From: Streptomyces sp. TS71-3
Lineage (GTDB): Bacteria; Actinomycetota; Actinomycetes; Streptomycetales; Streptomycetaceae
Assembly (NCBI RefSeq): GCF_018327685.1
Contig: NZ_BNEL01000001.1
Location: 4,836,001 to 4,900,000, forward strand
Length of the DNA: 64,000 bases
Direction: 5' to 3'
Positions 1-64,000 of this stretch are shown piece by piece (positions within the stretch are counted from its first letter, which is position 1; each line of letters starts with the position of its first letter). A program made the translations under genes and the position numbers. Below the pieces are notes generated by a model. It had not been told where the DNA came from. It saw only the letters and a program-made list of their open reading frames with translations, and did no database searches.

Positions 1-1992
1 ATACTCCCGCAGTCGCACGTCCACTTCGGTGTCGGCGTGGACCAGGGCATTGGTGACCACTTCGGTGATCAGGAGCTCCAGGTCGTCGAGCAGTGCGCCG
101 AGCCCCCAGTCAGGGAGCAGCTTGTGGAGAAGCTGCCGAAGTCGCCGGACGTGTTGCAGGTCGTGGCGGTGGACCAGGACCCGGGCGACCCGGCCGTGGG
201 CCTCCTGCGGGCCGTCGTACCGCACCAGCAGCAGGGCCATGTCATCGCCGCGCCGGGCTTCGGGACGGGAACCGCCGGCGAGCCGGTCGGCCAGTACCTC
301 CAGGTCCTGGGCCCGGCCATCGATGAGGATGCGCTGAAGCCGCTTGAGGCCGGCATCGACGCCGTAGCGGCTCGGGTCCAGCAGCCCATCGGTGTAGAGG
401 GCGACGATCGAGCCGGGCGCCAGTATCGTTTCCGTCTGGTCGTAGACGGTCCCGGGGCCGACTCCCAGAGGCGGGCCGACCTGGAGCTGTGGGGTGACGA
501 CCTCTTCCCGGGGGACACTGACCATCGGCGCGGGATGGCCCGCGCTGGCCAGGGTGGCTGTCCCGGTGTCGAGGTCCAGCCAGAGGCAGCAGCAGGTGGC
601 GAAGAGGTCGGTGTCCAGCTCGGCGAGGAGGCGGCTGCTGCGCTCCAGCACGGTGGCGGGATCATGTCCTTCTGTCGCATAGGCGCGCACCCCGCTGCGT
701 AGCTGTCCCATGGTGCCGCCGGCCTCCAGGCTGTGTCCCTCGACATCGCCGATGACGAGTCCGATCCCTCCTCCGGGTAGGCCGATCACGTCGTACCAGT
801 CACCGCCCACCTCGGCACCCGCGGTGGCCGTGAGGTAGCGCGCGGTGGAGACGATCTCCTTCAGATGAGGCAGAGCCCGGGGAAGCAGACCCTGCTGCAT
901 GCTCCGGGCGATGCCGCGCTCCTGCTCGTAGGCCCGGGCCCGCTGGAGCGCTTGGCCGACCTGCCCCAGCATGCTCATGAGTACAGCGAGTTCCTCGTCT
1001 CTCAACCCGCGGCGCCGGTCGGAGGCCAGAACACAGCATCCGACCGCCTGGCCGTCCGCGATCAGCGGAAGGAAGAACCGGGCTTCGTCGTCGTCGTACC
1101 GGTCGAGATCGGGGTATGCCGCGCGCAGCTCCTTCCCTGTCGCGAAGAACAGGGGCTGGATACGGAGCGTTGCGTCCGTTTCGGGGGCGCCGCGTGTGAG
1201 CAGGAGCCCGTCGACGCTGCGCAGGTCCTCCTTGGAGAGCCCTGCCGCGCCCACCAGCCGCAGTCGGCCGTTGTCGGCCAGGCACAAGGCCATCGCGTGC
1301 CCGCCGAAGGGGCGCACCACCTGGGTCTGGGTGGTGGAGACGATGTCACCCTGGGTCTTCGCGGCGGCGATTTCGGTGGCGAGCCGCTGGAACCAGTAGA
1401 GGAAGGCTGTGCTCGCGCACCCGTCTTCGCCGGGAGTCTCCGGGATGAACACCGGTGCCGAGGGTGCTTCCACGGACGCGCCTTGCTCGGCTTCCCGCTC
1501 CAGGTCGATGGCGAGTCGGTCGGCCTCGCGCACCAGGAACTCCAGGGATTCCGGGGCCAGGTCCCGGGGCGGGGCCCAGCGCAGGGTCAGCGCGCCCAGG
1601 CGCCGGCGGTGCGTACGCAGCGGAACCGAGACGGCCATCATGGTGTACGGCACATGCTGGATCATTGCCGGGTTGTCCTGGATCAGCATGCGGATCCGCT
1701 CGAAACCCCAGGTCACCGGATGCCCGGTGGAGTAGGCGAGCGCGGTCGAGAATCGCTTGTCGTCCGCTGCCATGCCCGGAGTGATGGTGAAGCTGAGGGG
1801 GCTGTCGACGGTCATCGCGGCGGCCAGGGAAGCGGTGTCGCCTCCAGAGGGGGCCGCGAGAAGGTACGCCGTGGTCGTACTGGGACGCAGTTGGGCATGA
1901 ATGAGGCGCAGGGAGGAGCCGAGGCATGCATCGCGTCCCGCGTCCCGAGAGATGACGGGGACGTTCGTACGCATGGTCGACTCGCCACCCAT
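1..1992 (-). CDS. SpoIIE-type PP2C phosphatase with GAF-like and ATP-binding domains, C-terminus cut by window edge
   Basis: Predicted to dephosphorylate a Ser/Thr phosphoprotein, usually an anti-sigma antagonist, in the cytoplasm. Reading leftwards from the start, the first ~390 residues are GAF-like sensory sequence. A SpoIIE/PP2C core follows, opening with AEVGGDWYDVI (about 781-840) and carrying GLVIGDVEGH and LYTDGLLD metal-site motifs. Last comes a HATPase_c segment with ELLITEVVTNALVHA that runs off base 1, so the C-terminus is absent. In-frame ATGs at 1992 and 1974 are both possible; neither has a strong ribosome site. The GAF-PP2C-HATPase layout is common in Streptomyces stress-signalling proteins. 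Its partner cannot be told from the sequence. Confidence 0.85.
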   Translation of the reverse strand, partial: MGGESTMRTNVPVISRDAGRDACLGSSLRLIHAQLRPSTTTAYLLAAPSGGDTASLAAAMTVDSPLSFTITPGMAADDKRFSTALAYSTGHPVTWGFERIRMLIQDNPAMIQHVPYTMMAVSVPLRTHRRRLGALTLRWAPPRDLAPESLEFLVREADRLAIDLEREAEQGASVEAPSAPVFIPETPGEDGCASTAFLYWFQRLATEIAAAKTQGDIVSTTQTQVVRPFGGHAMALCLADNGRLRLVGAAGLSKEDLRSVDGLLLTRGAPETDATLRIQPLFFATGKELRAAYPDLDRYDDDEARFFLPLIADGQAVGCCVLASDRRRGLRDEELAVLMSMLGQVGQALQRARAYEQERGIARSMQQGLLPRALPHLKEIVSTARYLTATAGAEVGGDWYDVIGLPGGGIGLVIGDVEGHSLEAGGTMGQLRSGVRAYATEGHDPATVLERSSRLLAELDTDLFATCCCLWLDLDTGTATLASAGHPAPMVSVPREEVVTPQLQVGPPLGVGPGTVYDQTETILAPGSIVALYTDGLLDPSRYGVDAGLKRLQRILIDGRAQDLEVLADRLAGGSRPEARRGDDMALLLVRYDGPQEAHGRVARVLVHRHDLQHVRRLRQLLHKLLPDWGLGALLDDLELLITEVVTNALVHADTEVDVRLREY

Positions 1993-2122
1993 GTGTCCAG
2001 AATACAGCGGTTTGATCCACTTGCTGATCAGGGCGGGCCCACGGTGGTGGTGCACTACCGTGTTGGGGCGACCGCCGCACACCGCCGGGACTGTGCCGGG
2101 CTCGCGGCGGGCGATCGCCTGA

Positions 2123-3025
2123 TCAGGCGTTCGGGCGGGGGGCGAACGTGGCGAGCACGAGGCTGATGAGTGCTTGGGCGGCGGCGGTCGGGTGGCGGTC
2201 TGCCGCCGTGATGAGGGAGATCTCGAACACCGGCTCCGGGTGCACCGGCAGGAGAGCGACCGCGCGGGTGCCCGCCGTCAGCGATTCGCTCAGGAAGGCG
2301 AAGCCGAAGCCCGCCCTGACGAGTTCGACGACTGTGGGAACGTCGGCGACCTCCACGGCGATGCGCCGGCGCACTCCGGATTCCAGGAGAATCCGGTCGG
2401 CGCTGAGTCGGGTGCCCCAGCCTGGCGGAGCGTCGACGAAGGACTCGCCGTCGAGTTCGGTGAGCGGTACCACGCGGCGCCGGGCGAGCGGATGGTCGAC
2501 CGGGCAGGCCAGCCGCATCGGTTCCGAGGCCAGCGGGTGCACCGTCAGGCCCGGAGGGTAGTCGGCGGGCAGGGCTGCGAAGGCCAGGTCGAGCGCGCCG
2601 TCGATCACCTGGTGGACCAGTTCCATGGAGCCGCCCTGGGCGGGGCTCGGGATGATGCGCACGTGCGGGCGTTCCTGGTGGTAGCGGGTGAGCACGGCGG
2701 CCAGGTCGATCAGCGTCAGCGAGTGCATGATGCCGACGCGTACCGTGCCTCGGAGCCCGCCGTGCGCTGCGGCGACGGCGTCGCGGGCGGTCTCCACCGA
2801 GGCCAGCACGTTGCGCGCCTCGGTGAGAAGCGCCCAGCCGGCATCGGTGAGTTCCACGTGATGGGTGGTGCGCTCGAACAGCCGGCCGTCGAGCTCGCGT
2901 TCCAGCGACCGGATGGAGACGGACAGGGTCGACTGCACGAGGTGCAGGCGTGCGGCGGCACGAGTGAAACTGCGCTCCTCGGCGACCGCCATGAAGTGTT
3001 CCAGGTGCCGTAGTTCCACGCTCAT
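2123..3025 (-). CDS. LysR-family transcriptional regulator
   Basis: A 300-residue DNA-binding regulator. The N-terminus has the LysR winged helix (residues ~1-60: ELRHLEHFMAVAEERSFTRAAARLH, then QSTLSVSIRSLERELDGRLFERT in slightly divergent form), followed by a periplasmic-binding-protein-like effector domain from ~90 (GTVRVGIMHSL). Length is normal for the family. The ATG at 3025 follows an ideal AAAGGAGG ribosome site. The gene is divergent from the MFS exporter gene at 3157, the standard arrangement in which a LysR protein controls its neighbour and itself. The inducer is unknown. Confidence 0.93.
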   Translation of the reverse strand: MSVELRHLEHFMAVAEERSFTRAAARLHLVQSTLSVSIRSLERELDGRLFERTTHHVELTDAGWALLTEARNVLASVETARDAVAAAHGGLRGTVRVGIMHSLTLIDLAAVLTRYHQERPHVRIIPSPAQGGSMELVHQVIDGALDLAFAALPADYPPGLTVHPLASEPMRLACPVDHPLARRRVVPLTELDGESFVDAPPGWGTRLSADRILLESGVRRRIAVEVADVPTVVELVRAGFGFAFLSESLTAGTRAVALLPVHPEPVFEISLITAADRHPTAAAQALISLVLATFAPRPNA

Positions 3026-3042
3026 GCCTCCTTTTCATCAAT

Positions 3043-3073
3043 GTTATCGCCATTTTTCGTTGGACGGCATAAC
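3043..3073. promoter_or_regulatory. Candidate LysR operator between divergent genes
   Basis: The short AT-rich gap between the LysR and MFS genes contains an imperfect inverted repeat, GTTATCGCC at 3043-3051 and GGCATAAC at 3066-3073, a plausible LysR box. It is inferred from position and symmetry only. Confidence 0.35.
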
Positions 3074-3156
3074 TGACCAGGGTGGACGCTGATGAGGCCG
3101 GGCGCGGCGGCCATGTCGCGCCCTCTCCCACGGGCTGTGCGACAAGGAACCAACGC

Positions 3157-4431
3157 ATGTCTTCTCTCATCAGCGCCGGGCAGAAGCAGGATGCTGCGCA
3201 TCCCGCGCACGCGTGGCGACGCCGGCATCACTCCTTCGGGTTCTGGGTCGCCGCCACGGCCTTTCTGGTGAACATGGGCTTCTCGGCGGTACCGACCCCT
3301 CTTTACGTGCTGTATCAGCAGCGCGACCACTTCTCCACGGTCATGCTGACCGTCGTCTACGCGGTGTACGCGGTGGGGGTGATCGCCAGCCTGTTCTTCG
3401 GTGGCCACCTGTCGGACTGGGTGGGTCGTAAGGGGGTCCTTGTTCCCGCCCTCCTGATCAATGTGGTGAGTGCGATGATCTTTCTGTTCGCTCCCGGCCT
3501 GCCGGGCCTTGTGGCGGCCCGGGTTGTCAGCGGTATATCCGTGGGGCTGACCACCGCGACCGCGACCGCCTACCTGGCGGAACTGCATATCGGGGTGTTC
3601 GGCTCTGAGCACTCGCCGCGCCGTGCGCAGGTCGTGGCCACCGCGGCCAATCTGGGCGGCATCGGCGTCGGGCCACTCGTCGCTGGGCTCCTGGCCCAGT
3701 ACGCGCCGCAACCGCTGCGGCTGCCCTACATCTTGTTCGCCGCCGTCCTGTTCGTGCTGGCCGTCCTCGTCGTGCTCTCGCCGGAGACCGTCGGCCGGCC
3801 GGAGCCGGCGCCGCGGTACCGGCCGCAGCGCATCGTGGTGCCGGGTCATGCCCGCAGGAAGTTCTTCGTCGCCACAGGTGCGGGAATTGCCTCCTTTGCC
3901 GTCTACGGTGTGTTCAATTCCCTCGCCCCGTCGTTCCTGGTCGGCACCATGCATCAGCACTCGCACGCCGTGGCCGGGGCGGTGGCGTTCGCCGCCTTCG
4001 CCGCAGGTGCCGTCGCACAGATCGCCATGAGCCGGGCCGGTCTGCCGCGCACGCTCAATGCCGGGCCGCTGATCCTCGTTCCGGGGCTCGCGCTCCTCGT
4101 GGGCGGAATGTGGCTGCCGAGCCTGATGATGTTCGTGTTCGGCGGAGTGCTGACCGGCGCCGGTGGCGGTTTGGCCTTCCGGGGCGCTCTCACCGCCGCC
4201 GGGTCGACCGCGCCCGCCGCATCACGCGCCGAGGTGCTCGCCGGGTTCTTCCTCGGCGCCTACATCGGACTCTCGGTTCCGGTGGTGGGCCTGGGCATTG
4301 CCACCCAATACGTGTCCGCTTCCACGGTGATGCTGGGGTTCGTGGTGATCGCGGCTGTCGCCGTGGTGGGATGCGGCCGCGTCCTGGCCGCGCAGCACAC
4401 CCGGAGTGGGCCGGGCGAGCACACCGAGTGA
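3157..4431 (+). CDS. MFS transporter, arabinose-efflux/drug-exporter type
   Basis: A 424-residue inner-membrane major facilitator protein with about 12 hydrophobic segments. The conserved loop between helices 2 and 3 reads GGHLSDWVGRKG, the MFS signature. It probably exports a small molecule by proton antiport. The ATG at 3157 (MSSLISAG) is chosen because AAGGAA lies just upstream at about 3144-3149; a longer in-frame start at 3082 would add sequence that does not look like a membrane protein and would run into the operator region. It is divergent from the LysR gene, which probably controls it. The substrate is not predictable. Confidence 0.88.
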   Translation: MSSLISAGQKQDAAHPAHAWRRRHHSFGFWVAATAFLVNMGFSAVPTPLYVLYQQRDHFSTVMLTVVYAVYAVGVIASLFFGGHLSDWVGRKGVLVPALLINVVSAMIFLFAPGLPGLVAARVVSGISVGLTTATATAYLAELHIGVFGSEHSPRRAQVVATAANLGGIGVGPLVAGLLAQYAPQPLRLPYILFAAVLFVLAVLVVLSPETVGRPEPAPRYRPQRIVVPGHARRKFFVATGAGIASFAVYGVFNSLAPSFLVGTMHQHSHAVAGAVAFAAFAAGAVAQIAMSRAGLPRTLNAGPLILVPGLALLVGGMWLPSLMMFVFGGVLTGAGGGLAFRGALTAAGSTAPAASRAEVLAGFFLGAYIGLSVPVVGLGIATQYVSASTVMLGFVVIAAVAVVGCGRVLAAQHTRSGPGEHTE

Positions 4432-4892
4432 CCGCGCGGGTCTGACCAGCGCCCGATGCACCGGTCGATCCGCCGGTGACGTTTCACGGGGCAATCCGCT
4501 TCAGCGGGCCGAGGCGACCGGTCCGCAGCCTCACAGGCAACGTCGGGCTGTCCGACGCGGTGGGCGACGCCTGCGCCCGGCACGGCTCCGGGGTCCGCCT
4601 CGTCCATCAGCGCAGCCGCCGAGAGCGTGCCGCGTGCGGTCACCCTCGATCTCAAGCGCTCGGTGCGCGCCCGGGTGCTGCCACTGGCCGAGGCGCCCCT
4701 GCGGACGACCCCGGCGGGCCGGCGCTGCAACCGGCGCTGCCGACCGGTCGACGGCACCCCGCCGGCCGGGAGCCCGAGCTGGATCCGGCCGTGCCCGTCG
4801 CGGCCGCGGCCGCCCAGGCCCTCCGCGACGCGCACTGCCCGCCGGCCGCTGCCCGCGATGGTCCGGCAGGCCGCACCACATGGCGGAGCCTC
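4432..4892. other. Gene-free stretch, possibly decayed coding DNA
   Basis: About 460 bp of high-GC sequence between the MFS gene and the MITE-like element. Several frames stay open but none gives a recognisable protein, a convincing start or a family motif. It may be eroded coding sequence; no remnant could be named. Confidence 0.4.
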
Positions 4893-4895
4893 TCA

Positions 4896-5235
4896 GGGGT
4901 CCTTGCACTATGAGCGTCCGATAGGGCGCGTGGTCTGGTGCTGGGGGCACTCCCCCACTGCCCTGAACGGGCGTGGGAGGTACCCCCACCCACGCCTTTC
5001 AGGCTGTGGGGGAGCATCGCAAGGCGCCGGAGAGTCCTCGATGGGGGGCTGTGGCGGCGGCGCGGCTGGGTGCGGGTCGAACTGGAGCATCGCAAGGCGC
5101 CGGAGAGTCCTCGATGGGGGTCCCCCCGCGCGAGCGAAGCCGAGAGTGGGGGAGGAGCTACCAGGGCTTTTTCGGCAACGCGGCGAGGTGCGGTGCCAGG
5201 CCGCGCGACCCGGGCGGGCATAGTGCAAGGACCCC
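4896..5235. mobile_element. 340-bp MITE-like element with 17-bp terminal inverted repeats and TCA target duplication
   Basis: The ends are perfect 17-bp inverted repeats, GGGGTCCTTGCACTATG at 4896-4912 and its complement at 5219-5235. Direct TCA flanks lie at 4893-4895 and 5236-5238. No transposase is encoded, so it would be a non-autonomous element. Inside are two identical 37-bp direct repeats (5011-5047 and 5084-5120) and GC-rich inverted repeats of the kind scattered through Streptomyces intergenic DNA (around 4939-5010 and 5117-5156). The right TCA is also the stop codon (TGA on the minus strand) of the neighbouring LacI gene. Confidence 0.7.
5011..5120. repeat. Pair of identical 37-bp direct repeats
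   Basis: The unit beginning GGAGCATCGCAAGGCGCCGG occurs at 5011-5047 and again, unchanged, at 5084-5120, 73 bp start to start, inside the MITE-like element. Perfect identity suggests recent internal duplication. Confidence 0.8.
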
Positions 5236-6285
5236 TCAGGCCCCTGACGCCACGGACCGGGGCAGGGGCGCCGTCCGGGGGGCGGCCGTGGACTCACGCA
5301 CGACGAGGCGGCCCTCGAAGCGAACCGCGCGCGGAGCGTGCCGCTGTGCGGCGTCCTCCTCTCCGAGCCGTTGGAGGAGCAGTTGGGCGGCCATGTCCCC
5401 CATCTCTCTGAGTGGCAGTTCGTAGGTGGTCAGCGGGGGGCCGGCGATGCGGAACCACTGCGGGTTGAGGAAACCCGCCACCGACATCTGGCCAGGGACG
5501 GACACGCCGGCCCGCCGCAGTGTCTCCAGTACGCCGAGGACGATGCGCGAGCTGGAGGCGTAGACGGCGGTCACCTCGGGATGGTCGCGCAGGATGCGCA
5601 AGACGGCGTCGCTTCCCCATTCCGCGTCGTAACGCCCGGAAAGTTGGGGGCAGTCGCGCTTGCGCAGCCGCAGCCGGCGGCATGCCTCCTCGAAGCCGGC
5701 GACCCGGGCCACGGTGGTGCTCAGGCCGGGCGGCCCGGAGACCATCGCGATCCTGGTGTGCCCCAGGGCGGCGAGGTGCGCCACGATCTGGGCGCTGCCC
5801 TGCTGCTCGTCGCCGGTCACCGAGTCGACCGTGTCCAGGGCGGAACGACGGGCGTACTCGACCACGGGCATACCAGGGCTCATTTCCCGGGCAACACGCG
5901 AGCCGTCCGGGTCGCACGGGGTGTGGGCGATGCCGTCGACGCGCTGTTCGACGAGGGAGGCGAGCAATTCCCGGTCCGTCTCGGGGTCGCTGTTGTTGCA
6001 GCCGAGCAGGAGCCGGTAGCCCTGGGAGGCGAGCACGCCCTGGAGGATGGCCGCGCCGGACGTGTAGAACTCGTTCTCCATGTCCGGGATCACCAAGCCG
6101 ATCACGTTGGTCTGAGAACGGCGCAGGGCGCGTGCCAGCCCGTTCGACCGGTAGCCAAGGCGTTCGGCGACCTCCTCGACCCGGCGTCGTGTCGCCGGGC
6201 TGACCCGCGGGGCGCCACTCAGTGCCCGGGAGACCGTGCCCAGACCCAGGCCCGTCTCCTTCGCGATGTCCTTGAGGTTCGCCAC
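5236..6285 (-). CDS. LacI-family transcriptional regulator
   Basis: A 349-residue repressor-type protein. The LacI helix-turn-helix is at residues 1-25 (MANLKDIAKETGLGLGTVSRAL) with the hinge helix following (NGLARALRR). A Peripla_BP ligand domain fills the rest (NVIGLVIPDMENEFY near 60; ESTAAP near the end). Full length for the family. It is divergent from the sugar-type ABC importer operon starting at 6766, and two similar palindromes in the shared gap are its likely operators. Its TGA stop at 5236-5238 is one copy of the TCA target duplication of the adjoining MITE-like element, so the insertion sits exactly against the gene without changing the protein. Confidence 0.92.
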   Translation of the reverse strand: MANLKDIAKETGLGLGTVSRALSGAPRVSPATRRRVEEVAERLGYRSNGLARALRRSQTNVIGLVIPDMENEFYTSGAAILQGVLASQGYRLLLGCNNSDPETDRELLASLVEQRVDGIAHTPCDPDGSRVAREMSPGMPVVEYARRSALDTVDSVTGDEQQGSAQIVAHLAALGHTRIAMVSGPPGLSTTVARVAGFEEACRRLRLRKRDCPQLSGRYDAEWGSDAVLRILRDHPEVTAVYASSSRIVLGVLETLRRAGVSVPGQMSVAGFLNPQWFRIAGPPLTTYELPLREMGDMAAQLLLQRLGEEDAAQRHAPRAVRFEGRLVVRESTAAPRTAPLPRSVASGA

Positions 6286-6515
6286 ATGGAAACGATACCG
6301 CAGAGTAAAACGCCGCAGGTGTCATAGGGCAGCCCTCACCCCGGCACCGCCTTGCCCTCGACCCTGCCAGGGAGACGATCCGTCGTGGATAGCCGTGAAC
6401 ATCTCTCCCCTCAACGAACCGTCCCACTCGACAGGACAATCGTGCGATTTGTTGCATCAGAGGGGCGAACTCGGGGATCGATCCCCTGAGTTCTCCATGG
6501 CGGCTCTATCTGATG

Positions 6516-6529
6516 TGGAATGCTTTCCG
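6516..6529. promoter_or_regulatory. LacI-type operator, imperfect copy
   Basis: TGGAATGCTTTCCG matches the perfect palindrome at 6738 in 12 of 14 positions. It lies in the 480-bp gap between the LacI gene and the importer operon. The rest of that gap holds no gene. Confidence 0.55.
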
Positions 6530-6737
6530 CATCGATCCGGCATCCCTTGACGCCTTGAGTGCCCCCGTTCCCGCCGAGCTCGGCGCGCCGGGTCAGCATG
6601 CACTCCTAGCCATTTACCTGCACTTTTGGTGCCGGGTAGGCGCTGCGCCGGATCCTGCGTCATCGTCCGGAAATCCGCTTGTCGTCATCCATTGACATGT
6701 CACCCCCTTGGCGCGCATGCTCATCGCGTCATCGCGA

Positions 6738-6751
6738 TGGAAAGCTTTCCA
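6738..6751. promoter_or_regulatory. LacI-type operator, perfect 14-bp palindrome
   Basis: TGGAAAGCTTTCCA is a perfect palindrome ending just before the ribosome site (GGAGGAG, about 6756-6762) of the first importer gene, well placed to block transcription. The adjacent divergent LacI protein is the obvious candidate binder. Confidence 0.7.
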
Positions 6752-6765
6752 CCTCGGAGGAGCCG

Positions 6766-7698
6766 ATGAGACGTCGGAGCTTCATCCCCGCTCGCACGCT
6801 CGCCGCCGTGCTGGCTCTCGCCTGCGCGGCGGGTTGCGCAGCCAAGGCAGCTCCCGCCTCGGACACGCCCGCCTCATCCGAGGGGAAGGCCATGGGCTCA
6901 TGTGGGGCGGTCCCCTACCGCGATCCGGGCGGCACCGCCGACCTCACGGCACTCCCGAAGGCGATCCGGGCCGGCTACAACGGCTACTTCGCTCCGGTGA
7001 ACCGCTCGGCGTACGAGTCCTTCAAAGGGGTCAAGGGGCCTTATCGCATCGGGTACAGCGACTCGTTCTCCGCCAACTCCTGGCGTGGCGACGCGCTGGC
7101 ACGCATGAAGGCCGACACCGCGGCGCTGAAACGATCGGGAATCGTGGCGGGGCTGACGACGAGCAACTCCAACCTCGACAACAGCCTCCAGATCCAGCAG
7201 ATCACCAGCATGATCAACCAACACGTCGACGCGATCATCGCCATCCCGAACTCGCCCACCGCGTTCAACGGGGTCATCAAGCAGGCGTACGCCGCGGGTA
7301 TCCCGTTCATCACGCTCAACTCCCACGTCACCTCGCCGTACGCGATCAACGTGGACACGAACTACCACCTCACCGGCGAACTGGTCGGAGCCGGCATCGC
7401 GAAGGTCATCAAGGGCTCCGGCAATGTGCTCGTCATCGACGGTATCGACGGCTCGCCCGCATCGACGGTGCTGCACGGCGGATATGCCGACGCCTTCGGC
7501 TCCTGTCCCGGCATCAGGGTCGCCGGTTCGCTGGAGGGGCAGTGGAGCGAGGCGACCGCGAAGACGGTCACGCTCCAGTACCTGTCCACCCACCCCGGCG
7601 GGCTCGCGGCGGTGGTCACCGAGGCGTCGCGCGAAGCCCTCGTGTCGGCCTACTTCGGCCGCGACGCGGAGCACTCGTCGAAGGAGGCCGCCAGATGA
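6766..7698 (+). CDS. Lipoprotein substrate-binding protein of a sugar-type ABC importer, apparently shortened
   Basis: A 310-residue exported lipoprotein. The signal peptide ends in a lipobox (LACAAGC, Cys at about residue 23), then comes a Peripla_BP_4 type I binding fold (YRIGYSDSFSANSWR; HVDAIIAIPNSPTAFNGVI; GIPFITLNS; GNVLVIDGIDGSPAS). ATG 6766 has GGAGGAG upstream. The family normally continues for another 60-80 residues of C-lobe after the AAVVTEAS region; here it stops at EAAR. The last ~20 residues do not look like a binding protein. The stop overlaps the permease start (ATGA). With no ATPase gene between binding protein and permeases, an in-frame deletion is a reasonable explanation (inference). 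Confidence 0.82.
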   Translation: MRRRSFIPARTLAAVLALACAAGCAAKAAPASDTPASSEGKAMGSCGAVPYRDPGGTADLTALPKAIRAGYNGYFAPVNRSAYESFKGVKGPYRIGYSDSFSANSWRGDALARMKADTAALKRSGIVAGLTTSNSNLDNSLQIQQITSMINQHVDAIIAIPNSPTAFNGVIKQAYAAGIPFITLNSHVTSPYAINVDTNYHLTGELVGAGIAKVIKGSGNVLVIDGIDGSPASTVLHGGYADAFGSCPGIRVAGSLEGQWSEATAKTVTLQYLSTHPGGLAAVVTEASREALVSAYFGRDAEHSSKEAAR

Positions 7699-8681
7699 GC
7701 CGGGCTCGTTCCCTCCTGCGGGGCTCCCCCCTGGGCCGGGTCGCGGTCCTGGCGGTCGCCCTGGCCATCGCGAACACCGTGATCGCCCCGGCCCTGCTGA
7801 CCGGCCCTCGCCTCACCGGGCTGGTGACCCTCTTCGTCCCCCTGCTGCTCGCCGCGATGGCCGGGGTGCCCGCGATCCTGTCCGGCGGCGGTGGCCTGGA
7901 CCTGTCCGTCGGGCCGCTGCTGGGCTTCGTCAACGTGCTGGCGGTCGCCGTCCTCGTCCCGCACGGGCTGGGATCCGCCTGGTACGGAATCCCCCTGTGC
8001 CTGCTGCTGGGCGCGGCCGTCGGTGCCGTCAACGGTGTGCTCGTCGCGTATGTGCGTCTGCAGCCGATCGTGGCCACGCTGGGCAGCTACCTGGTGCTGG
8101 CGGGTCTGTCTCTGGTCGTGCTTCCACAGCCGAGGGGCGGGGCACCCGCGTGGGCGGCGACCCTCGGTGCCGGGTCATTCGGCGGCCACGTCCCGAACGT
8201 CCTGCTGCTTCCCGCCGCCGCGCTCCTGGTGTGGTGGACCGCGTGCAGGACGGGCCTCGTACGGCTGATCCGAGCCGTCGGCAGCGACCAGCGGGCGGCG
8301 TACACCGCGGGCGTCGACGTCGGCCTGGTCCGGATCGGCGCGTACACCCTCGGAGGCCTCCTCGCAGCGCTGGCCGGGATGGCGCTGACCGCGCTGATCG
8401 ACTCCGGCGACCCGGGGGTCGGCAAGCAGTACACGCTGATCGCGGTGGCCGCCGTCGCCCTCGGCGGCAACTCGCTGGCCGGCGGAACCGGCGGTATCAC
8501 CGGCCCAGCGCTGGGCGCCGCGACCCTTTTCCTCATCCAACTGCTGCTGTCGGCACTGCACATGTCGTCCCTGTGGATCCAGGTCGTCTACGGGGCCGTG
8601 CTGCTGGCCGCGATCTGCCTCAACTCCCGTGCCCCGAACGGCCTCCGCGCACATGCCGTGACCGCGCGACAAGGAGCGTGA
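7695..8681 (+). CDS. ABC transporter permease, RbsC-type (first of two)
   Basis: A 328-residue inner-membrane permease of the BPD_transp_2 family (ribose/galactose/xylose-type importers), with 8-10 hydrophobic segments. The signature region is GGGGLDLSVGPLLGF near residue 60; AVGSDQRAAYTAGV and VALGGNSLAGG are the cytoplasmic coupling and late-helix motifs of RbsC-like proteins. ATG 7695 overlaps the stop of the binding-protein gene. It pairs with the second permease at 8684. No ATP-binding subunit is present in the window, so energy would have to come from an ATPase elsewhere. Confidence 0.9.
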   Translation: MSRARSLLRGSPLGRVAVLAVALAIANTVIAPALLTGPRLTGLVTLFVPLLLAAMAGVPAILSGGGGLDLSVGPLLGFVNVLAVAVLVPHGLGSAWYGIPLCLLLGAAVGAVNGVLVAYVRLQPIVATLGSYLVLAGLSLVVLPQPRGGAPAWAATLGAGSFGGHVPNVLLLPAAALLVWWTACRTGLVRLIRAVGSDQRAAYTAGVDVGLVRIGAYTLGGLLAALAGMALTALIDSGDPGVGKQYTLIAVAAVALGGNSLAGGTGGITGPALGAATLFLIQLLLSALHMSSLWIQVVYGAVLLAAICLNSRAPNGLRAHAVTARQGA

Positions 8682-8683
8682 CG

Positions 8684-9655
8684 ATGCGTGCCCTCCTCTC
8701 CCGTCTGCGGTCGTCCGCGGGCTCCGGCCCCGCCCAACTGCTCGCCGTGGCAGCCGTTTTCCTCGTCGGCCGCTCCACCGTCGTCGGCTACAGCGACTGG
8801 GCCTCGGTGCGGGCCATGGCCGTCCTCGCTTCCTTCCTCGGCATAGCCGCCATGGGCCATACGCTGGTCGTGCTGGCCGGCGGCATCGATCTGTCGGTGC
8901 CCGCCCTCATCGGCGCCGGAAACGTGATGACGGCCCGGCTCACCGGCGAGGGATGGTCCTCGCCGCCGGTCATCGCGTCGACGCTGGCAGCGGGCTTCGC
9001 CGTTGGCGCGGTCAACGGGTATGTCACCAGCAGGTGGCGGGCCCCCGCACTCGTGGTCACCCTCGCCACGGCCTCGGTGGTGGGCGGTGCCGTCCTGCTG
9101 TGGACCGATGCCTCGCTCTCCGGTCAGGCACCGGCGTGGCTGGCCTCTTTCACCTCATCGGCGGCCGACACCGGTCCGCTGCCGATCGCACCGGTGGTCG
9201 TGGCCTGGCTGCTGCTCGCGGCCGTGGCCGAGTTCGCCCTGCGCCGTACCATCGTGGGCCGCCGCCTGTACGTGCACGGCGTCAATCCGGATGTCGCCCG
9301 CCTGATGCTGGTCAGCGACCACCGGGTGACGACCTTCGCCTTCGCCTGCTCCGGCCTGCTGGCCGCCCTCAGCGGCACCCTGCTGACCGGCTTCACCGGC
9401 TCAGGGCTCTTCGATGTGGGCAGCCCGTATCTGTTCAGTGCCATCGCTGCCGTCGTCGTCGGCGGAAACTCGCTGCTCGGCGGGCGCGGCAACATCCTGC
9501 GCTGCGTGCTGGGCACCGTCGCCCTGACCGAACTGACGACGCTGCTCGTCGGCTACTCGCTGGGTTCCGCCGCCCAGCAGGCGGTTCTCGGTGCGGTCAT
9601 CCTCGCCGTCGTCGCCACCTACGGACGCGAACAGCCGTTGGGCAGCCGCATATGA
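8684..9655 (+). CDS. ABC transporter permease, RbsC-type (second of two)
   Basis: A 323-residue BPD_transp_2 permease, homologous to the preceding gene product. Motifs are GIAAMGHTLVVLAGGIDLSVP near residue 60, GRRLYVHGVNPDVAR and VVVGGNSLLGGRGN. ATG 8684 is preceded by AAGGAG at 8671-8676. The stop overlaps an ATG at 9652, so the next gene is translationally linked. Two different permeases in tandem imply a heterodimeric channel. Confidence 0.9.
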   Translation: MRALLSRLRSSAGSGPAQLLAVAAVFLVGRSTVVGYSDWASVRAMAVLASFLGIAAMGHTLVVLAGGIDLSVPALIGAGNVMTARLTGEGWSSPPVIASTLAAGFAVGAVNGYVTSRWRAPALVVTLATASVVGGAVLLWTDASLSGQAPAWLASFTSSAADTGPLPIAPVVVAWLLLAAVAEFALRRTIVGRRLYVHGVNPDVARLMLVSDHRVTTFAFACSGLLAALSGTLLTGFTGSGLFDVGSPYLFSAIAAVVVGGNSLLGGRGNILRCVLGTVALTELTTLLVGYSLGSAAQQAVLGAVILAVVATYGREQPLGSRI

Positions 9656-9741
9656 CGTCAGCGCCCGCACCGGAACTCCCCGGCCCCGGCGGCACACCCG
9701 CACAGGGGCTGCCCCCCAACCCGACGGAAGGTCTTCCCACC

Positions 9742-11154
9742 ATGCCCGACATCTCCGGCTCGCATCTGATGGACTCACGCGTCCTGGGCGACCTGTTCAC
9801 CTCCGAGGCCATGCGGGCCGTCTTCACCGACCGGGCCATGGTGCAGTCCTGGCTGGACGCCGAGGTGGCCCTGGCCGGGGCACAGGCCGGGCTGGACATC
9901 ATCCCCACGGAAGCCGCCGCACACATCGCCGACGCCGCCGACGCCGGACGGTTCGACCTCGACGCCATGGGCCACGAGGTCGGACGGACAGCACACCCGC
10001 TGGTGCCGTTGGTACGCCGGCTGGCCGAGGAGGCCGGTCCCCGTTGGGGTGCTTACGTGCACTACGGGGCCACTACCCAGGACATCACCGACACCGGACT
10101 CGTCCTCCAGGTACGGGCCGCGATAGAGCTGACCGAACGCCTGCTGCGCGATCTGATCCGGCAGCTCGCCGATCTGGCCGAGCGCCACCGGGACCTGCCG
10201 ATGGTCGGGCGTACACACGCACAGCACGCCCTGCCGATCACCCTCGGGTTCAAGTTCGCCGTCCTGCTGGCCGAGTGCGAACGCCATGCCGACCGGCTGC
10301 GGGACGCCCGCCCGCGGGTGCTGGTCGGCCAACTTGGCGGCGCTGTCGGATCGATGGCCGCCTTCGGCGGGCGGGGGCCCGAACTGCAGGACGCGATGGC
10401 CCGCCGTCTCGGGCTCGGCAGTGCCCCCGTGCCCTGGCACAGCGCACGCGACGGCCTCGCCGAAGTGGTCGGGGTAGTCGCCATGGTCGCCGCCACATGC
10501 GGGAAGATCGCCAACGAGGTACGCGTCCTGCAGCGCACCGAGGTCGCCGAGCTGGCAGAACCGTTCACCACCGGCAAGGTCGGCAGCAGCACGATGCCGC
10601 ACAAGCGCAACCCGATGTTCTGCGAGTACATCATCGCCAGCGCCATCCTGTGCCGGCAGGCGCCGGCGAGCATGCTCGCGGCGATGCACCAGGAGCACGA
10701 GCGGGACATGAGCCTGTGGGGTGTCGAGTGGGCCGTGGTGCCCGAGACGTTCTGCCTGGCCGCCGGGCTGCTGGAGCGGACCGGGTGGATCCTGGACGGT
10801 CTGGTCGTCCACCCCGAGGCGCTGTACCGCAACCTGCACACCCTCGGAGACCTGATGCTGTCCGAGGCGGCGATGATGCACGTCGCCGGAGCCATGGGCA
10901 AGACCGCCGCTCACGACGCGGTGTACGAGGCCTCGATGGCGGCCTGGGAGACCGGCCGGCCGCTGCGGGACCTGCTCTTGGAGAGCCCGGCGGTCACGGC
11001 GTCCGGCGCCGACCTCGACGAACTCGGTGAACTGCTCGTACCCGAGCGGTACCTGGGTTCGTGCGGTGCACTCGTGGACCGCACGGTGGCACGCGCCAGA
11101 GCCTTCCTCGCCCACACCGGGGTGTCCGCCACGGCGCCGGAGGAGGCCGCGTGA
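9742..11154 (+). CDS. Lyase of the fumarase/aspartase superfamily (adenylosuccinate lyase or carboxymuconate cycloisomerase-like)
   Basis: A 470-residue cytoplasmic enzyme of the superfamily that eliminates or adds across a C-N or C-O bond adjacent to a carboxylate. The signature loop GSSTMPHKRNP (around residue 290) holds the catalytic Ser region; HYGATTQDITDTG and GRTHAQHALPITLG are the other two active-site segments. ATG 9742 is preferred because family similarity begins there and GGAAGG precedes it; an in-frame ATG at 9652 overlaps the permease stop and would add 30 unconserved residues. Being in an importer operon rather than with purine genes argues against housekeeping purB. The substrate is probably an N-substituted dicarboxylate (inference). 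Confidence 0.88.
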   Translation: MPDISGSHLMDSRVLGDLFTSEAMRAVFTDRAMVQSWLDAEVALAGAQAGLDIIPTEAAAHIADAADAGRFDLDAMGHEVGRTAHPLVPLVRRLAEEAGPRWGAYVHYGATTQDITDTGLVLQVRAAIELTERLLRDLIRQLADLAERHRDLPMVGRTHAQHALPITLGFKFAVLLAECERHADRLRDARPRVLVGQLGGAVGSMAAFGGRGPELQDAMARRLGLGSAPVPWHSARDGLAEVVGVVAMVAATCGKIANEVRVLQRTEVAELAEPFTTGKVGSSTMPHKRNPMFCEYIIASAILCRQAPASMLAAMHQEHERDMSLWGVEWAVVPETFCLAAGLLERTGWILDGLVVHPEALYRNLHTLGDLMLSEAAMMHVAGAMGKTAAHDAVYEASMAAWETGRPLRDLLLESPAVTASGADLDELGELLVPERYLGSCGALVDRTVARARAFLAHTGVSATAPEEAA

Positions 11155-12056
11155 GCCCCGACTCCCGCGCCGTGGGGTTCATAGGCCTGGGCGCGATGGG
11201 GGGCCGGATGGCGGCCCGGCTGCTCGCGGCCGGCCACCGGGTGCACGGCTGGAACCGCTCCTCGGACCGTCTGGCACCACTGACCGCCGCCGGCCTCGAA
11301 CCCTGCGCCACCCCGCGCGAGGTGGCGGCGCGTGCCGGGACGGTGCTCGTCATGGTCTGGGACTCCGAGGCACTGCTCGCCGTGACGGAGGGACCCGACG
11401 GACTGCTGTCGGGGATGACAGGCGAGCACGTCCTGGTGGACCTCAGCACGGTCGAACCCCACGTCAGCCGCCAGGTGGCGGCCCGCGTACGGGAGCGGGG
11501 CGGCCGGATGCTCGACTGCCCGGTCTCCGGAAGCCTGGACGCAGCCGAAGCCGGCACCCTCGTCCTGCTGGCCGGCGGACCGTCCGGCGCCCTGGACCGG
11601 CTGCGTCCCACGCTGGAGGTACTGGCCGAGCGGATCATCCACCTCGGTGAGGACAACGGCCTCGGACTGGCCATGAAACTCGCCGTCAACCTCCAGGTAG
11701 CCCTTCAGGCGGTCGCCTGGGGCGAGGCCATGGTGGTGGCCGAGGACGCGGGAATCGACCGGGCGGCGGCTACCGAGGCCATGCTCGCCAGCGTCATCGC
11801 CTCCCCGATGCTGCGTTACCGCGCCCCCTTCCTGCTGCGCGAGCCCGCCGAGGTGTGGGCCAGCGCCGCGCAGCTCCGCAAGGACGTCGCCTACGCCACC
11901 AGCGGCACCGGCGGTCGCACCCCTTCCGGGGACCTCGCGCTGCGGCTGCTCGACGCGGTCTGTGCCGCGGGCGACGGCGACCGGGAGGCGGCACAGCTGA
12001 TGAGACATGTGGCGGACTGCCGGGGGACCGGGCCCGCCGAAGGGAGCGAGGCATGA
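11151..12056 (+). CDS. NAD(P)-dependent 3-hydroxyisobutyrate dehydrogenase-like oxidoreductase (copy A)
   Basis: A 301-residue beta-hydroxyacid dehydrogenase. The Rossmann motif GFIGLGAMGGRMAARLL starts at residue ~8; the substrate-binding segment DCPVSGS and the catalytic lysine in GLAMKLAVNLQ are present. The family oxidises 3-hydroxy acids or reduces their semialdehydes. GTG 11151 overlaps the lyase stop (GTGA) and follows GGAGGAGG. A paralogue lies on the opposite strand at 23705-24649, part of a duplicated enzyme set. Confidence 0.9.
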   Translation: MSPDSRAVGFIGLGAMGGRMAARLLAAGHRVHGWNRSSDRLAPLTAAGLEPCATPREVAARAGTVLVMVWDSEALLAVTEGPDGLLSGMTGEHVLVDLSTVEPHVSRQVAARVRERGGRMLDCPVSGSLDAAEAGTLVLLAGGPSGALDRLRPTLEVLAERIIHLGEDNGLGLAMKLAVNLQVALQAVAWGEAMVVAEDAGIDRAAATEAMLASVIASPMLRYRAPFLLREPAEVWASAAQLRKDVAYATSGTGGRTPSGDLALRLLDAVCAAGDGDREAAQLMRHVADCRGTGPAEGSEA

Positions 12057-13096
12057 GGGCTGCCGTCTACCACGGGCCGGGCGACGTCAGGGTGGGCACG
12101 GTGCCGGACGCCCCCGCGCCGGGGCCCGGGGAGGTGACCATCGGGGTACGGCTGTGCGGGCTGTGCGGCACGGACGCCCACGAGTTCGCGCACGGTCCGG
12201 CCATGATCCCTTTGCACACTCGTCACCCGGCTTCCGGGCACCTGGGGCCGATGGTCCCCGGACACGAGTTCATGGGCGTGGTGACGGCGACCGGGCGGGG
12301 GGCGGCGATCGCACCGGGGACGCGTGTGGTGGCGGGGGCCGGCCGCTGGTGCGGTCGCTGCCCGGCATGCGCGGGGGGCCGTACCAACCTGTGCCACAGC
12401 TACAACACGCACGGCCTGAACCGGGACGGCGGACTCGCCGAATACGTCACCGTGCCCGCCGCCATGTGCGCGGTGGTCCCCGACGGCTGCGCCGACGAGG
12501 ACGCGGTCCTCGCGCAGCCCCTCGCGATCGCCCTGCACGCCCTCAACCGCTCGGGTGCCGGACCCGGCGATCCGGTAGTGGTCTTCGGAGCCGGTGGCAT
12601 CGGCACCCTGCTGATTGCCGCAGCGGCCTTCCGGGGCACGCCGGTCCATGTCCTGGATGTCGACCCGGAGCGCCTGGAGACCGCTGTCGCGCTGGGTGCG
12701 GCATCGGCGCGGATCGCGGACGCGGCCGGACTGGACGCCGTCCGGACGCTCGGCCGGACCGGCGCCCCGGTGGTGATCGAGGCGTCGGGTGCGGCGGCCG
12801 GCCTGCGCGACGCGCTGCGCGTCACCGGCGCCGGCGGCCGTGTCGTGCTGCTGGGGCTGCCGAGCACCGCCCCTGAGGTCGACGTCCGGGGCGCGGTCGT
12901 GGCGGAGGTCGACCTGATCTCCACCAGCGCGCATGTCTGCGCGAGTGACCTCCCCGAGGCGGTCGCGGCGCTGGACGCCCGGCCGATCGCCGGCCTGGTC
13001 GTGGACCGCGTCGTGCCGCTGGAGGAGGTCGTGGCGGGGGCGCTCGCACCGCTTGCGGCGGGCCGGCTGCGCGGCAAGGCCGTGGTGCGGGTGTGA
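12053..13096 (+). CDS. Zinc-dependent alcohol/polyol dehydrogenase (MDR family)
   Basis: A 347-residue medium-chain dehydrogenase. The catalytic zinc region is GLCGTDAHEF and GHEFMG; the structural zinc cysteines are in WCGRCPACAGGRTNLC; the NAD motif is VVFGAGGIGTLL. Spacing resembles 2,3-butanediol/sorbitol dehydrogenase-type enzymes. ATG 12053 overlaps the preceding stop, with AGGGAG upstream. It is the last gene of the importer transcription unit before a 110-bp gap. The substrate is presumably a secondary alcohol formed in the pathway (inference). Confidence 0.9.
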   Translation: MRAAVYHGPGDVRVGTVPDAPAPGPGEVTIGVRLCGLCGTDAHEFAHGPAMIPLHTRHPASGHLGPMVPGHEFMGVVTATGRGAAIAPGTRVVAGAGRWCGRCPACAGGRTNLCHSYNTHGLNRDGGLAEYVTVPAAMCAVVPDGCADEDAVLAQPLAIALHALNRSGAGPGDPVVVFGAGGIGTLLIAAAAFRGTPVHVLDVDPERLETAVALGAASARIADAAGLDAVRTLGRTGAPVVIEASGAAAGLRDALRVTGAGGRVVLLGLPSTAPEVDVRGAVVAEVDLISTSAHVCASDLPEAVAALDARPIAGLVVDRVVPLEEVVAGALAPLAAGRLRGKAVVRV

Positions 13097-13206
13097 GGCG
13101 GCGGTCACCTGACGGGGGCCCCGTGCCTCGGGCCTGCTCGACGGCGCCCCTGGTCAATTAGGGAATTTTTCTACACTTTATTAAAAACGTGCACAAAGGA
13201 GTGGAC
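13097..13206 (+). promoter_or_regulatory. AT-rich gap, probable promoter of the amidohydrolase operon
   Basis: After 40 bp of GC-rich DNA the sequence turns strikingly AT-rich (about 13155-13188), unlike the tightly overlapping genes upstream. A weak -10-like TACACT is at 13172-13177. The ribosome site AAAGGAG is at 13195-13201. A separate promoter is likely; no operator was recognised. Confidence 0.35.
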
Positions 13207-14607
13207 ATGAACGGCGCTGAACGGCTCCTCCTGCGCAACGGCACCGTGATCACGATGGATGACGAGCTCGGCGACTTCGACCGGGCCGACGTCCTCGTGT
13301 CCGGCGGGAAGATCGACGCCGTCGCACCCGACCTGGGCGCGGTGGACGCCCGCGTCATCGAGGCGCGAGGCATGATCGTCATGCCGGGGATGGTGGACAC
13401 ACACCGGCACACCTGGCAGGCGGCACTGCGCGGGATCGCTGCCGACTGGACGCTGGGCCAGTACATGACCGGCCTGCATCTGGGTCTGTCCGCGCTGTTC
13501 ACCCCGGAGGACACCTACGCCGGCAACCTGCTGGGAGCCGTCGAGGCGCTGGATTCCGGCATCACGACGATGCTGGACTGGTCGCACAACGTGAACACCG
13601 CCGCACACAGCGACGCCGCCGTGCAGGGGCTGTTCGACGCCGGGATCCGAGCGGTCTTCGCGCACGGCGGCGGCGCCGACATGTACCAGGTGCCCAGCAC
13701 CGTGCCGCACGACGAGGACGTCCGCCGGGTCCGCGACCGGTACTTCTCCTCCGGAGCTCAGCTCTGCACGATGGCCATGGCCCTGCGCGGACCGCAGTTC
13801 GCCACGATGGACGTCACCGAGTCCGATCTGCGGCTCGCCCGCGAGCTCGGCCTGCCCGTCACCCTGCACGTGGGCGACGGCGAGTGGGGGCGCAGCCGTC
13901 CCGTGACCCGGATGCGCGAGCGCGGACTGCTCGGTCCGGACATCACGTACGTGCACTGCAACACCCTCGCCGACGACGAGCTGCGTGACATCGCCGACTC
14001 CGGAGGCAGCGTGTCCATCGCCCCCGACATCGAGATGCAGATGGGCCACGGCTGGCCCGCCACCGGACGGCTGACGGGGGTCGGCATCCGGCCCAGCCTG
14101 TCCATCGACACCTGCGTCTCCAACAGCGGGCACATGTTCGGCACCATGCAGATCTGCCTGGCCACCCAGCGCGCACTGGACAACCAGGAGCCCGGCGCCA
14201 GCGACCGCCCCGCCGTCTCCCTCACCTCGCGCGACGTGCTGTCCTTCGCCACCGTCGACGGCGCACGGGCCTGTGGCCTCGCAGACCGCGTCGGCAGCCT
14301 GACCCCCGGCAAGCAGGCCGACATCGTCGTGCTGCGCACCGACAATCCCTCGCTCTCACCGGTCAACAACCCGGTGGGGCAGGTCGTGTACGCGGCGCAC
14401 CCCGGTCTGGTGGACACCGTCGTGGTCGCGGGCCGGATCGTGAAGACCGCCGGCCACCTGCACGGCGATGTCGCCGAGCGGGCCCGGAATCTGGCGATCG
14501 CCAGCCGCGACTCGCTCTTCGAGCGCACCCGGCACACCGCGAACCTGGCCGACGCGCACACCGGGGGCGGCTGGCAGCCCGCGCCGCTGGTCACCTCGCG
14601 GCTGTGA
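13207..14607 (+). CDS. Metal-dependent amidohydrolase, ATZ/TRZ (guanine/cytosine deaminase-like) group (copy A)
   Basis: A 466-residue amidohydrolase expected to hydrolyse a C-N bond, as in deaminases and chlorohydrolases of this group. Visible metal and active-site residues: H66 and H68 (MVDTHRH), H221 (LHVGDGEWG), H250 (VHCNTL) and D301 (LSIDTC). The C-terminal beta-sandwich carries the usual GSLTPGKQADIVVLR. ATG 13207 is chosen because AAAGGAG lies 5 bp upstream; an in-frame GTG at 13189 has none. It has a clear paralogue on the opposite strand at 17637-18971, sharing IAADWTL and EMQMGHG. Followed by an M24-fold enzyme and an ALDH. Confidence 0.9.
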   Translation: MNGAERLLLRNGTVITMDDELGDFDRADVLVSGGKIDAVAPDLGAVDARVIEARGMIVMPGMVDTHRHTWQAALRGIAADWTLGQYMTGLHLGLSALFTPEDTYAGNLLGAVEALDSGITTMLDWSHNVNTAAHSDAAVQGLFDAGIRAVFAHGGGADMYQVPSTVPHDEDVRRVRDRYFSSGAQLCTMAMALRGPQFATMDVTESDLRLARELGLPVTLHVGDGEWGRSRPVTRMRERGLLGPDITYVHCNTLADDELRDIADSGGSVSIAPDIEMQMGHGWPATGRLTGVGIRPSLSIDTCVSNSGHMFGTMQICLATQRALDNQEPGASDRPAVSLTSRDVLSFATVDGARACGLADRVGSLTPGKQADIVVLRTDNPSLSPVNNPVGQVVYAAHPGLVDTVVVAGRIVKTAGHLHGDVAERARNLAIASRDSLFERTRHTANLADAHTGGGWQPAPLVTSRL

Positions 14608-14666
14608 TGCCGGCCGTCCCCCCACACACACACCGCACCACGGACACCGTGAAAGGAAGCACCACT

Positions 14667-16028
14667 ATGGGTATCGCCACCTACGGCTCGACCAACGTCG
14701 ACTGGGAGGCGCGCATCGACATGGACCGGCTGCGCCGCGAGCGGCTGGCCCGGCTGCGGGCCCAGTTGGAATCCTCCAGCTTCGGCGCGCTGCTGGCCTT
14801 CGACTTCGCCAACATCCGGTACATGACGGCCACGCACATCGGCACGTGGGGTTCGGACAAACTGGTCCGGTTCGCCCTGCTGGTGCGTGGCGCAGAGCCG
14901 GTCATCTGGGACTTCGGCTCCGCGGCCCGCCACCATCAGCTCTACAACCCCTGGCTGGGCGACGAGGAGACCGACTCGGAGACCGGGGTGCGCACTCCAG
15001 TTCCCGGCACCTCCCGCTCGTACCCCGGCATCTCCACGCTCCGCGGCGCCCTGCACCCCGACGGTGGGCAGGCGGAGAACGTCGCCGCCCGAGTACTGGC
15101 GGAGCTGCGCAAGCACGGCCTGGAGAACGAACCAGTCGGCGTCGACTTCGTCGAAATGCCGGTGCACCGGGCGCTGACGCAGGCCGGTCTGGACATCGCC
15201 GACGGCCAGCAGGTCTTCCTGGAGGCCCGCCGGGTCAAGACCCGTGATGAGATCTCACTGCTCACCCACGCCTGCGGCCTGGCCGACATGGCGTACGAGG
15301 AGCTGTACGGGTTCCTGCGGCCCGGTGTGAAGGAGAACGAGACCGTCGGACTGGTGAGCAAGATCCTCTACGACGGGGGTTCGGAGTGGGTCGAGGGCAT
15401 CAACGCCATCTCCGGCGAGCGGTGCAACCCGCACCCGCACCTGTACTCCGACCGCATGGTCCGGCCCGGCGACCCCGCCTACTTCGACATCGTGCACAGC
15501 TACATGGGCTACCGCACCTGCTACTACCGCACGTTCTCCGTCGGCAGCGCCTCCCCGGCGATGAACGACGCGTACAAGAGGGCCCGGGACATCATGGACG
15601 AGTCGCTCGCCGCGGTGAAGCCGGGTGCGACGACCGCTGACATCGTCTCGCTGTGGCCGCGGGCCCAGGACTTCGGGTTCGCGAACGAGGAGGCCGCGTT
15701 CGCCCTCCAGTACGGGCACGGTGTCGGGCTGTCGGTCTGGGAGAAGCCGATATTCAGCCGGATGACCTCGCTGGACCACCCGGAGGAGCTCAAAGAGGGC
15801 ATGGTCTTCGCCCTGGAGACCTTCTGGCCGGCGCGGGACGGCTGGTCGGCCGCGCGCATCGAGGAGGAACTGGTGGTCACCGCTGACGGCTGTGAGGTCA
15901 TCACGCGCTTTCCCGCGGAGGAACTCCTCGTCGCCGGGCAGCGCTACTTCGCCGCCTCCGGGCCGCTGCCCGCCGTCCGCGAACCGCAGTCGCACCTCAA
16001 CAACCCCACGCTGCGCGCCCGCTCGTGA
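14667..16028 (+). CDS. M24 peptidase-fold enzyme, DddP/creatinase-like (copy A)
   Basis: A 453-residue pita-bread-fold protein: N-terminal creatinase-like domain (FANIRYMTA; PVIWDFGSAARHH) and C-terminal M24 domain. Layout resembles DMSP lyase DddP and other non-peptidase M24 proteins. Metal ligands visible are Asp in YFDIVHSYMGYR, His in YGHGVG, Glu in ALETFWP and Glu in RIEEELVV. The second Asp expected in the GY..D..RT segment appears to be replaced: the sequence reads GYRTCYYRTF. The copy at 22382-23641 has the identical change. ATG 14667 has AAAGGAAG upstream. The reaction is unknown; C-N or C-S cleavage is possible. Confidence 0.85.
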   Translation: MGIATYGSTNVDWEARIDMDRLRRERLARLRAQLESSSFGALLAFDFANIRYMTATHIGTWGSDKLVRFALLVRGAEPVIWDFGSAARHHQLYNPWLGDEETDSETGVRTPVPGTSRSYPGISTLRGALHPDGGQAENVAARVLAELRKHGLENEPVGVDFVEMPVHRALTQAGLDIADGQQVFLEARRVKTRDEISLLTHACGLADMAYEELYGFLRPGVKENETVGLVSKILYDGGSEWVEGINAISGERCNPHPHLYSDRMVRPGDPAYFDIVHSYMGYRTCYYRTFSVGSASPAMNDAYKRARDIMDESLAAVKPGATTADIVSLWPRAQDFGFANEEAAFALQYGHGVGLSVWEKPIFSRMTSLDHPEELKEGMVFALETFWPARDGWSAARIEEELVVTADGCEVITRFPAEELLVAGQRYFAASGPLPAVREPQSHLNNPTLRARS

Positions 16029-16075
16029 CGCCCTGCCCACCCCACCACCGTCACCCTCACGACAGGAGGTCCCAC

Positions 16076-17572
16076 GTGACAACCCCCGAGCCGACGGAGC
16101 CCGGGCCGGCCGGGCTGCGGATGCGGATCGGCGGCGAATGGCGCGAAGCGCTGTCCGGCGCCCGGTTCGAGACCGTCAGCCCCTTCACCGGACAGCCCTG
16201 GGCGAGCGTTCCCGACGCGGGCCCCGAGGACGTCGATCTCGCGGTGCGCGCCGCCGAGAAGGCCCAGTACGGTGTGTGGGGCCGCACCACCGGCTTCGAA
16301 CGGGCCCGTCTGATGCACCGGCTGGCCGATCTCATGGAACGGGACGCGGAGCGGCTGGCCGCAACCGAGACCCGCGACAACGGAAAGCTGCTGCGCGAGA
16401 TGCGCGGGCAGATGGAGTACCTCCCGTCCTGGCTGCGCTACTTCGCAGGCGTCGCCGACAAGCTACAGGGCGAGGTCATCCCCTCTGACCGGCCGAACTT
16501 CATGGTGTACACCCGGCACGAGCCGGTGGGCGTCGTGGGGGCCATCGTCCCGTGGAACTCCCCGTTGATGCTCCTGATGTGGAAACTGGCGCCGCTGCTC
16601 GCTGCCGGCTGCACCCTGGTGCTCAAGCCGTCCGAGCACACTCCGGTCTCCGCACTGGAGTTCGCCGGGCTCGTGGAGGAAGCCGGTTTTCCCGCCGGTG
16701 TGTTCAATGTCGTGACCGGGCAGAGTGCCGACCTCGGGCGCGCGTTGGTCGAGCACCCGGGTGTCCGGCACGTCGCGTTCACCGGCTCTCCGGGCGTCGG
16801 TATGAAGGTCGCCCAGGCCGCGGCCGGGCACTTCGCCCGCACCACTCTCGAACTCGGCGGCAAATCAGCCCAGTTGGTCTTCCCCGACGCCGACCTGGAG
16901 GCCGCGTCCAACGGCGTGATCGCCGGAGTCTTCGCGGCCACCGGGCAGACCTGCGTGGCAGGCTCCCGTCTCGTGGTCCACCGCGACGTCCACGACGCCC
17001 TGTTGGAGCGGGTGGCCGAACGGGCCGCGAGGATCGTGCTGGGCGACCCCGCGGCGCCGGACACCGAGATGGGCCCGCTGGCCAACGCGGCGCAGTTCGC
17101 CACGGTCAACGGCTTCGTCGAGCGTGCCGTCGCGGACGGCGCGACGGTGCTCACCGGCGGGCGGCCCGACCCCGACCTCGGCGGTCTGTTCTACCGGCCG
17201 ACGGTGCTGACCGGCGTGCGCCCGGAGATGGAGGTCGCCCGAGAGGAGATATTCGGACCCGTACTGTCGGTCCTCACGTTCGACACCGAGGAGGAGGCGG
17301 TCGAACTGGCCAACTCCACGCGCTACGGCCTCGGCGCGGGCGTGTGGACGGAGGACCTGCGACGTGCCCACCGCGTGGCGCACGAACTACGCGCTGGCAA
17401 CGTGTGGGTGAACGCCTACCGGGTGGTCGCCCCGAACGTGCCGTTCGGTGGCACCGGCGCCAGCGGGTGGGGCCGGGAGAGCGGCGTGGAAGCGGTGCGT
17501 GAGTACACCGAGACGAAGGCGGTCTGGATCGAACTGAGCGGTGCCACCCGCGACCCGTTCACCCTGGGCTGA
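16076..17572 (+). CDS. NAD(P)-dependent aldehyde dehydrogenase (copy A)
   Basis: A 498-residue ALDH oxidising an aldehyde to the acid. Visible are the cofactor-binding VPWNSP, the general-base Glu in LELGGKSAQLVF and the catalytic Cys in ATGQTCVAGSR, followed by the late EEIFGPVLSV motif. GTG 16076 is supported by ACAGGAGG at 16062-16069. It ends the plus-strand half of the island, 64 bp from the tail of the converging minus-strand operon, with a bidirectional hairpin between. Betaine-aldehyde or hydroxymuconic-semialdehyde type enzymes look closest; the real substrate is undetermined. Confidence 0.9.
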   Translation: MTTPEPTEPGPAGLRMRIGGEWREALSGARFETVSPFTGQPWASVPDAGPEDVDLAVRAAEKAQYGVWGRTTGFERARLMHRLADLMERDAERLAATETRDNGKLLREMRGQMEYLPSWLRYFAGVADKLQGEVIPSDRPNFMVYTRHEPVGVVGAIVPWNSPLMLLMWKLAPLLAAGCTLVLKPSEHTPVSALEFAGLVEEAGFPAGVFNVVTGQSADLGRALVEHPGVRHVAFTGSPGVGMKVAQAAAGHFARTTLELGGKSAQLVFPDADLEAASNGVIAGVFAATGQTCVAGSRLVVHRDVHDALLERVAERAARIVLGDPAAPDTEMGPLANAAQFATVNGFVERAVADGATVLTGGRPDPDLGGLFYRPTVLTGVRPEMEVAREEIFGPVLSVLTFDTEEEAVELANSTRYGLGAGVWTEDLRRAHRVAHELRAGNVWVNAYRVVAPNVPFGGTGASGWGRESGVEAVREYTETKAVWIELSGATRDPFTLG

Positions 17573-17583
17573 CGGCGTGCGCG

Positions 17584-17617
17584 AGTGCCGGGGCCACATC
17601 CGGACGGTCCCGGCACT
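17584..17617. terminator. Bidirectional hairpin between converging operons
   Basis: AGTGCCGGG (17584-17592) pairs perfectly with CCCGGCACT (17609-17617) in the 64-bp gap between two converging genes. No U-tract, as usual in Streptomyces. Confidence 0.65.
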
Positions 17618-17636
17618 AGGGTGTTCGCCGATCGCG

Positions 17637-18971
17637 TCAGACGGCGGGCACGACGGCGAACGGGGAACCGGCGAGCACGCGGTCCCGAGAGGAGCATGCG
17701 CGGTCGTGGAGGGCGCGCGTGTCCTGTCCCAGCAGACGGCCCTCTGCCTTGACGACCCGACCCGCGACGAGCACTGTGTCGACGTTGTCACCGGCCGCGA
17801 GAGTGACCGCCGCCGGTAGGTTGTTGACGGGGCCGAGGTTCGGCAGGTCCACCCGCAGCAACACGATGTCGGCCTGCTTGCCGGGTGTCAGGGAGCCGAT
17901 CCGGTCCTCCAGGCCGAGCGTGCGGGCGCCCTCGATGGTGGCCATGCGCACCACGTCGGCCGTCGTGGGCACCAGCTCGGTGATCCGCTCCCCGCGGTCG
18001 AGGGCCCGCTGGTTGCGCAGCCCTCGCTCGGCCTCCAGGGTGCCGCGCATCTCGGCGAACATGCTGCCGCCGACCGCACTGACCACGTCGATGCTCAGGC
18101 TCGGTCCGATGCCGGCCGCAAGCAGGCGTCCGGTGGCCGGGTAGCCGTGCCCCATCTGCATCTCCACCCGCGGCGAGACCGACACATGGCCGCCGGACCG
18201 GGCGATGCGGCGCAACTCGTCGTCCGTGCAGGTGGAGCAGTGTACGTGGATGAGGTCGGGCCCGAGCAGCCCGGCCTCGTCCATCCGGGTCACCGCCCGT
18301 ACCGCGCCGAGCGCGCCGGCACCCACGTGCAGCGAGGTGCGGACGCCCAGGCGGCGGGCGAGCGCGATGTCCGCCGCGGTCTGCTCCAGCGAGGAGAACT
18401 CCGGCCCGAGGCTCGCCAGCGCGAGGGTGAGCAGTCGGTCCGGGGTCGCGAAGTACGTCGCGGCGACCCGCTCGACGTCCTGCTCGTACCAGGTGTTCAC
18501 GGGCGAACTGGGGGAACCGTAACCGAAGACGGCACGGATTCCGGCGTCCGTCAGGGCCTGCACGGCCGCGTCCGCGTGCTCCGGGGTGTTCATGATGTGT
18601 GACCAGTCCATCACCGTGGTCACCCCGCCGCCCAGCGCTTCGAGCGCGCCGAGCAGGTTGCCGATGTGGACGTCCTCCGCGGAGAAACGAGGACCGATCA
18701 GGCCCAGCATCCGTTCCGCGTATTGTTCCAGTGTCCAGTCGGCGGCGATCTGGTGCAGTGACGACTGCCATAGATGCCGGTGGCTGTCCACCAGGCCAGG
18801 CATCACGATCATGTCCGAGGCATCGATCAGCCGCGCGCCGTCAGCTCGCAGGTCCTTCCCGACGGCGGAGATGCGGCCGTCCTCCACAAGGACGTCGCCG
18901 GTGTCGATGTCGCCGAGGTGTGGATCGACGGTCATGACGGTGCCGCCGCGGATCAGAAGGGTGTCACTCAT
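17637..18971 (-). CDS. Metal-dependent amidohydrolase, ATZ/TRZ group (copy B)
   Basis: A 444-residue paralogue of the amidohydrolase at 13207-14607. The same ligands are visible: H64 and H66 in VDSHRH, His in LHVGAGALG, His in VHCSTCTDDEL and Asp in LSIDVVS, plus the GSLTPGKQADIVLLR tail. ATG 18971 (MSDTLL) is preferred because homology begins there; upstream in-frame codons encode no conserved sequence. The GAAGG ribosome site is weak. It is the last gene of the minus-strand operon driven from about 24.7 kb. A substrate related to that of copy A, with different specificity, is likely (inference). Confidence 0.88.
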   Translation of the reverse strand: MSDTLLIRGGTVMTVDPHLGDIDTGDVLVEDGRISAVGKDLRADGARLIDASDMIVMPGLVDSHRHLWQSSLHQIAADWTLEQYAERMLGLIGPRFSAEDVHIGNLLGALEALGGGVTTVMDWSHIMNTPEHADAAVQALTDAGIRAVFGYGSPSSPVNTWYEQDVERVAATYFATPDRLLTLALASLGPEFSSLEQTAADIALARRLGVRTSLHVGAGALGAVRAVTRMDEAGLLGPDLIHVHCSTCTDDELRRIARSGGHVSVSPRVEMQMGHGYPATGRLLAAGIGPSLSIDVVSAVGGSMFAEMRGTLEAERGLRNQRALDRGERITELVPTTADVVRMATIEGARTLGLEDRIGSLTPGKQADIVLLRVDLPNLGPVNNLPAAVTLAAGDNVDTVLVAGRVVKAEGRLLGQDTRALHDRACSSRDRVLAGSPFAVVPAV

Positions 18972-19026
18972 TTCGTAGCCTTCGCATCTCGATTGGTCGG
19001 CCGAAGGGTCGTGCGCCCGACGGAGG

Positions 19027-20670
19027 TCAGGCGTCGAAGGGGCCGGTGGCGTGCACGGGCTTGCCACCCACGAGGGTCAGCAGTGATGTGATGCCGGCGA
19101 TCTCCCCGGCGGGTACGGAGAAGTAGTCGTCGCTCAGGACTGCCAGGTCGGCGCGTGCGCCCGGGGCCAGGTGCCCGCGGTCGGCCTCCTCGAAGGAGAA
19201 CCAGGCGTTACCGCGCGTATACAGTTCCAGCGCCTTCGCCCGGGTCAGCCGGTGGTGCGGCGCCCGCCGGGTACTCCCGTCCAGGGAACGGCCCTCGTGC
19301 AGCCACCACAGCGCGAGCCAGGGGTTGTGTGAGGACGCCCGCGAAGCGTCGGTCCCGGCACCGAGCGGGATGCCGGCCGCCAGCAGATCGCCCAGCGGAG
19401 GCACGTTCGCCATCGCGTCGCTGCCCCACCGCTCCGCGCTGGCCGCCGCCTTGAAGACCTGGTGGTCGTCGGCGATCACCCCGGCCCCTAGGGTGGCCAG
19501 TCGGTGGAGGTTGCGAGAGCTGATGGTGTCGGCATGGGCGAGGGAGAAGCGCATGTCCCGGATCGGGATGTCCCGGTCGACCTCCTCCCAGACGTCGAGG
19601 ATCCGGCCGATCGTCGTGTCAAGGACTGCGTGAATGTGCATGGGCCAGCCCCGTTCGGCCACGCGCCGGGTGATGGCCGACAACTCCGCGTGGGCTGTGC
19701 GGTCCAGTTCGAAGGGCTCCAGCCCCTCGAAGTCGTGGCAGCCGTAGTGCACGACCTCCCCGATGCCGGTCATACGCACCATGGCGTCGCCGAACCCCGC
19801 CTGCGTGTGCCGTAGCCACCCCTCCAACTGGGCGATCTCCTGTCCGGCGTCCACCGCTGAGGCGAACAGCCGGAAACGGGCGGTCAACTCCTCTGCCCGC
19901 CACAGGTCGAACAGCGTGTCGTAGCGCTCGGGCGCCATGCCGAACCCGCCGGGGTCGAGGACGCCGGTCAGGCCCAGGGCGTTGAGGTCCGCGAGCATCG
20001 CGCGGGTGGATGCCCGCCGGGCCTCCGGGCTCGGGTCCGGCATCGCGGCCAGGACACGGTTGAACGCCCCCATGCCCCGAATCACACCGGTCGCGCGGCC
20101 GGTGGCGGGATCGCGTTCGACCGCCCCACCGGGGAGATTCTCGGCCCAGTCGTCCAGGCCCACGGCGTCCGCTGCCGTGCTGTTGAGGACTGCCAGGTCG
20201 TACAGCGCCTGCACGTAAACCGGCCGGTCGGGCGCGACGGCGTCGAGTTCCGCGCGGCTCGGTGAGCGCCGCTCGGCGAACTGAGTGGGGTGCCAGCCCC
20301 CGATGACGCGGATCCAGGTGCCGGGCGCGGAGGCGCGGGTGGCGTCGCGGATGGCGGAAAGGGCTTCGTCCAGCGTTTTGACCCCGGACCAGTGGAGTTC
20401 GTCCGCCCACGTGGCACCAGCTCGTACCGCGTGCGCGTGACCGTCGATGAGGCCCGGGACGACCCGGTGCCGGCGCAGATCAATGACCTCGGTGCCCGGC
20501 CCGGCCAGGGCAAGGACGTCGTGATCGGTGCCGAGGGCGGCCACTCGGCCGCGCGAGACGGCGAGCGCCTGGTGCCCGCCCGGGCCATGGCATTCCCCGT
20601 GGCCCGACCAGACGCTTCCGTTGACATAAAGGGTGTCCGGGGCCTGATGGGCAAGCCGACTCAGCTGCAT
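19027..20670 (-). CDS. YtcJ-like amidohydrolase (exoenzyme/N-substituted formamide deformylase type)
   Basis: A 547-residue protein of the YtcJ/amidohydrolase_3 family. Visible are the metal motif GLIDGHAH near residue 75, a late HIHAVLD, SLAHAD and the GAGTDASRAS segment, with ALELYTRGNAW and GHLAPGARADLAVL near the C-terminus. Known members include N-substituted formamide deformylase, so an amide or formamide bond is the likely target. It differs clearly from the two ATZ/TRZ-type paralogues nearby. ATG 20670 has GAAAGGA just upstream. It lies 172 bp downstream of the aldehyde dehydrogenase gene with a strong hairpin between, so it may be only partly co-transcribed. Confidence 0.88.
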   Translation of the reverse strand: MQLSRLAHQAPDTLYVNGSVWSGHGECHGPGGHQALAVSRGRVAALGTDHDVLALAGPGTEVIDLRRHRVVPGLIDGHAHAVRAGATWADELHWSGVKTLDEALSAIRDATRASAPGTWIRVIGGWHPTQFAERRSPSRAELDAVAPDRPVYVQALYDLAVLNSTAADAVGLDDWAENLPGGAVERDPATGRATGVIRGMGAFNRVLAAMPDPSPEARRASTRAMLADLNALGLTGVLDPGGFGMAPERYDTLFDLWRAEELTARFRLFASAVDAGQEIAQLEGWLRHTQAGFGDAMVRMTGIGEVVHYGCHDFEGLEPFELDRTAHAELSAITRRVAERGWPMHIHAVLDTTIGRILDVWEEVDRDIPIRDMRFSLAHADTISSRNLHRLATLGAGVIADDHQVFKAAASAERWGSDAMANVPPLGDLLAAGIPLGAGTDASRASSHNPWLALWWLHEGRSLDGSTRRAPHHRLTRAKALELYTRGNAWFSFEEADRGHLAPGARADLAVLSDDYFSVPAGEIAGITSLLTLVGGKPVHATGPFDA

Positions 20671-20743
20671 TGCAAGGGTCCTTTCGTCGGCACATCGGCG
20701 TCCGACGGGTGGGGAGGGACGGTCTGGGTGGAGTCGTGGACGA

Positions 20744-20775
20744 GGGGCCGCGGCTCCGTGAGGCGCCGCGGCCCC
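20744..20775 (-). terminator. Strong hairpin downstream of aldehyde dehydrogenase B
   Basis: GGGGCCGCGG (20744-20753) pairs perfectly with CCGCGGCCCC (20766-20775), a 10-bp stem with a 12-nt loop in the gap after the ALDH gene. It could terminate or attenuate transcription before the YtcJ-like gene. Confidence 0.6.
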
Positions 20776-20842
20776 CGAGCCCCGGAAGGGACGGTGGGGA
20801 GGCCCGTCATGTTCCGAGGCAGTTCCGAGGCGGCCGGAAGGG

Positions 20843-22318
20843 CTACCAGTTCAGGGCCGTGTACTGGGACTCGGTGTAGTCCAGCAGCCCTTCGTGGCCG
20901 CCCTCACGGCCTATGCCGCTCTGCCGGGTGCCCCCGAAGGGGGCCGCGGGATCGGACACGACACCCCGGTTGAGGCCGACCATGCCGGAGTCAAGGCGTT
21001 CTCCGACGCGTAGGCCGCGTGCGAGGTCGGAGGTGTACACGTAGGAGACCAGGCCGTACTCGGTGGCGTTGGCCAGGCGGATCGCCTCGTCTTCGGTGTC
21101 GAACGCGACGATCGGTGCCACGGGGCCGAATATCTCCTCGCGCAGGATGGATGCGTCGTGCGGAACGTCGGACAGCACCGTGGGCGGATAATAGTGGCCG
21201 ACGCCCTGCGGAAGGATGCCGCCGGTGACGAGCGTCGCCCCTGCCCGCACCGAATCATCGACGAGTTGGGCGACCTTGTCGCGGCTTTCGGCGTTGACGA
21301 GGGGGCCGAGGCGGACACCGTCCTCCAGGCCGGGCCCGGTGCGCAGCGCCGCCATGGCGTCGGCGAGGCGGCGGGTGAACTCCGCCGCGATCGGGCGCTC
21401 GGCGTAGAAGCGGTTCGCGGCGGTGCACGCCTCCCCGCCGTTGCGCATCTTGGCGACCATGGCGCCGGCCACCGCCTCGTCCAGATCGGCATCGGCGAAG
21501 ACGAGGAAGGGGGCGTTGCCGCCCAGTTCCATCGAGCAGTTGACCACCGTGCGGGAGGCTTCGGCCAGCAGGGTCCTGCCGACTTCGGTGGACCCGGTGA
21601 ACGACAGTTTACGCACTCTGGGGTCGTCCAGCATGGTGGAGACCACCGCTTTGGAGCGGCGTGAGGGCAGGACGTTGACGACCCCGTCCGGTACGCCCGC
21701 CTCCTCCAGGACAGCCGCGAGAGCGAGGGCGGTCAGCGGGGTGTCGCTGGCTGGCTTGAGGACGACGGTGCAGCCGGCCGCCAGCGCGGGGCCGATCTTG
21801 CGGGTGGCCATGGCCGCGGGGAAGTTCCAGGGTGTCACCAGCACGCAGACCCCGACGGGCTTGCGCAGCACGAGGATCCTGTTGGTGCCGGAGGGCGCGG
21901 TCTGCACGGTGCCGAGGACCCGTACCGCCTCTTCGGCGTACCAGCGGAAGAACTCGGCCGCATAAGCCACTTCGCCGCGGGCGTCGGCGAGGGTCTTACC
22001 GTTCTCCAGCACGATGAGTTCGGCGAAGTCCTCGGCCCTGGAGATGATCAGGTCGAAGGCCCTGCGCAGCACTTCGGCCCGCTCGCGGGGCGGGGTGGCC
22101 GCCCAGCCGGGCAGTGCGGCGTCGGCGGCTGCGACGGCGTCGAGTGCGTCCTGCGGGGTGGCGCCGGCGACGTGGGCCAGCGTGTCGCCGGTGGCAGGGT
22201 CAAGGACCTCGAAACGTTCGCCGTCCCCGGCAGGGCGCCAGCCACCGCCGACGAACAGGTCGGTGGGTATGGTCCCGGCTCTGGCTCGGGCCGGGGAACC
22301 CGGCGCGTGTGCGGTCAC
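20843..22318 (-). CDS. Succinate-semialdehyde dehydrogenase-like aldehyde dehydrogenase (copy B)
   Basis: A 491-residue NAD(P)-dependent ALDH, closest in motif style to GabD succinate-semialdehyde dehydrogenases: VTPWNFPAAMATRKIGPALA, general-base Glu in MELGGNAPFLVF, catalytic Cys in GGEACTAANRFY, and EEIFGPVAPIVAF. Full length. GTG 22318 follows CAGGAGG. It sits 63 bp after the M24 gene in the minus-strand operon, mirroring the M24-ALDH pair at 14667-17572. It would convert a semialdehyde made by the HIBADH-like or hydrolytic enzymes into an acid for central metabolism (inference). Confidence 0.9.
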   Translation of the reverse strand: MTAHAPGSPARARAGTIPTDLFVGGGWRPAGDGERFEVLDPATGDTLAHVAGATPQDALDAVAAADAALPGWAATPPRERAEVLRRAFDLIISRAEDFAELIVLENGKTLADARGEVAYAAEFFRWYAEEAVRVLGTVQTAPSGTNRILVLRKPVGVCVLVTPWNFPAAMATRKIGPALAAGCTVVLKPASDTPLTALALAAVLEEAGVPDGVVNVLPSRRSKAVVSTMLDDPRVRKLSFTGSTEVGRTLLAEASRTVVNCSMELGGNAPFLVFADADLDEAVAGAMVAKMRNGGEACTAANRFYAERPIAAEFTRRLADAMAALRTGPGLEDGVRLGPLVNAESRDKVAQLVDDSVRAGATLVTGGILPQGVGHYYPPTVLSDVPHDASILREEIFGPVAPIVAFDTEDEAIRLANATEYGLVSYVYTSDLARGLRVGERLDSGMVGLNRGVVSDPAAPFGGTRQSGIGREGGHEGLLDYTESQYTALNW

Positions 22319-22381
22319 AGTCTTGTCCTCCTGCTTGTGCGGGCCGTCGAGGGCCCGGGACCGGTGGGGTGGGCGAGATCA

Positions 22382-23641
22382 TCAGTAGCGATTGGCGACG
22401 AAGAGTTCCTGCGCGGGAAAGCGGGTGAGCACCTCGGCACCGGTCTCGGTGACAACGACCTCCTCCTCGATGCGGGCGGCGGAGAAGCCGTCGGACGCCG
22501 GGCAGTAGGTCTCAAGGGCGAAGACCATCCCCTGCTGGATCTCCACCGGGTCCTCAAGGCTGTTGAGGCGGCTGATGACGGGGCGTTCGTGCAGGCCGAG
22601 CCCGAGTCCGTGACCGAACTGGAGCCCGAAGGCGGCCATCTCGTTCGCGAAACCGAACTCGGTGGCGGCCGGCCACACCCGGGCGACCTGGTCGGTGCCG
22701 ATGCCGGGGCGGACGATCTCGATCGCGGCATCCATCCACTGGCGGGCCCGCGCGTAGGCGTCACGCTGGGAAGCGGTGGAGCTGCCCACGGCGAAGGTGC
22801 GGTAATAACAGGTGCGGTAGCCGTTGTAGGACTGGATGATGTCGAAGAACGCCTGGTCGCCGGGGCGGATGATGCGGTCGGAGAAGTTGTGCGGGTGCGG
22901 GTTGCACCGTTCGCCGGAAACCGCGTTGATCGCCTCGACCTGGTCGGAACCCATCTCGTACAGGCGCTTGTTGGCAAGCGCGACGATCTCGTTCTCGCGC
23001 ACGCCGGGTTTGAGGGCCTCGGTGATGTCCTGGTAGACCCCGTCGACCATGGCCGCGGCCATCGACAGCAGCGCGATCTCGTCCTCCGACTTGATCTGCC
23101 GGGCGTCCAGCATCAACTGCTGGGCGTCGACGACGCGCAGGCCCTGGCGCTCCATCTCGAACAGGAACGGGGGCTCGACGATGTCCACCCCGACCGGCAG
23201 CTCGGCCACCCCGGCATCCCGGAGCATGCCCTTGATCTCGGTGACCGCTGCGCGCATCAGCCCGGCGTCCGGGGAGATCGCCCCGCGCAGACCGAGCATC
23301 CCGGCCCGGGAATTCTCCGGCCGCAGCCAGGGCGCGTACATCTGGTGATGGCGGGCGGCGGAACCGAAGTCCCACAGCACCGGTTCTCCGCCGCGGGTCA
23401 GCAAGGCGTACCGCGTCATCTTGTCGCCGAGGGCGCCGCCGATCCAGGTCTGCGTGGAGTAGCGGATGTTGTAGAAGTCGAACAGCAGGAACGCCCCGCA
23501 CTCACTGGACTCCAGGACCGCGCGGGTACGGTCGAGGCGGTATGTGCGCAGGCGGTCGTAGTCGACGCGTCGCTCGTAGTCGACTGCGCTGTGGCCGTAT
23601 GCGGGGATGGGGCGGGCGGGGCGCGGTTCGTCGAGGTTCAT
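22382..23641 (-). CDS. M24 peptidase-fold enzyme, DddP/creatinase-like (copy B)
   Basis: A 419-residue paralogue of the protein at 14667-16028. The N-terminal creatinase-like domain shows FYNIRYST and PVLWDFGSAARHH; the C-terminal catalytic domain shows Asp in FFDIIQSYNGYR, His in FGHGLG, Glu in ALETYCP and Glu in RIEEEVVV. As in copy A the segment reads GYRTCYYRTF, so the usual second Asp ligand is missing. ATG 23641 has GAAGGA about 12 bp upstream. It lies between the HIBADH-like and ALDH genes. The shared substitution argues for a common specialised, non-peptidase activity. Confidence 0.85.
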   Translation of the reverse strand: MNLDEPRPARPIPAYGHSAVDYERRVDYDRLRTYRLDRTRAVLESSECGAFLLFDFYNIRYSTQTWIGGALGDKMTRYALLTRGGEPVLWDFGSAARHHQMYAPWLRPENSRAGMLGLRGAISPDAGLMRAAVTEIKGMLRDAGVAELPVGVDIVEPPFLFEMERQGLRVVDAQQLMLDARQIKSEDEIALLSMAAAMVDGVYQDITEALKPGVRENEIVALANKRLYEMGSDQVEAINAVSGERCNPHPHNFSDRIIRPGDQAFFDIIQSYNGYRTCYYRTFAVGSSTASQRDAYARARQWMDAAIEIVRPGIGTDQVARVWPAATEFGFANEMAAFGLQFGHGLGLGLHERPVISRLNSLEDPVEIQQGMVFALETYCPASDGFSAARIEEEVVVTETGAEVLTRFPAQELFVANRY

Positions 23642-23704
23642 GGCTGCGGGAACGTCCTTCGTGGCTGGGATGAACGGGCCTCGGAAAGCGGGGCAGCGGC
23701 CGGC

Positions 23705-24649
23705 TCAGGACGCGGAAAGACCGTCGTCCATGGAGGCGTCCTCGGCTTCGATGTCCAGCCCGGAGCGGCGGGCTTGTTCGAGAATCAAGGTGGCGAAGTC
23801 CTCGTCCACCTGGCCGGCACCGATGGCACCGGCCACGAGCTGCGCGGTGGCGGAGGCGACGGGCATCGGCACCTCCAGCTCCCGCGCGGCCTCAAGCCCG
23901 AGGTCGAAGTCCTTGCGTAGCAGCGGCATGGTGAACGTGGGCCGGAAGTCGAGGTTCACCAGCGCGGGCGACTTGTAGCGGGTGAAGACCGAGCCCATGA
24001 CGGAGTCGTTGAGGAACTCCAGGAACGCCGCCCGGCTCACTCCGCCCTTCTCGGCCAGGACCGTGATCTCCGCGAGGGACTGGGTGACCACGCCGAGGAA
24101 GACGTTGTGAGCGATCTTCACCAGCCGGGCGACCTCGCCCTGGCCGACGTAGGTGACCCCGCGCCCCAGCAGGCCGAGCAGGGGTTCGACCTGGTCGAAG
24201 ACCGGGCGCGGTCCTGAGACGGCCACGGTGAGCTTGCCGGCCGCGATGACCTTGGGGTTACCACTGACCGGCGCGGCGAGGAAGCCGGTACCCCGGTCGG
24301 CGGCGCGGGAGCGCACGAGAGCGGAGACCTGGGCGGAGACGGTGGAACTGTCGATCAGCACGCTGGGGGAGGCGTCGGGATCGGTGAGCACGCCGCCCTC
24401 ACCTGTGGTGACCGCCTCCAGGTCGGCGGACGCGGACACCATGATGAACACGACGTCGCGGTCGGCCAGCTCGCAGGGGCGGTCGACGACGGTGGCCCCC
24501 TGCCCGGCCAGCGGTTCCGCCTTGGCGCGGGTGCGGTTGTAGACCGCCACGTCGTGCCCGGCCGCCAGGAGCCGTGCGGCGAGTTGGTATCCCATCCGGC
24601 CGGTGCCGATCCAGCCGATGCGGGGACGGTCCAGTGTGGTGTAGGTCAT
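23705..24649 (-). CDS. 3-hydroxyisobutyrate dehydrogenase-like oxidoreductase (copy B)
   Basis: A 314-residue beta-hydroxyacid dehydrogenase: Rossmann motif GWIGTGRMGYQLAARLL near residue 11, substrate segment APVSGNPKVIAAGKL, catalytic Lys in RLVKIAHNVFLG. Paralogue of 11151-12056. ATG 24649 (MTYTTL) is chosen because AAGGAAAG lies directly upstream; more upstream in-frame ATGs run into the operator. It is the first gene of the minus-strand operon, divergent from a LacI regulator, with a perfect palindrome 32 bp upstream of its start. Confidence 0.9.
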   Translation of the reverse strand: MTYTTLDRPRIGWIGTGRMGYQLAARLLAAGHDVAVYNRTRAKAEPLAGQGATVVDRPCELADRDVVFIMVSASADLEAVTTGEGGVLTDPDASPSVLIDSSTVSAQVSALVRSRAADRGTGFLAAPVSGNPKVIAAGKLTVAVSGPRPVFDQVEPLLGLLGRGVTYVGQGEVARLVKIAHNVFLGVVTQSLAEITVLAEKGGVSRAAFLEFLNDSVMGSVFTRYKSPALVNLDFRPTFTMPLLRKDFDLGLEAARELEVPMPVASATAQLVAGAIGAGQVDEDFATLILEQARRSGLDIEAEDASMDDGLSAS

Positions 24650-24680
24650 CGTTCTTTCCTTGATCATGGCAGGTTGATGG

Positions 24681-24694
24681 TGCAATCGATTGCA
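24681..24694. promoter_or_regulatory. LacI-type operator, perfect 14-bp palindrome
   Basis: TGCAATCGATTGCA is a perfect palindrome 32 bp upstream of the HIBADH-like start, in an AT-rich gap. It is a likely binding site for the LacI protein encoded at 24898. Confidence 0.7.
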
Positions 24695-24798
24695 TAAATT
24701 CGTAAGCGGATCGTCCGCATGGAAAAATATTTAAGCCCGAATGTGAGAGATTTAGTGACGCAGCGTAAAACTTCGGCCGGATGAGTGAAGTTCTCCTC

Positions 24799-24812
24799 TG
24801 CAACCGATCGCA
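24799..24812. promoter_or_regulatory. Second LacI-type operator, imperfect
   Basis: TGCAACCGATCGCA matches the palindrome at 24681 in 11 of 14 positions and lies between the divergent genes. Confidence 0.5.
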
Positions 24813-24850
24813 TCAGCTTGTCTCGGAGGTGCAGGCGTGTCAAGGCCCAC

Positions 24851-24891
24851 TGCAATCGGTTGTTGTCTTCGTCGCCAGGACTGCCTAGACT
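24851..24891 (+). promoter_or_regulatory. Promoter of the LacI gene with overlapping operator; leaderless start
   Basis: -35 TTGTCT (24863-24868), a 17-bp spacer and -10 TAGACT (24886-24891) place transcription start at or next to GTG 24898, implying a leaderless mRNA, which fits the absence of a ribosome site. A third operator copy, TGCAATCGGTTGTT (24851-24864), touches the -35 box, consistent with autorepression. Confidence 0.55.
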
Positions 24892-24897
24892 CTCGGG

Positions 24898-25941
24898 GTG
24901 AGCAGACGCCCGACCATGTCCGATGTGGCGCGACTCGCGGGAGTCCACAAGGCGACGGCCTCCCGTGCGCTGAATCCGAGCACGAGCGGCATGGTGAACG
25001 CCGACACCGCGCAACGTGTCCGCGCCGCTGCCGCCGATCTGGGGTTCACCCCGAACACGGCGGCACGCAGCCTGCGAACCAACCGCTCCTTCACCGTCGG
25101 CGTCCTGCTCCCAGACCTCACCAACCCGCTCTTCCCGCCGGTCGTGCGCGGTATAGAGGACGTGCTCACCGCCGCCGGGTACACCGCGCTGCTGGCCAAC
25201 ACCGACAATGACCCGGCCAAGGAGCGCACCCGGTTCGACGCGCTGCGGGGCCGCCAGGTCGACGGTTTCATCGTGGGTACCGCGCGGCGCGAGCACCCGC
25301 TGTTGGAGGAGGCCCACGCTGCCGGGGTGTCGGTGGTCCTGGTGAACCGCACGACGGACCGCCGGCTCCACCCCTGGGTCTCCGGTGACGACGCCGACGG
25401 CGTGCGCCTTGCCGTCGAACACCTGACCGGGCTTGGGCACCGCACCCTGGCCCACCTGGCCGGCCCGCAGACGATGTCCACCAGCGCCACCAGGGAGCGG
25501 GCATTCAGGGAGGCGATGCATGCCGCGGGACTGCCCCCGCTGCGGGCTCCGGTGGTGGCCGCCGACGCCTACACCGCACAGGCCGGGGAACGTGCCGCCC
25601 ATGCACTGTTCGACAGGCACCCCGGTGTCACGGCGATATGCGCCGGCAACGACCTCATCGCCCTTGGGGCGCTGCGCGCCATGCGGCGCCGCGGCATGGA
25701 CTGTCCGGGAGACGTCTCCCTCGTTGGATTCAACGACATGCGCTTCGCCGACGAGTTTCAGCCGCCGCTGACCACAGTCCGAGTCCCGCACCACGCACTT
25801 GGTGCGGAGGCCGCCCGGTTGCTTCTCGCCGGCTTGGAGGCTGCGGACGGAGCCGACTCGCCGCCGGTGCTGCCCAAGACCGTCCTGCTGCCGGTGCGGC
25901 TGATCGTCCGAGCCTCGACCGCGGCTCCTGGCGACGTGTGA
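24898..25941 (+). CDS. LacI-family transcriptional regulator
   Basis: A 347-residue repressor-type protein: N-terminal HTH (MSDVARLAGVHKATASRAL, residues ~7-25), hinge helix NTAARSLRTN, and a Peripla_BP ligand domain (FTVGVLLPDLTNPLF; HLTGLGHRTLAHLAGP; ICAGNDLIALGALRAMRRRG). Full length. GTG 24898 has no ribosome site but sits about 7 bp after a -10 box, so it is probably translated from a leaderless mRNA. Three related palindromes between it and the divergent operon suggest it controls that operon and itself. The ligand is presumably the island's substrate or an intermediate. Confidence 0.92.
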   Translation: MSRRPTMSDVARLAGVHKATASRALNPSTSGMVNADTAQRVRAAAADLGFTPNTAARSLRTNRSFTVGVLLPDLTNPLFPPVVRGIEDVLTAAGYTALLANTDNDPAKERTRFDALRGRQVDGFIVGTARREHPLLEEAHAAGVSVVLVNRTTDRRLHPWVSGDDADGVRLAVEHLTGLGHRTLAHLAGPQTMSTSATRERAFREAMHAAGLPPLRAPVVAADAYTAQAGERAAHALFDRHPGVTAICAGNDLIALGALRAMRRRGMDCPGDVSLVGFNDMRFADEFQPPLTTVRVPHHALGAEAARLLLAGLEAADGADSPPVLPKTVLLPVRLIVRASTAAPGDV

Positions 25942-25942
25942 C

Positions 25943-26080
25943 GCTATCGGCGTACCCGTCTACAGCCCGCTGGGGAGCGGGCTGTAGACCGGCCGCTTTG
26001 ACGAGAACACCACGTTCGCCGACGACGACTGGCGCAGCAGGGCCAGCGCCTTCACCGGTGACAGCCTGAGGCGCAGACGC
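25943..26080 (+). pseudogene. Aldo/keto reductase remnant with in-frame stop
   Basis: The frame starting near 25946 reads IGVPVYSPLGSGL, then TAG at 25985-25987, then TGRFDENTTFADDDWRS and SAFTGDSL. This is the well-known AKR segment (YSPLG.G, then the FDENTTF...DWR loop). Only ~45 residues of a ~330-residue family remain, with no start, so it is a relic. The stop falls inside the perfect hairpin at 25958-25989. Confidence 0.7.
25958..25989 (+). terminator. Perfect 14-bp hairpin after the LacI gene
   Basis: GTCTACAGCCCGCT (25958-25971), loop GGGG, then its exact complement (25976-25989), starting 17 bp after the LacI stop. It is a strong terminator candidate, embedded in the aldo/keto reductase relic. 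Confidence 0.7.
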
Positions 26081-26205
26081 CGGCGAGGAGTCGACTCCGA
26101 CCGCTGCGAGGGTCGGGCCACGTACCGCGATGCGCGGTCCGCATGGGAACGTCCACCGGCGGGTAGGGGCCGCCCCGGCCGACGCCGCCTTTGAGGGGTC
26201 GCCCG

Positions 26206-27525
26206 TCAGGCCATCAGACGCAGCGGCTGCTCAAGGTTCTCGACCAAGGCGGTCATCCAGCGAGCCGCGAGGGCGCCGTCGATCGCGCGGTGGTCGACCG
26301 ACACGGTCAGCGCCATCCGGGTGGCCACGGTGACCTCGCCATCCACGACGACGGGTTCGGGCCGGGCAGCGCCGACCGCCAGGATCATCGATTGGGGCGG
26401 GTTGATGATGGCCGAGAACTCCTCGACGCCGAACATGCCCAGGTTCGTCACCGTCAGAGAGCCGCCCTCCAGGTCCTCCTGGCGCAGGGTCCCGGCGTCG
26501 GCCCGTTCGGCGTACGACCTGACCTGCCGCGCGATCGCACTCGGCGCCAGCGCCCCGACGTCCCGCAGGACCGGGGTGACCAGACCGCGTCCGGACGCGA
26601 TGGCCACTGAGACGTCGCTGGAAGTGAAGCGCAGCATGTGTTCATCGGTCCAGACGGCGTTGGCTTCCGGCACGGCCTCGTGGGCGCAGGCGGCGGCCTT
26701 GACCACGAGGTCGTTGACGGAGACCTTGCGCGGTGCGACCTCGTTGAGGCGGCGGCGCAGGCCCAGCAGGTCGTCGATGACGACGGTACGCCTGACGTAG
26801 AAGTGCGGCACCTCCCGCTTGCTCGCGGTGAGCCGCTCGGCGACGGCCCGGCGCAGCCGGCTGTGCGGGACCTGCTCGACACCGGCAGACCACGTCGGCA
26901 CCGCGACCGCGGTGGGCGTCACGGGCGGTGCCGACGGCCCCGTCGGCACCGCCAAGGGGGGCGCCGCCTGCGTCTCGGATGTGGCCTTGGCCCGCCTCGC
27001 CTCCTCGACGGCGCGTTCGGCGTCACGCCGCACGATCCGCCCGTTGGGACCGGTGCCGCGCACGTGGTCGGTGCTCAGCCCGGCCTCCCGCAGGATTCGG
27101 CGGGCCAGTGGGCTGCTGAAGACACGGTCGCCGCCAGCAGGGGCGGCCGGCGGGACCGGCGTGGGCGGGGTGGTGGGCGGTTCCTGCGCCAGGGGGCCGG
27201 TGGCGGGCGGCTCGATCGCCGGCGGTGTGGTCGCGGACGTGACGCCGAGCTCCGCGAGCAGGTGGTCGGGGTCGGCGTCGCGTTCGGCAGGGTCGCCGAG
27301 CAGGGCCATCGGCGCTCCGACCTCGATGGTGGTGCCGTTGGGGACGAGGACGCGCAGCAGGATCGCATCGTTCTCGGCCTCCACCTCGACCAGGGCCTTG
27401 TCGGTCTCCAGAGTGACGAGAGGGTCGCCGGTGGAGAAGGAGCCCTTCTCCGGTACCAGCCATTCGGCCAGGACGGCTTCGGTCGCCCCCGCGGCGACCT
27501 CCGGCACGCGCAGCAGCGTTGCCAT
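26206..27525 (-). CDS. Dihydrolipoamide acyltransferase (E2) of a 2-oxoacid dehydrogenase complex
   Basis: A 439-residue E2. The N-terminal lipoyl domain (residues 1-80) carries the lipoylation motif VTLETDKALVEVEAE; a proline/alanine-rich linker follows; the peripheral subunit-binding domain is at about 135-175 (SPLARRILREAGLSTDHVRGTG); the C-terminal catalytic domain ends with SVDHRAIDGALAARW, containing the active-site His and Asp. It transfers the acyl group from E1 to CoA. ATG 27525 follows AAGGAG. It is 28 bp downstream of the fused E1 gene. No E3 (lipoamide dehydrogenase) lies nearby, so the general E3 would be used. The acyl group is unknown. Confidence 0.92.
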   Translation of the reverse strand: MATLLRVPEVAAGATEAVLAEWLVPEKGSFSTGDPLVTLETDKALVEVEAENDAILLRVLVPNGTTIEVGAPMALLGDPAERDADPDHLLAELGVTSATTPPAIEPPATGPLAQEPPTTPPTPVPPAAPAGGDRVFSSPLARRILREAGLSTDHVRGTGPNGRIVRRDAERAVEEARRAKATSETQAAPPLAVPTGPSAPPVTPTAVAVPTWSAGVEQVPHSRLRRAVAERLTASKREVPHFYVRRTVVIDDLLGLRRRLNEVAPRKVSVNDLVVKAAACAHEAVPEANAVWTDEHMLRFTSSDVSVAIASGRGLVTPVLRDVGALAPSAIARQVRSYAERADAGTLRQEDLEGGSLTVTNLGMFGVEEFSAIINPPQSMILAVGAARPEPVVVDGEVTVATRMALTVSVDHRAIDGALAARWMTALVENLEQPLRLMA

Positions 27526-27553
27526 GTTCTTGCTCCTTGTGACTGGTGTGCGT

Positions 27554-29737
27554 TCAGGAGGACGCGGCGATGCGGCGCAGGGCGGTGACGACTTCCTCGG
27601 TGCGGGCGATGGCCGCCCGCTCCAGGACCTTGCTGATGCTGGGCGAGGCCTCGCCGCCGTGCACCCGCTCGACGGGGGCGTCCAGCCAGTCGAACAGGCG
27701 GCGCTGGATCTCGTCGGCCAGCCGGCCCCCGTAGGACGTGCCGGAAGCGCCCTGTTCGACGACGAGGACGCGGTTGGTCTTCTTGACGCTGGCCTCGATG
27801 GTCTCCCAGTCGAGACTGGCCGCGTCCAGCCATCGCAGGTCGATGACGTCGGCGTCGATCTCCCCGACCTGGTCCAGTGCCTCCAGGCAGTGGTTGACCA
27901 TCGACAGGTAGGAGATGACGGTCAGGTCGCGCCCCTCGCGGCGCAGCGCGGCCTTGCCGACCGGTATGCGGTAGTCGAGATCGGTGGCGGGACCGGTGCC
28001 AGTGGAGGCGTACAGGTCGACGTGTTCGAGCACCACGACCGGATCGTCGCAGGCCAGCGCGGTGTTCATCAGGCCCGCGTAGTCGAACGGATTGGAAGGG
28101 GCGACCACCCGCAGGCCGGGCGCGGTGGTGAGGATGCCCGCCGGGTCCATGGAGTGCTGGGAACCGTAGCCGGTGCCGGCCGCGAGCTTGGAACGCAGCA
28201 CGAACGGCACCGCGCTGCGGCCGCCGAACATGTGCCGGGCCTTGGCTATCTGGTTGAACAGTTGGTCGGCTGCGACCCACATGAAGTCGGCGTACATGAA
28301 CTCCACGACGGGGCGGAAGCGGCCGTCGAGCGCCATGCCGCCGCCGAGGCCCGCGAAGGCGTTCTCGCTGATCGGGGTGCCCAGAACCCGGTCGGGGAAA
28401 AGTTCGAGGGCCCGGCGGGTGGCGCCGTTGGTGCCGCCGCGCAGTCTGTCGACGTCCTCGCCCAGGACGACGATCCGCTCGTCCGTCTCCATTCGGCGTC
28501 CTATGACGTCGCTGACGACGTCGATGAACCTGCGGTCGGCCAGTTCGCCGGAGAAGGTGTCGGCCTCCTCGTAGCGGCTGCCGTCGAGCTCGGTCAGGTC
28601 GCCGCGTATGCCGACGTCGACGAACGCGGTGTCGGGCCAGGCCGAGGCCTTGATCCGCCGTTCGCCGGGCTTGCCGCCGGGCTTGGGTTCCAGGATGTCG
28701 TCGCCGAGTTCACGCATGACCGCGGAGACCTGCTTCTGCGCGGTGGTCAGCTGGCGGGCGGTGGCGAGCTTGCGGCGCAGGACGTGGGAGCGCAGCAACT
28801 CCAGCGGGTCGCGGTCGCGCCACGCCTTCTCCTCGGCCTTGTCCCGGTAGCCGAAGGCGCTTCCGGGATACGGGCCGTTCTGGTGGAAGTAGCGGTAGAG
28901 GTCGGCCTCGACGATGGCCGGACCGCCGCCGGAGCGCATATGCTCCAGCGCCTCGTCCATGGCCAGATGGACGGCGAGCGGGTCCATGCCGTCCACCCGC
29001 CAGGCCGGGATCCCGAAGGCGGAGCCGCGCGCGGACAGCCGGGTTTCGGCGGTGGCGGCGGCGACCGGCGTGGAGACGGCGTACTGGTTGTTCTCGATGA
29101 AGAAGCACAGGGGGACCTTCCAGGCGGCCGCCAGGTTGAAGGTCTCCAGGACCGAACCGATGTTGACCGCGCCGTCGCCGAAGTAGGTGACGGTGACCGC
29201 GTCGGTTCCGGAGGCGCGCTGGTTCCGGGCGAAGCCGGCCGCTTGCGGGACACCGCCGCCGACTATGGCGTTGGTGCCCATGGCGCCGGCCTCGGCCCAC
29301 TGCAGGTGCATGGATCCGCCGCGGCCTCGGCAGAAGCCGTCGGCGAGGCCGCAGATCTCGGCGAGTGTGCGGCGCAGCACGGTGCGGACCTCATCCGTCA
29401 GCTCGGGTAGCCGGTCACTCTTCGCGGGCAGGACATGACCGAATGCTTTCGCCAGGAACTGGTGATGGCCGCGGTGCGAGCCGTTTACGAAATCGTCGCT
29501 GCGCAGGGAGATCAGCGACCCGACCGCGCCGCCCTCCTGGCCGACGCTGGAGTGCGCAGGACCGTGCACCAGGCCTTGCCCGGCCAGTTCCAGGACGTAC
29601 TCCTCGAACGCGCGGATCCACAGTCCCTGGCCGAGCATGCCGAGCAGCAGGCCCGGATCCGCCGCGTCCCAGTCGTCGGCCGAGGTGCGCAGTTCGACCC
29701 AGGGCGCGCTCGGGGTCAGATGTTCACGGCTGGGCAT
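27554..29737 (-). CDS. 2-oxoacid dehydrogenase E1, alpha and beta subunits fused
   Basis: A 727-residue thiamine-diphosphate enzyme. The alpha half (residues ~1-350) has the TPP motif beginning GDGAVNIG and ending FFIENN; the beta half (~385-727) has VLGEDVDRLRGGTNGATR, GTPISENAF and VEFMYADFMW. Alpha and beta are separate genes in most BCKDH and PDH complexes, but fused forms are known. ATG 29737 (MPSREH) is selected for AAGGAGT 4-5 bp upstream; a longer in-frame start at 29824 would overlap the regulatory palindrome. It decarboxylates a 2-oxoacid and passes the acyl group to E2. Divergent from the VOC/GntR genes. Confidence 0.9.
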   Translation of the reverse strand: MPSREHLTPSAPWVELRTSADDWDAADPGLLLGMLGQGLWIRAFEEYVLELAGQGLVHGPAHSSVGQEGGAVGSLISLRSDDFVNGSHRGHHQFLAKAFGHVLPAKSDRLPELTDEVRTVLRRTLAEICGLADGFCRGRGGSMHLQWAEAGAMGTNAIVGGGVPQAAGFARNQRASGTDAVTVTYFGDGAVNIGSVLETFNLAAAWKVPLCFFIENNQYAVSTPVAAATAETRLSARGSAFGIPAWRVDGMDPLAVHLAMDEALEHMRSGGGPAIVEADLYRYFHQNGPYPGSAFGYRDKAEEKAWRDRDPLELLRSHVLRRKLATARQLTTAQKQVSAVMRELGDDILEPKPGGKPGERRIKASAWPDTAFVDVGIRGDLTELDGSRYEEADTFSGELADRRFIDVVSDVIGRRMETDERIVVLGEDVDRLRGGTNGATRRALELFPDRVLGTPISENAFAGLGGGMALDGRFRPVVEFMYADFMWVAADQLFNQIAKARHMFGGRSAVPFVLRSKLAAGTGYGSQHSMDPAGILTTAPGLRVVAPSNPFDYAGLMNTALACDDPVVVLEHVDLYASTGTGPATDLDYRIPVGKAALRREGRDLTVISYLSMVNHCLEALDQVGEIDADVIDLRWLDAASLDWETIEASVKKTNRVLVVEQGASGTSYGGRLADEIQRRLFDWLDAPVERVHGGEASPSISKVLERAAIARTEEVVTALRRIAASS

Positions 29738-29762
29738 GGCACTCCTTGATGCTGCTAGGGCT

Positions 29763-29772
29763 ATGGATCCAT
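29763..29772. promoter_or_regulatory. Candidate GntR operator upstream of E1
   Basis: ATGGATCCAT, a perfect 10-bp palindrome 26 bp upstream of the E1 start, shares its core with the longer palindrome at 29847. Center-to-center distance is 86 bp, one site in front of each divergent gene. Confidence 0.55.
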
Positions 29773-29846
29773 TTTCTACAAGGACACATCGCTTGACGGG
29801 GTCCAATGCCCGTAAACTATGCACTCTGGCATCATGGAAGGCAAGG

Positions 29847-29860
29847 CAATGGATCCATTG
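29847..29860. promoter_or_regulatory. Candidate GntR operator, perfect 14-bp palindrome, abutting the VOC ribosome site
   Basis: CAATGGATCCATTG is a perfect palindrome whose last base is the first G of GGAGG (29860-29864), the ribosome site of the VOC gene. TTGACG at 29793-29798 is a plausible -35 upstream. The GntR regulator encoded two genes down is the probable binder. Confidence 0.6.
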
Positions 29861-29871
29861 GAGGATTTTTC

Positions 29872-30375
29872 GTGCCCATTCCCGGACTGACCCGCCTCGA
29901 TCACGTCGGCTTCACGGTTCCCGACCTGGATCAGGCGCAGGACTTCCTCGTGGACGTCCTCGGGTGCACTTACCTGTACGAGCTCGGCCCCCACCGGGAC
30001 GACGCCGGGAGCTGGATGAGCGAACACCTCGGCGTGGACGACCGCGCGGTGATCCACCGCATCCGCTTCTTCCGCTTCGGCGAGCGCACGCTGTTCGAGG
30101 TCTTCGAGTACGAGGCGCCCGGACGCAACGAGGTGCCGCCGCGCAACAGCGACGTGGGCGGTCACCACATCGCGCTGTACGTCGAGGACCTCGACACGGC
30201 GGTGACCGACCTGCGCCGGCGCGGCCTGCGCGTCCTGGGCGCGCCGACAGCCAGCACCGGCGCCCATGCCGGACAGCGCTGGGTGTACTTCCTGTCGCCG
30301 TGGGGGATGCAGTTTGAGCTAGTGTCCTACCCCGGTGGCAAGGCGTACGACCGCGACCCGGACGCCTTCGCCTGA
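29872..30375 (+). CDS. VOC-family (glyoxalase/bleomycin-resistance) protein
   Basis: A 167-residue vicinal-oxygen-chelate protein of the glyoxalase I/dioxygenase/epimerase fold. The opening LTRLDHVGFTVPDLDQAQDF carries the first metal-ligand His; GGHHIALYVEDLD supplies another and WGMQFELVSYPGG ends the second half with the usual Glu. GTG 29872 is chosen because GGAGG is 7 bp upstream. It is co-directional with the GntR gene 11 bp away and divergent from the E1-E2 genes, so it probably belongs to the same pathway. Specific reaction unknown; isomerase or ring/C-C cleavage are options. Confidence 0.88.
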   Translation: MPIPGLTRLDHVGFTVPDLDQAQDFLVDVLGCTYLYELGPHRDDAGSWMSEHLGVDDRAVIHRIRFFRFGERTLFEVFEYEAPGRNEVPPRNSDVGGHHIALYVEDLDTAVTDLRRRGLRVLGAPTASTGAHAGQRWVYFLSPWGMQFELVSYPGGKAYDRDPDAFA

Positions 30376-30386
30376 CAGGGACGGGA

Positions 30387-31064
30387 GTGTGCGAGGTGCC
30401 CGACAGAGACGGAACGCGGGCCGCCGTGGCCAGCCAGCGCATCGCCGACGGGCTGCGTGACCGAATCCTGTCGGGCGCCCTTCCGCCTGGTACGCGGATC
30501 AAGCAGGACGAGATCGCCGCCGAACTGAGTGCCAGTCGGCTGCCGGTCCGCGAGGCGCTGCGGATTCTGCAGTCGGCCGGCCTGGTCACGCTGCGGGCGA
30601 ACCAGGGCGCCTGGGTCACCAGCATGGACATGCGCGACTGTGAACTCAGCTACAAGATCCGCGAGCGGATCGAGCCGCTGCTGCTGAGCGAGTCCGCGCC
30701 TCGCCTGACCGATGACGACCTCGCCCGGCTGGGTGACCTGCAACAGCGGATCGAACAGACAGACGACGTCGAGCAGTTCCTCGTTCTGGACCGCCGGCTG
30801 CACTGGCTGACCTACCGCCACCACGACGCCGAGGACCTCGCCGCCATCGTCGCCCGGCTGTGGGACACCACCCAGCATTACCGGCGCGCCTTCACGCGGC
30901 TGACCATGACCCGCCGCAGTTGGGTCATCAACGCCGAACACCGCCTGCTCGTCGAAGCGCTGCGAGACCGCGACACGGCCTCCGCGGAACACATGCTGAC
31001 ACTGCACATCCGCCGGACCCGCGAGGAGCTTTCCCGGCATCCGGAGGTGTTCGACGCGGAGTGA
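30387..31064 (+). CDS. GntR-family regulator (FCD subfamily)
   Basis: A 225-residue repressor-type regulator. The N-terminal winged helix spans about residues 17-75 (IADGLRDRILSGALPPG; LSASRLPVREALRILQSAGL); the C-terminal all-helical FCD ligand domain has the family's His-rich features (FLVLDRRLHWLTYRHH; NAEHRLLVEALRDRD; LTLHIRRTREEL). GTG 30387 lies 11 bp after the VOC stop; GTG 30396 is an alternative. Two matching GGATCC-centred palindromes in front of VOC and E1 are its probable targets. FCD regulators usually sense small organic acids. Confidence 0.9.
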   Translation: MCEVPDRDGTRAAVASQRIADGLRDRILSGALPPGTRIKQDEIAAELSASRLPVREALRILQSAGLVTLRANQGAWVTSMDMRDCELSYKIRERIEPLLLSESAPRLTDDDLARLGDLQQRIEQTDDVEQFLVLDRRLHWLTYRHHDAEDLAAIVARLWDTTQHYRRAFTRLTMTRRSWVINAEHRLLVEALRDRDTASAEHMLTLHIRRTREELSRHPEVFDAE

Positions 31065-31165
31065 GGCGGTGAGCCCCGACCTCGTTGGCGGTCGGCCTCT
31101 CCCGGCTCCGGCGGTGGCTGTGCTCACGGCACACGGGCGGCGAATGACCTGCTGCTCGCCTTGTA

Positions 31166-32006
31166 GTGCCGCACCAGGCAAGGCCTGCCGAAAAGCTGCG
31201 CACCGCCCGCGACGACGCGTACGAGACCGTGCGCTGGGTAGCCGGCTTCGACTTCCCCGAGGCAGGCTGCGGCAACGAACTGCTCGCCCTGGCCGAACCC
31301 GGCAGCTACGCCATCGAATCGGGCATCCCGACCGTGATGACCGCGCCCGGCACCGTGGGACTTCCCTCCGACTCCGACCGTGCGCTGCCCACCCGCATCC
31401 TTCCCGTCCGGGAATTCGGCGACCACGTCGTGGAACGGCAGGAACCGCATTCCACAGCTCTGCACGCATTGCTGGACGGCCGCAGGCACCTCACCGGCCC
31501 GCTCCCCGGTACGCCATCAGCGGCCGCTGGCTCTCCCCGGTCGCCCGCGAGGCCGCCCGGAGGCCGGACTGGGCGACCCGGGAGAGGGACTGGTGTGCCG
31601 CAACCCGTACCGCAGCATCATCGTCCGGGCGGTCGAGGTGCTCTACGCGGTGGACGAGGCCCTACGCCTCATCGACACCTACCGGCCACCACCGTGGCCG
31701 CACGCCGCCGTCGCCCCGCGGGCGGGTACCGGTCATGGCGCCACCGAGGCGCCACGCGGACTGCACTACCACCGCTACGGCATCACCGGCGACGGCACGG
31801 TCAACGAGGCGAGCCTCGTCCCACCGACATCGCAGAACCAGGGCGCGATCGAGGACGACCTGCGTCGCCAGGTCCAGCAGCGCCGCGACCACGCTTCGGC
31901 CACGGACGCCGAGCTGACCGCCCTGTGCGAGAAGGCCATCCGCAACCACGACCCGTGCATCTCCTGCTCGGCCCACTTCCCGGACCTCACCGTCGAGCGG
32001 AGGTGA
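31166..32006 (+). pseudogene. NiFe-hydrogenase large subunit remnant (frameshifted, 5'-truncated)
   Basis: Three frames in succession carry pieces of one protein. The first, near 31180-31490, reads ARDDAYETVRWVAGFDFPE and SGIPTVMTAPGTVG. The second, near 31510-31560, reads RYAISGRWLSPVAREAA. The third, from about 31590 to the stop at 32004-32006, reads VCRNPYRSIIVRAVEVLYA and ends with NHDPCISCSAHFPDLTVERR. The DPCxxC-x-x-H motif is the C-terminal Ni ligand pair and processing site of hydrogenase large subunits. The N-terminal ligand pair is absent. At least two frameshifts make it nonfunctional. No small subunit or maturation gene is nearby. Confidence 0.75.
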
Positions 32007-32107
32007 GACGGCCCGGCCCGCCGGCACCTCGTCGATGGGAGTAGGGGGCCGTCACCGTCCCCGGCACGGCCGAGGCCCACCCCCCTCGACACCCATGCCG
32101 GGGATTC

Positions 32108-32959
32108 TCAGGGGTACGACCGTGGCAGCGAGGCGGGCCCTGTCGTGCGATCGCTCTCGCGGTCGGTGCTGATGACCGGAGGACCGGGGAAGCCCGGGGT
32201 CCGCCAGACGTGGCCCGCGCGTGTCATCGCCAGGGCCTGGTGTCCGCTGAGGGACGTGGTCCAGGCACGTGCCGCGTCCCCCATCGCGAAGGCCGCCGTC
32301 GCGTAGGCGTCCGTCAGCGTGAGGTCGGGTCCTGTGAGCGTCAGCGAGAGCAGGCCGGTGGCGGCTTTGCCGGTGTGTGGGTCGAGCACGTGGTGGCCCC
32401 GCTCCGCGGTGCCGGATGTGGCCACTGCGCAGTCCCGGCCGGTGACGACGGCCACCAGCCTGCCGGGGCGGAGCGGGTCGGCTATCCCTATTCGCCAGGG
32501 CATGCCGGGTGCCGGCTCGCCGCGAAGCCGGATGTCGCCGCCGCCGTTGACACAGGTGCGGTGCGCACCGGCCTCGTGCAGGAGGTCCGAGGCCCGGTCG
32601 ACGGCCCAGCCCTTGACCAGGCCCGACGGGTCGAGCCGGTCGCCGGCCGTGTGGCTGAACCACCCGCCGCTGGCGCGCTCTGCCGCCTCGCACAGGCGCA
32701 GCACCTCGGCCACCTCGGGCCCGCACCGCTGCCGGGGCAGTTCGCCGCGGCCGAGCCTGCTGATCACGCTGTCAGGGCGGTAGGTCGAGAACACCTCGTC
32801 CACGTGGTGCAGCCAGGCGACCGACTCCGCCAGGGCGCGGCGCACGGCGAGGGTGACAGGGTCGCGGACATCGAAGGAGAAGGCGGTTCCCATGACGTGT
32901 TCGACGTGGCGCAGACCCGGGCGGCTGGGACCCGGTGTGCGTTCAGTGTGCTCGGGCAC
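32108..32959 (-). CDS. FAD:protein FMN transferase (ApbE family)
   Basis: A 283-residue enzyme that covalently attaches FMN to a Thr of partner flavoproteins. Characteristic segments are VEHVMGTAFSFDVR, DEVFSTYRPDSVISRLGRGE, LDPSGLVKGWAVDRAS, CVNGGGDIRLRG and the metal-site LTDAYATAAFAMG. GTG 32959 is chosen because it overlaps the upstream FMN-binding gene by 17 bp; a longer in-frame start at 33052 would overlap it by more than 100 bp. The FMN-binding protein next door carries the SGASYT acceptor motif, so it is the evident substrate. No signal peptide is obvious. Confidence 0.9.
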   Translation of the reverse strand: MPEHTERTPGPSRPGLRHVEHVMGTAFSFDVRDPVTLAVRRALAESVAWLHHVDEVFSTYRPDSVISRLGRGELPRQRCGPEVAEVLRLCEAAERASGGWFSHTAGDRLDPSGLVKGWAVDRASDLLHEAGAHRTCVNGGGDIRLRGEPAPGMPWRIGIADPLRPGRLVAVVTGRDCAVATSGTAERGHHVLDPHTGKAATGLLSLTLTGPDLTLTDAYATAAFAMGDAARAWTTSLSGHQALAMTRAGHVWRTPGFPGPPVISTDRESDRTTGPASLPRSYP

Positions 32960-33419
32960 CGGCCCGGTCCAGCGCGCTCTGGAGGGATTGGACGTATCCC
33001 TGGCTCGTGTAGCTGGCTCCGGAGACCGCGTCGATCCCGGCGCCCTGGGCATCCAGGGCCTCCCGGGTCAGCCGTGGCACGGCCATCGCCGCGATCTGCC
33101 GGGACCGGGCGGCATCGGTGGGGGTCCGTAGCGCCCTGATGCCGGTGATCCTGCCCTTCACCATCGTCACGGCCACCTGGACCGGCCCGTAGGGGGTGCT
33201 GCTCACCCTGCCCGTGGCGGTGCCGGTCACGGGACTGCGGGAGGCCCGCGACGACCCCGACGACGGGCCCGCACCCGGCGGCGAAGGGGGTGCTGGGGCC
33301 CCCGTCGCCGGTGTGGAGTCGTGCGGCTTCAGTGAGAGCAGCACGATCACGCCCGCCACGGTCGTCACCGTGGTCAGAACGGCTCTGCGCATGGTCGGCC
33401 TTCTCGGCGTCTGCGTCAT
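32943..33419 (-). CDS. Exported FMN-binding domain protein, probable ApbE substrate
   Basis: A ~158-residue protein with one N-terminal hydrophobic segment (VLTTVTTVAGVIVLLSL, signal or anchor), a Pro/Ser/Gly-rich linker and an FMN_bind domain from about residue 75 (YGPVQVAVTMVKGRITGIRAL). The acceptor motif DAVSGASYTSQGY fits the flavinylation consensus in which the Thr is bonded to FMN. ATG 33419 is used, with AAAGGTGA ~12 bp upstream; ATG 33392 with AGAAGG is an alternative. It lies between the ferric-reductase-like gene and apbE. It probably passes electrons outside the membrane. Confidence 0.88.
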   Translation of the reverse strand: MTQTPRRPTMRRAVLTTVTTVAGVIVLLSLKPHDSTPATGAPAPPSPPGAGPSSGSSRASRSPVTGTATGRVSSTPYGPVQVAVTMVKGRITGIRALRTPTDAARSRQIAAMAVPRLTREALDAQGAGIDAVSGASYTSQGYVQSLQSALDRAGARAH

Positions 33420-33464
33420 GGGGGCTGGTGTCACCTTTCGTGGGGCCGGTCCGGGGATGCGGCG

Positions 33465-34826
33465 TCACAGTGCGAAGGACTCGTGGTGGACGCGCCGCCG
33501 CGGCACTCCGGCGCCGCGGAGCGCCTGATGAGCGGCGTGCGTCATGCCGGGTGGGCCACACAGGTACACCTCGCGCTCGGCGATGTCCGGGACCAGCCGG
33601 CGCAGCGACCGGGCCGTCATGGGCAGCGCAGGGCCGCCGGGCTCGTCGACGGCGTAGTGCACCGTCGCATGCCGTGCCGCCGCCACCGCGTCGAGCTCGC
33701 CCCGCAGGGCCAGGTCCTCGGGCCGTCGAGCCCGGTAGATGAGTGTGACCTCGCCCGGGAGTGTCTCGAAGAGCGCACGCAGTGGTGTGATGCCCACCCC
33801 GCCGGCCAGCAGCAGGACGTTCCGGTCGCGCCGACGGCGTGCGGTGAAGGCTCCGTACGGCCCCTCGGCCAGCACTCTGGTGCCGGGTGCCAGCCGTGCC
33901 GCGGCCGCGCTGTGCGCACCGGCAGCTTTCACCGTGATCCGCAGGTGGGTGGGGTGGGCGGGGGCGGACAGCGAGTACGGGTTGGCGGCCCACCACATCC
34001 CGTGGGTCAGGAACCGCCAGCGGAAGAACTGGCCCGGCCGGGCCCGCAGCGCCTCCAGCCGGCGACCGGTCACGTAGACCGACACGACGCCCGGCGCCTC
34101 GGGACGCACCTCGGCGACCCGCAGCCGGTGGCGCAGCGCCTGGCGCACCGGTACGACGAAGCGGTACCAGGCGAGCGCCGCGGCCACCGCGCCGTACAGG
34201 CCGTACCAGGCGAACCGCGCCGGAGGGTCGGACACGAAGTCGGCGCCGTCCGACAACTGGTGCCAGAAGGCGAGGAAGACAGCCAGATAGGTCGCCAGGT
34301 GGAGGTGGTGCCAGGTCTCGTAGGAGACCCGGCGGCGCACGGCACGGGCGGACAGCCATCCGGTCGCGAGCAGGAGCAGGAACCCCGCCGCGCCCTTCAG
34401 GAGGTCGGGGTAGTCCAGGATCAGCGTGGTGGCCTGGCTCACGACGTCCGTACCGGACGTCAGCGCGTACCCCCACACGATGAGCAGCACGTGGGCCGAG
34501 GCCAGGCAGACGGTGTAGCGGCCGCCCATGGCGTGCCAGCGTGCCAGCCGGTCGGTGCCGATCGCGTGGTCGAGCAGCGGCACGCGCGCCATGAGCAGGA
34601 GGAGCACGGCACAGGCGTATCCGGCCAGCAGCCCGGTGATTTGGCCGGCGCCGGTGATCCAGTCGCCGGCTCCGGTCACTGATCCGGTGTGCCGCCACCA
34701 CAGCGCCAGGACCGCCGCCGTGCCCACCGCGATCAGCAGCCGGACCAGCGCCGGGACGAGGCCCGGCAGGCGCCCGCCGGGCCGCTGCTCGTGGGGTGTG
34801 ACGGGCCCCGCCGTCGTCATCGTCAC
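33465..34826 (-). CDS. Ferric-reductase-like transmembrane protein with ferredoxin-reductase-type FAD/NAD domain
   Basis: A 453-residue flavocytochrome-like membrane protein. About six hydrophobic helices occupy residues 20-230, with heme-type histidines in RWHAMGGRYT, SAHVLL and YETWHHLHLATY; a soluble part follows, with FAD-binding NPYSLSA, NAD-binding LLAGGVGITPLRAL and the late CGPPGMTHA. It would take electrons from cytosolic NAD(P)H to the membrane exterior, presumably to the FMN-binding protein. GTG 34826 has AAAGGAAGG just upstream; ATG 34820 is an alternative. Divergent from the two-component system at 34975, whose repeats lie in the shared promoter gap. Confidence 0.9.
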   Translation of the reverse strand: MTMTTAGPVTPHEQRPGGRLPGLVPALVRLLIAVGTAAVLALWWRHTGSVTGAGDWITGAGQITGLLAGYACAVLLLLMARVPLLDHAIGTDRLARWHAMGGRYTVCLASAHVLLIVWGYALTSGTDVVSQATTLILDYPDLLKGAAGFLLLLATGWLSARAVRRRVSYETWHHLHLATYLAVFLAFWHQLSDGADFVSDPPARFAWYGLYGAVAAALAWYRFVVPVRQALRHRLRVAEVRPEAPGVVSVYVTGRRLEALRARPGQFFRWRFLTHGMWWAANPYSLSAPAHPTHLRITVKAAGAHSAAAARLAPGTRVLAEGPYGAFTARRRRDRNVLLLAGGVGITPLRALFETLPGEVTLIYRARRPEDLALRGELDAVAAARHATVHYAVDEPGGPALPMTARSLRRLVPDIAEREVYLCGPPGMTHAAHQALRGAGVPRRRVHHESFAL

Positions 34827-34871
34827 GAGACCTTCCTTTCTGTGGAGGTCCCGCACAGCGTGACAAACCTC

Positions 34872-34928
34872 CCTCTGAGGATCCTCTGAGAGCCGAGGGG
34901 ACCGGCAGACTCAGAGGGAACTCAGAGG
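34872..34928. promoter_or_regulatory. Mirrored pair of 11-bp-phased direct repeats, probable response-regulator sites
   Basis: CCTCTGAG occurs at 34872-34879 and 34883-34890; its complement-type CTCAGAGG occurs at 34910-34917 and 34921-34928. Each pair has the 11-bp phase typical of OmpR/PhoB-type tandem boxes, and the two pairs point toward the two divergent genes. A similar pair lies at 37838-37856. Confidence 0.7.
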
Positions 34929-34974
34929 AAGGGAGCGACCGGAGCCGTCGGCGGCGAGGCATGCTGGACGCATC

Positions 34975-35730
34975 ATGGACACGCACAGCACGGGCCGCCC
35001 GCAGCACCGGCCCGACGACGCCCCCGCCGGTGCCGTCCCCCCGGTCCGGGTTCTCGTGGTGGAGGACGAGCCCGACCTGGCGGAGGTGCTGTCCGGAGCC
35101 CTCCGCTACGAGGGCTTCCAGGCCCGCACCGCGGGCGACGCCACGACGGCACTGTCCCTCGCACGGGAGTTCCGCCCGGACGCGGTGGTGCTCGACTGGA
35201 TGCTGCCGGACGCCGACGGTCTTGAGGTGTTGCGTGGGCTGCGTGCCGAGCTGGCGGAGGTCTGTGTGCTCTTTCTCACGGCACGCGACGCCGTCGAGGA
35301 CCGCATCGCCGGAATCACCGCGGGGGCCGACGACTACGTGACCAAGCCGTTCAGCCTCCAGGAGGTGCTGGCGCGGCTGCGCGGCCTGCTGCGCAGGGCG
35401 GGGATGGCACGACCGTCCGAGGACGGGACGCGGATCGTGGTCGGTGATCTCGTGATGCACGAGGATGCCCGGGAGGTCACCCGGGGCGGCGAGGCGGTGG
35501 AGCTCTCCAGGACCGAGTTCGAACTTCTCAGGTTCCTGATGCGCAATCCCCGTCGGGTGCTGTCCAAAGCGCAGATCCTGGACGCGGTGTGGTCCTACGA
35601 CTTCGGTGGCCGCGCTCATGTCGTCGAGCTGTACGTCAGCTATCTGCGGAAGAAGATAGACGCGGGGCGCGTCCCGATGATCCACACCATGCGCGGTGTG
35701 GGGTACGTGCTCAAGCCGGAGCCCCGGTGA
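34975..35730 (+). CDS. OmpR/PhoB-family response regulator
   Basis: A 251-residue DNA-binding response regulator. The receiver domain spans residues ~24-140 (VRVLVVEDEPDLAEVL; phospho-acceptor Asp in VVLDWMLPDADG; LFLTARD; DDYVTKPFSLQE); the C-terminal winged helix is at about 155-248 (ELSRTEFELLRFLMRNPRRVLSK; HVVELYVSYLRKKID; HTMRGVGYVL). Transcribed with the histidine kinase, whose GTG overlaps its stop. Tandem CTCAGAGG boxes upstream suggest autoregulation and control of the divergent electron-transfer genes. Confidence 0.95.
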   Translation: MDTHSTGRPQHRPDDAPAGAVPPVRVLVVEDEPDLAEVLSGALRYEGFQARTAGDATTALSLAREFRPDAVVLDWMLPDADGLEVLRGLRAELAEVCVLFLTARDAVEDRIAGITAGADDYVTKPFSLQEVLARLRGLLRRAGMARPSEDGTRIVVGDLVMHEDAREVTRGGEAVELSRTEFELLRFLMRNPRRVLSKAQILDAVWSYDFGGRAHVVELYVSYLRKKIDAGRVPMIHTMRGVGYVLKPEPR

Positions 35731-37196
35731 GGGCCGTGATACCGCGGCACCGGCTGCCTCGCACCCTGCGCGCGAGGCTCACCACGGGGCTCGTGGTGCT
35801 GCTCGCTGTGGCGAGCCTGGCGGTGGGGCTGACGACGGTCCTCGCCTTGCGGAGCTTTCTTGAGCACCGCATGGACCAGCAGCTGACGGCCACCGAAGGG
35901 CGTTTCGCCTCCAGCCTCGAACGCGGTGAGAGCCCGGACGCCGACAACGCACCCGATACCCGGGGCCAGGCCGACCACACGTTCGGCGCCCGGCTGCTGC
36001 CCGGCCGGCCCACCCGGGCCGCGGTGGTCGACGACCAGTACGACCGGTCCGTGCCGCTGACCAGGGGCGATCGGCAGTTGCTGGCGGATGTGCCGTTGAC
36101 CGGGCGCGGCAGCAGCATCACACTCTCCGCGCTCGGCGACTACCGGGTCGTCGCTGTGCGGGGTGACGACGGTGACGTCCTGATCACGGGGCTTCCGCTG
36201 CGGCCGGTGGCCGAGACCGTGCACCGTCTTGAGATGGTGGAGGCCGTGGTGTTCGGCTCGGCACTTGCCGTCAGCGGCGTGGCCGGCGCCCTGTGGGTGC
36301 GGCTGTCGCTGCGCCCCCTGCGCAGGGTGAGCGCGACCGCCGCGAGCGTGGCCGAGCTGCCGCTCGCCAGCGGTGAGGTGGCCATGCCGGCGCCCGTACC
36401 GGACACCGATCCGCGCACCGAGGTGGGCCAGGTCGGCGCCGCGCTCAACCGCATGCTCGGCCATGTCGGCGACGCGCTGGCCCGCAGGCACGCCAGTGAG
36501 GAGCGGCTGCGGCACTTCGCCGCGGACGCAAGCCACGAGCTCCGTACCCCGGTGGCCACCGTCCGCGGCCACGCCGAGCTGGCGCTGCGCCACCCCGGCC
36601 CCGTCCCCGCGGGGGTGGCGCGCGCGTTGGAGCGGATCCAGGCCGAGTCCGAGCGGATGAGCACGCTCGTCGACGACCTGTTGCTGCTGGCCCGGCTGGA
36701 CGCGGGCCGGCCCCTGGAACACCGGAGCGTGGACCTCACCCGGCTGGTACTGGACGCCGGTGACGACGCCCGGGCGGCGGCCCCCGGCCACCACTGGGTG
36801 CTGGACCTGCCTGAGGAACCGGTCACCGTCACGGGGGACACCAACCGGCTGCACCAGGTGATCGGCAACCTGCTCGCCAACGCCCGCGTCCACACCCCGC
36901 CCGGCACTGAGGTCGTCGTCCGGCTGACTACCGGGCCCGGCGGGGGCGCGGAGCTGACGGTGTCGGACGACGGCCCGGGCGTGCCGGTGGAGTTCCTGGA
37001 CGAGGTGTTCGAGCGTTTCGCCCGGGCCGACCACAGCCGCTCCCGTGCGGCCGGCGGAGGCAGCGGCCTCGGGCTGGCCATCGTGCGGGCGGTGGTCGCG
37101 GTGCACGGCGGTGGCGTCGCGCTCAAGAGCGGGCCGGGGGCCACCGAATTCCGGATCAGCCTGCCGGGCCCGAACAGGACACCGCCGGTGGGGTGA
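35727..37196 (+). CDS. Sensor histidine kinase
   Basis: A 489-residue membrane kinase, partner of the overlapping response regulator. Transmembrane helices are near residues 15-40 and 175-195 and bracket an extracytoplasmic sensor of ~130 residues; then a HAMP segment, a HisKA domain with the phospho-acceptor His in FAADASHELRTPVATVRGH, and a HATPase_c domain (NLLANARVHTPPG; VSDDGPGVP; GGGSGLGLAIVRAVV). GTG 35727 overlaps the regulator stop. The signal is unknown; linkage to flavin electron transfer suggests redox, metal or envelope stress. Confidence 0.94.
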   Translation: MRAVIPRHRLPRTLRARLTTGLVVLLAVASLAVGLTTVLALRSFLEHRMDQQLTATEGRFASSLERGESPDADNAPDTRGQADHTFGARLLPGRPTRAAVVDDQYDRSVPLTRGDRQLLADVPLTGRGSSITLSALGDYRVVAVRGDDGDVLITGLPLRPVAETVHRLEMVEAVVFGSALAVSGVAGALWVRLSLRPLRRVSATAASVAELPLASGEVAMPAPVPDTDPRTEVGQVGAALNRMLGHVGDALARRHASEERLRHFAADASHELRTPVATVRGHAELALRHPGPVPAGVARALERIQAESERMSTLVDDLLLLARLDAGRPLEHRSVDLTRLVLDAGDDARAAAPGHHWVLDLPEEPVTVTGDTNRLHQVIGNLLANARVHTPPGTEVVVRLTTGPGGGAELTVSDDGPGVPVEFLDEVFERFARADHSRSRAAGGGSGLGLAIVRAVVAVHGGGVALKSGPGATEFRISLPGPNRTPPVG

Positions 37197-37222
37197 GCCG
37201 TGTCCGGGGCACCGGTGTGTGG

Positions 37223-37741
37223 TCAGTCGTCGCCTCCGTGGCGCAGCGCGGTCTTGGAGAAGCTGCCGTGCCAGGCGGCCTTCGCCCCCGAGTCGCCGAT
37301 GCGGTAGACCTCAACCACCGACCCGGTCGCGATCACGATCGAGAGGACCACCGCGACCACCCGCACCGGCACCGAGGCCGCCCAGGCCGCAGCACCGGAG
37401 GACTGCTCCCCACCGTCGGACCGGCGGCCCGCCGTCCACCAGACGGCGACTGCGAGCAGGAACAGGCCACCTGCCCAGGGCAGCAGTCCGTCACCGAGCT
37501 GGGTGTGCCTGCGTATCAGGGGGTTGCTGGCGACATGAGCCTCCAGCCACTCCCCGGCGTGCGTCGTGACGGGCACGCTCAACAACGTTACGAGAGCCAG
37601 CACGGGAAGCACCACACCGAGCCGTCGGGCCCCCTGGGGCCAGAGGGCGCACACCACGAGCGCGAGCGCACTCAGTGGCACCAGCACGATCACGACGTGC
37701 ACGAACAGGACATGGGCAGGCAGGCCGTTGAATACGGTCAT
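37223..37741 (-). CDS. DUF2231-type four-helix membrane protein
   Basis: A 172-residue inner-membrane protein with about four hydrophobic helices, matching the DUF2231 layout: N-terminal FNGLPAHVLFVHVVIVLVPL with conserved His residues, then HAGEWLEAHV and RRHTQLGDGLLPW. The His pattern suggests heme or metal binding, but function is not established for the family. ATG 37741 has GGAGA upstream. A tandem repeat like those before the response regulator lies ~100 bp upstream (37838-37856), so it probably belongs to the same regulon. Convergent with the kinase gene. Confidence 0.82.
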   Translation of the reverse strand: MTVFNGLPAHVLFVHVVIVLVPLSALALVVCALWPQGARRLGVVLPVLALVTLLSVPVTTHAGEWLEAHVASNPLIRRHTQLGDGLLPWAGGLFLLAVAVWWTAGRRSDGGEQSSGAAAWAASVPVRVVAVVLSIVIATGSVVEVYRIGDSGAKAAWHGSFSKTALRHGGDD

Positions 37742-37837
37742 GGGAAAGTGTCTCCAGGGGATGTGCGCTGTGCGGTGCGCATGGGGGGTCGGCGGCCTGA
37801 TGGCCGCCGTGGCAGCGCGGTCAGCCTGGCACGGCAA

Positions 37838-37856
37838 CCTCTCAGAACCCTCTGAA
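37838..37856 (-). promoter_or_regulatory. Tandem repeat matching the response-regulator boxes
   Basis: CCTCTCAG (37838-37845) and CCTCTGAA (37849-37856) have the same 11-bp phase and near-identical sequence as the boxes at 34872-34928, here upstream of the DUF2231 gene. Confidence 0.6.
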
Positions 37857-37911
37857 GGGTGTGACGGGGAGCCGGTCGGACCATCGGGTGTGCGCGGGGT
37901 GGTCAAGGGGG

Positions 37912-37950
37912 CCCCGGTTCCCGCCCGGCGGGGGGGGGCGGGAACCGGGG
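37912..37950. terminator. Strong hairpin downstream of the DoxX relic
   Basis: CCCCGGTTCCCGCC (37912-37925) pairs perfectly with GGCGGGAACCGGGG (37937-37950), a 14-bp GC-rich stem. Confidence 0.7.
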
Positions 37951-37970
37951 GATCCGCTGGCTGGTCCAGG

Positions 37971-38109
37971 TCAGTCCCGGGCGGTGGCCAGCTCGCGACG
38001 TTCTGAGGTCCGCCGGGCCGATCGCCGGGGCAGGATCCCGTCGAGTGCGACGGCTCCGGGTCCGACGACGGCGAGAAGGACCCAGCAGAACGTGACGGCC
38101 GGCTCGCCG
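37971..38109 (-). pseudogene. DoxX-family membrane protein, C-terminal relic
   Basis: The minus-strand frame ending at TGA 37971-37973 reads TFCWVLLAVVGPGAVALDG then ILPRRSARRTSERRELA. This resembles the last helix and cytoplasmic tail of DoxX-like proteins (LL..VGPG..SLD). There is no start; homology ends abruptly at about 38109, where ABC-ATPase sequence on the other strand begins, so a rearrangement removed the rest. Confidence 0.5.
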
Positions 38110-38110
38110 G

Positions 38111-38535
38111 GCCACCTTCGACGAGTTCCGCGACGTGCTGGCCAAGATCGCGGACACCGCCCACCACCTGCGGGGCCGCCCGCACGAAGAGGCGCTCGCC
38201 GAGGCCGCCGCCCTGGCCCGGAGCCTCGGCCTGGACCCCGGCGACCTCAGCAGGCGCCCGGGCGCACTCTCCGGAGGTCAACTGCAACGCGCCTCGCTGG
38301 CCCGCGCGCTGGCGGCCCGGCCGGCCCTGCTCGTCTGTGACGAGGTGACCTTAGCCCTCGACGCCGTGACCGCCCGCCGGTCCTCACCCATGTGGGACGG
38401 GAGGGCGACCGTACGGGACGGTACTGCTGCTGATCACACATGCCGAGGACGTGGTCCTTCGTACGGCGCCGGCTGGTGCTGCGTCACGGGTTGCTGCACG
38501 GTGACGAACCCGTCCCCTCGGGCGGCGCCGCGCGG
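38111..38535 (+). pseudogene. ABC-transporter ATPase, C-terminal relic with frameshifts
   Basis: The plus-strand frame reads ARSLGLDPGDLSRRPGALSGGQLQRASLARALAARP and ALLVCDEVT, an ABC signature followed by Walker B. After LALDAVT the reading shifts frame: LLLITHAEDVVLRT (H-loop) and RLVLRHGLLHGDE occur in different frames. Walker A is absent, cut at ~38111. The peptide/nickel-type ATPase family is closest. It is a dead fragment. Confidence 0.65.
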
Positions 38536-38658
38536 ATGCGGCCTGAAGATCAGGCCACGTAAGCGGCCGGCGCCCCGGCCGGCGGGCACCGCCCCCGCGT
38601 CCGCACCGGAGGCGGTGCGCGCCGCCGGGCTGCGGAACGGGGGGCCGTCCGGTCCTTC

Positions 38659-38946
38659 TCACCGGCTCGTGGCGCGGTCGGCGGCGGCGAGGCGGGCGAG
38701 GTAGGCGTTGTAGGCGGCCAGTTCGGCGTCGTCGTCGCGGCGGCCCCGCCTGTCGTGGCGGGTGGCGGTGCGCCGGTCGGCACGGGCCCACTGGACCACC
38801 AGCGCCAGCAGGACCAGGAGGGTGGGGACCTCGCTGAACGCCCAGGCGATGCCGCCGGCGGCGTTCTGGTCGCCGAGGACGGATACGTGCCAGCCCGCGG
38901 GCGGGTGCCTGAAGAAGCCGACGAGAGGCGAGCCGGCCATCATCAC
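38659..38946 (-). pseudogene. CtaG-like cytochrome-oxidase assembly protein, C-terminal fragment
   Basis: Ninety-five residues: SPLVGFFRHPPAGWHVSVLGDQ, GGIAWAFSEVPTLLVLLALVVQWARADRR, then a charged tail. This matches the last two helices and tail of actinobacterial CtaG-type copper/oxidase assembly membrane proteins, which are normally ~300 residues. The N-terminal part is missing; at 38943-38946 the frame runs into the start of a truncated lipoprotein gene, indicating a deletion junction. Confidence 0.65.
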
Positions 38947-39029
38947 GTGCCCGAGCAGCCGCTGAGCGCGGCGGCTCCCGCGAGGGCCAGGGCGGCGACG
39001 GTCGCGGTCGTTGCGGTACGGCGGCTCAT
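38943..39029 (-). pseudogene. Truncated lipoprotein leader (28 residues)
   Basis: ATG 39029 opens MSRRTATTATVAALALAGAA followed by a lipobox-like LSGCSGT and an immediate TGA. This is a complete lipoprotein signal peptide with no mature domain. In related genomes a PCuAC-type copper chaperone lipoprotein usually follows SCO1, so this is probably its leader, cut at the same junction that truncates the CtaG fragment. Overlaps the SCO1 stop by four bases (ATGA). Confidence 0.6.
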
Positions 39030-39643
39030 GACGAGGCTCCTCGGAGGATGCGGGGGAGATCGGCGGTGTACGTCCGCATGGACGTGCCGGAGGGGAACAT
39101 GGCGTGCGCCTTGTCGTCTCCGGGGGAGAAGGCGAGGACCTCGGCGCCGTGGCTGACGGTGACGGTGCCGTCGGCGTGCCGCTCGGGAGGGGGCACGCCG
39201 ATGCCGACGCTCCTGGCGGCCTTCTGCACGGCGGTGAAGTCGCCGGTGAGTCCGATGAAGCGGGGGTCGAAGGAGGCCAGCCACTTCTTCAGCGCGGCCG
39301 GGGTGTCGCGGTCCGGGTCGGTGCTGACGAAGACGACCTGGGGCCGGGCGGTGCCGTGCCGGAGCCGCTGGAGCGCGCCCGCGAGGTCGGCCATCGTGGT
39401 GGGACAGACGTCGGGGCAGTGGGTGTAGCCGAAGTAGAGCAGCAGGGGCCGCCCGGCTGTCCGCCGGACCAGGTCGTAGGGCTTGCCGTCCTGGTCGGTA
39501 AGGACCAGCCGGGGCTTGGCGAACGGGGTGTCGAACGCGACCGGGCCGGCCGGCGCCGACGCGGACGGCGAGGTCACGACAGCCGGGCGGCCGTCGCCGG
39601 GCGAATCGCCTCCGCAGCCCGTCAGCAGCAGCCGACGGCCGGG
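39026..39643 (-). pseudogene. SCO1/SenC copper-delivery lipoprotein lacking its own start
   Basis: The thioredoxin-like SCO1 domain is intact: LLLYFGYTHCPDVCPTTM (copper-binding CxxxC), FVSTDPDRDTP and TVSHGAEVLAFSP, where the His would be the third ligand. The lipobox LLLTGCGG is present, but the N-terminal n-region and start codon are gone: upstream codons in frame belong to a shifted frame of a cation-efflux relic. It could be made only from a distant in-frame start as a fusion. Normally ~210 residues; here ~205 remain. SCO1 delivers copper to cytochrome oxidase CuA. Confidence 0.7.
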
Positions 39644-40335
39644 GAGTGGGCCCGGGCCACGGTTAGGTGTGGGTCGACGACGATGCCCGCTTCGGCGCGC
39701 AGCGCATGGCCGATCCAGCGCATGCGGACCTGCCCCCCCCCGCACCCCGTCCGCCGCCTTCAGCGCGGCCTCGGCCGATCGGACGAGATGCGGGGCCACC
39801 GCGTCCATACCCGGCGGAGGACCTCGCGGGCGGGGTCGTGCAGCATCGAGAGGATCATCGCTGTGATGAGCAGGCCGATGACCGGATCGGCCGGACGCCA
39901 GCCGAGTTCGGTCCACGCCGTCGTCGAGGAGGACGGCCAGCGAGGTGAGACCATCGGTGCGTGCGTGCAGCCGCCGGCGACCAGTGCGGCCGAGCCGATC
40001 GCGCGACCGATGCGGATGCTGCGGGCCACCCATTCATTGGCGGCGAAGACGACCACGGCGGTGCACGCGACCGTCGACGGATGGCCGATACCGCGCGGAC
40101 TGAGCAGGCGCTCGACGCTCGTAGACAGGAGCGCGGACGAGGCCGCGATGGTGAGCCGATCATGACTCCGGCGAGGTCCTCGGCTCGGCCGTACCGGTGG
40201 CGTAACGTCGGTTCGCCGCCGTCCGGCCGAGGAGGAACACCACCTCAGCAGAACCGCGGTCAGGGCGTCGGCGGCGTCGTGGATGCTGTCGTCGAGCAGG
40301 GCGACCGGCCACCGGGGTCGCCCGCCTGGGACAGC
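39625..40335 (-). pseudogene. Cation diffusion facilitator (CDF) transporter relic, multiple frameshifts
   Basis: CDF segments occur in order but in shifting frames on the minus strand: LLDDSIHDAADALTAVLL (near 40270-40320), AANRRYATG, ALLSTSVERLLSPRGIG, NEWVARSIRIGRAIGSAALVAGG (near 39960-40050), RTDGLTSLAVL, GWRPADPVIGLLITAMIL (near 39850-39900), then MRWIGHALRAEAGIVVDPHL ending at a TGA near 39628. At least four frame changes make it nonfunctional. The 3' end is joined to the 5'-less SCO1 gene. Confidence 0.7.
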
Positions 40336-40466
40336 GGGTCATCAGGCCGGAGCCTGTTGCCCGTTTCGGGCCATTGCCGCCGGGGCGCCCAGAGTGTCTG
40401 CGCCCAGCCGTTCGGTCGGTGCGGTAGTCGTCGGTAGTCAGGCCCGTTCGCTACCGGAGGCAGCCG

Positions 40467-42398
40467 ATGACACCGCGCCCGTCCCGTCTCAAGGCTCGCA
40501 AGACGTGGCTGGGCACCGGTGTGGTGCTGGTGCTGCTCGGGCTGAACGCACCCGCGGTGATCGGCTTCGCGGAGGAGGAGTACCACCAGTACGCGATCAA
40601 CCGGCCCGCGTACAAGGCGGCGCGCGGCCACTGGGCGCTGGCGTCGATGCCGAAGACGTACCAGCTCAACTCGATCCACGCGGTGCTGCTGCACACCGGG
40701 AAGGTGCTGCTGGTGGCGGGGTCCGGCAACGACATCAAGCACTTCAAGGGCGGTAGCTTCCGCAGCACCCTGTGGGATCCGGTGAAGAACAGCTTCCGGA
40801 AGATCGACACGCCGGACGACATGTTCTGCGCGGGGCACGTCCAGCTCTCGGACGGCAAGATCCTGTTCGCCGGCGGCACGGGGCGGTACGAGACATTGAA
40901 GGGTGACGTGAAGCGGGCCGGGGGCGCGATGCTGGTCAAGAACGAGGATCCGGACAGAGCACGGGTGCTGCCGAAGGGCACTGTCTTCCGGTCGCCCTCT
41001 GGGGTGGCGTACCGCACGCAGACCGCTATCCGGGTGCCGCCCGCGACCAAGGCCGTCAGCGGGCGAGCCGGTGCGGTGACCGTCAGCGCCAGCGAGTCCC
41101 GCGTCTATGTGGAGGCCACCGAGGACGGCCCCCGGGGCATCACCAACACCACCGAGCAGTACTCGATCGGCGGCCTGAAAGCCGAGGACGCCCGCAACGT
41201 CTACGGCATCGCGAACAAGATCGGCCTCGACAAGAAGGACTTCCAGGGCATCAGGGATGCCTACGAGTTCGACCCGGTCACCGAGAAGTACGAGCGGGTC
41301 GCCCCGATGCGCGAGGCCCGCTGGTACCCGACGCTGACCACGCTCAGCGACGGCCGCGTCCTGGCCGTCTCCGGCCTGGACGACATCGGCCAGGTGGTGC
41401 CCGGCAAGAACGAGATCTACGACCCGTGGACCAAGACCTGGTCGGCCGCGCCGACCAGGTTCTTCCCCACGTACCCGTCCTTCTTCCTGACGGGCCGTGA
41501 CACGATCTTCTACACGGGCTCCAACGCCGGATACGGGCCCGCGGACGTGGGCCGCAGGCCCGGCCTGTGGAACCTGGCCGACAACGCGTTCACACCGGTG
41601 AAGGGCCTCAGCCACCCGGACATCATGGAGACGTCGTCCTCCGTGCTGCTGCCGCCCGCCCAGGACCGGCGGGTGATGGTGCTCGGCGGCGGCGGCGTCG
41701 GCGAGTCGTCGAAGGCGACGGCGCGCACGGCGATCATCGACCTCAGGTCGAGCACCCCCGCCTTCCGGGACGGGCCCTCGCTGCCGGTGAAGACCCGCTA
41801 CCTGAACAGCGTGATCATGCCGGACGACACGCTCTTCACCACGGGCGGCAGCCGGGACTACCGGGGGCGGGGCGCCAGCAACATCCTCGGGGCGCAGTTC
41901 TACGACCCGGTGCGCAACCGCTTCACCACCGCGGCGGCGCCGACCGTGGGCCGCGACTACCACACGGAGGCGCTGCTACTGCCGGACGGGCGTGTGGCGG
42001 TGTTCGGCTCCGACCCGCTCTACTCGGACAAGGCCAACACCCGGCTCGGCCGGTTCGAGCAGCGCGTGGAGGTCTACTCACCGCCGTACCTGTACCACGG
42101 CCACCGGCCCCGGCTGGCTCTCGACGGCACGGCGAAGGTGCGGCGCGGCGGTCGGCTCGTCCTGCGCAGTCCGGACGCAGGGGACGTGGCCACGGTGCGG
42201 CTGATGCGGCCCGGGTCCGCCACCCATGTCACCGACTTCGACCAGCGGTCCATCGCGCTGCGTGTGCAGCACGGCGATGGTCGGCTGACCGTGACGGTTC
42301 CCGAGGACCGCTCCCTGGTGCCGTCCGGCTGGTACATGGTCTTCGCCACGGACAAGCAGGGCACCCCGTCCAAGGCCGTCTGGGTGCACGTCGCCTAA
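40467..42398 (+). CDS. GlxA-like mononuclear copper-radical oxidase (galactose-oxidase family)
   Basis: A 643-residue kelch-propeller oxidase with an N-terminal membrane anchor (residues ~15-34). Candidate active-site residues align with GlxA and galactose oxidase: C121 (DDMFCAGH) and Y287 (REARWYPTL) for the thioether-linked Tyr-Cys, W286, the Y498-H499 pair (GRDYHTE) and H587 (ATHVTDFDQ). The C-terminal DUF1929 domain is present. In Streptomyces GlxA works with the synthase CslA on a cell-surface glycan at hyphal tips; here no cslA precedes it, so this may be an extra paralogue. ATG 40467 has GGAGG upstream. It stands alone after the decayed CDF gene. Confidence 0.9.
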   Translation: MTPRPSRLKARKTWLGTGVVLVLLGLNAPAVIGFAEEEYHQYAINRPAYKAARGHWALASMPKTYQLNSIHAVLLHTGKVLLVAGSGNDIKHFKGGSFRSTLWDPVKNSFRKIDTPDDMFCAGHVQLSDGKILFAGGTGRYETLKGDVKRAGGAMLVKNEDPDRARVLPKGTVFRSPSGVAYRTQTAIRVPPATKAVSGRAGAVTVSASESRVYVEATEDGPRGITNTTEQYSIGGLKAEDARNVYGIANKIGLDKKDFQGIRDAYEFDPVTEKYERVAPMREARWYPTLTTLSDGRVLAVSGLDDIGQVVPGKNEIYDPWTKTWSAAPTRFFPTYPSFFLTGRDTIFYTGSNAGYGPADVGRRPGLWNLADNAFTPVKGLSHPDIMETSSSVLLPPAQDRRVMVLGGGGVGESSKATARTAIIDLRSSTPAFRDGPSLPVKTRYLNSVIMPDDTLFTTGGSRDYRGRGASNILGAQFYDPVRNRFTTAAAPTVGRDYHTEALLLPDGRVAVFGSDPLYSDKANTRLGRFEQRVEVYSPPYLYHGHRPRLALDGTAKVRRGGRLVLRSPDAGDVATVRLMRPGSATHVTDFDQRSIALRVQHGDGRLTVTVPEDRSLVPSGWYMVFATDKQGTPSKAVWVHVA

Positions 42399-42436
42399 CC
42401 TGTTCCACCCCATTCGGCGGCGCAGGACGATCGTCA

Positions 42437-43732
42437 TCACTTGTCGCCCGCGATACCGCCTCGGCTGTCTGGCTGGTAGCGGTCGGTGCCCTCGTCTTGC
42501 TCCTCCTCCCACAGGCGGCGGTAGATGGCGTCACGGCGCTTGAGCAGGAGTGCGGCCACCCCCACGGCGATGAGCGAGCCGAGCAGAACGGCGGCCTTGA
42601 TGTGTTCTGCCTCGGTCGGGTCGGGGAAGGCGAGCTCGCCGATCAGCAGGGAGACGGTGAAGCCGACTCCGGCCAGTACCGCCAGGGCGAGGACGTCTGC
42701 CCAGGCCAGTTCCGGGTTGAGCCGGGCCCGGGTGAACCGGGCCGCCAGGTAGGTGCCCGCGAAGATTCCCGCTGTCTTGCCGACGACGAGCCCCAGCATG
42801 ACCCCCAGTGGCTCCGGCCGTGTGAAGACCTCTGCCAGCACTGCGGCAGAGATGCTCACTCCCGCGGCGAACAGGGCGAACAGTGGGACGGCCACACCAG
42901 CGGAGACCGGCCGCAACAGGTGCTCGGTCCGCTCTGCGGACGACGCCTCCTCACCAGCGTCACGCGTGGTGCGCAGAATGAGGCCCATCGCCACCCCGGC
43001 TACCGTGGCGTGCACTCCGCCGTTGTATGTCAGAGCCCAGATGGCCACACCCAGTGGCACGTACCACCACCAGCCGCGGATCCGGTGCCGCTGGAGCAGG
43101 TAGAAGACGATCAGTCCGGCCAGCGCCCCGATGAGTGCGAGGGGGTTGAGGTCCGCGGTGAAGAAGATGGCGATCACCAGGATCGCGCCGAGGTCATCGA
43201 CCACGGCAAGGGTCAGCAGGAATGCCCGGAGTGCCGAGGGGAGGTGGGTGGAGAGCACGGCGAGGACGGCGAGCGCGAAGGCGATGTCGGTGGCGATCGG
43301 CACCGCCCATCCCGTCGTGCTGCCACCACCGAGTGCGATCGTGGTCAGGTAGAGCCCGGCGGGTACCGCCATGCCGCAGACGGCGGCGACCACCGGCAGG
43401 ACCGCCGCTGCCGGGGTGCGCAACTCGCCGAGCACCAGCTCACGTTTGAGTTCGATCCCGGCGACCAGGAAGAAGATCGTCAGCAGACCGTCGGCCGTCC
43501 AGTGCTTCACCGACAGATCGAGGCCGAGCTGGGGGACGCCGAAGTGGAAGTCGCTGACGTGCTCATACCCGACGCTCCATGGGGTGTTCGCCCACACCAG
43601 CGCCACCGTCGCGGCCACGAGCAGCGCCAGCCCGCCGACCGTCTCCGTGCGCAGGGCCCGGGCCACCTGCACCCGCTCGGGCCACGGCAGCAGGCCCAGG
43701 AAGACGGAACGCTCGCGCTGAGCAGGGCACAT
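42437..43732 (-). CDS. nhaA: Na+/H+ antiporter NhaA
   Basis: A 431-residue inner-membrane sodium/proton antiporter with about 12 helices. Family landmarks include FFLVAGIELKRELVLGEL, PIATDIAFALAVL and the paired transport aspartates in LLTLAVVDDLGAI, plus VGKTAGIFAG. ATG 43732 is the family-consistent start, preceded by the GGAGG-like GGAGGCTCCCGG. The C-terminal tail is charged. It exchanges cytoplasmic Na+ for external H+, giving salt and alkaline tolerance. Not in an obvious operon. A second antiporter of a different family lies at 52384-53625. Confidence 0.93.
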   Translation of the reverse strand: MCPAQRERSVFLGLLPWPERVQVARALRTETVGGLALLVAATVALVWANTPWSVGYEHVSDFHFGVPQLGLDLSVKHWTADGLLTIFFLVAGIELKRELVLGELRTPAAAVLPVVAAVCGMAVPAGLYLTTIALGGGSTTGWAVPIATDIAFALAVLAVLSTHLPSALRAFLLTLAVVDDLGAILVIAIFFTADLNPLALIGALAGLIVFYLLQRHRIRGWWWYVPLGVAIWALTYNGGVHATVAGVAMGLILRTTRDAGEEASSAERTEHLLRPVSAGVAVPLFALFAAGVSISAAVLAEVFTRPEPLGVMLGLVVGKTAGIFAGTYLAARFTRARLNPELAWADVLALAVLAGVGFTVSLLIGELAFPDPTEAEHIKAAVLLGSLIAVGVAALLLKRRDAIYRRLWEEEQDEGTDRYQPDSRGGIAGDK

Positions 43733-43943
43733 CCGGGAGCCTCCTGGTGTCGGTGGATGGACGTACGGACATCATCGGTGACCGGGCCGCGTTCGCGGGT
43801 CAGGCGCGGAGGAGGCCGAGGTGAGCCCGTCTGGGCAGGGGCTGTTATCCGCGAGGTGGAGCGGGTAACTGGGAGGAGACCGCCCCATCACGCCGCCCGT
43901 GGCTCTGCCGGTGGGCCGGAGGCGGGAGGAGCTCGATCGCGCG

Positions 43944-44633
43944 ATGCCGCCCAGTTGGTTGACCGCTCTGGCCTGGACATTCCTCGGCATCGCCTTCGTC
44001 TGCGCGGGCTGGATCATGTTCGACATGTACGTCCGCGGGCACCGCCAGCAGATGGCCGTGATGGAAGCGGTGTGGCCGATCACGGCCCTCTACTTCGGTC
44101 CCGTCGCTCTCGCCGCCTACCGTGCCTGGGGTCGACCGAGTCCCGACCGTCGACAAGGCGGGGACGATGCTCCACCCGAGAAGCCTGGGTACGCCACCAC
44201 AGCGATCGGTGTCTCGCACTGTGGCGCGGGTTGCACCTTGGGGGACGTCATCGCCGAATTCACCGTCTTCGGCCTGGGCGCCTCTGTCGCCGGCCTGGCG
44301 CTGCCCGCCGAGTACATCGGCGACTACGTCCTCGCCCTGGTCCTCGGTGTTCTCTTCCAGTACTTCGCCATCGCTCCGATGCGCGGGCTGGGCGTGCGCA
44401 GGGGGCTGATCGAGGCGGGCAAGGCCGATGTGCTGTCGCTGACGGCCTTTGAGGTCGGGCTCTTCGGCTGGATGGCGCTGATGTTCTTCGTGTTCTTCCC
44501 CGCGCCGCACCACCTCCGTCCCGACAGCCCGGTCTACTGGTTCCTGATGCAGATCGGCATGATCGCCGGATTCTTCACCGCCTGGCCCGTCAACACGTGG
44601 CTCATCCGCAAGGGCATCAAAGAAGCCATGTGA
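43944..44633 (+). CDS. DUF4396 membrane protein
   Basis: About 229 residues with five or six hydrophobic segments (WLTALAWTFLGIAFVCAGWIMFDMYV; VWPITALYFGPVALAAYRAWG; GLGASVAGLALPAEYIGDYVLALVLGV; FFTAWPVNTWLIRKG), matching DUF4396. The conserved ISHCGAGCTLGD-like motif reads VSHCGAGCTLGD, with Cys/His spacing that suggests metal binding; the role of the family is unknown. ATG 43944 is taken, with GGAGGAG 12 bp upstream; GTG 43899 is an alternative. It precedes the PCuAC-like lipoprotein by ~105 bp, which hints at copper. Confidence 0.8.
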   Translation: MPPSWLTALAWTFLGIAFVCAGWIMFDMYVRGHRQQMAVMEAVWPITALYFGPVALAAYRAWGRPSPDRRQGGDDAPPEKPGYATTAIGVSHCGAGCTLGDVIAEFTVFGLGASVAGLALPAEYIGDYVLALVLGVLFQYFAIAPMRGLGVRRGLIEAGKADVLSLTAFEVGLFGWMALMFFVFFPAPHHLRPDSPVYWFLMQIGMIAGFFTAWPVNTWLIRKGIKEAM

Positions 44634-44722
44634 GGGCGCCGGTCCAGGCGGCGGTGCTCCAGGTCGTGCACTGCGTACAGACCCGTGGTGGGTGCCCCGC
44701 CTGCCGAGCGCAGACCGTAATG

Positions 44723-44735
44723 TTGCATGATGCAA
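44723..44735. promoter_or_regulatory. TTGCATNATGCAA palindrome before the lipoprotein gene
   Basis: TTGCATGATGCAA is a perfect 6-1-6 palindrome ending two bases before ATG 44738. The same box occurs twice before the ClC gene (50845-50857 and 50867-50879), suggesting one regulator for both. Confidence 0.6.
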
Positions 44736-44737
44736 AG

Positions 44738-45271
44738 ATGAGTGCAGACAGCTTCTCCCACCGCACCTCGCGGGGCGGCCGTGCCTGCAGGACCGTGACG
44801 GGCGTGGTCGCGCTGACCGCCCTGCTGGCGGGCTGCGGGCACCCGACGAGCACCTCCGTGCCCGAGCCCTCCGGCGCTGGATCCGGGCCGCGCGGCGGGG
44901 TGCACGTCGCGGCGAACGGCGTCGACGTGCGGGTCGGCCGTGCCGTGGCGCATCTGGACCGTTCGGGCTCGGGCAGCCTGTCCATGACGGTCGAGAATTC
45001 CGGCAGCGTCGCGGAACACCTGGACATGGTGGGCACACCGGGAGGTGGCAGGGGCACCCTGAGCGGGGGGAGCGGCAGTGGGAACGGGGCTCTGTCGACC
45101 GCCGGCATCGCGTTCCTGCCGGGAGGCCGTACCAGCTTCGGTACCGGCCGTGGGCCGCGGATACGCCTCGTGCACAGCCATGGGGTGACGCGGGCGGGGA
45201 CGCTGCCGATCGTGTTGGAGTTCGCAGTGGTGGGCCTGGTCCATCTCCAAGCCCGGGTGACGCACGGCTGA
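44738..45271 (+). CDS. PCuAC-like (DUF461) lipoprotein with degenerate metal motif
   Basis: A 177-residue exported lipoprotein: basic N-terminus, hydrophobic segment, lipobox LLAGCGH (Cys at ~33), then a single beta-rich domain. The order of elements (SMTVENSG, EHLDMVGTP, LPGGRTSFGTG, TLPIVLEFAVVG) fits the PCuAC copper chaperone domain, but the usual GxHxML ligand stretch reads RIRLVHSHG, so copper binding may be altered. ATG 44738 follows the palindrome directly, so the message may be leaderless or repressed at the start site. Downstream of the DUF4396 gene. Confidence 0.7.
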   Translation: MSADSFSHRTSRGGRACRTVTGVVALTALLAGCGHPTSTSVPEPSGAGSGPRGGVHVAANGVDVRVGRAVAHLDRSGSGSLSMTVENSGSVAEHLDMVGTPGGGRGTLSGGSGSGNGALSTAGIAFLPGGRTSFGTGRGPRIRLVHSHGVTRAGTLPIVLEFAVVGLVHLQARVTHG

Positions 45272-45463
45272 GCCGCAGGTGCGTCCTGCGCGCCGGGCTT
45301 CTCCGGCGGTCGGGCGTGCGCCCCCCTCGGCTGCACCTGGCCTTCCATCGAAGTTTGTTCTGTGCAAAGGTTCGATTCAGTAGGCAGGCTGACGGACTCC
45401 GCGAAAGATGTCGAACTCGTGCGGGTGTGGGTCTGTGGGGCATCCGGGAGGGAGAGGGCGAGG

Positions 45464-45964
45464 ATGGCGCACGTACACCCAGAGGGTTGGCGGCCCTCGC
45501 GTCCGACCGGTTGGCGCCGGCGTCTGGCGCGCTTGCCGGTCCACTTGTACCGGGTGGGTCTGGGGCCGCTCCTCGGTAAGCGGTTCCTCCTGCTGCACCA
45601 CACCGGCCGCATCTCGGGGCTGGACCGTACGGTGGTTCTCGAAGTCGTCGCCTTCGATCAGAACGGCCCTGCGTCGTGGACGCTGGCCTCGGGATTCGGG
45701 CCGAAAGCGGACTGGTACCAGAACCTGAGGCGTGAGCCGCAGACCACGATCCAGGTCGGCAACCGGTACGTTGCCGTGACGGCGCACTTCCTCGCCGCGG
45801 AGGACGGTGGCGCGATCATGGCCCGGTACGCACCGCTGCACCCGCGCGTCGCCGGTCGGCTGTGCGCGTTCATGGGCTTCGAGGTGGACGGCTCGGTGGA
45901 GTCGTTCCGCCAGGCTGGTGAGCTGATCCCCTTCGTCCGGTTGGTCGCGGCGCCTGCACAATGA
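45464..45964 (+). CDS. Deazaflavin (F420)-dependent nitroreductase-family oxidoreductase
   Basis: A 166-residue split-beta-barrel protein of the DUF385/Ddn family, which uses F420 or flavin to reduce varied substrates. Motifs: GKRFLLLHHTGRISGLDRTVVLEVV near residue 40, then GFGPKADWYQNLRREPQTTIQVGNR and RYAPLHPRVAGRL. These match the phosphate-binding and edge-strand segments of the family. ATG 45464 (MAHVHP) is preferred because GGAGAGGG lies upstream and similarity starts soon after; a longer in-frame start at 45362 exists. It stands alone, so its physiological substrate is unknown. Confidence 0.85.
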   Translation: MAHVHPEGWRPSRPTGWRRRLARLPVHLYRVGLGPLLGKRFLLLHHTGRISGLDRTVVLEVVAFDQNGPASWTLASGFGPKADWYQNLRREPQTTIQVGNRYVAVTAHFLAAEDGGAIMARYAPLHPRVAGRLCAFMGFEVDGSVESFRQAGELIPFVRLVAAPAQ

Positions 45965-46381
45965 GCGGGGTGCATCGTGAAGTCGCAGTTCACAGGTGGG
46001 GTGTGATGGCGAGTCGGATGCTCGTGCCGGTCTGCGGCCGATGACCATGGCGTAGATCCTCGGGCGGGTCCGGCTCTGGCGGGATGCCGGGTTCGGCTGC
46101 GCCCATGACCGGCCCCGCCTATGATCCGTCAGCAGGTCGACACGCCGTGAGAACGCGGGAGTGCGCGGGGGGATGCAAACGGCAAGACCTTCATGGTCAA
46201 GACGCAGGTCCAGTTCGTGCAGTCCGGTGCGCCGCAGGCGCCCGTGGCGGGTCCCCGGGCCGGGGAGAAGCGGTCCACGAGCACGGATGCAGAAGGCCGC
46301 AGGACGGAGACCGTCGAGGTCAGGCCGTCCGTGCCGCCCGCGCACTGACCTGACGGACACGCGGGAGAAGAAGGGCACCGT
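45965..46381. other. Gene-poor gap with one possible 51-residue peptide
   Basis: A 417-bp interval. The only candidate is ATG 46193 to TGA 46348, opening MVKTQVQFVQSGAPQAPVAG with a Ser/Thr/Glu-rich tail. It lacks a clear ribosome site and family match, so it is reported as doubtful. Nothing else was recognised. Confidence 0.3.
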
Positions 46382-46645
46382 ATGAGCAGGGTGCTGGAAG
46401 CGGTGTGTGCGCTGACCGTGGGCGTCCTCGTTGCGCTCCTTGTATGGGGTGCTGACCCTGGCGCCGTGCGGGTGGCGTGGCGGGAGGGCGAGCTGAGCGG
46501 TGTGACGGTCGTGTTCGTGGCGGCGTGTGCGCTGTGGCTGGTGCTGTGGCGCAGGCGTACCGGGCGCGGCCGGCTGGCATGGCCGCTCGTGGTGCTGCTG
46601 TGCGGTGCTGCTGTTGCGTTGGTCGTGGCGGCCATGGCCGGTTGA
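46382..46645 (+). CDS. Small three-helix membrane protein, function unknown
   Basis: An 87-residue hydrophobic protein with three predicted membrane segments (VCALTVGVLVALLVWG, VTVVFVAACALWLVLW, LVVLLCGAAVALVVAAM) separated by short charged loops. GAAGAAGG lies about 7 bp before ATG 46382, and a hairpin follows the stop, which supports a real gene. No family was recognised. It is transcribed away from the F420-type reductase and ends beside an IS5 relic. Confidence 0.55.
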   Translation: MSRVLEAVCALTVGVLVALLVWGADPGAVRVAWREGELSGVTVVFVAACALWLVLWRRRTGRGRLAWPLVVLLCGAAVALVVAAMAG

Positions 46646-46664
46646 CCGGCGCAGGCAGGCAGGT

Positions 46665-46696
46665 GGGGCTTCCCGTTCTTGTCGGCGGGGAGCCCC
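46665..46696 (+). terminator. Hairpin after the small membrane protein gene
   Basis: GGGGCTTCCC (46665-46674) pairs with GGGGAGCCCC (46687-46696) with one mismatch and a 12-nt loop, 20 bp after the stop. Confidence 0.5.
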
Positions 46697-46864
46697 GCTG
46701 GCGTTTTCGGGCCAGGGCTGCTGTTAAGGATCTTGGCAGGAGCGGCAAGGGATCCCGTGCGTCACGGCTGCTGTATCGCCGGCCTGGTCCGATTCCGGTG
46801 CGTCACATCTGCGATGACAAGGCCGCCCGCTGCCGGCCCCTGAGGCGAGGCCGGAGGCCGTCCA

Positions 46865-47016
46865 GTACGGCACTGGCGGCCGTCCGGGCGTCCGGCGAGC
46901 ACGGCTTTGCCCACCTCAGGAACTGGCGCGTCGTCGGCAAGGTGCGCACCGCCCCCGCCTGGGCGACCGCACTGGTCAGGGCCTTGCGAGTCCTCACGAA
47001 CCACCAAGTCGCCTGA
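46865..47016 (+). mobile_element. IS5-family transposase, C-terminal scrap
   Basis: The last ~50 codons of a DDE transposase remain: STALAAVRASGEHGFAHLRN, WRVVGKVRTAPAWATALVRA, LRVLTNHQVA and stop. This is the standard C-terminus of Streptomyces IS5-type (DDE_Tnp_4) transposases. Everything upstream, including most catalytic residues, is lost. The IS right end should lie shortly after 47016 but was not delimited. Confidence 0.75.
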
Positions 47017-47145
47017 TGACCGACACCAAAGCCACCTGGCGACGACTTGCACGAGCATCCCGATGCCCACGCACACCAGCCCCGTGTCCAGCAACTTCAG
47101 CTTGAACACCTCCCAATGACCCCGTGGGGGTGCGAAGGGCGTTTA

Positions 47146-47679
47146 TTAGCTACGCGTTTCCTGGGCCTGGCCGTCGGTCCAGCCCAGGGGATAGAGGACT
47201 CTCTCGGTCTCGGTCACCTTGGGCTCGCCGCCGGCCTGGTTGAAGGCGGTGAGTGCCTCGACCATCGCGGTGCGCTGCTCGGGGAGCATCCGCGCGACGA
47301 CGGCGGCGATCTCGGCGCGGCGCCGGGCCGTGACCTCGTCGACCAGCCGGGCGCCGTCATCGGTGACGCGCAGTACCGTCTCGCGGCGGTTGGCGGGGTT
47401 GACCTGCCGGTCGGCCAGGCCCGAGGCGATCAGCCGGTCCATCATGCGCATGGCGGTGGAGGGGTTCACACCCAGTCGGTCGGCCAAGGCGACCAGTTTC
47501 GCCGGCCCGTGCGTCGACAGCACCACGAGCAGCCGGAATTGCGGCAGGGTGACCCGGTCCTCGGCGGTCGCCAGCGACCGTGCCGAGACTGCCACCAGGA
47601 GCCGGGATGCGGTGAGCACCGCCTGCGTCACGGCGTCGACGTCGTCCACAGGCTCAGGCGCCTGCTCGCGCTCAGTCAT
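47146..47679 (-). CDS. MarR-family transcriptional regulator
   Basis: A 177-residue winged-helix regulator. The DNA-binding core is at about residues 40-110: VTLPQFRLLVVLSTHGPAKL, ALADRLGVNPSTAMRMMDRLIASGL and the wing DRQVNPANRRETVLRVTDDGARL. Flanking helices form the dimer. The ATG at 47679 is followed by an acidic tail typical of these proteins. It lies 22 bp downstream of the SpoIIE phosphatase gene on the same strand, so the two may be co-transcribed. Ligand and targets unknown; the palindromes at 44723 and 50845 are candidates by symmetry only. Confidence 0.9.
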   Translation of the reverse strand: MTEREQAPEPVDDVDAVTQAVLTASRLLVAVSARSLATAEDRVTLPQFRLLVVLSTHGPAKLVALADRLGVNPSTAMRMMDRLIASGLADRQVNPANRRETVLRVTDDGARLVDEVTARRRAEIAAVVARMLPEQRTAMVEALTAFNQAGGEPKVTETERVLYPLGWTDGQAQETRS

Positions 47680-47701
47680 GACTCCTTTTTACCCGCACCG
47701 G

Positions 47702-48865
47702 TCAGGAACCGGTAAATCCCTCGTCCCGTTTGCTGCCGTCCGGCTCGTGGCGCAGCAGCAGCATGGCGGCGTCGTCGCGGAACGGACCCGCGATGTGGCG
47801 TTGCAGGTCTGCCTTGAGCCGGGCGAGGGCGGCGGACGGGTCGGCGTCATCCAGGAGCCCCGCGCGGGCCCCGAGCGGGTAGAAGGCGCCGTGCCTGTCG
47901 CGGGCCTCGGTCACCCCGTCCGTGTAGAGCAGGATCTGGTCGCCGGGCCCGAAGCGCACCGTGAACGGCGCGGGCCCCTCGGCCCCGTGGGCCGCGAGGC
48001 CGAGGGGGAGAGCGAAGCGGACGGGTTCGGGAAACTCCACACTGCCGTCGGCCCTCACCACCATGGGAGCCGGATGCCCGTAGTTGAGGAAGAGGGCCCC
48101 GCCTGCGGGGGACAGTTCGGCGATCACGGCGGTCACGAACTTCTCGTCGTGCGGTTCCCTGGCCATGGCGCGTTCCACCCGCTGGCCGACCGTGACGATG
48201 TCCTTCTCGTCGTGGGCCGCCTCGCGGAACGCGCCGAGCGCGACGGCGGCCCTTCCGACGGCTTCCAGCCCCTTGCCCTGGACGTCTCCGACGATGACGC
48301 GCACGCCGTGGGGCGTGATCACGACCTCGTAGAGATCGCCGCCGACCCGTGCCTCGGCGGTCGCGGAGGTGTAGGTGACCGAGGCCCGTAGGTGGCCGGC
48401 GGCGGCAGGCACAGGTCTCAGCAGAACTCGTTGGGCGGCCTCGGCGACACTGCGGACACTCGCCAGCTCGGCCTCGTGCCGGCGGCGCGCGACTCCCGCG
48501 AGCGTCCCCGCCACGGTGACCCCCGCGACCGAGCCGATGGCCGTGAAACCGCGCCGGGACTGCAGCAGCCCGTCGTAGTACCCGAGCACACAGCACAGGG
48601 CGAGCGCCACGGCACCGAGGACAGCGGTACGCCGCCATCCTCCGGCGAGTCCGGCGAAAGCGGGTCCGAGAGAGATGAGGGGGAGGAAACCCGTTCCGGG
48701 GCCGGTGGCGAGGTCGACGGCCGCGACGAGCGCCATCATGCCCGGCGGGAGCAGTCGCAGGGCCAGCACCGCGGCTCCTGTCGCCCGTCGCTCCCGAGCG
48801 TCCGGGGCCGGGGTGTGCGGTTCCCGTCGAGCCGGTGCCCTGGACAGCCAGGTCGTTCTTTCCAC
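47702..48865 (-). CDS. Membrane-anchored SpoIIE-type PP2C phosphatase
   Basis: About 387 residues. Three or four N-terminal helices (LRLLPPGMMALVAAVDLATG; LISLGPAFAGLAGGW; AVLGAVALALCCVLGYY; SVAGVTVAGTLAGVA) are followed by a SpoIIE/PP2C catalytic domain from residue ~160: YTSATAEARVGGDLYEVV, VRVIVGDVQGKGLEAV, LNYGHPAPMVV and ILLYTDGVTEARDRHG, with the metal-binding Asps in place. GTG 48865 is chosen for GGGAGG ~13 bp upstream; GTG 48874 or the TTGs between are possible. It would act on an anti-sigma antagonist in response to membrane signals. Unlike 1-1992 it has no HATPase domain. Confidence 0.9.
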   Translation of the reverse strand: MERTTWLSRAPARREPHTPAPDARERRATGAAVLALRLLPPGMMALVAAVDLATGPGTGFLPLISLGPAFAGLAGGWRRTAVLGAVALALCCVLGYYDGLLQSRRGFTAIGSVAGVTVAGTLAGVARRRHEAELASVRSVAEAAQRVLLRPVPAAAGHLRASVTYTSATAEARVGGDLYEVVITPHGVRVIVGDVQGKGLEAVGRAAVALGAFREAAHDEKDIVTVGQRVERAMAREPHDEKFVTAVIAELSPAGGALFLNYGHPAPMVVRADGSVEFPEPVRFALPLGLAAHGAEGPAPFTVRFGPGDQILLYTDGVTEARDRHGAFYPLGARAGLLDDADPSAALARLKADLQRHIAGPFRDDAAMLLLRHEPDGSKRDEGFTGS

Positions 48866-49021
48866 CAACAACACCCGCCTCCCCTTTATGACGGCCCCTG
48901 CACTTCCTTCGGCGCGTAGGCGATGTCCGCGACCGGTGTCGGCGCGCCGTGAATGCCGCACACTACTCAACCGATCTGTGTGCAGGGGGCGAGAGCCGGC
49001 CGGGTACGGGACCGCATCAGG

Positions 49022-50842
49022 TCAGGGGTGGTGGCCCGTGGCGGATGCCGGCCTGATGGGCCTCTCCGTGTTCGTGCGGTGCAGAGCGTGCAGCACGGAC
49101 TGGTGGGTGACCCAGCCGACGAGCCGGCTCCGGTCCTCGTCCACGACGGGCAGTCCCGCGCCTTCGGCGGCCATCAGGGCCGAGAGCGCCTCGTCGAGGT
49201 CGGTCTCCGTCGTGATGGGCCGGGGCAGGTGGACGACATCGCTGACGGTGAGCATCGCGTCGGCCGTGTCAGCGAGGGTCTCTGCAGCCGAGCGCGCGGT
49301 GACCGTGCCCAGATAGGCACCGGACGCGTCGAGGACGGGCAGGACCCCGTGCGGCGCGCGCACCAGCGCGTCCGCTGCGGTGGCCAGCGGCATGGTGCCG
49401 ACGAGTGGGTCGGGGACGGGCTCCATGACCGTTTGCACGGTGGCCCCCGCGAACGGCGAGCGTGGTGGGCCCTCGCCGAGGTCGACGCCCCGTCGGCTGA
49501 GTTTGAGGGTGTAGATCGTGTCCCGGGAGAGCAGCTTGCTCACGCCCGTGGCCAGGGCGATGGCGGCCATCAGCGGCAGGATGATCGAGTACTCGCCGGT
49601 GAGCTCGAACATGATGATCACAGCCGTGATGGGTGCACGTGCGGCGCCGGCGAAGACCGCCCCCATGCCGATCAGGCCGTAGGCTCCAACCGGGCCTGCC
49701 GTGCCGGGCAGCACCTGGTGGAGGACGTTGCCGTACCCCGCGCCGAGCATGGCCCCCATGAAGAGCGACGGGGCGAAGACACCGCCCGAACCCCCGATGC
49801 CGATGGTCAGACTGGTCGCCGCGATCTTGCCCACCAGCAGGACCAGCAGCAGTCCGGTGGCGTAGGCACCGCCCACCGCGTCCTCCAGTACCGGATAACC
49901 GACGCCGTACATCTGGGGAAGCAGCAGCAGCAAGCCGCCCAGCAGCAGTCCGCCCACCGCCGGCCTCGCCCACTCCGGGCCCCGCCACGCGGCGTCGCAG
50001 CCGTCCTCGACCAGGTACAGGATCCGTGTGAACACCACGCCGACCGCGCCCGCGAGGACCCCGAGCAGGGCGAAGAGCAGGTACTCCGTCAGGTGGTGGA
50101 CCGTGAAGGAGGGCAGGGCCAGGAACGGGGTGTTGCCGAACGCGGCTCTGCCGATCACGGACGAGGTCACCGACGCGAGGACCACCATGCCGAAGGATTC
50201 CGCGGCGAAGTCCCGCAGGATCAGCTCCATCGCGAAGAAGACCCCGGCCAGCGGCGCGTTGAAGGTAGCCGCGATGCCGGCAGCGGCGCCGCAGGCCACG
50301 AGGATCCGCATCCGGTCCTCCGCCACCCTGAGCAGCCTGCCGACCGTCGAGCCCAGGGCCGAGCCGATCTGCACGATCGGCCCCTCACGGCCCACCGAGC
50401 CGCCCCCGCCTATACACAGGGCGGAGGCCAGCGACTTCACCACGGCCACCCGTCCTGCGATGTGCCCACCGCGCCGGGCCACCGCGAACATGACCTCCGG
50501 TACCCCGTGGCCCCGTGCCTCTCGCGCGAACCGGTACACCAGCGGGCCGTACACCAGCCCCGCGAGCACGGGCGCCACCAGGACGAACCAGCGGCCCAAC
50601 CATGGCACATGGGGGTTCACCGCATGGCCGGCCGCCGCGTAGTCGGCGTGGCCCGACAGCAGGCGGGTGAAGGTCTGGATCAGCCACCGGAAGACGATGG
50701 CGCCCGCTCCCGCCCCGGCCCCCACGACCACGGCCAGCAAGGGCAGGCCCCCGGTGGCACCGCGCAGGAACGCACCCACCCAGGGTAGGCCGCGACGGAC
50801 AAGGGGCCTGGGAGCCGAAGGGTCAGCACTGATGAAGGACAC
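49022..50842 (-). CDS. ClC-family chloride channel/antiporter with C-terminal CBS domains
   Basis: About 606 residues. The membrane ClC part (residues ~30-430) shows the selectivity motifs GGGGSVGREGPIVQIGS (gating Glu), GKIAATSLTIGIGGSGGVFAPSLF and the final YGLIGMGAVFAGAARAPITA; a C-terminal CBS pair (~465-600) reads TVMEPVPDPLVGTM and GLPVVDEDRSRLVGWV. It moves Cl- in exchange for H+ or passively. GTG 50842 fits a leaderless message, because a CATAAT -10-like box ends 6 bp upstream; a TTG at 50857 is in frame but lies inside the palindromic operator. Two TTGCATNATGCAA-type boxes overlap this promoter. Confidence 0.93.
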   Translation of the reverse strand: MSFISADPSAPRPLVRRGLPWVGAFLRGATGGLPLLAVVVGAGAGAGAIVFRWLIQTFTRLLSGHADYAAAGHAVNPHVPWLGRWFVLVAPVLAGLVYGPLVYRFAREARGHGVPEVMFAVARRGGHIAGRVAVVKSLASALCIGGGGSVGREGPIVQIGSALGSTVGRLLRVAEDRMRILVACGAAAGIAATFNAPLAGVFFAMELILRDFAAESFGMVVLASVTSSVIGRAAFGNTPFLALPSFTVHHLTEYLLFALLGVLAGAVGVVFTRILYLVEDGCDAAWRGPEWARPAVGGLLLGGLLLLLPQMYGVGYPVLEDAVGGAYATGLLLVLLVGKIAATSLTIGIGGSGGVFAPSLFMGAMLGAGYGNVLHQVLPGTAGPVGAYGLIGMGAVFAGAARAPITAVIIMFELTGEYSIILPLMAAIALATGVSKLLSRDTIYTLKLSRRGVDLGEGPPRSPFAGATVQTVMEPVPDPLVGTMPLATAADALVRAPHGVLPVLDASGAYLGTVTARSAAETLADTADAMLTVSDVVHLPRPITTETDLDEALSALMAAEGAGLPVVDEDRSRLVGWVTHQSVLHALHRTNTERPIRPASATGHHP

Positions 50843-50844
50843 TC

Positions 50845-50879
50845 TTGCATTATGCAATATAAACTATTGCATTACGCAA
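50845..50879. promoter_or_regulatory. Two TTGCATNATGCAA-type boxes over the ClC promoter
   Basis: TTGCATTATGCAA (50845-50857, perfect) and TTGCATTACGCAA (50867-50879, one change) have centers 22 bp apart, about two helical turns, and cover the likely -10/-35 region of the ClC gene. This is the arrangement of a repressor that shuts off a leaderless promoter. Confidence 0.65.
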
Positions 50880-51088
50880 GGGTACCTCTCTGTCCCTCGC
50901 AGGGTTCCCTCGATCGGATGTGTCCCAACCTCCGCTGTCGAGCCGGTACCGGCTCACCCCAGACGCGGGCTGCCGCCACCCCTGTGGATTGCGCAACGTG
51001 ACACGGGCCGGCCTGCGGGTTCGGCGGCAGGTGCCAGTTGGTCAGCGGCTGATGCCGCGGGAGATCCGCGGGCTCCGGACGCGGAGTG

Positions 51089-52387
51089 TCACGTGAGCGC
51101 GAAGTAGCGCAGCCATACGTAGGCCAGCGAGATGACTACGGTCGCGGCGGTGACGATGAGGCCGTACTTGGTGAACTCCCAGAACGAGATCGGCTGGCGG
51201 TTGCGTTCGGCGATGCCGAGGACGACGACATTGGCGGAGGCGCCGATGGCGGTGGCGTTGCCGCCGAGGTCGGCGCCGAGGGCGAGGGCCCACCACAGGA
51301 CGTGGTCGCCGGAGCCGCCCATGTTGTGGACCAGGTCGCTGGTGATGGGGGCCATGGTGGCGACGTAGGGAATGTTGTCGACGATGCCGGACAGCACGGC
51401 GGAGCCGCCGAGCAGGGTCAGGGAGCCGCCGAGTTCGTTGCCGCCGATCACGTCCGCGAGGTAGTGCGAGATCTTGCCGACGACGCCGGTGTCGATGAGG
51501 CCGCCGATCATGACGAACAGTCCGGCGAAGAAGGCGAGCGTGGGCCATTCGACCTCGGCCAGCACATCGTTCGTCTCGACGGCGGAGACGGCGATGAGCA
51601 GGCCGGCGCCCAGGAGCGCGACGATGCTGGGTTCGTAGTGCAGCACTGGATGCAGGACGAAGCCGGCCACCACCAGGGTCAGGACGATGAGGCCCTGTAC
51701 GAGTAGGCGGGGGTCCTTGATCGCTTCGCGCTCCTCCAGCGCCATGATCTCGGCGGCGCGGTCGCCGTCGTATCGGAAGGATGTGCGGAACATCACCCTG
51801 CACAACAGGAGCAGGGTGATCACCAGTACCACCGCGAGCGGGGCGAGGTGGTCGAGGAAGTCGTTGAAGGTCAGGCCCGCGCGGCTGGCGATGATGATGT
51901 TGGGCGGGTCTCCGACCAGGGTCGCCGTGCCCCCGATGTTGGAGGCGAACACCTCCGCTGTCAGGAACGGAGCGGCGGGAAGCGCGAGGCGCTCGCAGAC
52001 CAGCAGGGTCACCGGCGCGATCAGCAGAACGGTGGTGACGTTGTCGAGCAGGGCAGAGGCGACGGCGGTGATGACGACCAGCATGGCCATGACCCGGGAC
52101 GGTCTTGCACGGGCTCGCTTGACGGCCCAGATGGCCAGGTATTCGAACATGCCTGTCTTCTTCAGCACGCCGACGATCACCATCATCCCCAGCAAGAGGA
52201 AGATGACGTTCCAGTCGATGCCGGAGTCCTGGGAGTAGAACGCCGAGACGTCGTCGGTCGCCCCGATCGCGAGCATGAGCCCCGCACCGCCGAGGGCGAC
52301 GGCGACGCGGTGGATCTTCTCGCTGATGATCAGGACGTACGCGCCGACGAATACGACGATCGCGGCCCAGCTATGCCAGTCGTTCAC
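51089..52387 (-). CDS. SLC13/NhaD/ArsB-type membrane transporter
   Basis: A 432-residue ion-transporter-superfamily protein with 11-12 helices. Two inverted halves carry typical Asn/Thr-Pro loops: SALLDNVTTVLLIAPVTLL with ASNIGGTATLVGDPPNIIIAS, and LSGIVDNIPYVATMAPI with LGADLGGNATAIGASANVV. This pattern is shared by NhaD Na+/H+ antiporters, ArsB and SLC13 carriers, so the ion is uncertain. GTG 52387 overlaps the antiporter stop (GTGA) and follows GGAGG; in-frame sequence upstream of it is antiporter DNA in another frame. Co-transcribed with the CPA-type antiporter, so sodium is favoured. Confidence 0.88.
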   Translation of the reverse strand: MNDWHSWAAIVVFVGAYVLIISEKIHRVAVALGGAGLMLAIGATDDVSAFYSQDSGIDWNVIFLLLGMMVIVGVLKKTGMFEYLAIWAVKRARARPSRVMAMLVVITAVASALLDNVTTVLLIAPVTLLVCERLALPAAPFLTAEVFASNIGGTATLVGDPPNIIIASRAGLTFNDFLDHLAPLAVVLVITLLLLCRVMFRTSFRYDGDRAAEIMALEEREAIKDPRLLVQGLIVLTLVVAGFVLHPVLHYEPSIVALLGAGLLIAVSAVETNDVLAEVEWPTLAFFAGLFVMIGGLIDTGVVGKISHYLADVIGGNELGGSLTLLGGSAVLSGIVDNIPYVATMAPITSDLVHNMGGSGDHVLWWALALGADLGGNATAIGASANVVVLGIAERNRQPISFWEFTKYGLIVTAATVVISLAYVWLRYFALT

Positions 52388-53625
52388 GGTCCTCCGATTC
52401 CTTCGCTGCTGTCTACGACGGCGGGCCTTGCGTCCGTGCCCTCTGAAATGCCGGCGAGTTCGTCGACGTGGAACGCTCGGGCGATGGGCACGTCTGTGGA
52501 GCTGTGGGCGACGATGGAGAACGCGATGCAGACGGCGATCAGCGTGAAGGCCTGCTGCGCGTGTGGGATGCCGGACTGCAGGACGAGCAGTCCGTACACC
52601 ACAGAGGCGAAGCCCTTCGGGCCGAACCACGCGGCGACCAGCTTCTCCCTGCGCGAGAGTCGGGTGCCGAGCAGCGACAGCAGCAGCGACGCCGGCCGGA
52701 TCAGGAAGATCGCCAGGAGCACGGCTCCGTAGCCCCCAAGGGGCAGGCTGCCGAACAGGTGGGGGGTCAGCAGTGCGCCGAAGACGAGCAGCGCGGCGAA
52801 CTTGGTCAGCTCCGCCAGCGCCTCGCCCAGCGACTCGAAGGAGATCCTCGCCTCCGGCATGACGTACGCGATGGTCGCACCCGCCGTGAAGGCGGCCAGG
52901 TAAGGGTTGGCGTGGGTGAGGTGGCACAGGGCGTACAGGACGATTCCCGTCGCCAGCGGAAGAAGCGGTTGGAGCTTGGCCTCCGCGCCCAGCAGCGGGA
53001 ACCGTACGAGACCGCTTACCAGCAGGGGCAGCACGACGCCGAAGACCAGGCCCAGCAGCAGTTCCGACCCGATCTTTCCCGGTGAGGCTTCCGCGCTCCC
53101 GCTGGTCGGTCCGGCGGCGGCGATCAGCACGAGGACGACCGGCAGCGCGAGTCCGTCGTTGACGCCGCTCTCGACGTTCAGCAGGTGGCGGAGCTTGGCC
53201 GGCACTTCGGTACGGCCGACGATCGCCGAGGCGAACACCGGGTCGGTGGGTGCCAGCACCGCACCCACCAGGAAGGAGGTCGTCCAGTCCAGACCCACCA
53301 GGTAGCGGGTGACGAGGGCCATGAAGACGAAGGCGAGAGGCATGCCGAGGCCGAGGGCCCGCGCCGGGTTCCGCCAGTTCGCGCGCAGTTTCGGCAGGGA
53401 AACGTGCATGCCGTCGGTGAACAGCACCGCGAACAGGGCCAGGTCGGCCGTCGCCGACACGATCTCGCTGTCCGGCGTGATGTGGATCAAGCCGAGGAAA
53501 CCGTCACTGACGAGCGCACCACCCACCAGGAAGAGGAAGGAGGTGGAAAGTACCGTGCGCGCCGCCAGGCCCGACAGCAGCACGGCCACCAGCAGAGCAA
53601 CACCGAACACCGCCACCAGCACCAT
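52384..53625 (-). CDS. Cation/proton antiporter (CPA1/CPA2, NhaP-like)
   Basis: A 413-residue membrane antiporter with about 12 helices. Diagnostic segments are FLVGAVLAPTDPVFASAIVG, the ND-type transport motif in LLNVESGVNDGLALPVVLVL, and FIRPASLLLSL. ATG 53625 (MVLVAVFG) opens directly on the first helix; longer in-frame starts add hydrophilic, unconserved residues. Exports Na+ or K+ against H+. Translationally linked to the downstream transporter by GTGA overlap. Upstream is a 240-bp gap and then a CBS-domain gene on the same strand, probably a regulatory partner. Confidence 0.9.
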   Translation of the reverse strand: MVLVAVFGVALLVAVLLSGLAARTVLSTSFLFLVGGALVSDGFLGLIHITPDSEIVSATADLALFAVLFTDGMHVSLPKLRANWRNPARALGLGMPLAFVFMALVTRYLVGLDWTTSFLVGAVLAPTDPVFASAIVGRTEVPAKLRHLLNVESGVNDGLALPVVLVLIAAAGPTSGSAEASPGKIGSELLLGLVFGVVLPLLVSGLVRFPLLGAEAKLQPLLPLATGIVLYALCHLTHANPYLAAFTAGATIAYVMPEARISFESLGEALAELTKFAALLVFGALLTPHLFGSLPLGGYGAVLLAIFLIRPASLLLSLLGTRLSRREKLVAAWFGPKGFASVVYGLLVLQSGIPHAQQAFTLIAVCIAFSIVAHSSTDVPIARAFHVDELAGISEGTDARPAVVDSSEGIGGP

Positions 53626-53719
53626 GCCGCAACCCCGATCGGAGAGAGAGCTGTCTTCTGCTCGCCGACCAGGCTTCCCGGCACACCGCAAGGAAACTTA
53701 CATGTCCTTGACGCTGCTT

Positions 53720-53735
53720 TGATAGGTTCTTAGCG
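53720..53735 (-). repeat. 16-bp motif shared with 55445-55460
   Basis: On the minus strand this reads CGCTAAGAACCTATCA. The plus-strand sequence at 55445 is CGCTAAGAACCCGTCA, 14 of 16 identical and in opposite orientation. The function is unknown: transposon end or regulator site. The rest of the 240-bp gap between CBS and antiporter genes shows no gene. Confidence 0.5.
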
Positions 53736-53865
53736 GGCACATCGGAAGCGCGGAGATTGCCGGGTTCCGGCATTGAAGGGGCAGTGTTCGCAGCGATTCC
53801 ACCGTCGGCGGCACAGCCGGGGGTGCGCCTGCCGCTCGGTGCTCGGTGCGCTGTGACAGTGGTGC

Positions 53866-54357
53866 TCAGCGCGCCGTGGCAGCCAGAAGGCGCTCCAGGA
53901 GGTGGGAGGCGGTGATCACGCCGAGCAGACGTGAACCGGATGTGCCGGTCTGCTCTGCCCTGTCGGGTACATCCCGCTCCACCACGGCCACCAGCGGGCT
54001 GCGGACCTGCGCCATCTGCGCCGCGATCTCCAGCGCGGTGTCGTCCGGCGCGGCCACAACGGGCGGCGGAGCACTCTTGGACAGGCAGTCGCGCACCTTG
54101 AGTCCTGCCAGAGCGTCGCACAGGCGGTCCGCATGGCGTTCGTCGATGATGGCCGCGAGGGTCGGATCCTCGATGACATACCCGGGAACGAGAAGCTTGA
54201 TCATCTGCGAAGCCGGCAGGATGGCCTTCGGTACCCCGTGCCCGTCGACCACCAGCAGCGCGGGCAGACGACGCTCGGCCATCAGCCGCGCGGCGTCCAA
54301 GGCGTCGCTGTCGAGCCCGACCGTCTCGTACTCCACTGCCAAGTCTCGTGCACGCAC
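53866..54357 (-). CDS. CBS-domain pair protein
   Basis: A 163-residue cytoplasmic protein made almost entirely of two CBS motifs: MRARDLAVEYETVGLDSDALDAARLMAERRLPALLVVD... (residues 1-60) and VRDCLSKSAPPPVVAAPDDTALEIAAQMAQ with LLGVITASHLLERLL (about 87-160). CBS pairs bind adenine nucleotides and gate channels, transporters or enzymes. Same strand as the two downstream antiporter genes; the set is likely a functional unit, the CBS protein acting as energy sensor (inference). ATG 54357 is the only start in frame before the conserved region. Confidence 0.87.
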   Translation of the reverse strand: MRARDLAVEYETVGLDSDALDAARLMAERRLPALLVVDGHGVPKAILPASQMIKLLVPGYVIEDPTLAAIIDERHADRLCDALAGLKVRDCLSKSAPPPVVAAPDDTALEIAAQMAQVRSPLVAVVERDVPDRAEQTGTSGSRLLGVITASHLLERLLAATAR

Positions 54358-54847
54358 GCCCGGCTCCCGTCCCGCTTCCGGCGAACTCCCGATCCGCCAT
54401 GCTGCGCGCTACCGGAAACGGGACCCACAACGGACACGATACCGCCGGCCGCGCCAGCGGCACCGTTTCCCTTCGTGCGGCCCCCGGTCACTCAGCGTCG
54501 CGCAGGAACCGGTTGGCGTAGGCCCTGGCACGGCGCCGGTTCTCGCGCAGGCGCGGTGGCGGCGGCCGTGATGTGCGGGCTCTCCGGGTTCGTCACCATG
54601 CGACGCCGGTCGCGGCGGACCGGCGTCGGGCAGGGGTGCCCGGGGTGCAAGCGGGCTGTGCCGGGCGGCTACCGGGCACCGCTTTTCGCGGGCGAGGTCG
54701 GTCGAGTGGGCATGGGTGGGGCTGTCCGGCATGGTCAAGACGGCGGGTGTGAAGAGGGCGGCGGACAGGCAGGCAGCGGCGAGCGCGCCGATGAGATCGG
54801 TGCCGTGCGTCCCTCAGGACGCCGTGCGCCGTGGGGCGAAGAGTGGC
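54358..54847. other. Gap of ~490 bp without a convincing gene
   Basis: High-GC sequence with several open frames but no recognisable protein or ribosome-site/start combination. A short minus-strand segment near 54490-54545 encodes an Arg-rich tail ending RAYANRFLRDAE and stop, possibly the end of a lost gene. No repeat or hairpin stood out. Confidence 0.4.
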
Positions 54848-55252
54848 TCAGGCGGACCTGTCGTGAGCCGTAGGACGCCTGGAGACGGTGTCAGTGGAGA
54901 AGACACGGCGGAGTGGTAGGACGGCCAAGCATGTCAGGCGCCGGGCGGCGAACAGCGCGGTGGCCGACACCACGACCCGCAGAACCGCGGCGGTTGCTCC
55001 CGCGGGCAGCCAGGCGGAGAGCAGCAGCGTCAGGCCGAGCCCGAGGCCCCAAGCGAGCACCGTGAACAGGGAGAATGCGACCGACACCGGGACTCCGGCC
55101 ATGCCCCAGGCTTCGAGGTCGATATCTCCGTCGAAGCTGTCCACGGCCACGATTCGGAGGGCGGCCAGCAGCCAGAAGCAGAGGACAATCACGAGGGCCG
55201 CGGTGAAGAGGATCACAGGGAAACCGGTGGCGGACTCCACATATTTCCACAT
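54848..55252 (-). CDS. Small membrane protein (paralogue of 56576-56965)
   Basis: A 134-residue protein with three hydrophobic segments: FPVILFTAALVIVLCFWLLAAL at the N-terminus, GVPVSVAFSLFTVLAWGLGLGLTLLL in the middle and AVLRVVVSATALFAARRLTCLAV near the end. ATG 55252 has GGAGG at a good distance. Its N-terminus resembles the gene at 56576-56965 (SFPSVVFTPVLVVLVGFWLLVLL), so the two are paralogues bracketing the PucR-type regulator. The pattern recalls YqiJ/DUF1449-like proteins, but this is a weak impression. Divergent from the regulator gene. Confidence 0.7.
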   Translation of the reverse strand: MWKYVESATGFPVILFTAALVIVLCFWLLAALRIVAVDSFDGDIDLEAWGMAGVPVSVAFSLFTVLAWGLGLGLTLLLSAWLPAGATAAVLRVVVSATALFAARRLTCLAVLPLRRVFSTDTVSRRPTAHDRSA

Positions 55253-55444
55253 TTCGGGCCTCCTGTCCTGGACGCGACACATAGGACGCCGCGTTGCCTA
55301 CTCGGGGCCCTCGGCGGCAAGGGGTGCCGGCGTGCGGCTTCGAAGCCGTTCATGAAGCTCCCACGCATCAGGGTGCCCCTGGGAAGCTGGGCCCCGCATT
55401 GCTGGCTCCCGGCAGCGTTTCCTCGGGTCTCGATGCCGGTGAGC

Positions 55445-55460
55445 CGCTAAGAACCCGTCA
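55445..55460 (+). repeat. 16-bp motif shared with 53720-53735
   Basis: CGCTAAGAACCCGTCA lies 28 bp upstream of the PucR-type start. It matches the inverted motif before the antiporter gene in 14 of 16 bases. Confidence 0.5.
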
Positions 55461-55488
55461 CCAGAACATCAAGATTACGGTGGGGGAT

Positions 55489-56547
55489 GTGACTAGTGCT
55501 GACATCCCTGACAGCTATCTGGACGGCTACGTTCGACTCCTGGCCGAGGTGTCGGCGACGGGCCGGCACCTGACGCGCCAGGAGGTCGACTACCAGCGGA
55601 CCTTGGGCGAACAGTCGGCAGAGGCCGGCTATGGGCTTCGCTCTCTGATCAGCGCACACCTTTCCGCGACACGCACTGCCTGGCCCCGGGATCCCGGCGC
55701 GGCGGACCGTACGCTCGCGGCCGTGCAACAGGCCATAGATGCCTTCGCCGAAGGCTACGAAAACGCCCAGCGGCTGGCCGTCCGCCAGGAGGAGGCCGCA
55801 CGACGGGAGTTCATCGACGACCTTCTCCACGGCCGCAGCGACTTGGGCCACCTGGCTGAGCGCGCCGAACGCTTCGGGCTGCACCTCTCCCACGCCCACG
55901 CAGTCGCCGTCGCACAGGGGCCCACCGGGTACGACGAGGGCAGCGCGGTGCCCAGGCAGGTGGAGCAGGCTCTCACCACCCGCTTCGGCAACCGCAATGT
56001 GCTGCTCACCACCAAGGACGGACGGCTGGTGTGCGTCGCTGCCGGCCCGGAGACGGGGATCCTCTCCTACTTCGCGAAGCAGGCGCACGCCGCGACGGAC
56101 GGAGGCCGCGTAGCCATCGGCCGCTCACAACCGGGCCCAGGAGGAGTGGTCCAGTCGTACGAGGAGGCCTTGAGCGCTCTGGAGATGGCCGAGCGCCTCG
56201 GACTCGACGACCCCGTCCTGCGCACGGCCGACCTGCTCGTCTACCCGGTCCTGACAAGGGATCGCCAGGCCATGGCCGACCTCGTGTCGAGCACACTCGG
56301 CCCGCTCACCACGGCCCGTGGCGGCGCTCAGCCCCTCCTCGACACGCTCACCGCATACTTCGACTCCGGCTGCGTCGCCGCCGAGGCTGCCCGCCGCCTC
56401 TCACTCAGCGTGCGGGCCATGACCTACCGACTGGAGCGCATCCACAAGCTCACGGGCGCCAACCCTGCCGAACCCGCCCACCGCTACATGCTCCAGACCG
56501 CCGTCATCGGCGCCCGCCTGCTGGACTGGCCCGCAAAGGACCGCTGA
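55489..56547 (+). CDS. PucR/CdaR-family transcriptional regulator
   Basis: About 352 residues. The N-terminal half is an RsbT-type or GAF-like helical region (YVRLLAEVSATGRHL; LISAHLSATRTAWP); a GGDEF-like degenerate middle follows (VAIGRSQPGPGGVVQSYEEALSALEMAERLGL); the C-terminus is the PucR HTH (YFDSGCVAAEAARRLSLSVRAMTYRLERIHKLTG). The last segment is diagnostic. GTG 55489 is preferred, with GGGGGA just upstream; GTG 55480 is possible, and a longer open frame back to 55294 looks non-coding. It sits between two paralogous small membrane protein genes, likely targets. Confidence 0.88.
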   Translation: MTSADIPDSYLDGYVRLLAEVSATGRHLTRQEVDYQRTLGEQSAEAGYGLRSLISAHLSATRTAWPRDPGAADRTLAAVQQAIDAFAEGYENAQRLAVRQEEAARREFIDDLLHGRSDLGHLAERAERFGLHLSHAHAVAVAQGPTGYDEGSAVPRQVEQALTTRFGNRNVLLTTKDGRLVCVAAGPETGILSYFAKQAHAATDGGRVAIGRSQPGPGGVVQSYEEALSALEMAERLGLDDPVLRTADLLVYPVLTRDRQAMADLVSSTLGPLTTARGGAQPLLDTLTAYFDSGCVAAEAARRLSLSVRAMTYRLERIHKLTGANPAEPAHRYMLQTAVIGARLLDWPAKDR

Positions 56548-56575
56548 CCGCGGATCCGATCACCAGTCCCTTTCC

Positions 56576-56965
56576 CTACTCCCGCCTGCTCCCGTTGTGA
56601 GGCGGGAAGCGTCCGGGCCGGCGCCTCCGGCGCCACGCATGGAGCAGAACCCGTGTCGCCGTCCAGGCCAGCGCCAGGGAACAGACAAGAACAACCGTGC
56701 TCAGTACGCCGTACACGACCCTGCCCGCATCGGCACGGCGCAGCAGCAGGGAGCCAGCGAGACTGAAGAGCCAGGCGAGGGCGAGCACGATAGATGCCGT
56801 CGCAAGCACCGGAATGCGTCTCACGCCCAGCCCGTCAGCGTGCTGGTGGAATCCGAAGCCGGGCCGCTGGGACGGATTCAGCAGAACCAGCAGCCAAAAT
56901 CCGACGAGCACGACGAGTACGGGAGTGAAGACAACCGAGGGAAAGGAGACCACCGCGTCGGCCAA
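56576..56965 (-). CDS. Small membrane protein with non-ATG start (paralogue of 54848-55252)
   Basis: About 129 residues: hydrophobic N-terminus (SFPSVVFTPVLVVLVGFWLLVLL), a hydrophilic loop, then TASIVLALAWLFSLAGSLLL and VVYGVLSTVVLVCSLALAW and a basic tail. The start is unusual: AGGAGG is spaced correctly for an ATA codon at 56974, while the first standard in-frame start is TTG at 56965. Either TTG is used, or an ATG mutated to ATA. It converges with the PucR-type gene. Function unknown. Confidence 0.62.
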   Translation of the reverse strand: MADAVVSFPSVVFTPVLVVLVGFWLLVLLNPSQRPGFGFHQHADGLGVRRIPVLATASIVLALAWLFSLAGSLLLRRADAGRVVYGVLSTVVLVCSLALAWTATRVLLHAWRRRRRPGRFPPHNGSRRE

Positions 56966-57206
56966 CTCCGTTATGGCGCACCTCCTGTCACGTCCGCTGG
57001 TGTGGATGTTCCAGCTTGGGTTCAGCCCTCGGCGGCCCATTCTGACATGGGGTCCCAGCCGATCGCCGCTTTCCAGCCCGAGTCCTTGCCTCTGCTCACT
57101 GAGGCCCGCGACTGCTCGTGCCGATGTGTTCTTGTTCATTCAGAACATCCGCGACCGGCCCCGCCTGGGCAAACGCCCCGTCTTGAGGTACCTCACACTC
57201 ATCGGA
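56966..57206. other. Short gap before the IS256 scrap
   Basis: About 240 bp holding the ribosome site of the preceding minus-strand gene. No gene recognised. Confidence 0.4.
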
Positions 57207-57648
57207 GAGGGAGTGTAAAAGTAACGGCGGATCCGACGATCAAGGAAGACGTCAAGCGATCGATCAGAGGTTGGGTTGGAGTCGGCCGGTGCCGACGGTC
57301 AGGTGGCTGGGATGCTGGCCTCCAGCGACGCGCAGTTGATCGCGATGCTGGTGGACCGGGCCCGGAGCGAGGGTCTCCGGCTCAGTGGTGAGGGTGGGCT
57401 GCTGCAGCAGCTGACGAAATGGGTGCTGGACTTCGCCCTGGAGGGCGAGATCGCCGATCATCTCGGCTATGAGAAGCACGAGCCGCCCGGTCGGAGCAGC
57501 GGCAACAGCCGCAATGGCACGCGGTCCAAGACCGTGCTGATGTCGGCCCGGTCGAAGTCGAGGTGCCCCGGGACGTGTCCGGCACGTTCGAGCCGCAGAT
57601 CGTCAAGAAGCGGCAGCGGCCCCTGACTGGTGTGGACGAGATGGTAGC
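57207..57648 (+). mobile_element. IS256-family transposase fragment, frameshifted and 3'-truncated
   Basis: The plus-strand frame reads SDAQLIAMLVDRARSEGLRL, GEGGLLQQLTKWVLDFALEG and EIADHLGYEKH, the N-terminus of IS256/Mutator transposases. After SKTVLM the frame shifts and continues VGPVEVEVPRDVSGTFEPQ, then IVKKRQRPLTGVDEMV, where similarity stops at ~57648, ahead of the whole catalytic domain. The left end is placed near 57207 at a GTGTAAAA-type terminus. The break point coincides with the lost C-terminus of the flavin monooxygenase gene on the other strand. Confidence 0.75.
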
Positions 57649-57649
57649 T

Positions 57650-58246
57650 GTCGCTGTGGCCGCCCAGCTCCACCGCGACTGACCGTAGCCAGACCGTAGG
57701 GCGCGGCCGTCGATGTCGTCGGCGAGGAACCGTGGCGGGTGCTGGGTCACCCAGGTCACGTCGACGTGGCCGTGCAGGGCGAGGTCGGCGGCGATCTGGG
57801 CGCCGGAGTTGGCGACGCCGACCACGATGAGGCGCTGGCTGGAGAAGTCGGCCGGACGGCGGTAGTTCACCGTGTGGAGCTGCCGCCCGGCAAAGACGGA
57901 TCAGCCGGGGACGGCGGGCAGGAAGGGCCGCGACCAGCCGCCGGTGGCGCTGATGACCGCGCGGGCCCGCCAGATGCCCGCGTCGGTCTCGACCAGGAGA
58001 TGGCCTTCGTCGCGGTGTACGGCGTTCACGCGGGTGCCGTGCTGGACGGGCATGAGCCGGCCCGGCAGTGAGGAGTACTCCGCCGGGGAGAACAGGTGCA
58101 GGGAGTCCCACATGTGCTGCCAGGCCCCGCCCGGGGCCGTGCCGGCGTCCAGGATGGTGAAGTCGAGTTTCTGGCGGCAGGTGGCAGCCGGCGGCGAGCC
58201 CAGCCTGGCATCCGCCGACCACCACTACATCCGTGTGCTGCGTCAC
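57650..58246 (-). pseudogene. arsO: ArsO-type flavin-dependent monooxygenase, broken
   Basis: GTG 58246 overlaps the acr3 stop (GTGA) and opens TQHTDVVVVGGCQAGLAAGC, an FAD-binding motif. The frame then shifts near 58170; MWDSLHLFSPAEYSSLPG, VISATGGWSRPFLPAVPG follow, then an in-frame TGA at 57901-57903, then TVNYRRPADFSSQRLIVVG and ANSGAQIAADLALHG (NADPH motif) and RFLADDIDGRAL. The C-terminus is missing where the IS256 scrap begins. Shift, stop and truncation together make it dead. Intact homologues sit in arsenic operons as putative monooxygenases. Confidence 0.8.
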
Positions 58247-59361
58247 GGGGCCGTCGTCACCGCGCTGGGGGTGAACTTCTTGCGCCAGGCGAGCGCGACG
58301 TAGACCAGGCCGATCAGCACCGGGACTTCGATGAGCGGGCCGACGACGCCGGACAGGGCCTGGCCGGAGGTGACGCCGAAGGTGGCGATGGCGACCGCGA
58401 TGGCCAGCTCGAAGTTGTTGCCCGCGGCGGTGAAGGCGAGGGTCGCGGTGCGGTCGTAGGCCAGGTGGAGGCCCTTGCCGAGGAGGAATGCGCCGAAGAA
58501 CATGACGGCGAAGTACACCAGTAGCGGCAGCGCGATGCGGGCGACGTCCAGCGGCTGTGAAGTGATCGTCTTTCCCTGCAGGGCGAACAGGATGACGATC
58601 GTGAACAGCAGCCCGTACAGCGCCCACGGCCCGATCTTCGGAAGGAACGTCGCCTCGTAGTGGGCGCGGCCGAGCTTGTGTTCGCCGATGCGGCGGGTGA
58701 GGAAGCCGGCCAGCAGCGGGATGCCGAGGAAGATGATGACGTTCAGCGCGATGTGCCACACGGACACGTCCAGGCCTTGGCCGTCGCCGAGGTTCATCCA
58801 GCGGGGCAGCAGATCGAGGTAGAACCAGCCCAGCAGGCCGAACGCGATCACCTGGAACACCGAGTTCAACGCGACCAGGACGGCCGCGGCCTCGCGGTCG
58901 CCGCAGGCGAGGTCGTTCCAGATGATGACCATCGCGATGCAGCGGGCCAGGCCGACGATGATCAGGCCGGTGCGGTACTCGGGAAGGTTCGGCAGGAAGG
59001 TCCACGCCAGCGCGAACATCACCGCCGGTCCGACGATCCAGTTGATGACCAGCGAGGACGCCATCAGCTTCTTGTCGCCGGTGACGCGGTCGAGCTTGTC
59101 GTAGCGCACCTTGGCCAGGACCGGGTACATCATCACGAGCAGGCCGAGCGCGATCGGCAGGGAGATCCCGCCGACCTCGATCTTGGCGAGTGCGTCGTTC
59201 ATCCCCGGGATCAGGCGCCCCAGGCCCAGGCCGATGGCCATGGCCAGTGCGATCCACACCGCGAGGTAGCGGTCGAGCGTGGAGAGCTTTTTGACGATCG
59301 AGTCGTCCCCGGGCCCATCGGCGCTCTGGGTGCGGGAGGTGGTGGGCTCGGTGGAGGTCAC
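58243..59361 (-). CDS. acr3: Arsenite efflux transporter, ACR3 family
   Basis: A 372-residue membrane permease with ten helices that extrudes As(III). Family signatures: YPVLAKVRYDKL, NWIVGPAVMFALAWTFL, the conserved-Cys segment GLARCIAMVIIWNDLACGD, and AAGNNFELAIAVAIATFG. GTG 59361 overlaps the arsR stop (GTGA), so the two are translated together; longer in-frame starts would lie within arsR. The downstream arsO relic also overlaps by GTGA. Repressed by ArsR with the operator at 59671. Confidence 0.94.
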   Translation of the reverse strand: MTSTEPTTSRTQSADGPGDDSIVKKLSTLDRYLAVWIALAMAIGLGLGRLIPGMNDALAKIEVGGISLPIALGLLVMMYPVLAKVRYDKLDRVTGDKKLMASSLVINWIVGPAVMFALAWTFLPNLPEYRTGLIIVGLARCIAMVIIWNDLACGDREAAAVLVALNSVFQVIAFGLLGWFYLDLLPRWMNLGDGQGLDVSVWHIALNVIIFLGIPLLAGFLTRRIGEHKLGRAHYEATFLPKIGPWALYGLLFTIVILFALQGKTITSQPLDVARIALPLLVYFAVMFFGAFLLGKGLHLAYDRTATLAFTAAGNNFELAIAVAIATFGVTSGQALSGVVGPLIEVPVLIGLVYVALAWRKKFTPSAVTTAP

Positions 59362-59666
59362 GGGCAGGCCCTCTTGTTCTCGGCGGCGGTGCGGGCGGAG
59401 GCGGCGAGTTCGGCGAACTGCTCGGACAGGCCGGCCAGGACCTCGGGCTTGAGTTTGTAGTAGGTGAAGCGGCCGCACGGCTCGGTCTCCACGAGCCCGG
59501 CCGCCCGCAGCACCTTCATGTGGTTGGAGAGGTTGGTCTGCTTGGCTCCGGTCTCCTCGACCAGGTGCGTCGTGCAGAGCGTCTCGCGCGCAAGCAGGGT
59601 CACGATCTTCAGGCGGAGCGGATCGCCCAACACCCGGATCACATCAGCATCGACTGAAGTCAGCAT
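59358..59666 (-). CDS. arsR: ArsR-family arsenic-responsive repressor
   Basis: A 102-residue winged-helix metalloregulator. The HTH is TTHLVEETGAKQTNLSNHMKVLRAAGLV. The classical ELCVC As(III) box reads RETLCTTHL here, with one Cys (C31); other cysteines are C64 (EPCGRFTYY) and C101 at the C-terminus, so As(III) is probably bound by a non-canonical trio. ATG 59666 abuts the inverted repeat at 59671-59686. First gene of the arsR-acr3-(arsO) unit, divergent from arsC. Confidence 0.93.
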   Translation of the reverse strand: MLTSVDADVIRVLGDPLRLKIVTLLARETLCTTHLVEETGAKQTNLSNHMKVLRAAGLVETEPCGRFTYYKLKPEVLAGLSEQFAELAASARTAAENKRACP

Positions 59667-59670
59667 GCAC

Positions 59671-59686
59671 TGATACTGTCATATCA
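59671..59686. promoter_or_regulatory. Probable ArsR operator
   Basis: TGATACTGTCATATCA has perfect TGATA/TATCA arms, in the 95-bp AT-richer gap between divergent arsR and arsC. A further half-site, CTGATAC, lies at 59694-59700. Confidence 0.6.
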
Positions 59687-59761
59687 TCGTCCGCTGATAC
59701 CAGCGGGGGCTGAAGTCATTGGCGGCTGGGTTCCGCCATGCGACGAGAGAGAACGATCACC

Positions 59762-60184
59762 ATGGCCGACAAGCCGTCCGTCCTGTTCGTCTGCGTCCAC
59801 AACGCCGGCCGCTCCCAAATGGCCGCCGCGTGGCTGACCCACCTGGCCGGAGACCGCGTCGAGGTCCGCTCCGCCGGCTCCACCCCCGGCGATCAGGTCA
59901 ACCCGGCCGCCGTCCAGGCCATGGCCGAGGTCGGCATCGACATCTCCCAGCAGACGCCGAAGACCCTCACCATCGACGCGGTGAAGGAGTCGGACGTCTG
60001 CATCACCATGGGCTGCGGCGACGCCTGCCCCGTCTTCCCCGGCAAGCGCTACCTGGACTGGAAGCTGGACGACCCGGCCGGACAGGACATCGAGACCGTC
60101 CGCCCGATCCGCGACGAGATCAAGACCCTCGTCGAGGGCCTGATCGCCGAGATCGCCCCCACGAAGCCGGAGGCGACAGCGTGA
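59762..60184 (+). CDS. arsC: Arsenate reductase, low-molecular-weight-phosphatase (thioredoxin-linked) type
   Basis: A 140-residue cytoplasmic enzyme reducing As(V) to As(III) for ACR3 export. The P-loop is C11-V-H-N-A-G-R17-S18 (CX5R), and the redox relay is C80, C85 and C89 in the [11 protein letters not shown] segment, followed by the DWKLDDPAG motif that carries the general acid. Length and motifs match thioredoxin-coupled ArsC. ATG 59762 (MADKPS) is the family-consistent start; 59738 is an in-frame alternative. Its stop overlaps the GTG of a thioredoxin-reductase gene that is now broken. Confidence 0.94.
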
Positions 60185-60570
60185 GCGAGATAGGCGACGT
60201 CGTCATCATCGGCTCCGGCCCTGCTGGCTACACCGCCGCCCTCTACAGCGCCCGCGCCCAGATGAAGCCCCTGCTGTTCGGCAGCAGCATCTTCGTCGGC
60301 GGCTCGCTGACCACCACCACCGAGGTCGAGAACCTCCCGGCTTCCCCGAAGGCATCAACAGGCCGGTCCTGATGGAGAACATGCGGGCCCAGGCCGAGAA
60401 GTCCGGCGCCGAGATGATCGACGACGACATCGCCTCCGCCGACCTCACAGGAGACATAAAACTCCTCACGGACTCCGCCGGCACCGTGCACCGCGCGAGG
60501 ACGGTGATCATCGCGACCGGCTCCGGCTACCGCAAGCTCGGCCTGCCTCGCGAGGACGAGCTGTCGGCCG
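60181..60570 (+). pseudogene. trxB: Thioredoxin reductase, frameshifted and truncated
   Basis: GTG 60181 overlaps the arsC stop. The first 60 codons are sound ([24 protein letters not shown] motif; [12 protein letters not shown]), but near 60336-60344 one base is missing, so the expected NLPGFPEGI reads NLPASPKAS. The other frame carries on as [20 protein letters not shown] and VIIATGSGYRKLGLPREDEL, then stops matching at ~60566, where an unrelated minus-strand transporter fragment begins. The redox CxxC and NADPH domain are lost. It would have recycled thioredoxin for ArsC. Confidence 0.85.
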
Positions 60571-60855
60571 AGCGTCCGGAGCCGTCCTGCGGCCACAGCA
60601 CCAGCGCGAGCAGATCGACGCCGAAGTCCGCGTAGAAGGCCAGCGCAGCGATGTTGGAGGCGCTGAAGGTCCGGTCGCGGAAGAGGGCCAGGTCGATGAT
60701 CGGCGGCCGGGCGCGCGAGGAGCGCAGGACGAGGAACCGTAGACCGGCGGCCGAAACGGCGAGCGCGGCGATGAGGCGAGCGGAGCCCCAGCCCCATTGC
60801 GGGGCGTCCAGCAGGCCGAGTGCCAGCGAGCCGACCGCGATGATCAGAATGCCCT
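60566..60855 (-). pseudogene. MFS (DHA2-type) transporter fragment
   Basis: The minus-strand frame reads GILIIAVGSLALGLLDAPQW, SAAGLRFLVLRSSRARPPII, DLALFRDRTFSASNIAALAF and VDLLALVLW: two or three helices and a loop typical of 14-helix EmrB/QacA exporters. There is no start or stop of its own; it is a ~95-residue internal piece joined to the trxB relic on the left and to unassigned sequence on the right. Confidence 0.7.
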
Positions 60856-61059
60856 CGCCGACCCCGGCCCGCCAGGAGCAGCAGCGAACCCCTTCAGGCC
60901 GGGGTCGCAGACGGACCTGGCTCCCTGGAAGCAGGTGTGCAGGTGGGGGACCGGCCCGCATCTGGGGAACGGCTTTCTGTCTGGTAGCGACAGCAGACGG
61001 CCCTCTGCCTCCCTGTTCCGGCCCAGCACAGCCCCTTCGGGAGCACGAGGCGCCAGCAA

Positions 61060-61135
61060 AGCGGCGGACCGCGCCCTGCGCGTGCACCTCGAAGGACATC
61101 GGGTAGTCGTTTCCGCAGACCTCGCACACCGCCAT
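61060..61135 (-). pseudogene. N-terminal scrap of a small Cys-rich zinc-ribbon protein
   Basis: ATG 61135 opens MAVCEVCGNDYPMSFEVHAQ then GAVRRFAG, the start of a widespread actinobacterial zinc-ribbon protein (CxxC followed by a conserved EVHAQG). The expected continuation is replaced by unrelated sequence after ~25 residues. The stretch 60856-61060 shows nothing recognisable. Confidence 0.5.
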
Positions 61136-61234
61136 GCGCCACAGGATGTGGTCCGCCGGCGGCCACGGCGAGGGGCGGCCGGGCGCGTCGCCCGGCAATC
61201 ACCCGTCCGACGCGGCCGTCGGCGCCCGGCTTCC

Positions 61235-62344
61235 CTACGCCCCGGAGGTCTGTCCGCCGCGTGCCCCGGACGCCGGTCCGCCACGCGCCGCGTTCCCGGT
61301 CCCGCCGTCCGCCGGGCCGCCCTCCGCGGGCGCCACGTCCTGGAGCAGCTGGCCGAAGGCCGCCTCGTCGATCACCGGTGTGCCGTACTGCCGGGCCTTG
61401 ACGGTCTTGCTGGTGCCGGAGTCCGGGTCATTGGTGACCAGCAGGCTGGTCAGCCGCGACAGGCTGCCGGCCACGTGCAGACCCGCGGCCACGGCCCGGT
61501 CCTCCAGCAGCTCGCGCTCCACGGACGTGTCACCCGAGAACGCCACGCGCATGCCCTGCCGCAGGGGCCTGCCGGGCTCGTAGCGTCCCGGGTTCGGATA
61601 CGGGCACGGGGGGAACCTGCGCGACGGGCGCCAACCGCCGGGCCGGTATCCGGACTGACGCCCGATCCGCCCGGCGGGGGCGCGGTCCCGGCCGTCGTAC
61701 CACTCCGTCAGCGGCAGGCACTCCAGCAGCGGCAGCCGCACGCCGCCCTCGGCCGCCGCGTGCAGGCTGGGCCGGAAGGCCTCGGCCAGCACGCGCGCGT
61801 CGTCCAGCGCGTGGTGCGCGCGGCGCTGGACGACGCCGAAGTGCGCCGCGAGCGTCTCCAGCTTGTGGTTGGCCAGCGGGAGGCCCAGCTCCTTGCTGAG
61901 CGCGATGGTGCACAGCCGCTGCCGCACGGGGGCGGTGCGCTCCGCGCGGGCGTACTCCCGGGCGATCATGGACCAGTCGAAGACGGCGTTGTGCGCGACG
62001 AGGACGCGGTCGGCCAGGTGGGCCGCGAACTCCTCGGCGATGTCCGCGAAGAGCGGCGCGCCCTCCAGCACCTCGCTCGTCAGGCCGTGGATCCAGACCG
62101 GGCCCGGGTCACGCTCGGGATTGACCATCGTGTACCAGTGGTCCTCGATCTCGCCTCGGGCGTCGACGCGGTAGACGGCGGCCGACACGATGCGGTCGTC
62201 CCGGGCGAGCCCCGTGGTCTCCACGTCCACGACTGCGTACCCCTGCGGATAGCCGGTCGGCCAAGTGCCCGCGGACGCCGTGGAGTCGGCGGGAGCCGAC
62301 CATTGCGTGGGGGCCGCGAACAAAGGATCTTCGAGCATGGTCAT
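61235..62344 (-). CDS. DEDDh 3'-5' exonuclease (DnaQ/epsilon-like) with BRCT-like C-terminus
   Basis: A 369-residue nuclease. The exonuclease domain (residues ~35-200) has all acidic motifs: VVDVETTG (Asp, Glu), VLVAHNAVFDWSM (Asp), and HHALDDARVLAEAF (His and Asp). A Pro/Arg-rich linker follows, then a BRCT-like domain at about 265-345 (MRVAFSGDTSVERELLEDRA; SRLTSLLVTND; KARQYGTPVIDEAAF). A Gly/Ala-rich low-complexity tail ends it. Start 62344 or the second ATG at 62338. It probably acts in DNA repair or proofreading; BRCT suggests docking to a repair complex. Confidence 0.9.
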   Translation of the reverse strand: MTMLEDPLFAAPTQWSAPADSTASAGTWPTGYPQGYAVVDVETTGLARDDRIVSAAVYRVDARGEIEDHWYTMVNPERDPGPVWIHGLTSEVLEGAPLFADIAEEFAAHLADRVLVAHNAVFDWSMIAREYARAERTAPVRQRLCTIALSKELGLPLANHKLETLAAHFGVVQRRAHHALDDARVLAEAFRPSLHAAAEGGVRLPLLECLPLTEWYDGRDRAPAGRIGRQSGYRPGGWRPSRRFPPCPYPNPGRYEPGRPLRQGMRVAFSGDTSVERELLEDRAVAAGLHVAGSLSRLTSLLVTNDPDSGTSKTVKARQYGTPVIDEAAFGQLLQDVAPAEGGPADGGTGNAARGGPASGARGGQTSGA

Positions 62345-62528
62345 TGAGGATACGGGGCGCGACTGACAGTGGCCCGAACCCCCCGGGGGCCTCCCCGAGT
62401 TCGTTCCGCCGGGTCCGGCCGCGGATCCGCGGCCGACCGCGGCGATTCCCGACCGGCCGCCGGGCGCCGACGCGGGGTCGCGGCGTGCCCGTGTCCGCCC
62501 CCTGAGCAGCGGGTGAGAACCTTCTCCG

Positions 62529-63308
62529 GTGACCGATCACGGATCCGACGGCGACGCCGGGAGCAGCGAGGCCGGGAGCAGCGACGCTGGGGGAGCCGCC
62601 GCGGGCGGCAGGCACCAGGAGGAACACGGCGGCTCGCTGGGGGAGCGTCTCAACTGGCTGCGCGCCGGTGTGTTGGGCGCCAACGACGGCGTGGTCTCCA
62701 CCGCGGGCCTCGTCGTCGGCGTCGCGGGAGCCACCGACAACCGCGGCGCCCTGCTGACCGCCGGGCTCGCGGGCCTGCTGGCCGGGTCGATGTCCATGGC
62801 GGCGGGCGAGTACGTCTCGGTGTCCACCCAGCGCGACACCACGAAGGCCGCGCTCGCCCTGGAGCGGCGCGAGCTGCGCGAACAGCCCGAGGAGGAGCTG
62901 GAGGAGCTGACCGGGCTGCTCCAGGAGCGCGGCCTGGACCGGGAGGTGGCCCGCGAGGCGGCGCGCCAGTTCACCGAGCGCGACGCGCTGCGCGCGCACG
63001 CCAGCGTCGAACTGGGCATCAACCCCGACGAGCTGGTGAACCCGTGGCACGCCGCGTGGGCCAGCTTCCTCGCCTTCACCGTGGGGGCGCTGCTGCCGCT
63101 GCTGGCGATCGTGCTGCCGCCGACCGCCTGGCGGCTGCTCGTCACCGTGGCCTCCGTCCTCATCACCCTGGCCCTCACCGGCTGGAGCAGCGCCCGCCTC
63201 GGCGCCGCGGCCATCCGGCCCGCGGTCGTGCGGAACGTGGCGGGGGGCGCGCTGGCGATGGCGGTGACGTACGCGGTGGGCTCGCTGCTGGGGGCGGCGG
63301 GCGTATGA
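62529..63308 (+). CDS. VIT/CCC1-family iron or manganese transporter
   Basis: A 259-residue membrane protein. A hydrophilic Ser/Gly/Ala N-terminus precedes five helices: LNWLRAGVLGANDGVVSTAG, LVVGVAGATDNRGALLTAGL, then the AGSMSMAAGEYVSVSTQRDT signature. A cytoplasmic acidic segment follows (ELREQPEEELEELTGLLQER) that in VIT proteins binds the metal, then three helices to the end. It should move Fe2+ or Mn2+ out of the cytoplasm. GTG 62529 is the most upstream start in frame; no clear ribosome site. Confidence 0.9.
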   Translation: MTDHGSDGDAGSSEAGSSDAGGAAAGGRHQEEHGGSLGERLNWLRAGVLGANDGVVSTAGLVVGVAGATDNRGALLTAGLAGLLAGSMSMAAGEYVSVSTQRDTTKAALALERRELREQPEEELEELTGLLQERGLDREVAREAARQFTERDALRAHASVELGINPDELVNPWHAAWASFLAFTVGALLPLLAIVLPPTAWRLLVTVASVLITLALTGWSSARLGAAAIRPAVVRNVAGGALAMAVTYAVGSLLGAAGV

Positions 63309-63346
63309 GCCGAGGGGCTGCCGGCGTATGAGCCGAGGGGCTGCCG
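63301..63346. repeat. Exact 23-bp tandem duplication at the end of the VIT gene
   Basis: The 23-bp unit beginning GCGTATGAGCCGAGGGG occurs twice in direct contact (63301-63323, 63324-63346) and a third partial copy (GCGTAGGAGC) follows. The first copy contains the VIT stop codon. Confidence 0.8.
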
Positions 63347-63427
63347 GCGTAGGAGCACGGGGGTGGGCGGGGCGCCGAGGTTCCTGCCGCCGCCGCGGCG
63401 CCTGGCCTCCCACCATCCGGGTCCGGG

Positions 63428-63492
63428 CTCTCAGCCGTCCGCACCCGCGACTCTCAACCGTCCGCACCCGGCCTCTCCACCTTCCGCACCCG
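63428..63492. repeat. Three imperfect ~22-23-bp tandem repeats downstream of the CopD-like gene
   Basis: CTCTCAGCCGTCCGCACCCG (63428), CTCTCAACCGTCCGCACCCG (63451) and CTCTCCACCTTCCGCACCCG (63473), spaced 23 and 22 bp, just beyond the stop of the CopD-like gene. Confidence 0.7.
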
Positions 63493-63497
63493 CACTC

Positions 63498-64000
63498 TTA
63501 CCATGTGATCGGTAGCGGCAGCGCAGTGAGCAGGGCCGACACCACGACCACCACACCGAGCACCACGACCTCCGCGCGCGCCGGCGTGCACGCGGTGAGG
63601 GGAGCGCGGACGCGGCCTGCGCCCAGCCGGGTCCGTATCCGGGCCGGCAACGGCGTCCGGGCCAGCGCCCCGAGCCGCAGCCGCGCCGCGCCCCCGAGCC
63701 CCGCGGCGACGGCCACCAGCAGGACCTTCGCCAGCAGCGTCCGGCCGTAACCGGTCGTCACCAACTGCCCGAACACCGTGTCAAGCGGCATGCGCCGCAG
63801 GGCGCTCACCACTCCCGTGGCGGTGACCAGTGCGAGGAGCCCAGCCGCCACGCGCGCGTACCGCCCGAGCAGCGCCGCCGCGGCGACCTCGCCGGCGTCG
63901 CCCGGCCCCGCGCGCCCGGACCCGGCGCCCGCGGGCGGGCCAGCCGCGGCGGGGGCGCCCGACACCGGAGGTTCCGAGCCGGGGACGCCCGAAACGGGGC
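63498..64000 (-). CDS. CopD-like copper-resistance membrane protein, N-terminus beyond the window
   Basis: The frame is open from the right edge to a stop at 63498, giving ~166 residues. It contains a helix YARVAAGLLALVTATGVVSAL, then MPLDTVFGQLVTTGYGRTLLAKVLLVAVAAGLG and a final VVVLGVVVVVSALLTALP. The YGRTLLAKVLLV segment is characteristic of the CopD domain, seen alone or in CopC-CopD fusions. A Gly/Pro/Ala-rich stretch precedes it. It probably imports or handles copper at the membrane. The true start cannot be seen. Confidence 0.8.
   Translation of the reverse strand, partial: PVSGVPGSEPPVSGAPAAAGPPAGAGSGRAGPGDAGEVAAAALLGRYARVAAGLLALVTATGVVSALRRMPLDTVFGQLVTTGYGRTLLAKVLLVAVAAGLGGAARLRLGALARTPLPARIRTRLGAGRVRAPLTACTPARAEVVVLGVVVVVSALLTALPLPITW

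Follow-up and report, generated by a model that had tools for sequence, protein, structure and literature searches.

Organization of the locus

Within a window of 64,000 nucleotides from Streptomyces sp. TS71-3 (all coordinates below are positions in that whole stretch), two sets of catabolic genes lie tail to tail on opposite strands and share four enzyme families. This raises the question of whether they are copies of a single cassette, parts of one pathway, or two pathways of separate origin. The features that bear on it are these.

5236..6285, minus: LacI1, LacI-family regulator of cassette 1 (Pfam LacI and Peripla_BP)
6473..6486, no strand: candidate LacI1 operator, palindrome GGGGATCGATCCCC, between LacI1 and the binding-protein gene (SBP)
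6766..7698, plus: sugar-type binding protein (Peripla_BP_4), truncated (alignment to locus L006)
7695..8681, plus: ABC permease 1, RbsC type (tblastn)
8684..9655, plus: ABC permease 2, BPD_transp_2 (Pfam)
9742..11154, plus: lyase of the fumarase/aspartase superfamily, adenylosuccinate lyase/PcaB-like (Pfam Lyase_1 and ADSL_C)
11151..12056, plus: HIB1, beta-hydroxyacid (HIBADH-like) dehydrogenase (NAD_binding_2 and NAD_binding_11)
12053..13096, plus: Zn alcohol/polyol dehydrogenase (ADH_N and ADH_zinc_N)
13207..14607, plus: AMH1, TRZ/ATZ-type amidohydrolase (NCBIfam NF006056)
14667..16028, plus: M24a, M24-fold enzyme, Cys variant (Pfam PF00557)
16076..17572, plus: ALDH1, aldehyde dehydrogenase lacking the SSADH carboxylate-binding residues (Aldedh, 597.8 bits)
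17637..18971, minus: AMH2, TRZ/ATZ-type amidohydrolase (NCBIfam NF006056)
19027..20670, minus: YtcJ-like amidohydrolase, Amidohydro_3 (Pfam, 284.5 bits)
20843..22318, minus: ALDH2, succinate-semialdehyde-dehydrogenase type (Pfam, solved relatives, R/R/S residues)
22382..23641, minus: M24b, second M24 Cys variant (Pfam; 54% to M24a)
23705..24649, minus: HIB2, HIBADH-like dehydrogenase (Pfam)
24681..24694, no strand: candidate LacI2 operator, TGCAATCGATTGCA
24799-24812 and 24851-24864: weaker copies of TGCAATCGATTGCA, candidate LacI2 operator
24898..25941, plus: LacI2, regulator of cassette 2 (Pfam)
26206..27525, minus: E2, dihydrolipoamide acyltransferase (2-oxoacid_dh, E3_binding and lipoyl)
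27554..29824, minus: E1, fused alpha/beta ThDP-dependent 2-oxo acid dehydrogenase (E1_dh, Transket_pyr and Transketolase_C)
29806..30375, plus: VOC (glyoxalase-fold) protein of the E1/E2 module, recurring with E1 (Pfam)
30387..31064, plus: GntR/FCD regulator of the E1/E2 module, recurring with E1 (Pfam)

All eight genes of the four shared families are present, once per strand, as an earlier note on this DNA had proposed, and its placing of the convergence at 17.6 kb is borne out by the boundary at 17,572/17,637. The lyase, the Zn alcohol dehydrogenase, the YtcJ-like hydrolase and E1/E2 also lie in the neighbourhood as it had described; every NCBIfam match of the lyase falls under its cut-off, and the best solved relative of HIB2 is a 2-hydroxymethylglutarate dehydrogenase (131.9 bits). 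Its description of the two sets as mirror images does not hold, since cassette 1 is transcribed in the order HIB-ADH-AMH-M24-ALDH and cassette 2 in the order HIB-M24-ALDH-YtcJ-AMH, which leaves the amidohydrolase outside its mirrored place.

Ancestry of the paired genes

The four pairs are not related to the same degree. M24a and M24b are 54% identical and, self-matches aside, are mutual best matches in the genome (488 bits versus 49.6 for the next), as are AMH1 and AMH2 at 52% (441 versus 317 bits). HIB1 and HIB2 share 36% identity, with HIB2 ranking third in its own genome (114 bits versus 117 and 117), and ALDH1 and ALDH2 share 40%, with ALDH2 ranking 13th of the 30 other genome matches of ALDH1 (308 versus 420 bits). 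The term paralogous, which had been applied to the cassettes as a whole, thus suits the M24 and AMH pairs but not the HIBADH and ALDH pairs; judged by sequence comparison, the former are old paralogues and the partners in the latter belong to different subfamilies.

The trees place M24a and M24b in two old clades (100/100 support) whose split predates the sampled genera, the M24b clade including two alphaproteobacterial plasmid rows. AMH1 and AMH2 are separate lineages, HIB1 and HIB2 fall in different clades, and ALDH1 and ALDH2 do likewise. Neither the trees nor the ranks give all four pairs a common split, and because the histories of the pairs differ, the idea of a duplicated cassette fails.

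Recurrence in other genomes

The lack of recurrence that the earlier note would have read as chance assembly is not what we find, as each cassette recurs in other genomes. Cassette 1 alone is present at seven of the 80 named loci (L006-L012), with identities between L006 and the window of 91% for M24a, 84% for AMH1 and 84% for ALDH1. A close version of the whole of cassette 2 (LacI2-HIB2-M24b-ALDH2-YtcJ-AMH2, with E2 adjoining) is found in L165, while L170 and L171 have its five enzymes in diverged form; the HIB2-M24b core, often with ALDH2, occurs at many M24b loci. Among the loci compared, both complete cassettes occur together only in this genome. In L012, a Subtercola contig, cassette 1 is followed by ApbA-E2-E1-VOC-GntR without cassette 2, and on the basis of this single contig cassette 2 looks like an insertion between cassette 1 and the E2/E1/VOC/GntR module.

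The M24 genes are frequently linked to a 2-oxo acid dehydrogenase. Among full-length loci, tblastn on about 10 kb of fetched flanks placed E1 near the M24 gene at 36 of 46 for M24a and at 15 of 19 for M24b (it is missing within reach from the other 10 and four), or at 46 of 80 and 18 of 26 when cut loci are included; these counts are not independent because the loci are phylogenetically related. The expected linkage is about 1.6%, given that an HMM search of 60 genomes (about 262 Mb) gave 196 E1_dh matches. Split E1 genes adjoin M24a in L006-L010 and are absent from L011, L012 and cassette 1 of the window. We also observe that L011 has the whole of cassette 1, yet no E1 within reach.

M24a- and M24b-type genes lie about 2-22 kb apart in L038, L080, G177 and G256. 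In the class sample, where most rows cover no more than four scored candidates per genome and genomes with both types may be missed, 43 of the 48 genomes with a match have one type only; three of the five with both (G000, which is this genome, G177 and G256) have them within 22 kb, the types being 170 kb apart in G019 and on two contigs in G008. This proximity exceeds the chance expectation and points to a joint role; as the two types are often close together, a joint pathway is possible, and the pairing is perhaps not due to chance.

Regulation and import

The proposal that the cassettes answer to different LacI regulators is sustained insofar as both genes are present, are 33% identical and are accompanied by distinct palindromes, and separate control is probable. 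LacI1 has an orthologue, 61% identical, that adjoins cassette 1 in the Amycolatopsis locus L011. An exact match to GGGGATCGATCCCC occurs only once across the genome (9.79 Mb), with one-mismatch copies at two more places; the palindrome was not found in L011. LacI2 has a 74% orthologue in L165. TGCAATCGATTGCA occurs exactly once in the genome, and allowing up to one mismatch it has two sites genome-wide, both between HIB2 and LacI2. The palindrome also separates HIB2 from LacI2 in L123 and L165, and is absent from the upstream stretches scanned in L120, L124, L130 and L166, all of which have LacI2 relatives. In this genome the probable LacI2 operator is thus restricted to cassette 2.

The importer described earlier is there only in part, in that both permeases and a binding protein are found, but the binding protein is truncated and the ATPase is gone, so that these genes do not make up a full CUT2-type sugar ABC importer, which would need an ATPase beside its permease(s) and binding protein. 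Positions 7318-7618 of the window align to 1-301 of L006 and 7630-9655 to 2268-4298, such that about 1.95 kb of transporter sequence is missing relative to L006 and the truncated binding protein continues in frame into the final codons of an ABC ATPase. No ATPase gene was found at this importer locus, and the best match elsewhere in the genome is 41%, which is not a close copy. Permease 1 matches cassette-1 loci L006-L008 and L010-L012 at 55-69% (tblastn). Another ATPase might energise the permeases, and an assembly error at 7618-7630 is a possible cause of the apparent gap.

Active sites of the M24 enzymes and aldehyde dehydrogenases

M24a and M24b belong to the M24 fold (PF00557; 122.5 and 132.6 bits versus a gathering cut-off of 23), and the predicted structure of M24a (pLDDT 68, middling confidence) matches prolidases and DddP with a Foldseek probability of 1.00; the model confirms the pita-bread fold, and the fold only. 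The metal-site positions in M24a are D274, C285, H351, E384 and E399. The second metal-ligand Asp is thus replaced by Cys, as it is in all 303 aligned relatives; the Cys is also present in two relatives at 32-37%, where a solved prolidase has Asp. The D, D, H, E, E ligand set of Xaa-Pro peptidases is broken at this second Asp, and the predicted metal site together with the neighbouring genes argues against a peptidase role for the M24a/b type. Relatives of M24a (at least 8000 proteins match at E<=0.001, the best 120 of which are all at least 70% identical) extend across actinobacterial families and Phaeobacter plasmids, and the names they carry, where given, are 'Xaa-Pro aminopeptidase', 'Xaa-Pro dipeptidase', 'M24 family metallopeptidase' and the like.

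The aldehyde dehydrogenases differ in their substrate-binding residues. ALDH2 keeps the residues matching E. coli R164, R282 and S445, which bind the carboxylate in SSADH, and ALDH1 has Trp, Ala and Val at these places; this difference argues for the cassettes handling different intermediates, as far as the active-site sequences tell. Eight of the nine solved relatives of ALDH2 at E<=1e-100 are named SSADH, and its score against TIGR01780 is 560.6 bits, under the cut-off of 646.35.

A model for the two cassettes

We consider it probable that these are two independently inherited catabolic cassettes, lying tail to tail, each with its own compound and its own LacI regulator and built around the same kind of central M24 enzyme. 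Each compound would probably be sugar-like or an N-substituted organic. The central enzyme would be a pita-bread hydrolase or lyase with an altered metal site (Asp to Cys), and the M24, TRZ/ATZ and YtcJ hydrolases with the lyase would cleave C-N or other C-heteroatom bonds. NAD(P)-dependent HIBADH and ADH may oxidise alcohol groups, and ALDH the freed aldehyde, which in cassette 2 would have a carboxylate placed about as in succinate semialdehyde and in cassette 1 would lack it. A dedicated E1/E2 would then convert the resulting 2-oxo acid to an acyl-CoA for central metabolism, and the fused module past cassette 2 could serve both cassettes in this step. The cassettes may handle either the halves of a single compound or a pair of related substrates, the alternatives that the earlier note named.

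Among other explanations, a block duplication with inversion within the lineage, the copies having diverged for two related substrates (the origin implied by the earlier note), would account for the four common families and for the mutual best matches of the M24 and AMH pairs. However, the M24a/M24b split is older than the sampled genera, neither ALDH1 and ALDH2 nor HIB1 and HIB2 are closest relatives, and gene order is unmirrored; the trees and paralogue ranks contradict it, and we regard it as highly improbable. A single composite pathway, in which one compound is handled by the cassettes as two halves or in successive stages and E1/E2 is shared, fits with one E1/E2 module adjoining both and none belonging to cassette 1 here, with the nearness of the M24 types in L038, L080, G177 and G256 and in three of the five both-type genomes including this one, and with the complementary carboxylate preferences suggested by the ALDH residues. 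It is nevertheless rather unlikely, given that the LacI palindromes differ, that gene contexts elsewhere differ, and that 43 of the 48 class-sample genomes with a match have one type, albeit with few candidates scored per genome.

Cassette 1 could instead be a decaying pathway in this strain, with no ATPase and no E1/E2 of its own, as the in-frame fusion with its missing 1.95 kb, the lack of a close ATPase copy and the absence of the split E1 of L006-L010 would suggest. Its remaining enzyme frames are all open, though, and similar to those of relatives (84-91% to L006 for M24a, AMH1 and ALDH1), L011 and L012 likewise lack the split E1, a different ATPase might drive the permeases and the gap may be an assembly error, so that we judge decay unlikely.

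It is conceivable, and we put it forward tentatively, that the Cys-site enzymes make up a large M24 subfamily, found mostly in actinobacteria, whose unrecognised bond cleavage (C-N hydrolysis or elimination) stands at the core of an undescribed route with a dedicated 2-oxo acid dehydrogenase as its last step; the window's two forms would serve two branches of it. The view that the pathway is undescribed stands, in that we found no published account of this M24 type or of the cassettes in the open-licence literature. Once a substrate is identified, this recurring catabolic pathway would have a function and many annotations could be corrected, and the window offers a natural test in the form of a single strain with two cassettes under probably separate control.

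Comparison with known systems

Two substrates were considered. Pantothenate is broken down by pantothenase and by pantoate and aldopantoate dehydrogenases, and a compound of this kind, which we take to be an example of an amide of a 4-hydroxy acid whose freed hydroxy acid HIBADH and SSADH would oxidise, came into view for cassette 2 because HIBADH, SSADH and a 2-oxo acid dehydrogenase would fit. It stays a guess, because no decarboxylating dimethylmalate dehydrogenase, which that route needs, is recognised in cassette 2 and because the open-licence literature yielded only a paper on coenzyme biosynthesis and one on a metabolic model. Mycosporine-like amino acids were the other candidate for breakdown, suggested by a gene, presumably EboE-like, near M24a in environmental actinobacteria; that gene has no Pfam match, and nothing relevant was among the matches listed from the open-licence literature.

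The DMSP lyase DddP shares the M24 fold, is among the best matches by sequence (4s00/4rzy/4b28) and structure, and resembles the proposed M24a/b role as a non-peptidase M24 enzyme in catabolism. Six invariant metal ligands are given for it (D295, D297, D307, H371, E406 and E421; PMC4108388). When D307 and four others are compared, the equivalents of D295, H371, E406 and E421 are kept in the M24a/b relatives, but all 303 aligned sequences have Cys in place of D307. With 123.7 and 106.6 bits against an NCBIfam equivalog cut-off of 600, and Cys at the D307 place, we reject membership in DddP; a further difference is that sugar-type transporters and 2-oxo acid dehydrogenases are frequent among the neighbours. 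Ectoine hydrolase (DoeA/EutD) and creatinase are M24-fold catabolic C-N hydrolases and structural matches to M24a, but the ectoine hydrolase models score 45.9-65.1 bits versus cut-offs of 575-613, and no other ectoine-catabolism genes are recognised within the cassettes.

GabD (SSADH) shares its three substrate-carboxylate residues with ALDH2, which is below both curated SSADH cut-offs (646.35 and 828) and has no recognised gene of GABA catabolism beside it. AMH1 (558.8 bits) and AMH2 (529.2 bits) pass the NF006056 cut-off of 391 for PRK08204-type TRZ/ATZ enzymes, a family whose own name is 'hypothetical protein'. Finally, Phaeobacter and Pacificitalea plasmids have M24-E1a-E1b-lipoyl-SSADH-E2 clusters, with LpdA too on pGal_E78. 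Unlike the window, these are alphaproteobacterial, with a split E1 and ThuA and SDR genes, and no TRZ amidohydrolase was found in the stretch read; their annotation names no function, but they combine a 65% relative of M24b, an SSADH 60% identical to ALDH2, a HIBADH and a dedicated 2-oxo acid dehydrogenase.

Layout of the two cassettes and ancestry of the paired genes

The host genome comprises 9.79 Mb in three contigs, and the window lies on contig 1 at 4,836,001-4,900,000. The features that concern us here are as follows.

5236-17572, cassette 1: LacI1 (minus strand), then on the plus strand a binding protein, two permeases, a lyase, a HIBADH-like dehydrogenase (HIB1), an alcohol dehydrogenase (ADH), a TRZ/ATZ amidohydrolase (AMH1), an M24-fold enzyme (M24a) and an aldehyde dehydrogenase (ALDH1)
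6766-7698, plus strand, within cassette 1: binding protein whose reading frame runs on into the final codons of an ABC ATPase, one ORF (from comparison with L006, the Streptomyces spinosisporus locus)
17637-25941, cassette 2: AMH2, YtcJ, ALDH2, M24b and HIB2 (minus strand, converging with cassette 1), then LacI2 (plus strand)
26206-31064, E1/E2 module beyond LacI2: E2 and a fused E1 (minus strand), then VOC and GntR (plus strand)

Farther along, at 32108-34856, an ApbE flavin transferase adjoins a ferric-reductase-like membrane flavoprotein, with a two-component system at 34975-37196.

The family assignments of the earlier note are all borne out by Pfam and NCBIfam. Its description of the sets as mirror images does not hold, because the amidohydrolase lies between HIBADH/ADH and M24 in cassette 1 and is last in cassette 2. 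The note had also called the cassettes paralogous, which implies a duplicated block. Within the pairs, identity is 54% for M24, 52% for AMH, 40% for ALDH and 36% for HIBADH. M24b and AMH2 are the top other matches of their partners in their own genome (488 bits with the next at 49.6, and 441 bits with the next at 317), whereas HIB2 ranks third for HIB1 (114.3 bits versus 117.4 and 117.4) and ALDH2 ranks 13th among 30 other matches of ALDH1 (308 bits versus 420 for the best). M24a and M24b fall in two clades, each with 100/100 support and several families (66 rows), and the M24b clade takes in two alphaproteobacterial plasmid rows. AMH1 joins seven other cassette-1 loci and AMH2 joins only L165, a locus of the same genus (47 rows); HIB1 and HIB2 lie in different clades in the displayed part of a 90-row tree, as do ALDH1 and ALDH2 in a 44-row tree that contains four very long branches. 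Ranks and trees of the four pairs contradict a duplicated block; judged from these sequences, the underlying observation is real and duplication is the wrong account of it.

Recurrence and co-location

The neighbourhood recurs in other genomes, each cassette singly. Searching with the M24 pair matched at least 594 stretches, and among the best 80 of 378 encoding relatives cassette 1 is present in seven (L006-L012), some of them cut by contig ends. Split E1 genes adjoin M24a in L006-L010, and an E2 gene precedes it in L007-L010; neither split E1 nor E2 was found in the 21 kb stretch of L011. L012 has the order ALDH1-ApbA-E2(-)-E1(-)-VOC-GntR, which is that of the window's flanks without cassette 2, and, judged from this one contig, cassette 2 looks like an insertion that separated ALDH1 from the E1/E2 module. 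Cassette 2 recurs in L165, where E2 and homologues of LacI2 (74% identical), HIB2 (83%), M24b (86%), ALDH2 (82%), YtcJ (66%) and AMH2 (70%) are not followed by cassette 1; L170 and L171 have it in diverged form (YtcJ 42%, AMH 35%, M24b 68%, HIB2 52%, ALDH2 68%).

An M24a or M24b type (E<=1e-60) occurs in 48 of 394 genomes of the class sample, five having both; matches occur in 58 of 392 genomes of the genus sample, seven of them carrying an M24b type at 68% identity or more, and three of these seven also an M24a type. Because scoring in most rows of both samples stopped at four candidates per genome, some genomes with both types may have been missed. In three of the five class-sample genomes with both (the window genome, G177 and G256) no more than about 22 kb separates the types; G019 has them 170 kb apart and G008 on two contigs. 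Close pairs also occur in L038, some 10 kb apart, and in L080, some 2 kb apart. G177 and G256 (contig 56, 27-50 kb, and contig 36, 191-215 kb; types about 22 kb apart) are genomes of one family. Such proximity of the two M24 types is not rare; it argues against mere chance and leaves room for joint function of the cassettes; among the loci and genomes examined, both complete cassettes occur together in the window only.

Cassette 1 is itself incomplete in this strain. Compared with L006 it lacks about 1.95 kb at 7618-7630, where the binding protein would end and almost the entire ABC ATPase would lie, so that the importer is without its ATPase; the best other ATPase in the genome is 41% identical. 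Cassette 1 of the window also lacks the split E1 genes. The one E1 pair compared, on contig 3 (1.538-1.540 Mb), is 43% identical to that of L006; the genome has two other E1 loci. Either another ATPase and the adjacent fused E1/E2 may serve the strain instead, or cassette 1 may be in decay. A third related-looking cluster in this genome, on contig 3 (1533000-1552900), contains a split E1, a PcaB-like lyase (39%), an SDR, a LacI and a sugar-type ABC ATPase, with no M24a/b match in that stretch.

Candidate operators

The perfect palindrome TGCAATCGATTGCA (24681-24694) lies 31 bp upstream of HIB2, assuming that HIB2 starts at 24649. Weaker copies are found at 24799 and 24851, and none of 100 shuffles reached three matches. 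Allowing at most one mismatch, it has two sites genome-wide, both in the HIB2-LacI2 intergenic region, versus five for a reversed control pattern. This intergenic region also has a palindrome in L123 (exactly TGCAATCGATTGCA) and L165 (TGCAATCGGTTGCA); L126 has one copy of the TGCAATCGATTGCA type away from HIB2, and the stretches upstream of HIB2 in L120, L124, L130 and L166 contain no perfect palindrome. A different palindrome, GGGGATCGATCCCC (6473-6486), sits between LacI1 and the binding protein. The genome has no other exact copy of it and two one-mismatch sites, and a search of L011 did not find it. Since the palindromes differ and each has a single exact copy in the genome, the cassettes are probably switched separately, both operators being candidates.

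A Cys-variant M24 enzyme and its neighbours

M24 enzymes bind metal through D, D, H, E and E. In the M24 family of the window, the second ligand is Cys rather than Asp in all 303 aligned sequences; these were taken as the closest search matches, include some repeats and are not a random sample. The four remaining ligands are kept in 303, 303, 302 and 302 of these, both misses being gaps, and the PHPH histidine is invariant. Two relatives at 32-37% identity likewise carry Cys; of three distant M24 matches in the genome itself, one has the normal Asp and two have neither Asp nor Cys.

By tblastn, E1 genes occur in the fetched flanks of 46/80 M24a loci (36/46 among those at least 19 kb long) and 18/26 M24b loci (15/19 likewise). 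HIBADH is near M24 in 47/80 and 22/26 loci respectively, ALDH of either type in 20/80 and 16/26, and TRZ amidohydrolase in 31/80 and 3/26. The E1 background, taken by HMM and hence by a different method from the linkage, is 196 E1_dh matches in 60 genomes (about 262 Mb), or a chance of about 1.6% per 21.4 kb stretch; we claim no probability for the linkage because the loci are related to each other. On Phaeobacter and Pacificitalea plasmids, an M24-E1a-E1b-lipoyl-SSADH-E2 cluster, which in Phaeobacter also includes LpdA, adjoins a sugar ABC transporter, SDRs and a HIBADH. The linkage to E1, HIBADH and ALDH, together with these plasmid clusters, speaks for one recurring chemistry around M24 genes, in which an alcohol would be oxidised, M24 would cleave a bond, the resulting aldehyde would be oxidised, and oxidative decarboxylation would yield an acyl-CoA. 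The row in Phaeobacter gallaeciensis plasmid pGal_E78 is compact (L185, 11929-20312, M24 through LpdA) and would serve well as a minimal model for the core of the pathway; the plasmid is typed conjugative. In seven loci from environmental actinobacteria (L041, L052, L054-L056, L059 and L060), which we take to be freshwater genomes, M24a adjoins sugar ABC genes, dehydrogenases, a VOC protein and one gene without a Pfam match, presumably EboE-like.

Our searches of an open-licence paper library turned up no description of a Cys-variant M24 enzyme associated with a 2-oxo acid dehydrogenase, and this recurrent association is of more interest than the duplication.

Comparison with known enzymes

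Foldseek matches of the predicted M24a model (pLDDT 68) are prolidases, DddP, EutD and creatinase. The DddP ligands are D295, D297, D307, H371, E406 and E421 (PMC4108388), and M24a and M24b score far under the cut-offs of both the DddP and ectoine hydrolase families. The closest solved relative of HIB2 is 2-hydroxymethylglutarate dehydrogenase, a distant one at 131.9 bits. For the aldehyde dehydrogenases we compared residues R164, R282 and S445 of E. coli GabD (PMC2823781). ALDH2 aligns Arg, Arg and Ser with these, whereas ALDH1 has Trp, Ala and Val; by these positions the two enzymes differ in kind. Since ALDH2 keeps the GabD residues and ALDH1 does not, cassette 2 should yield a semialdehyde with a carboxylate group, and cassette 1 an aldehyde without one.
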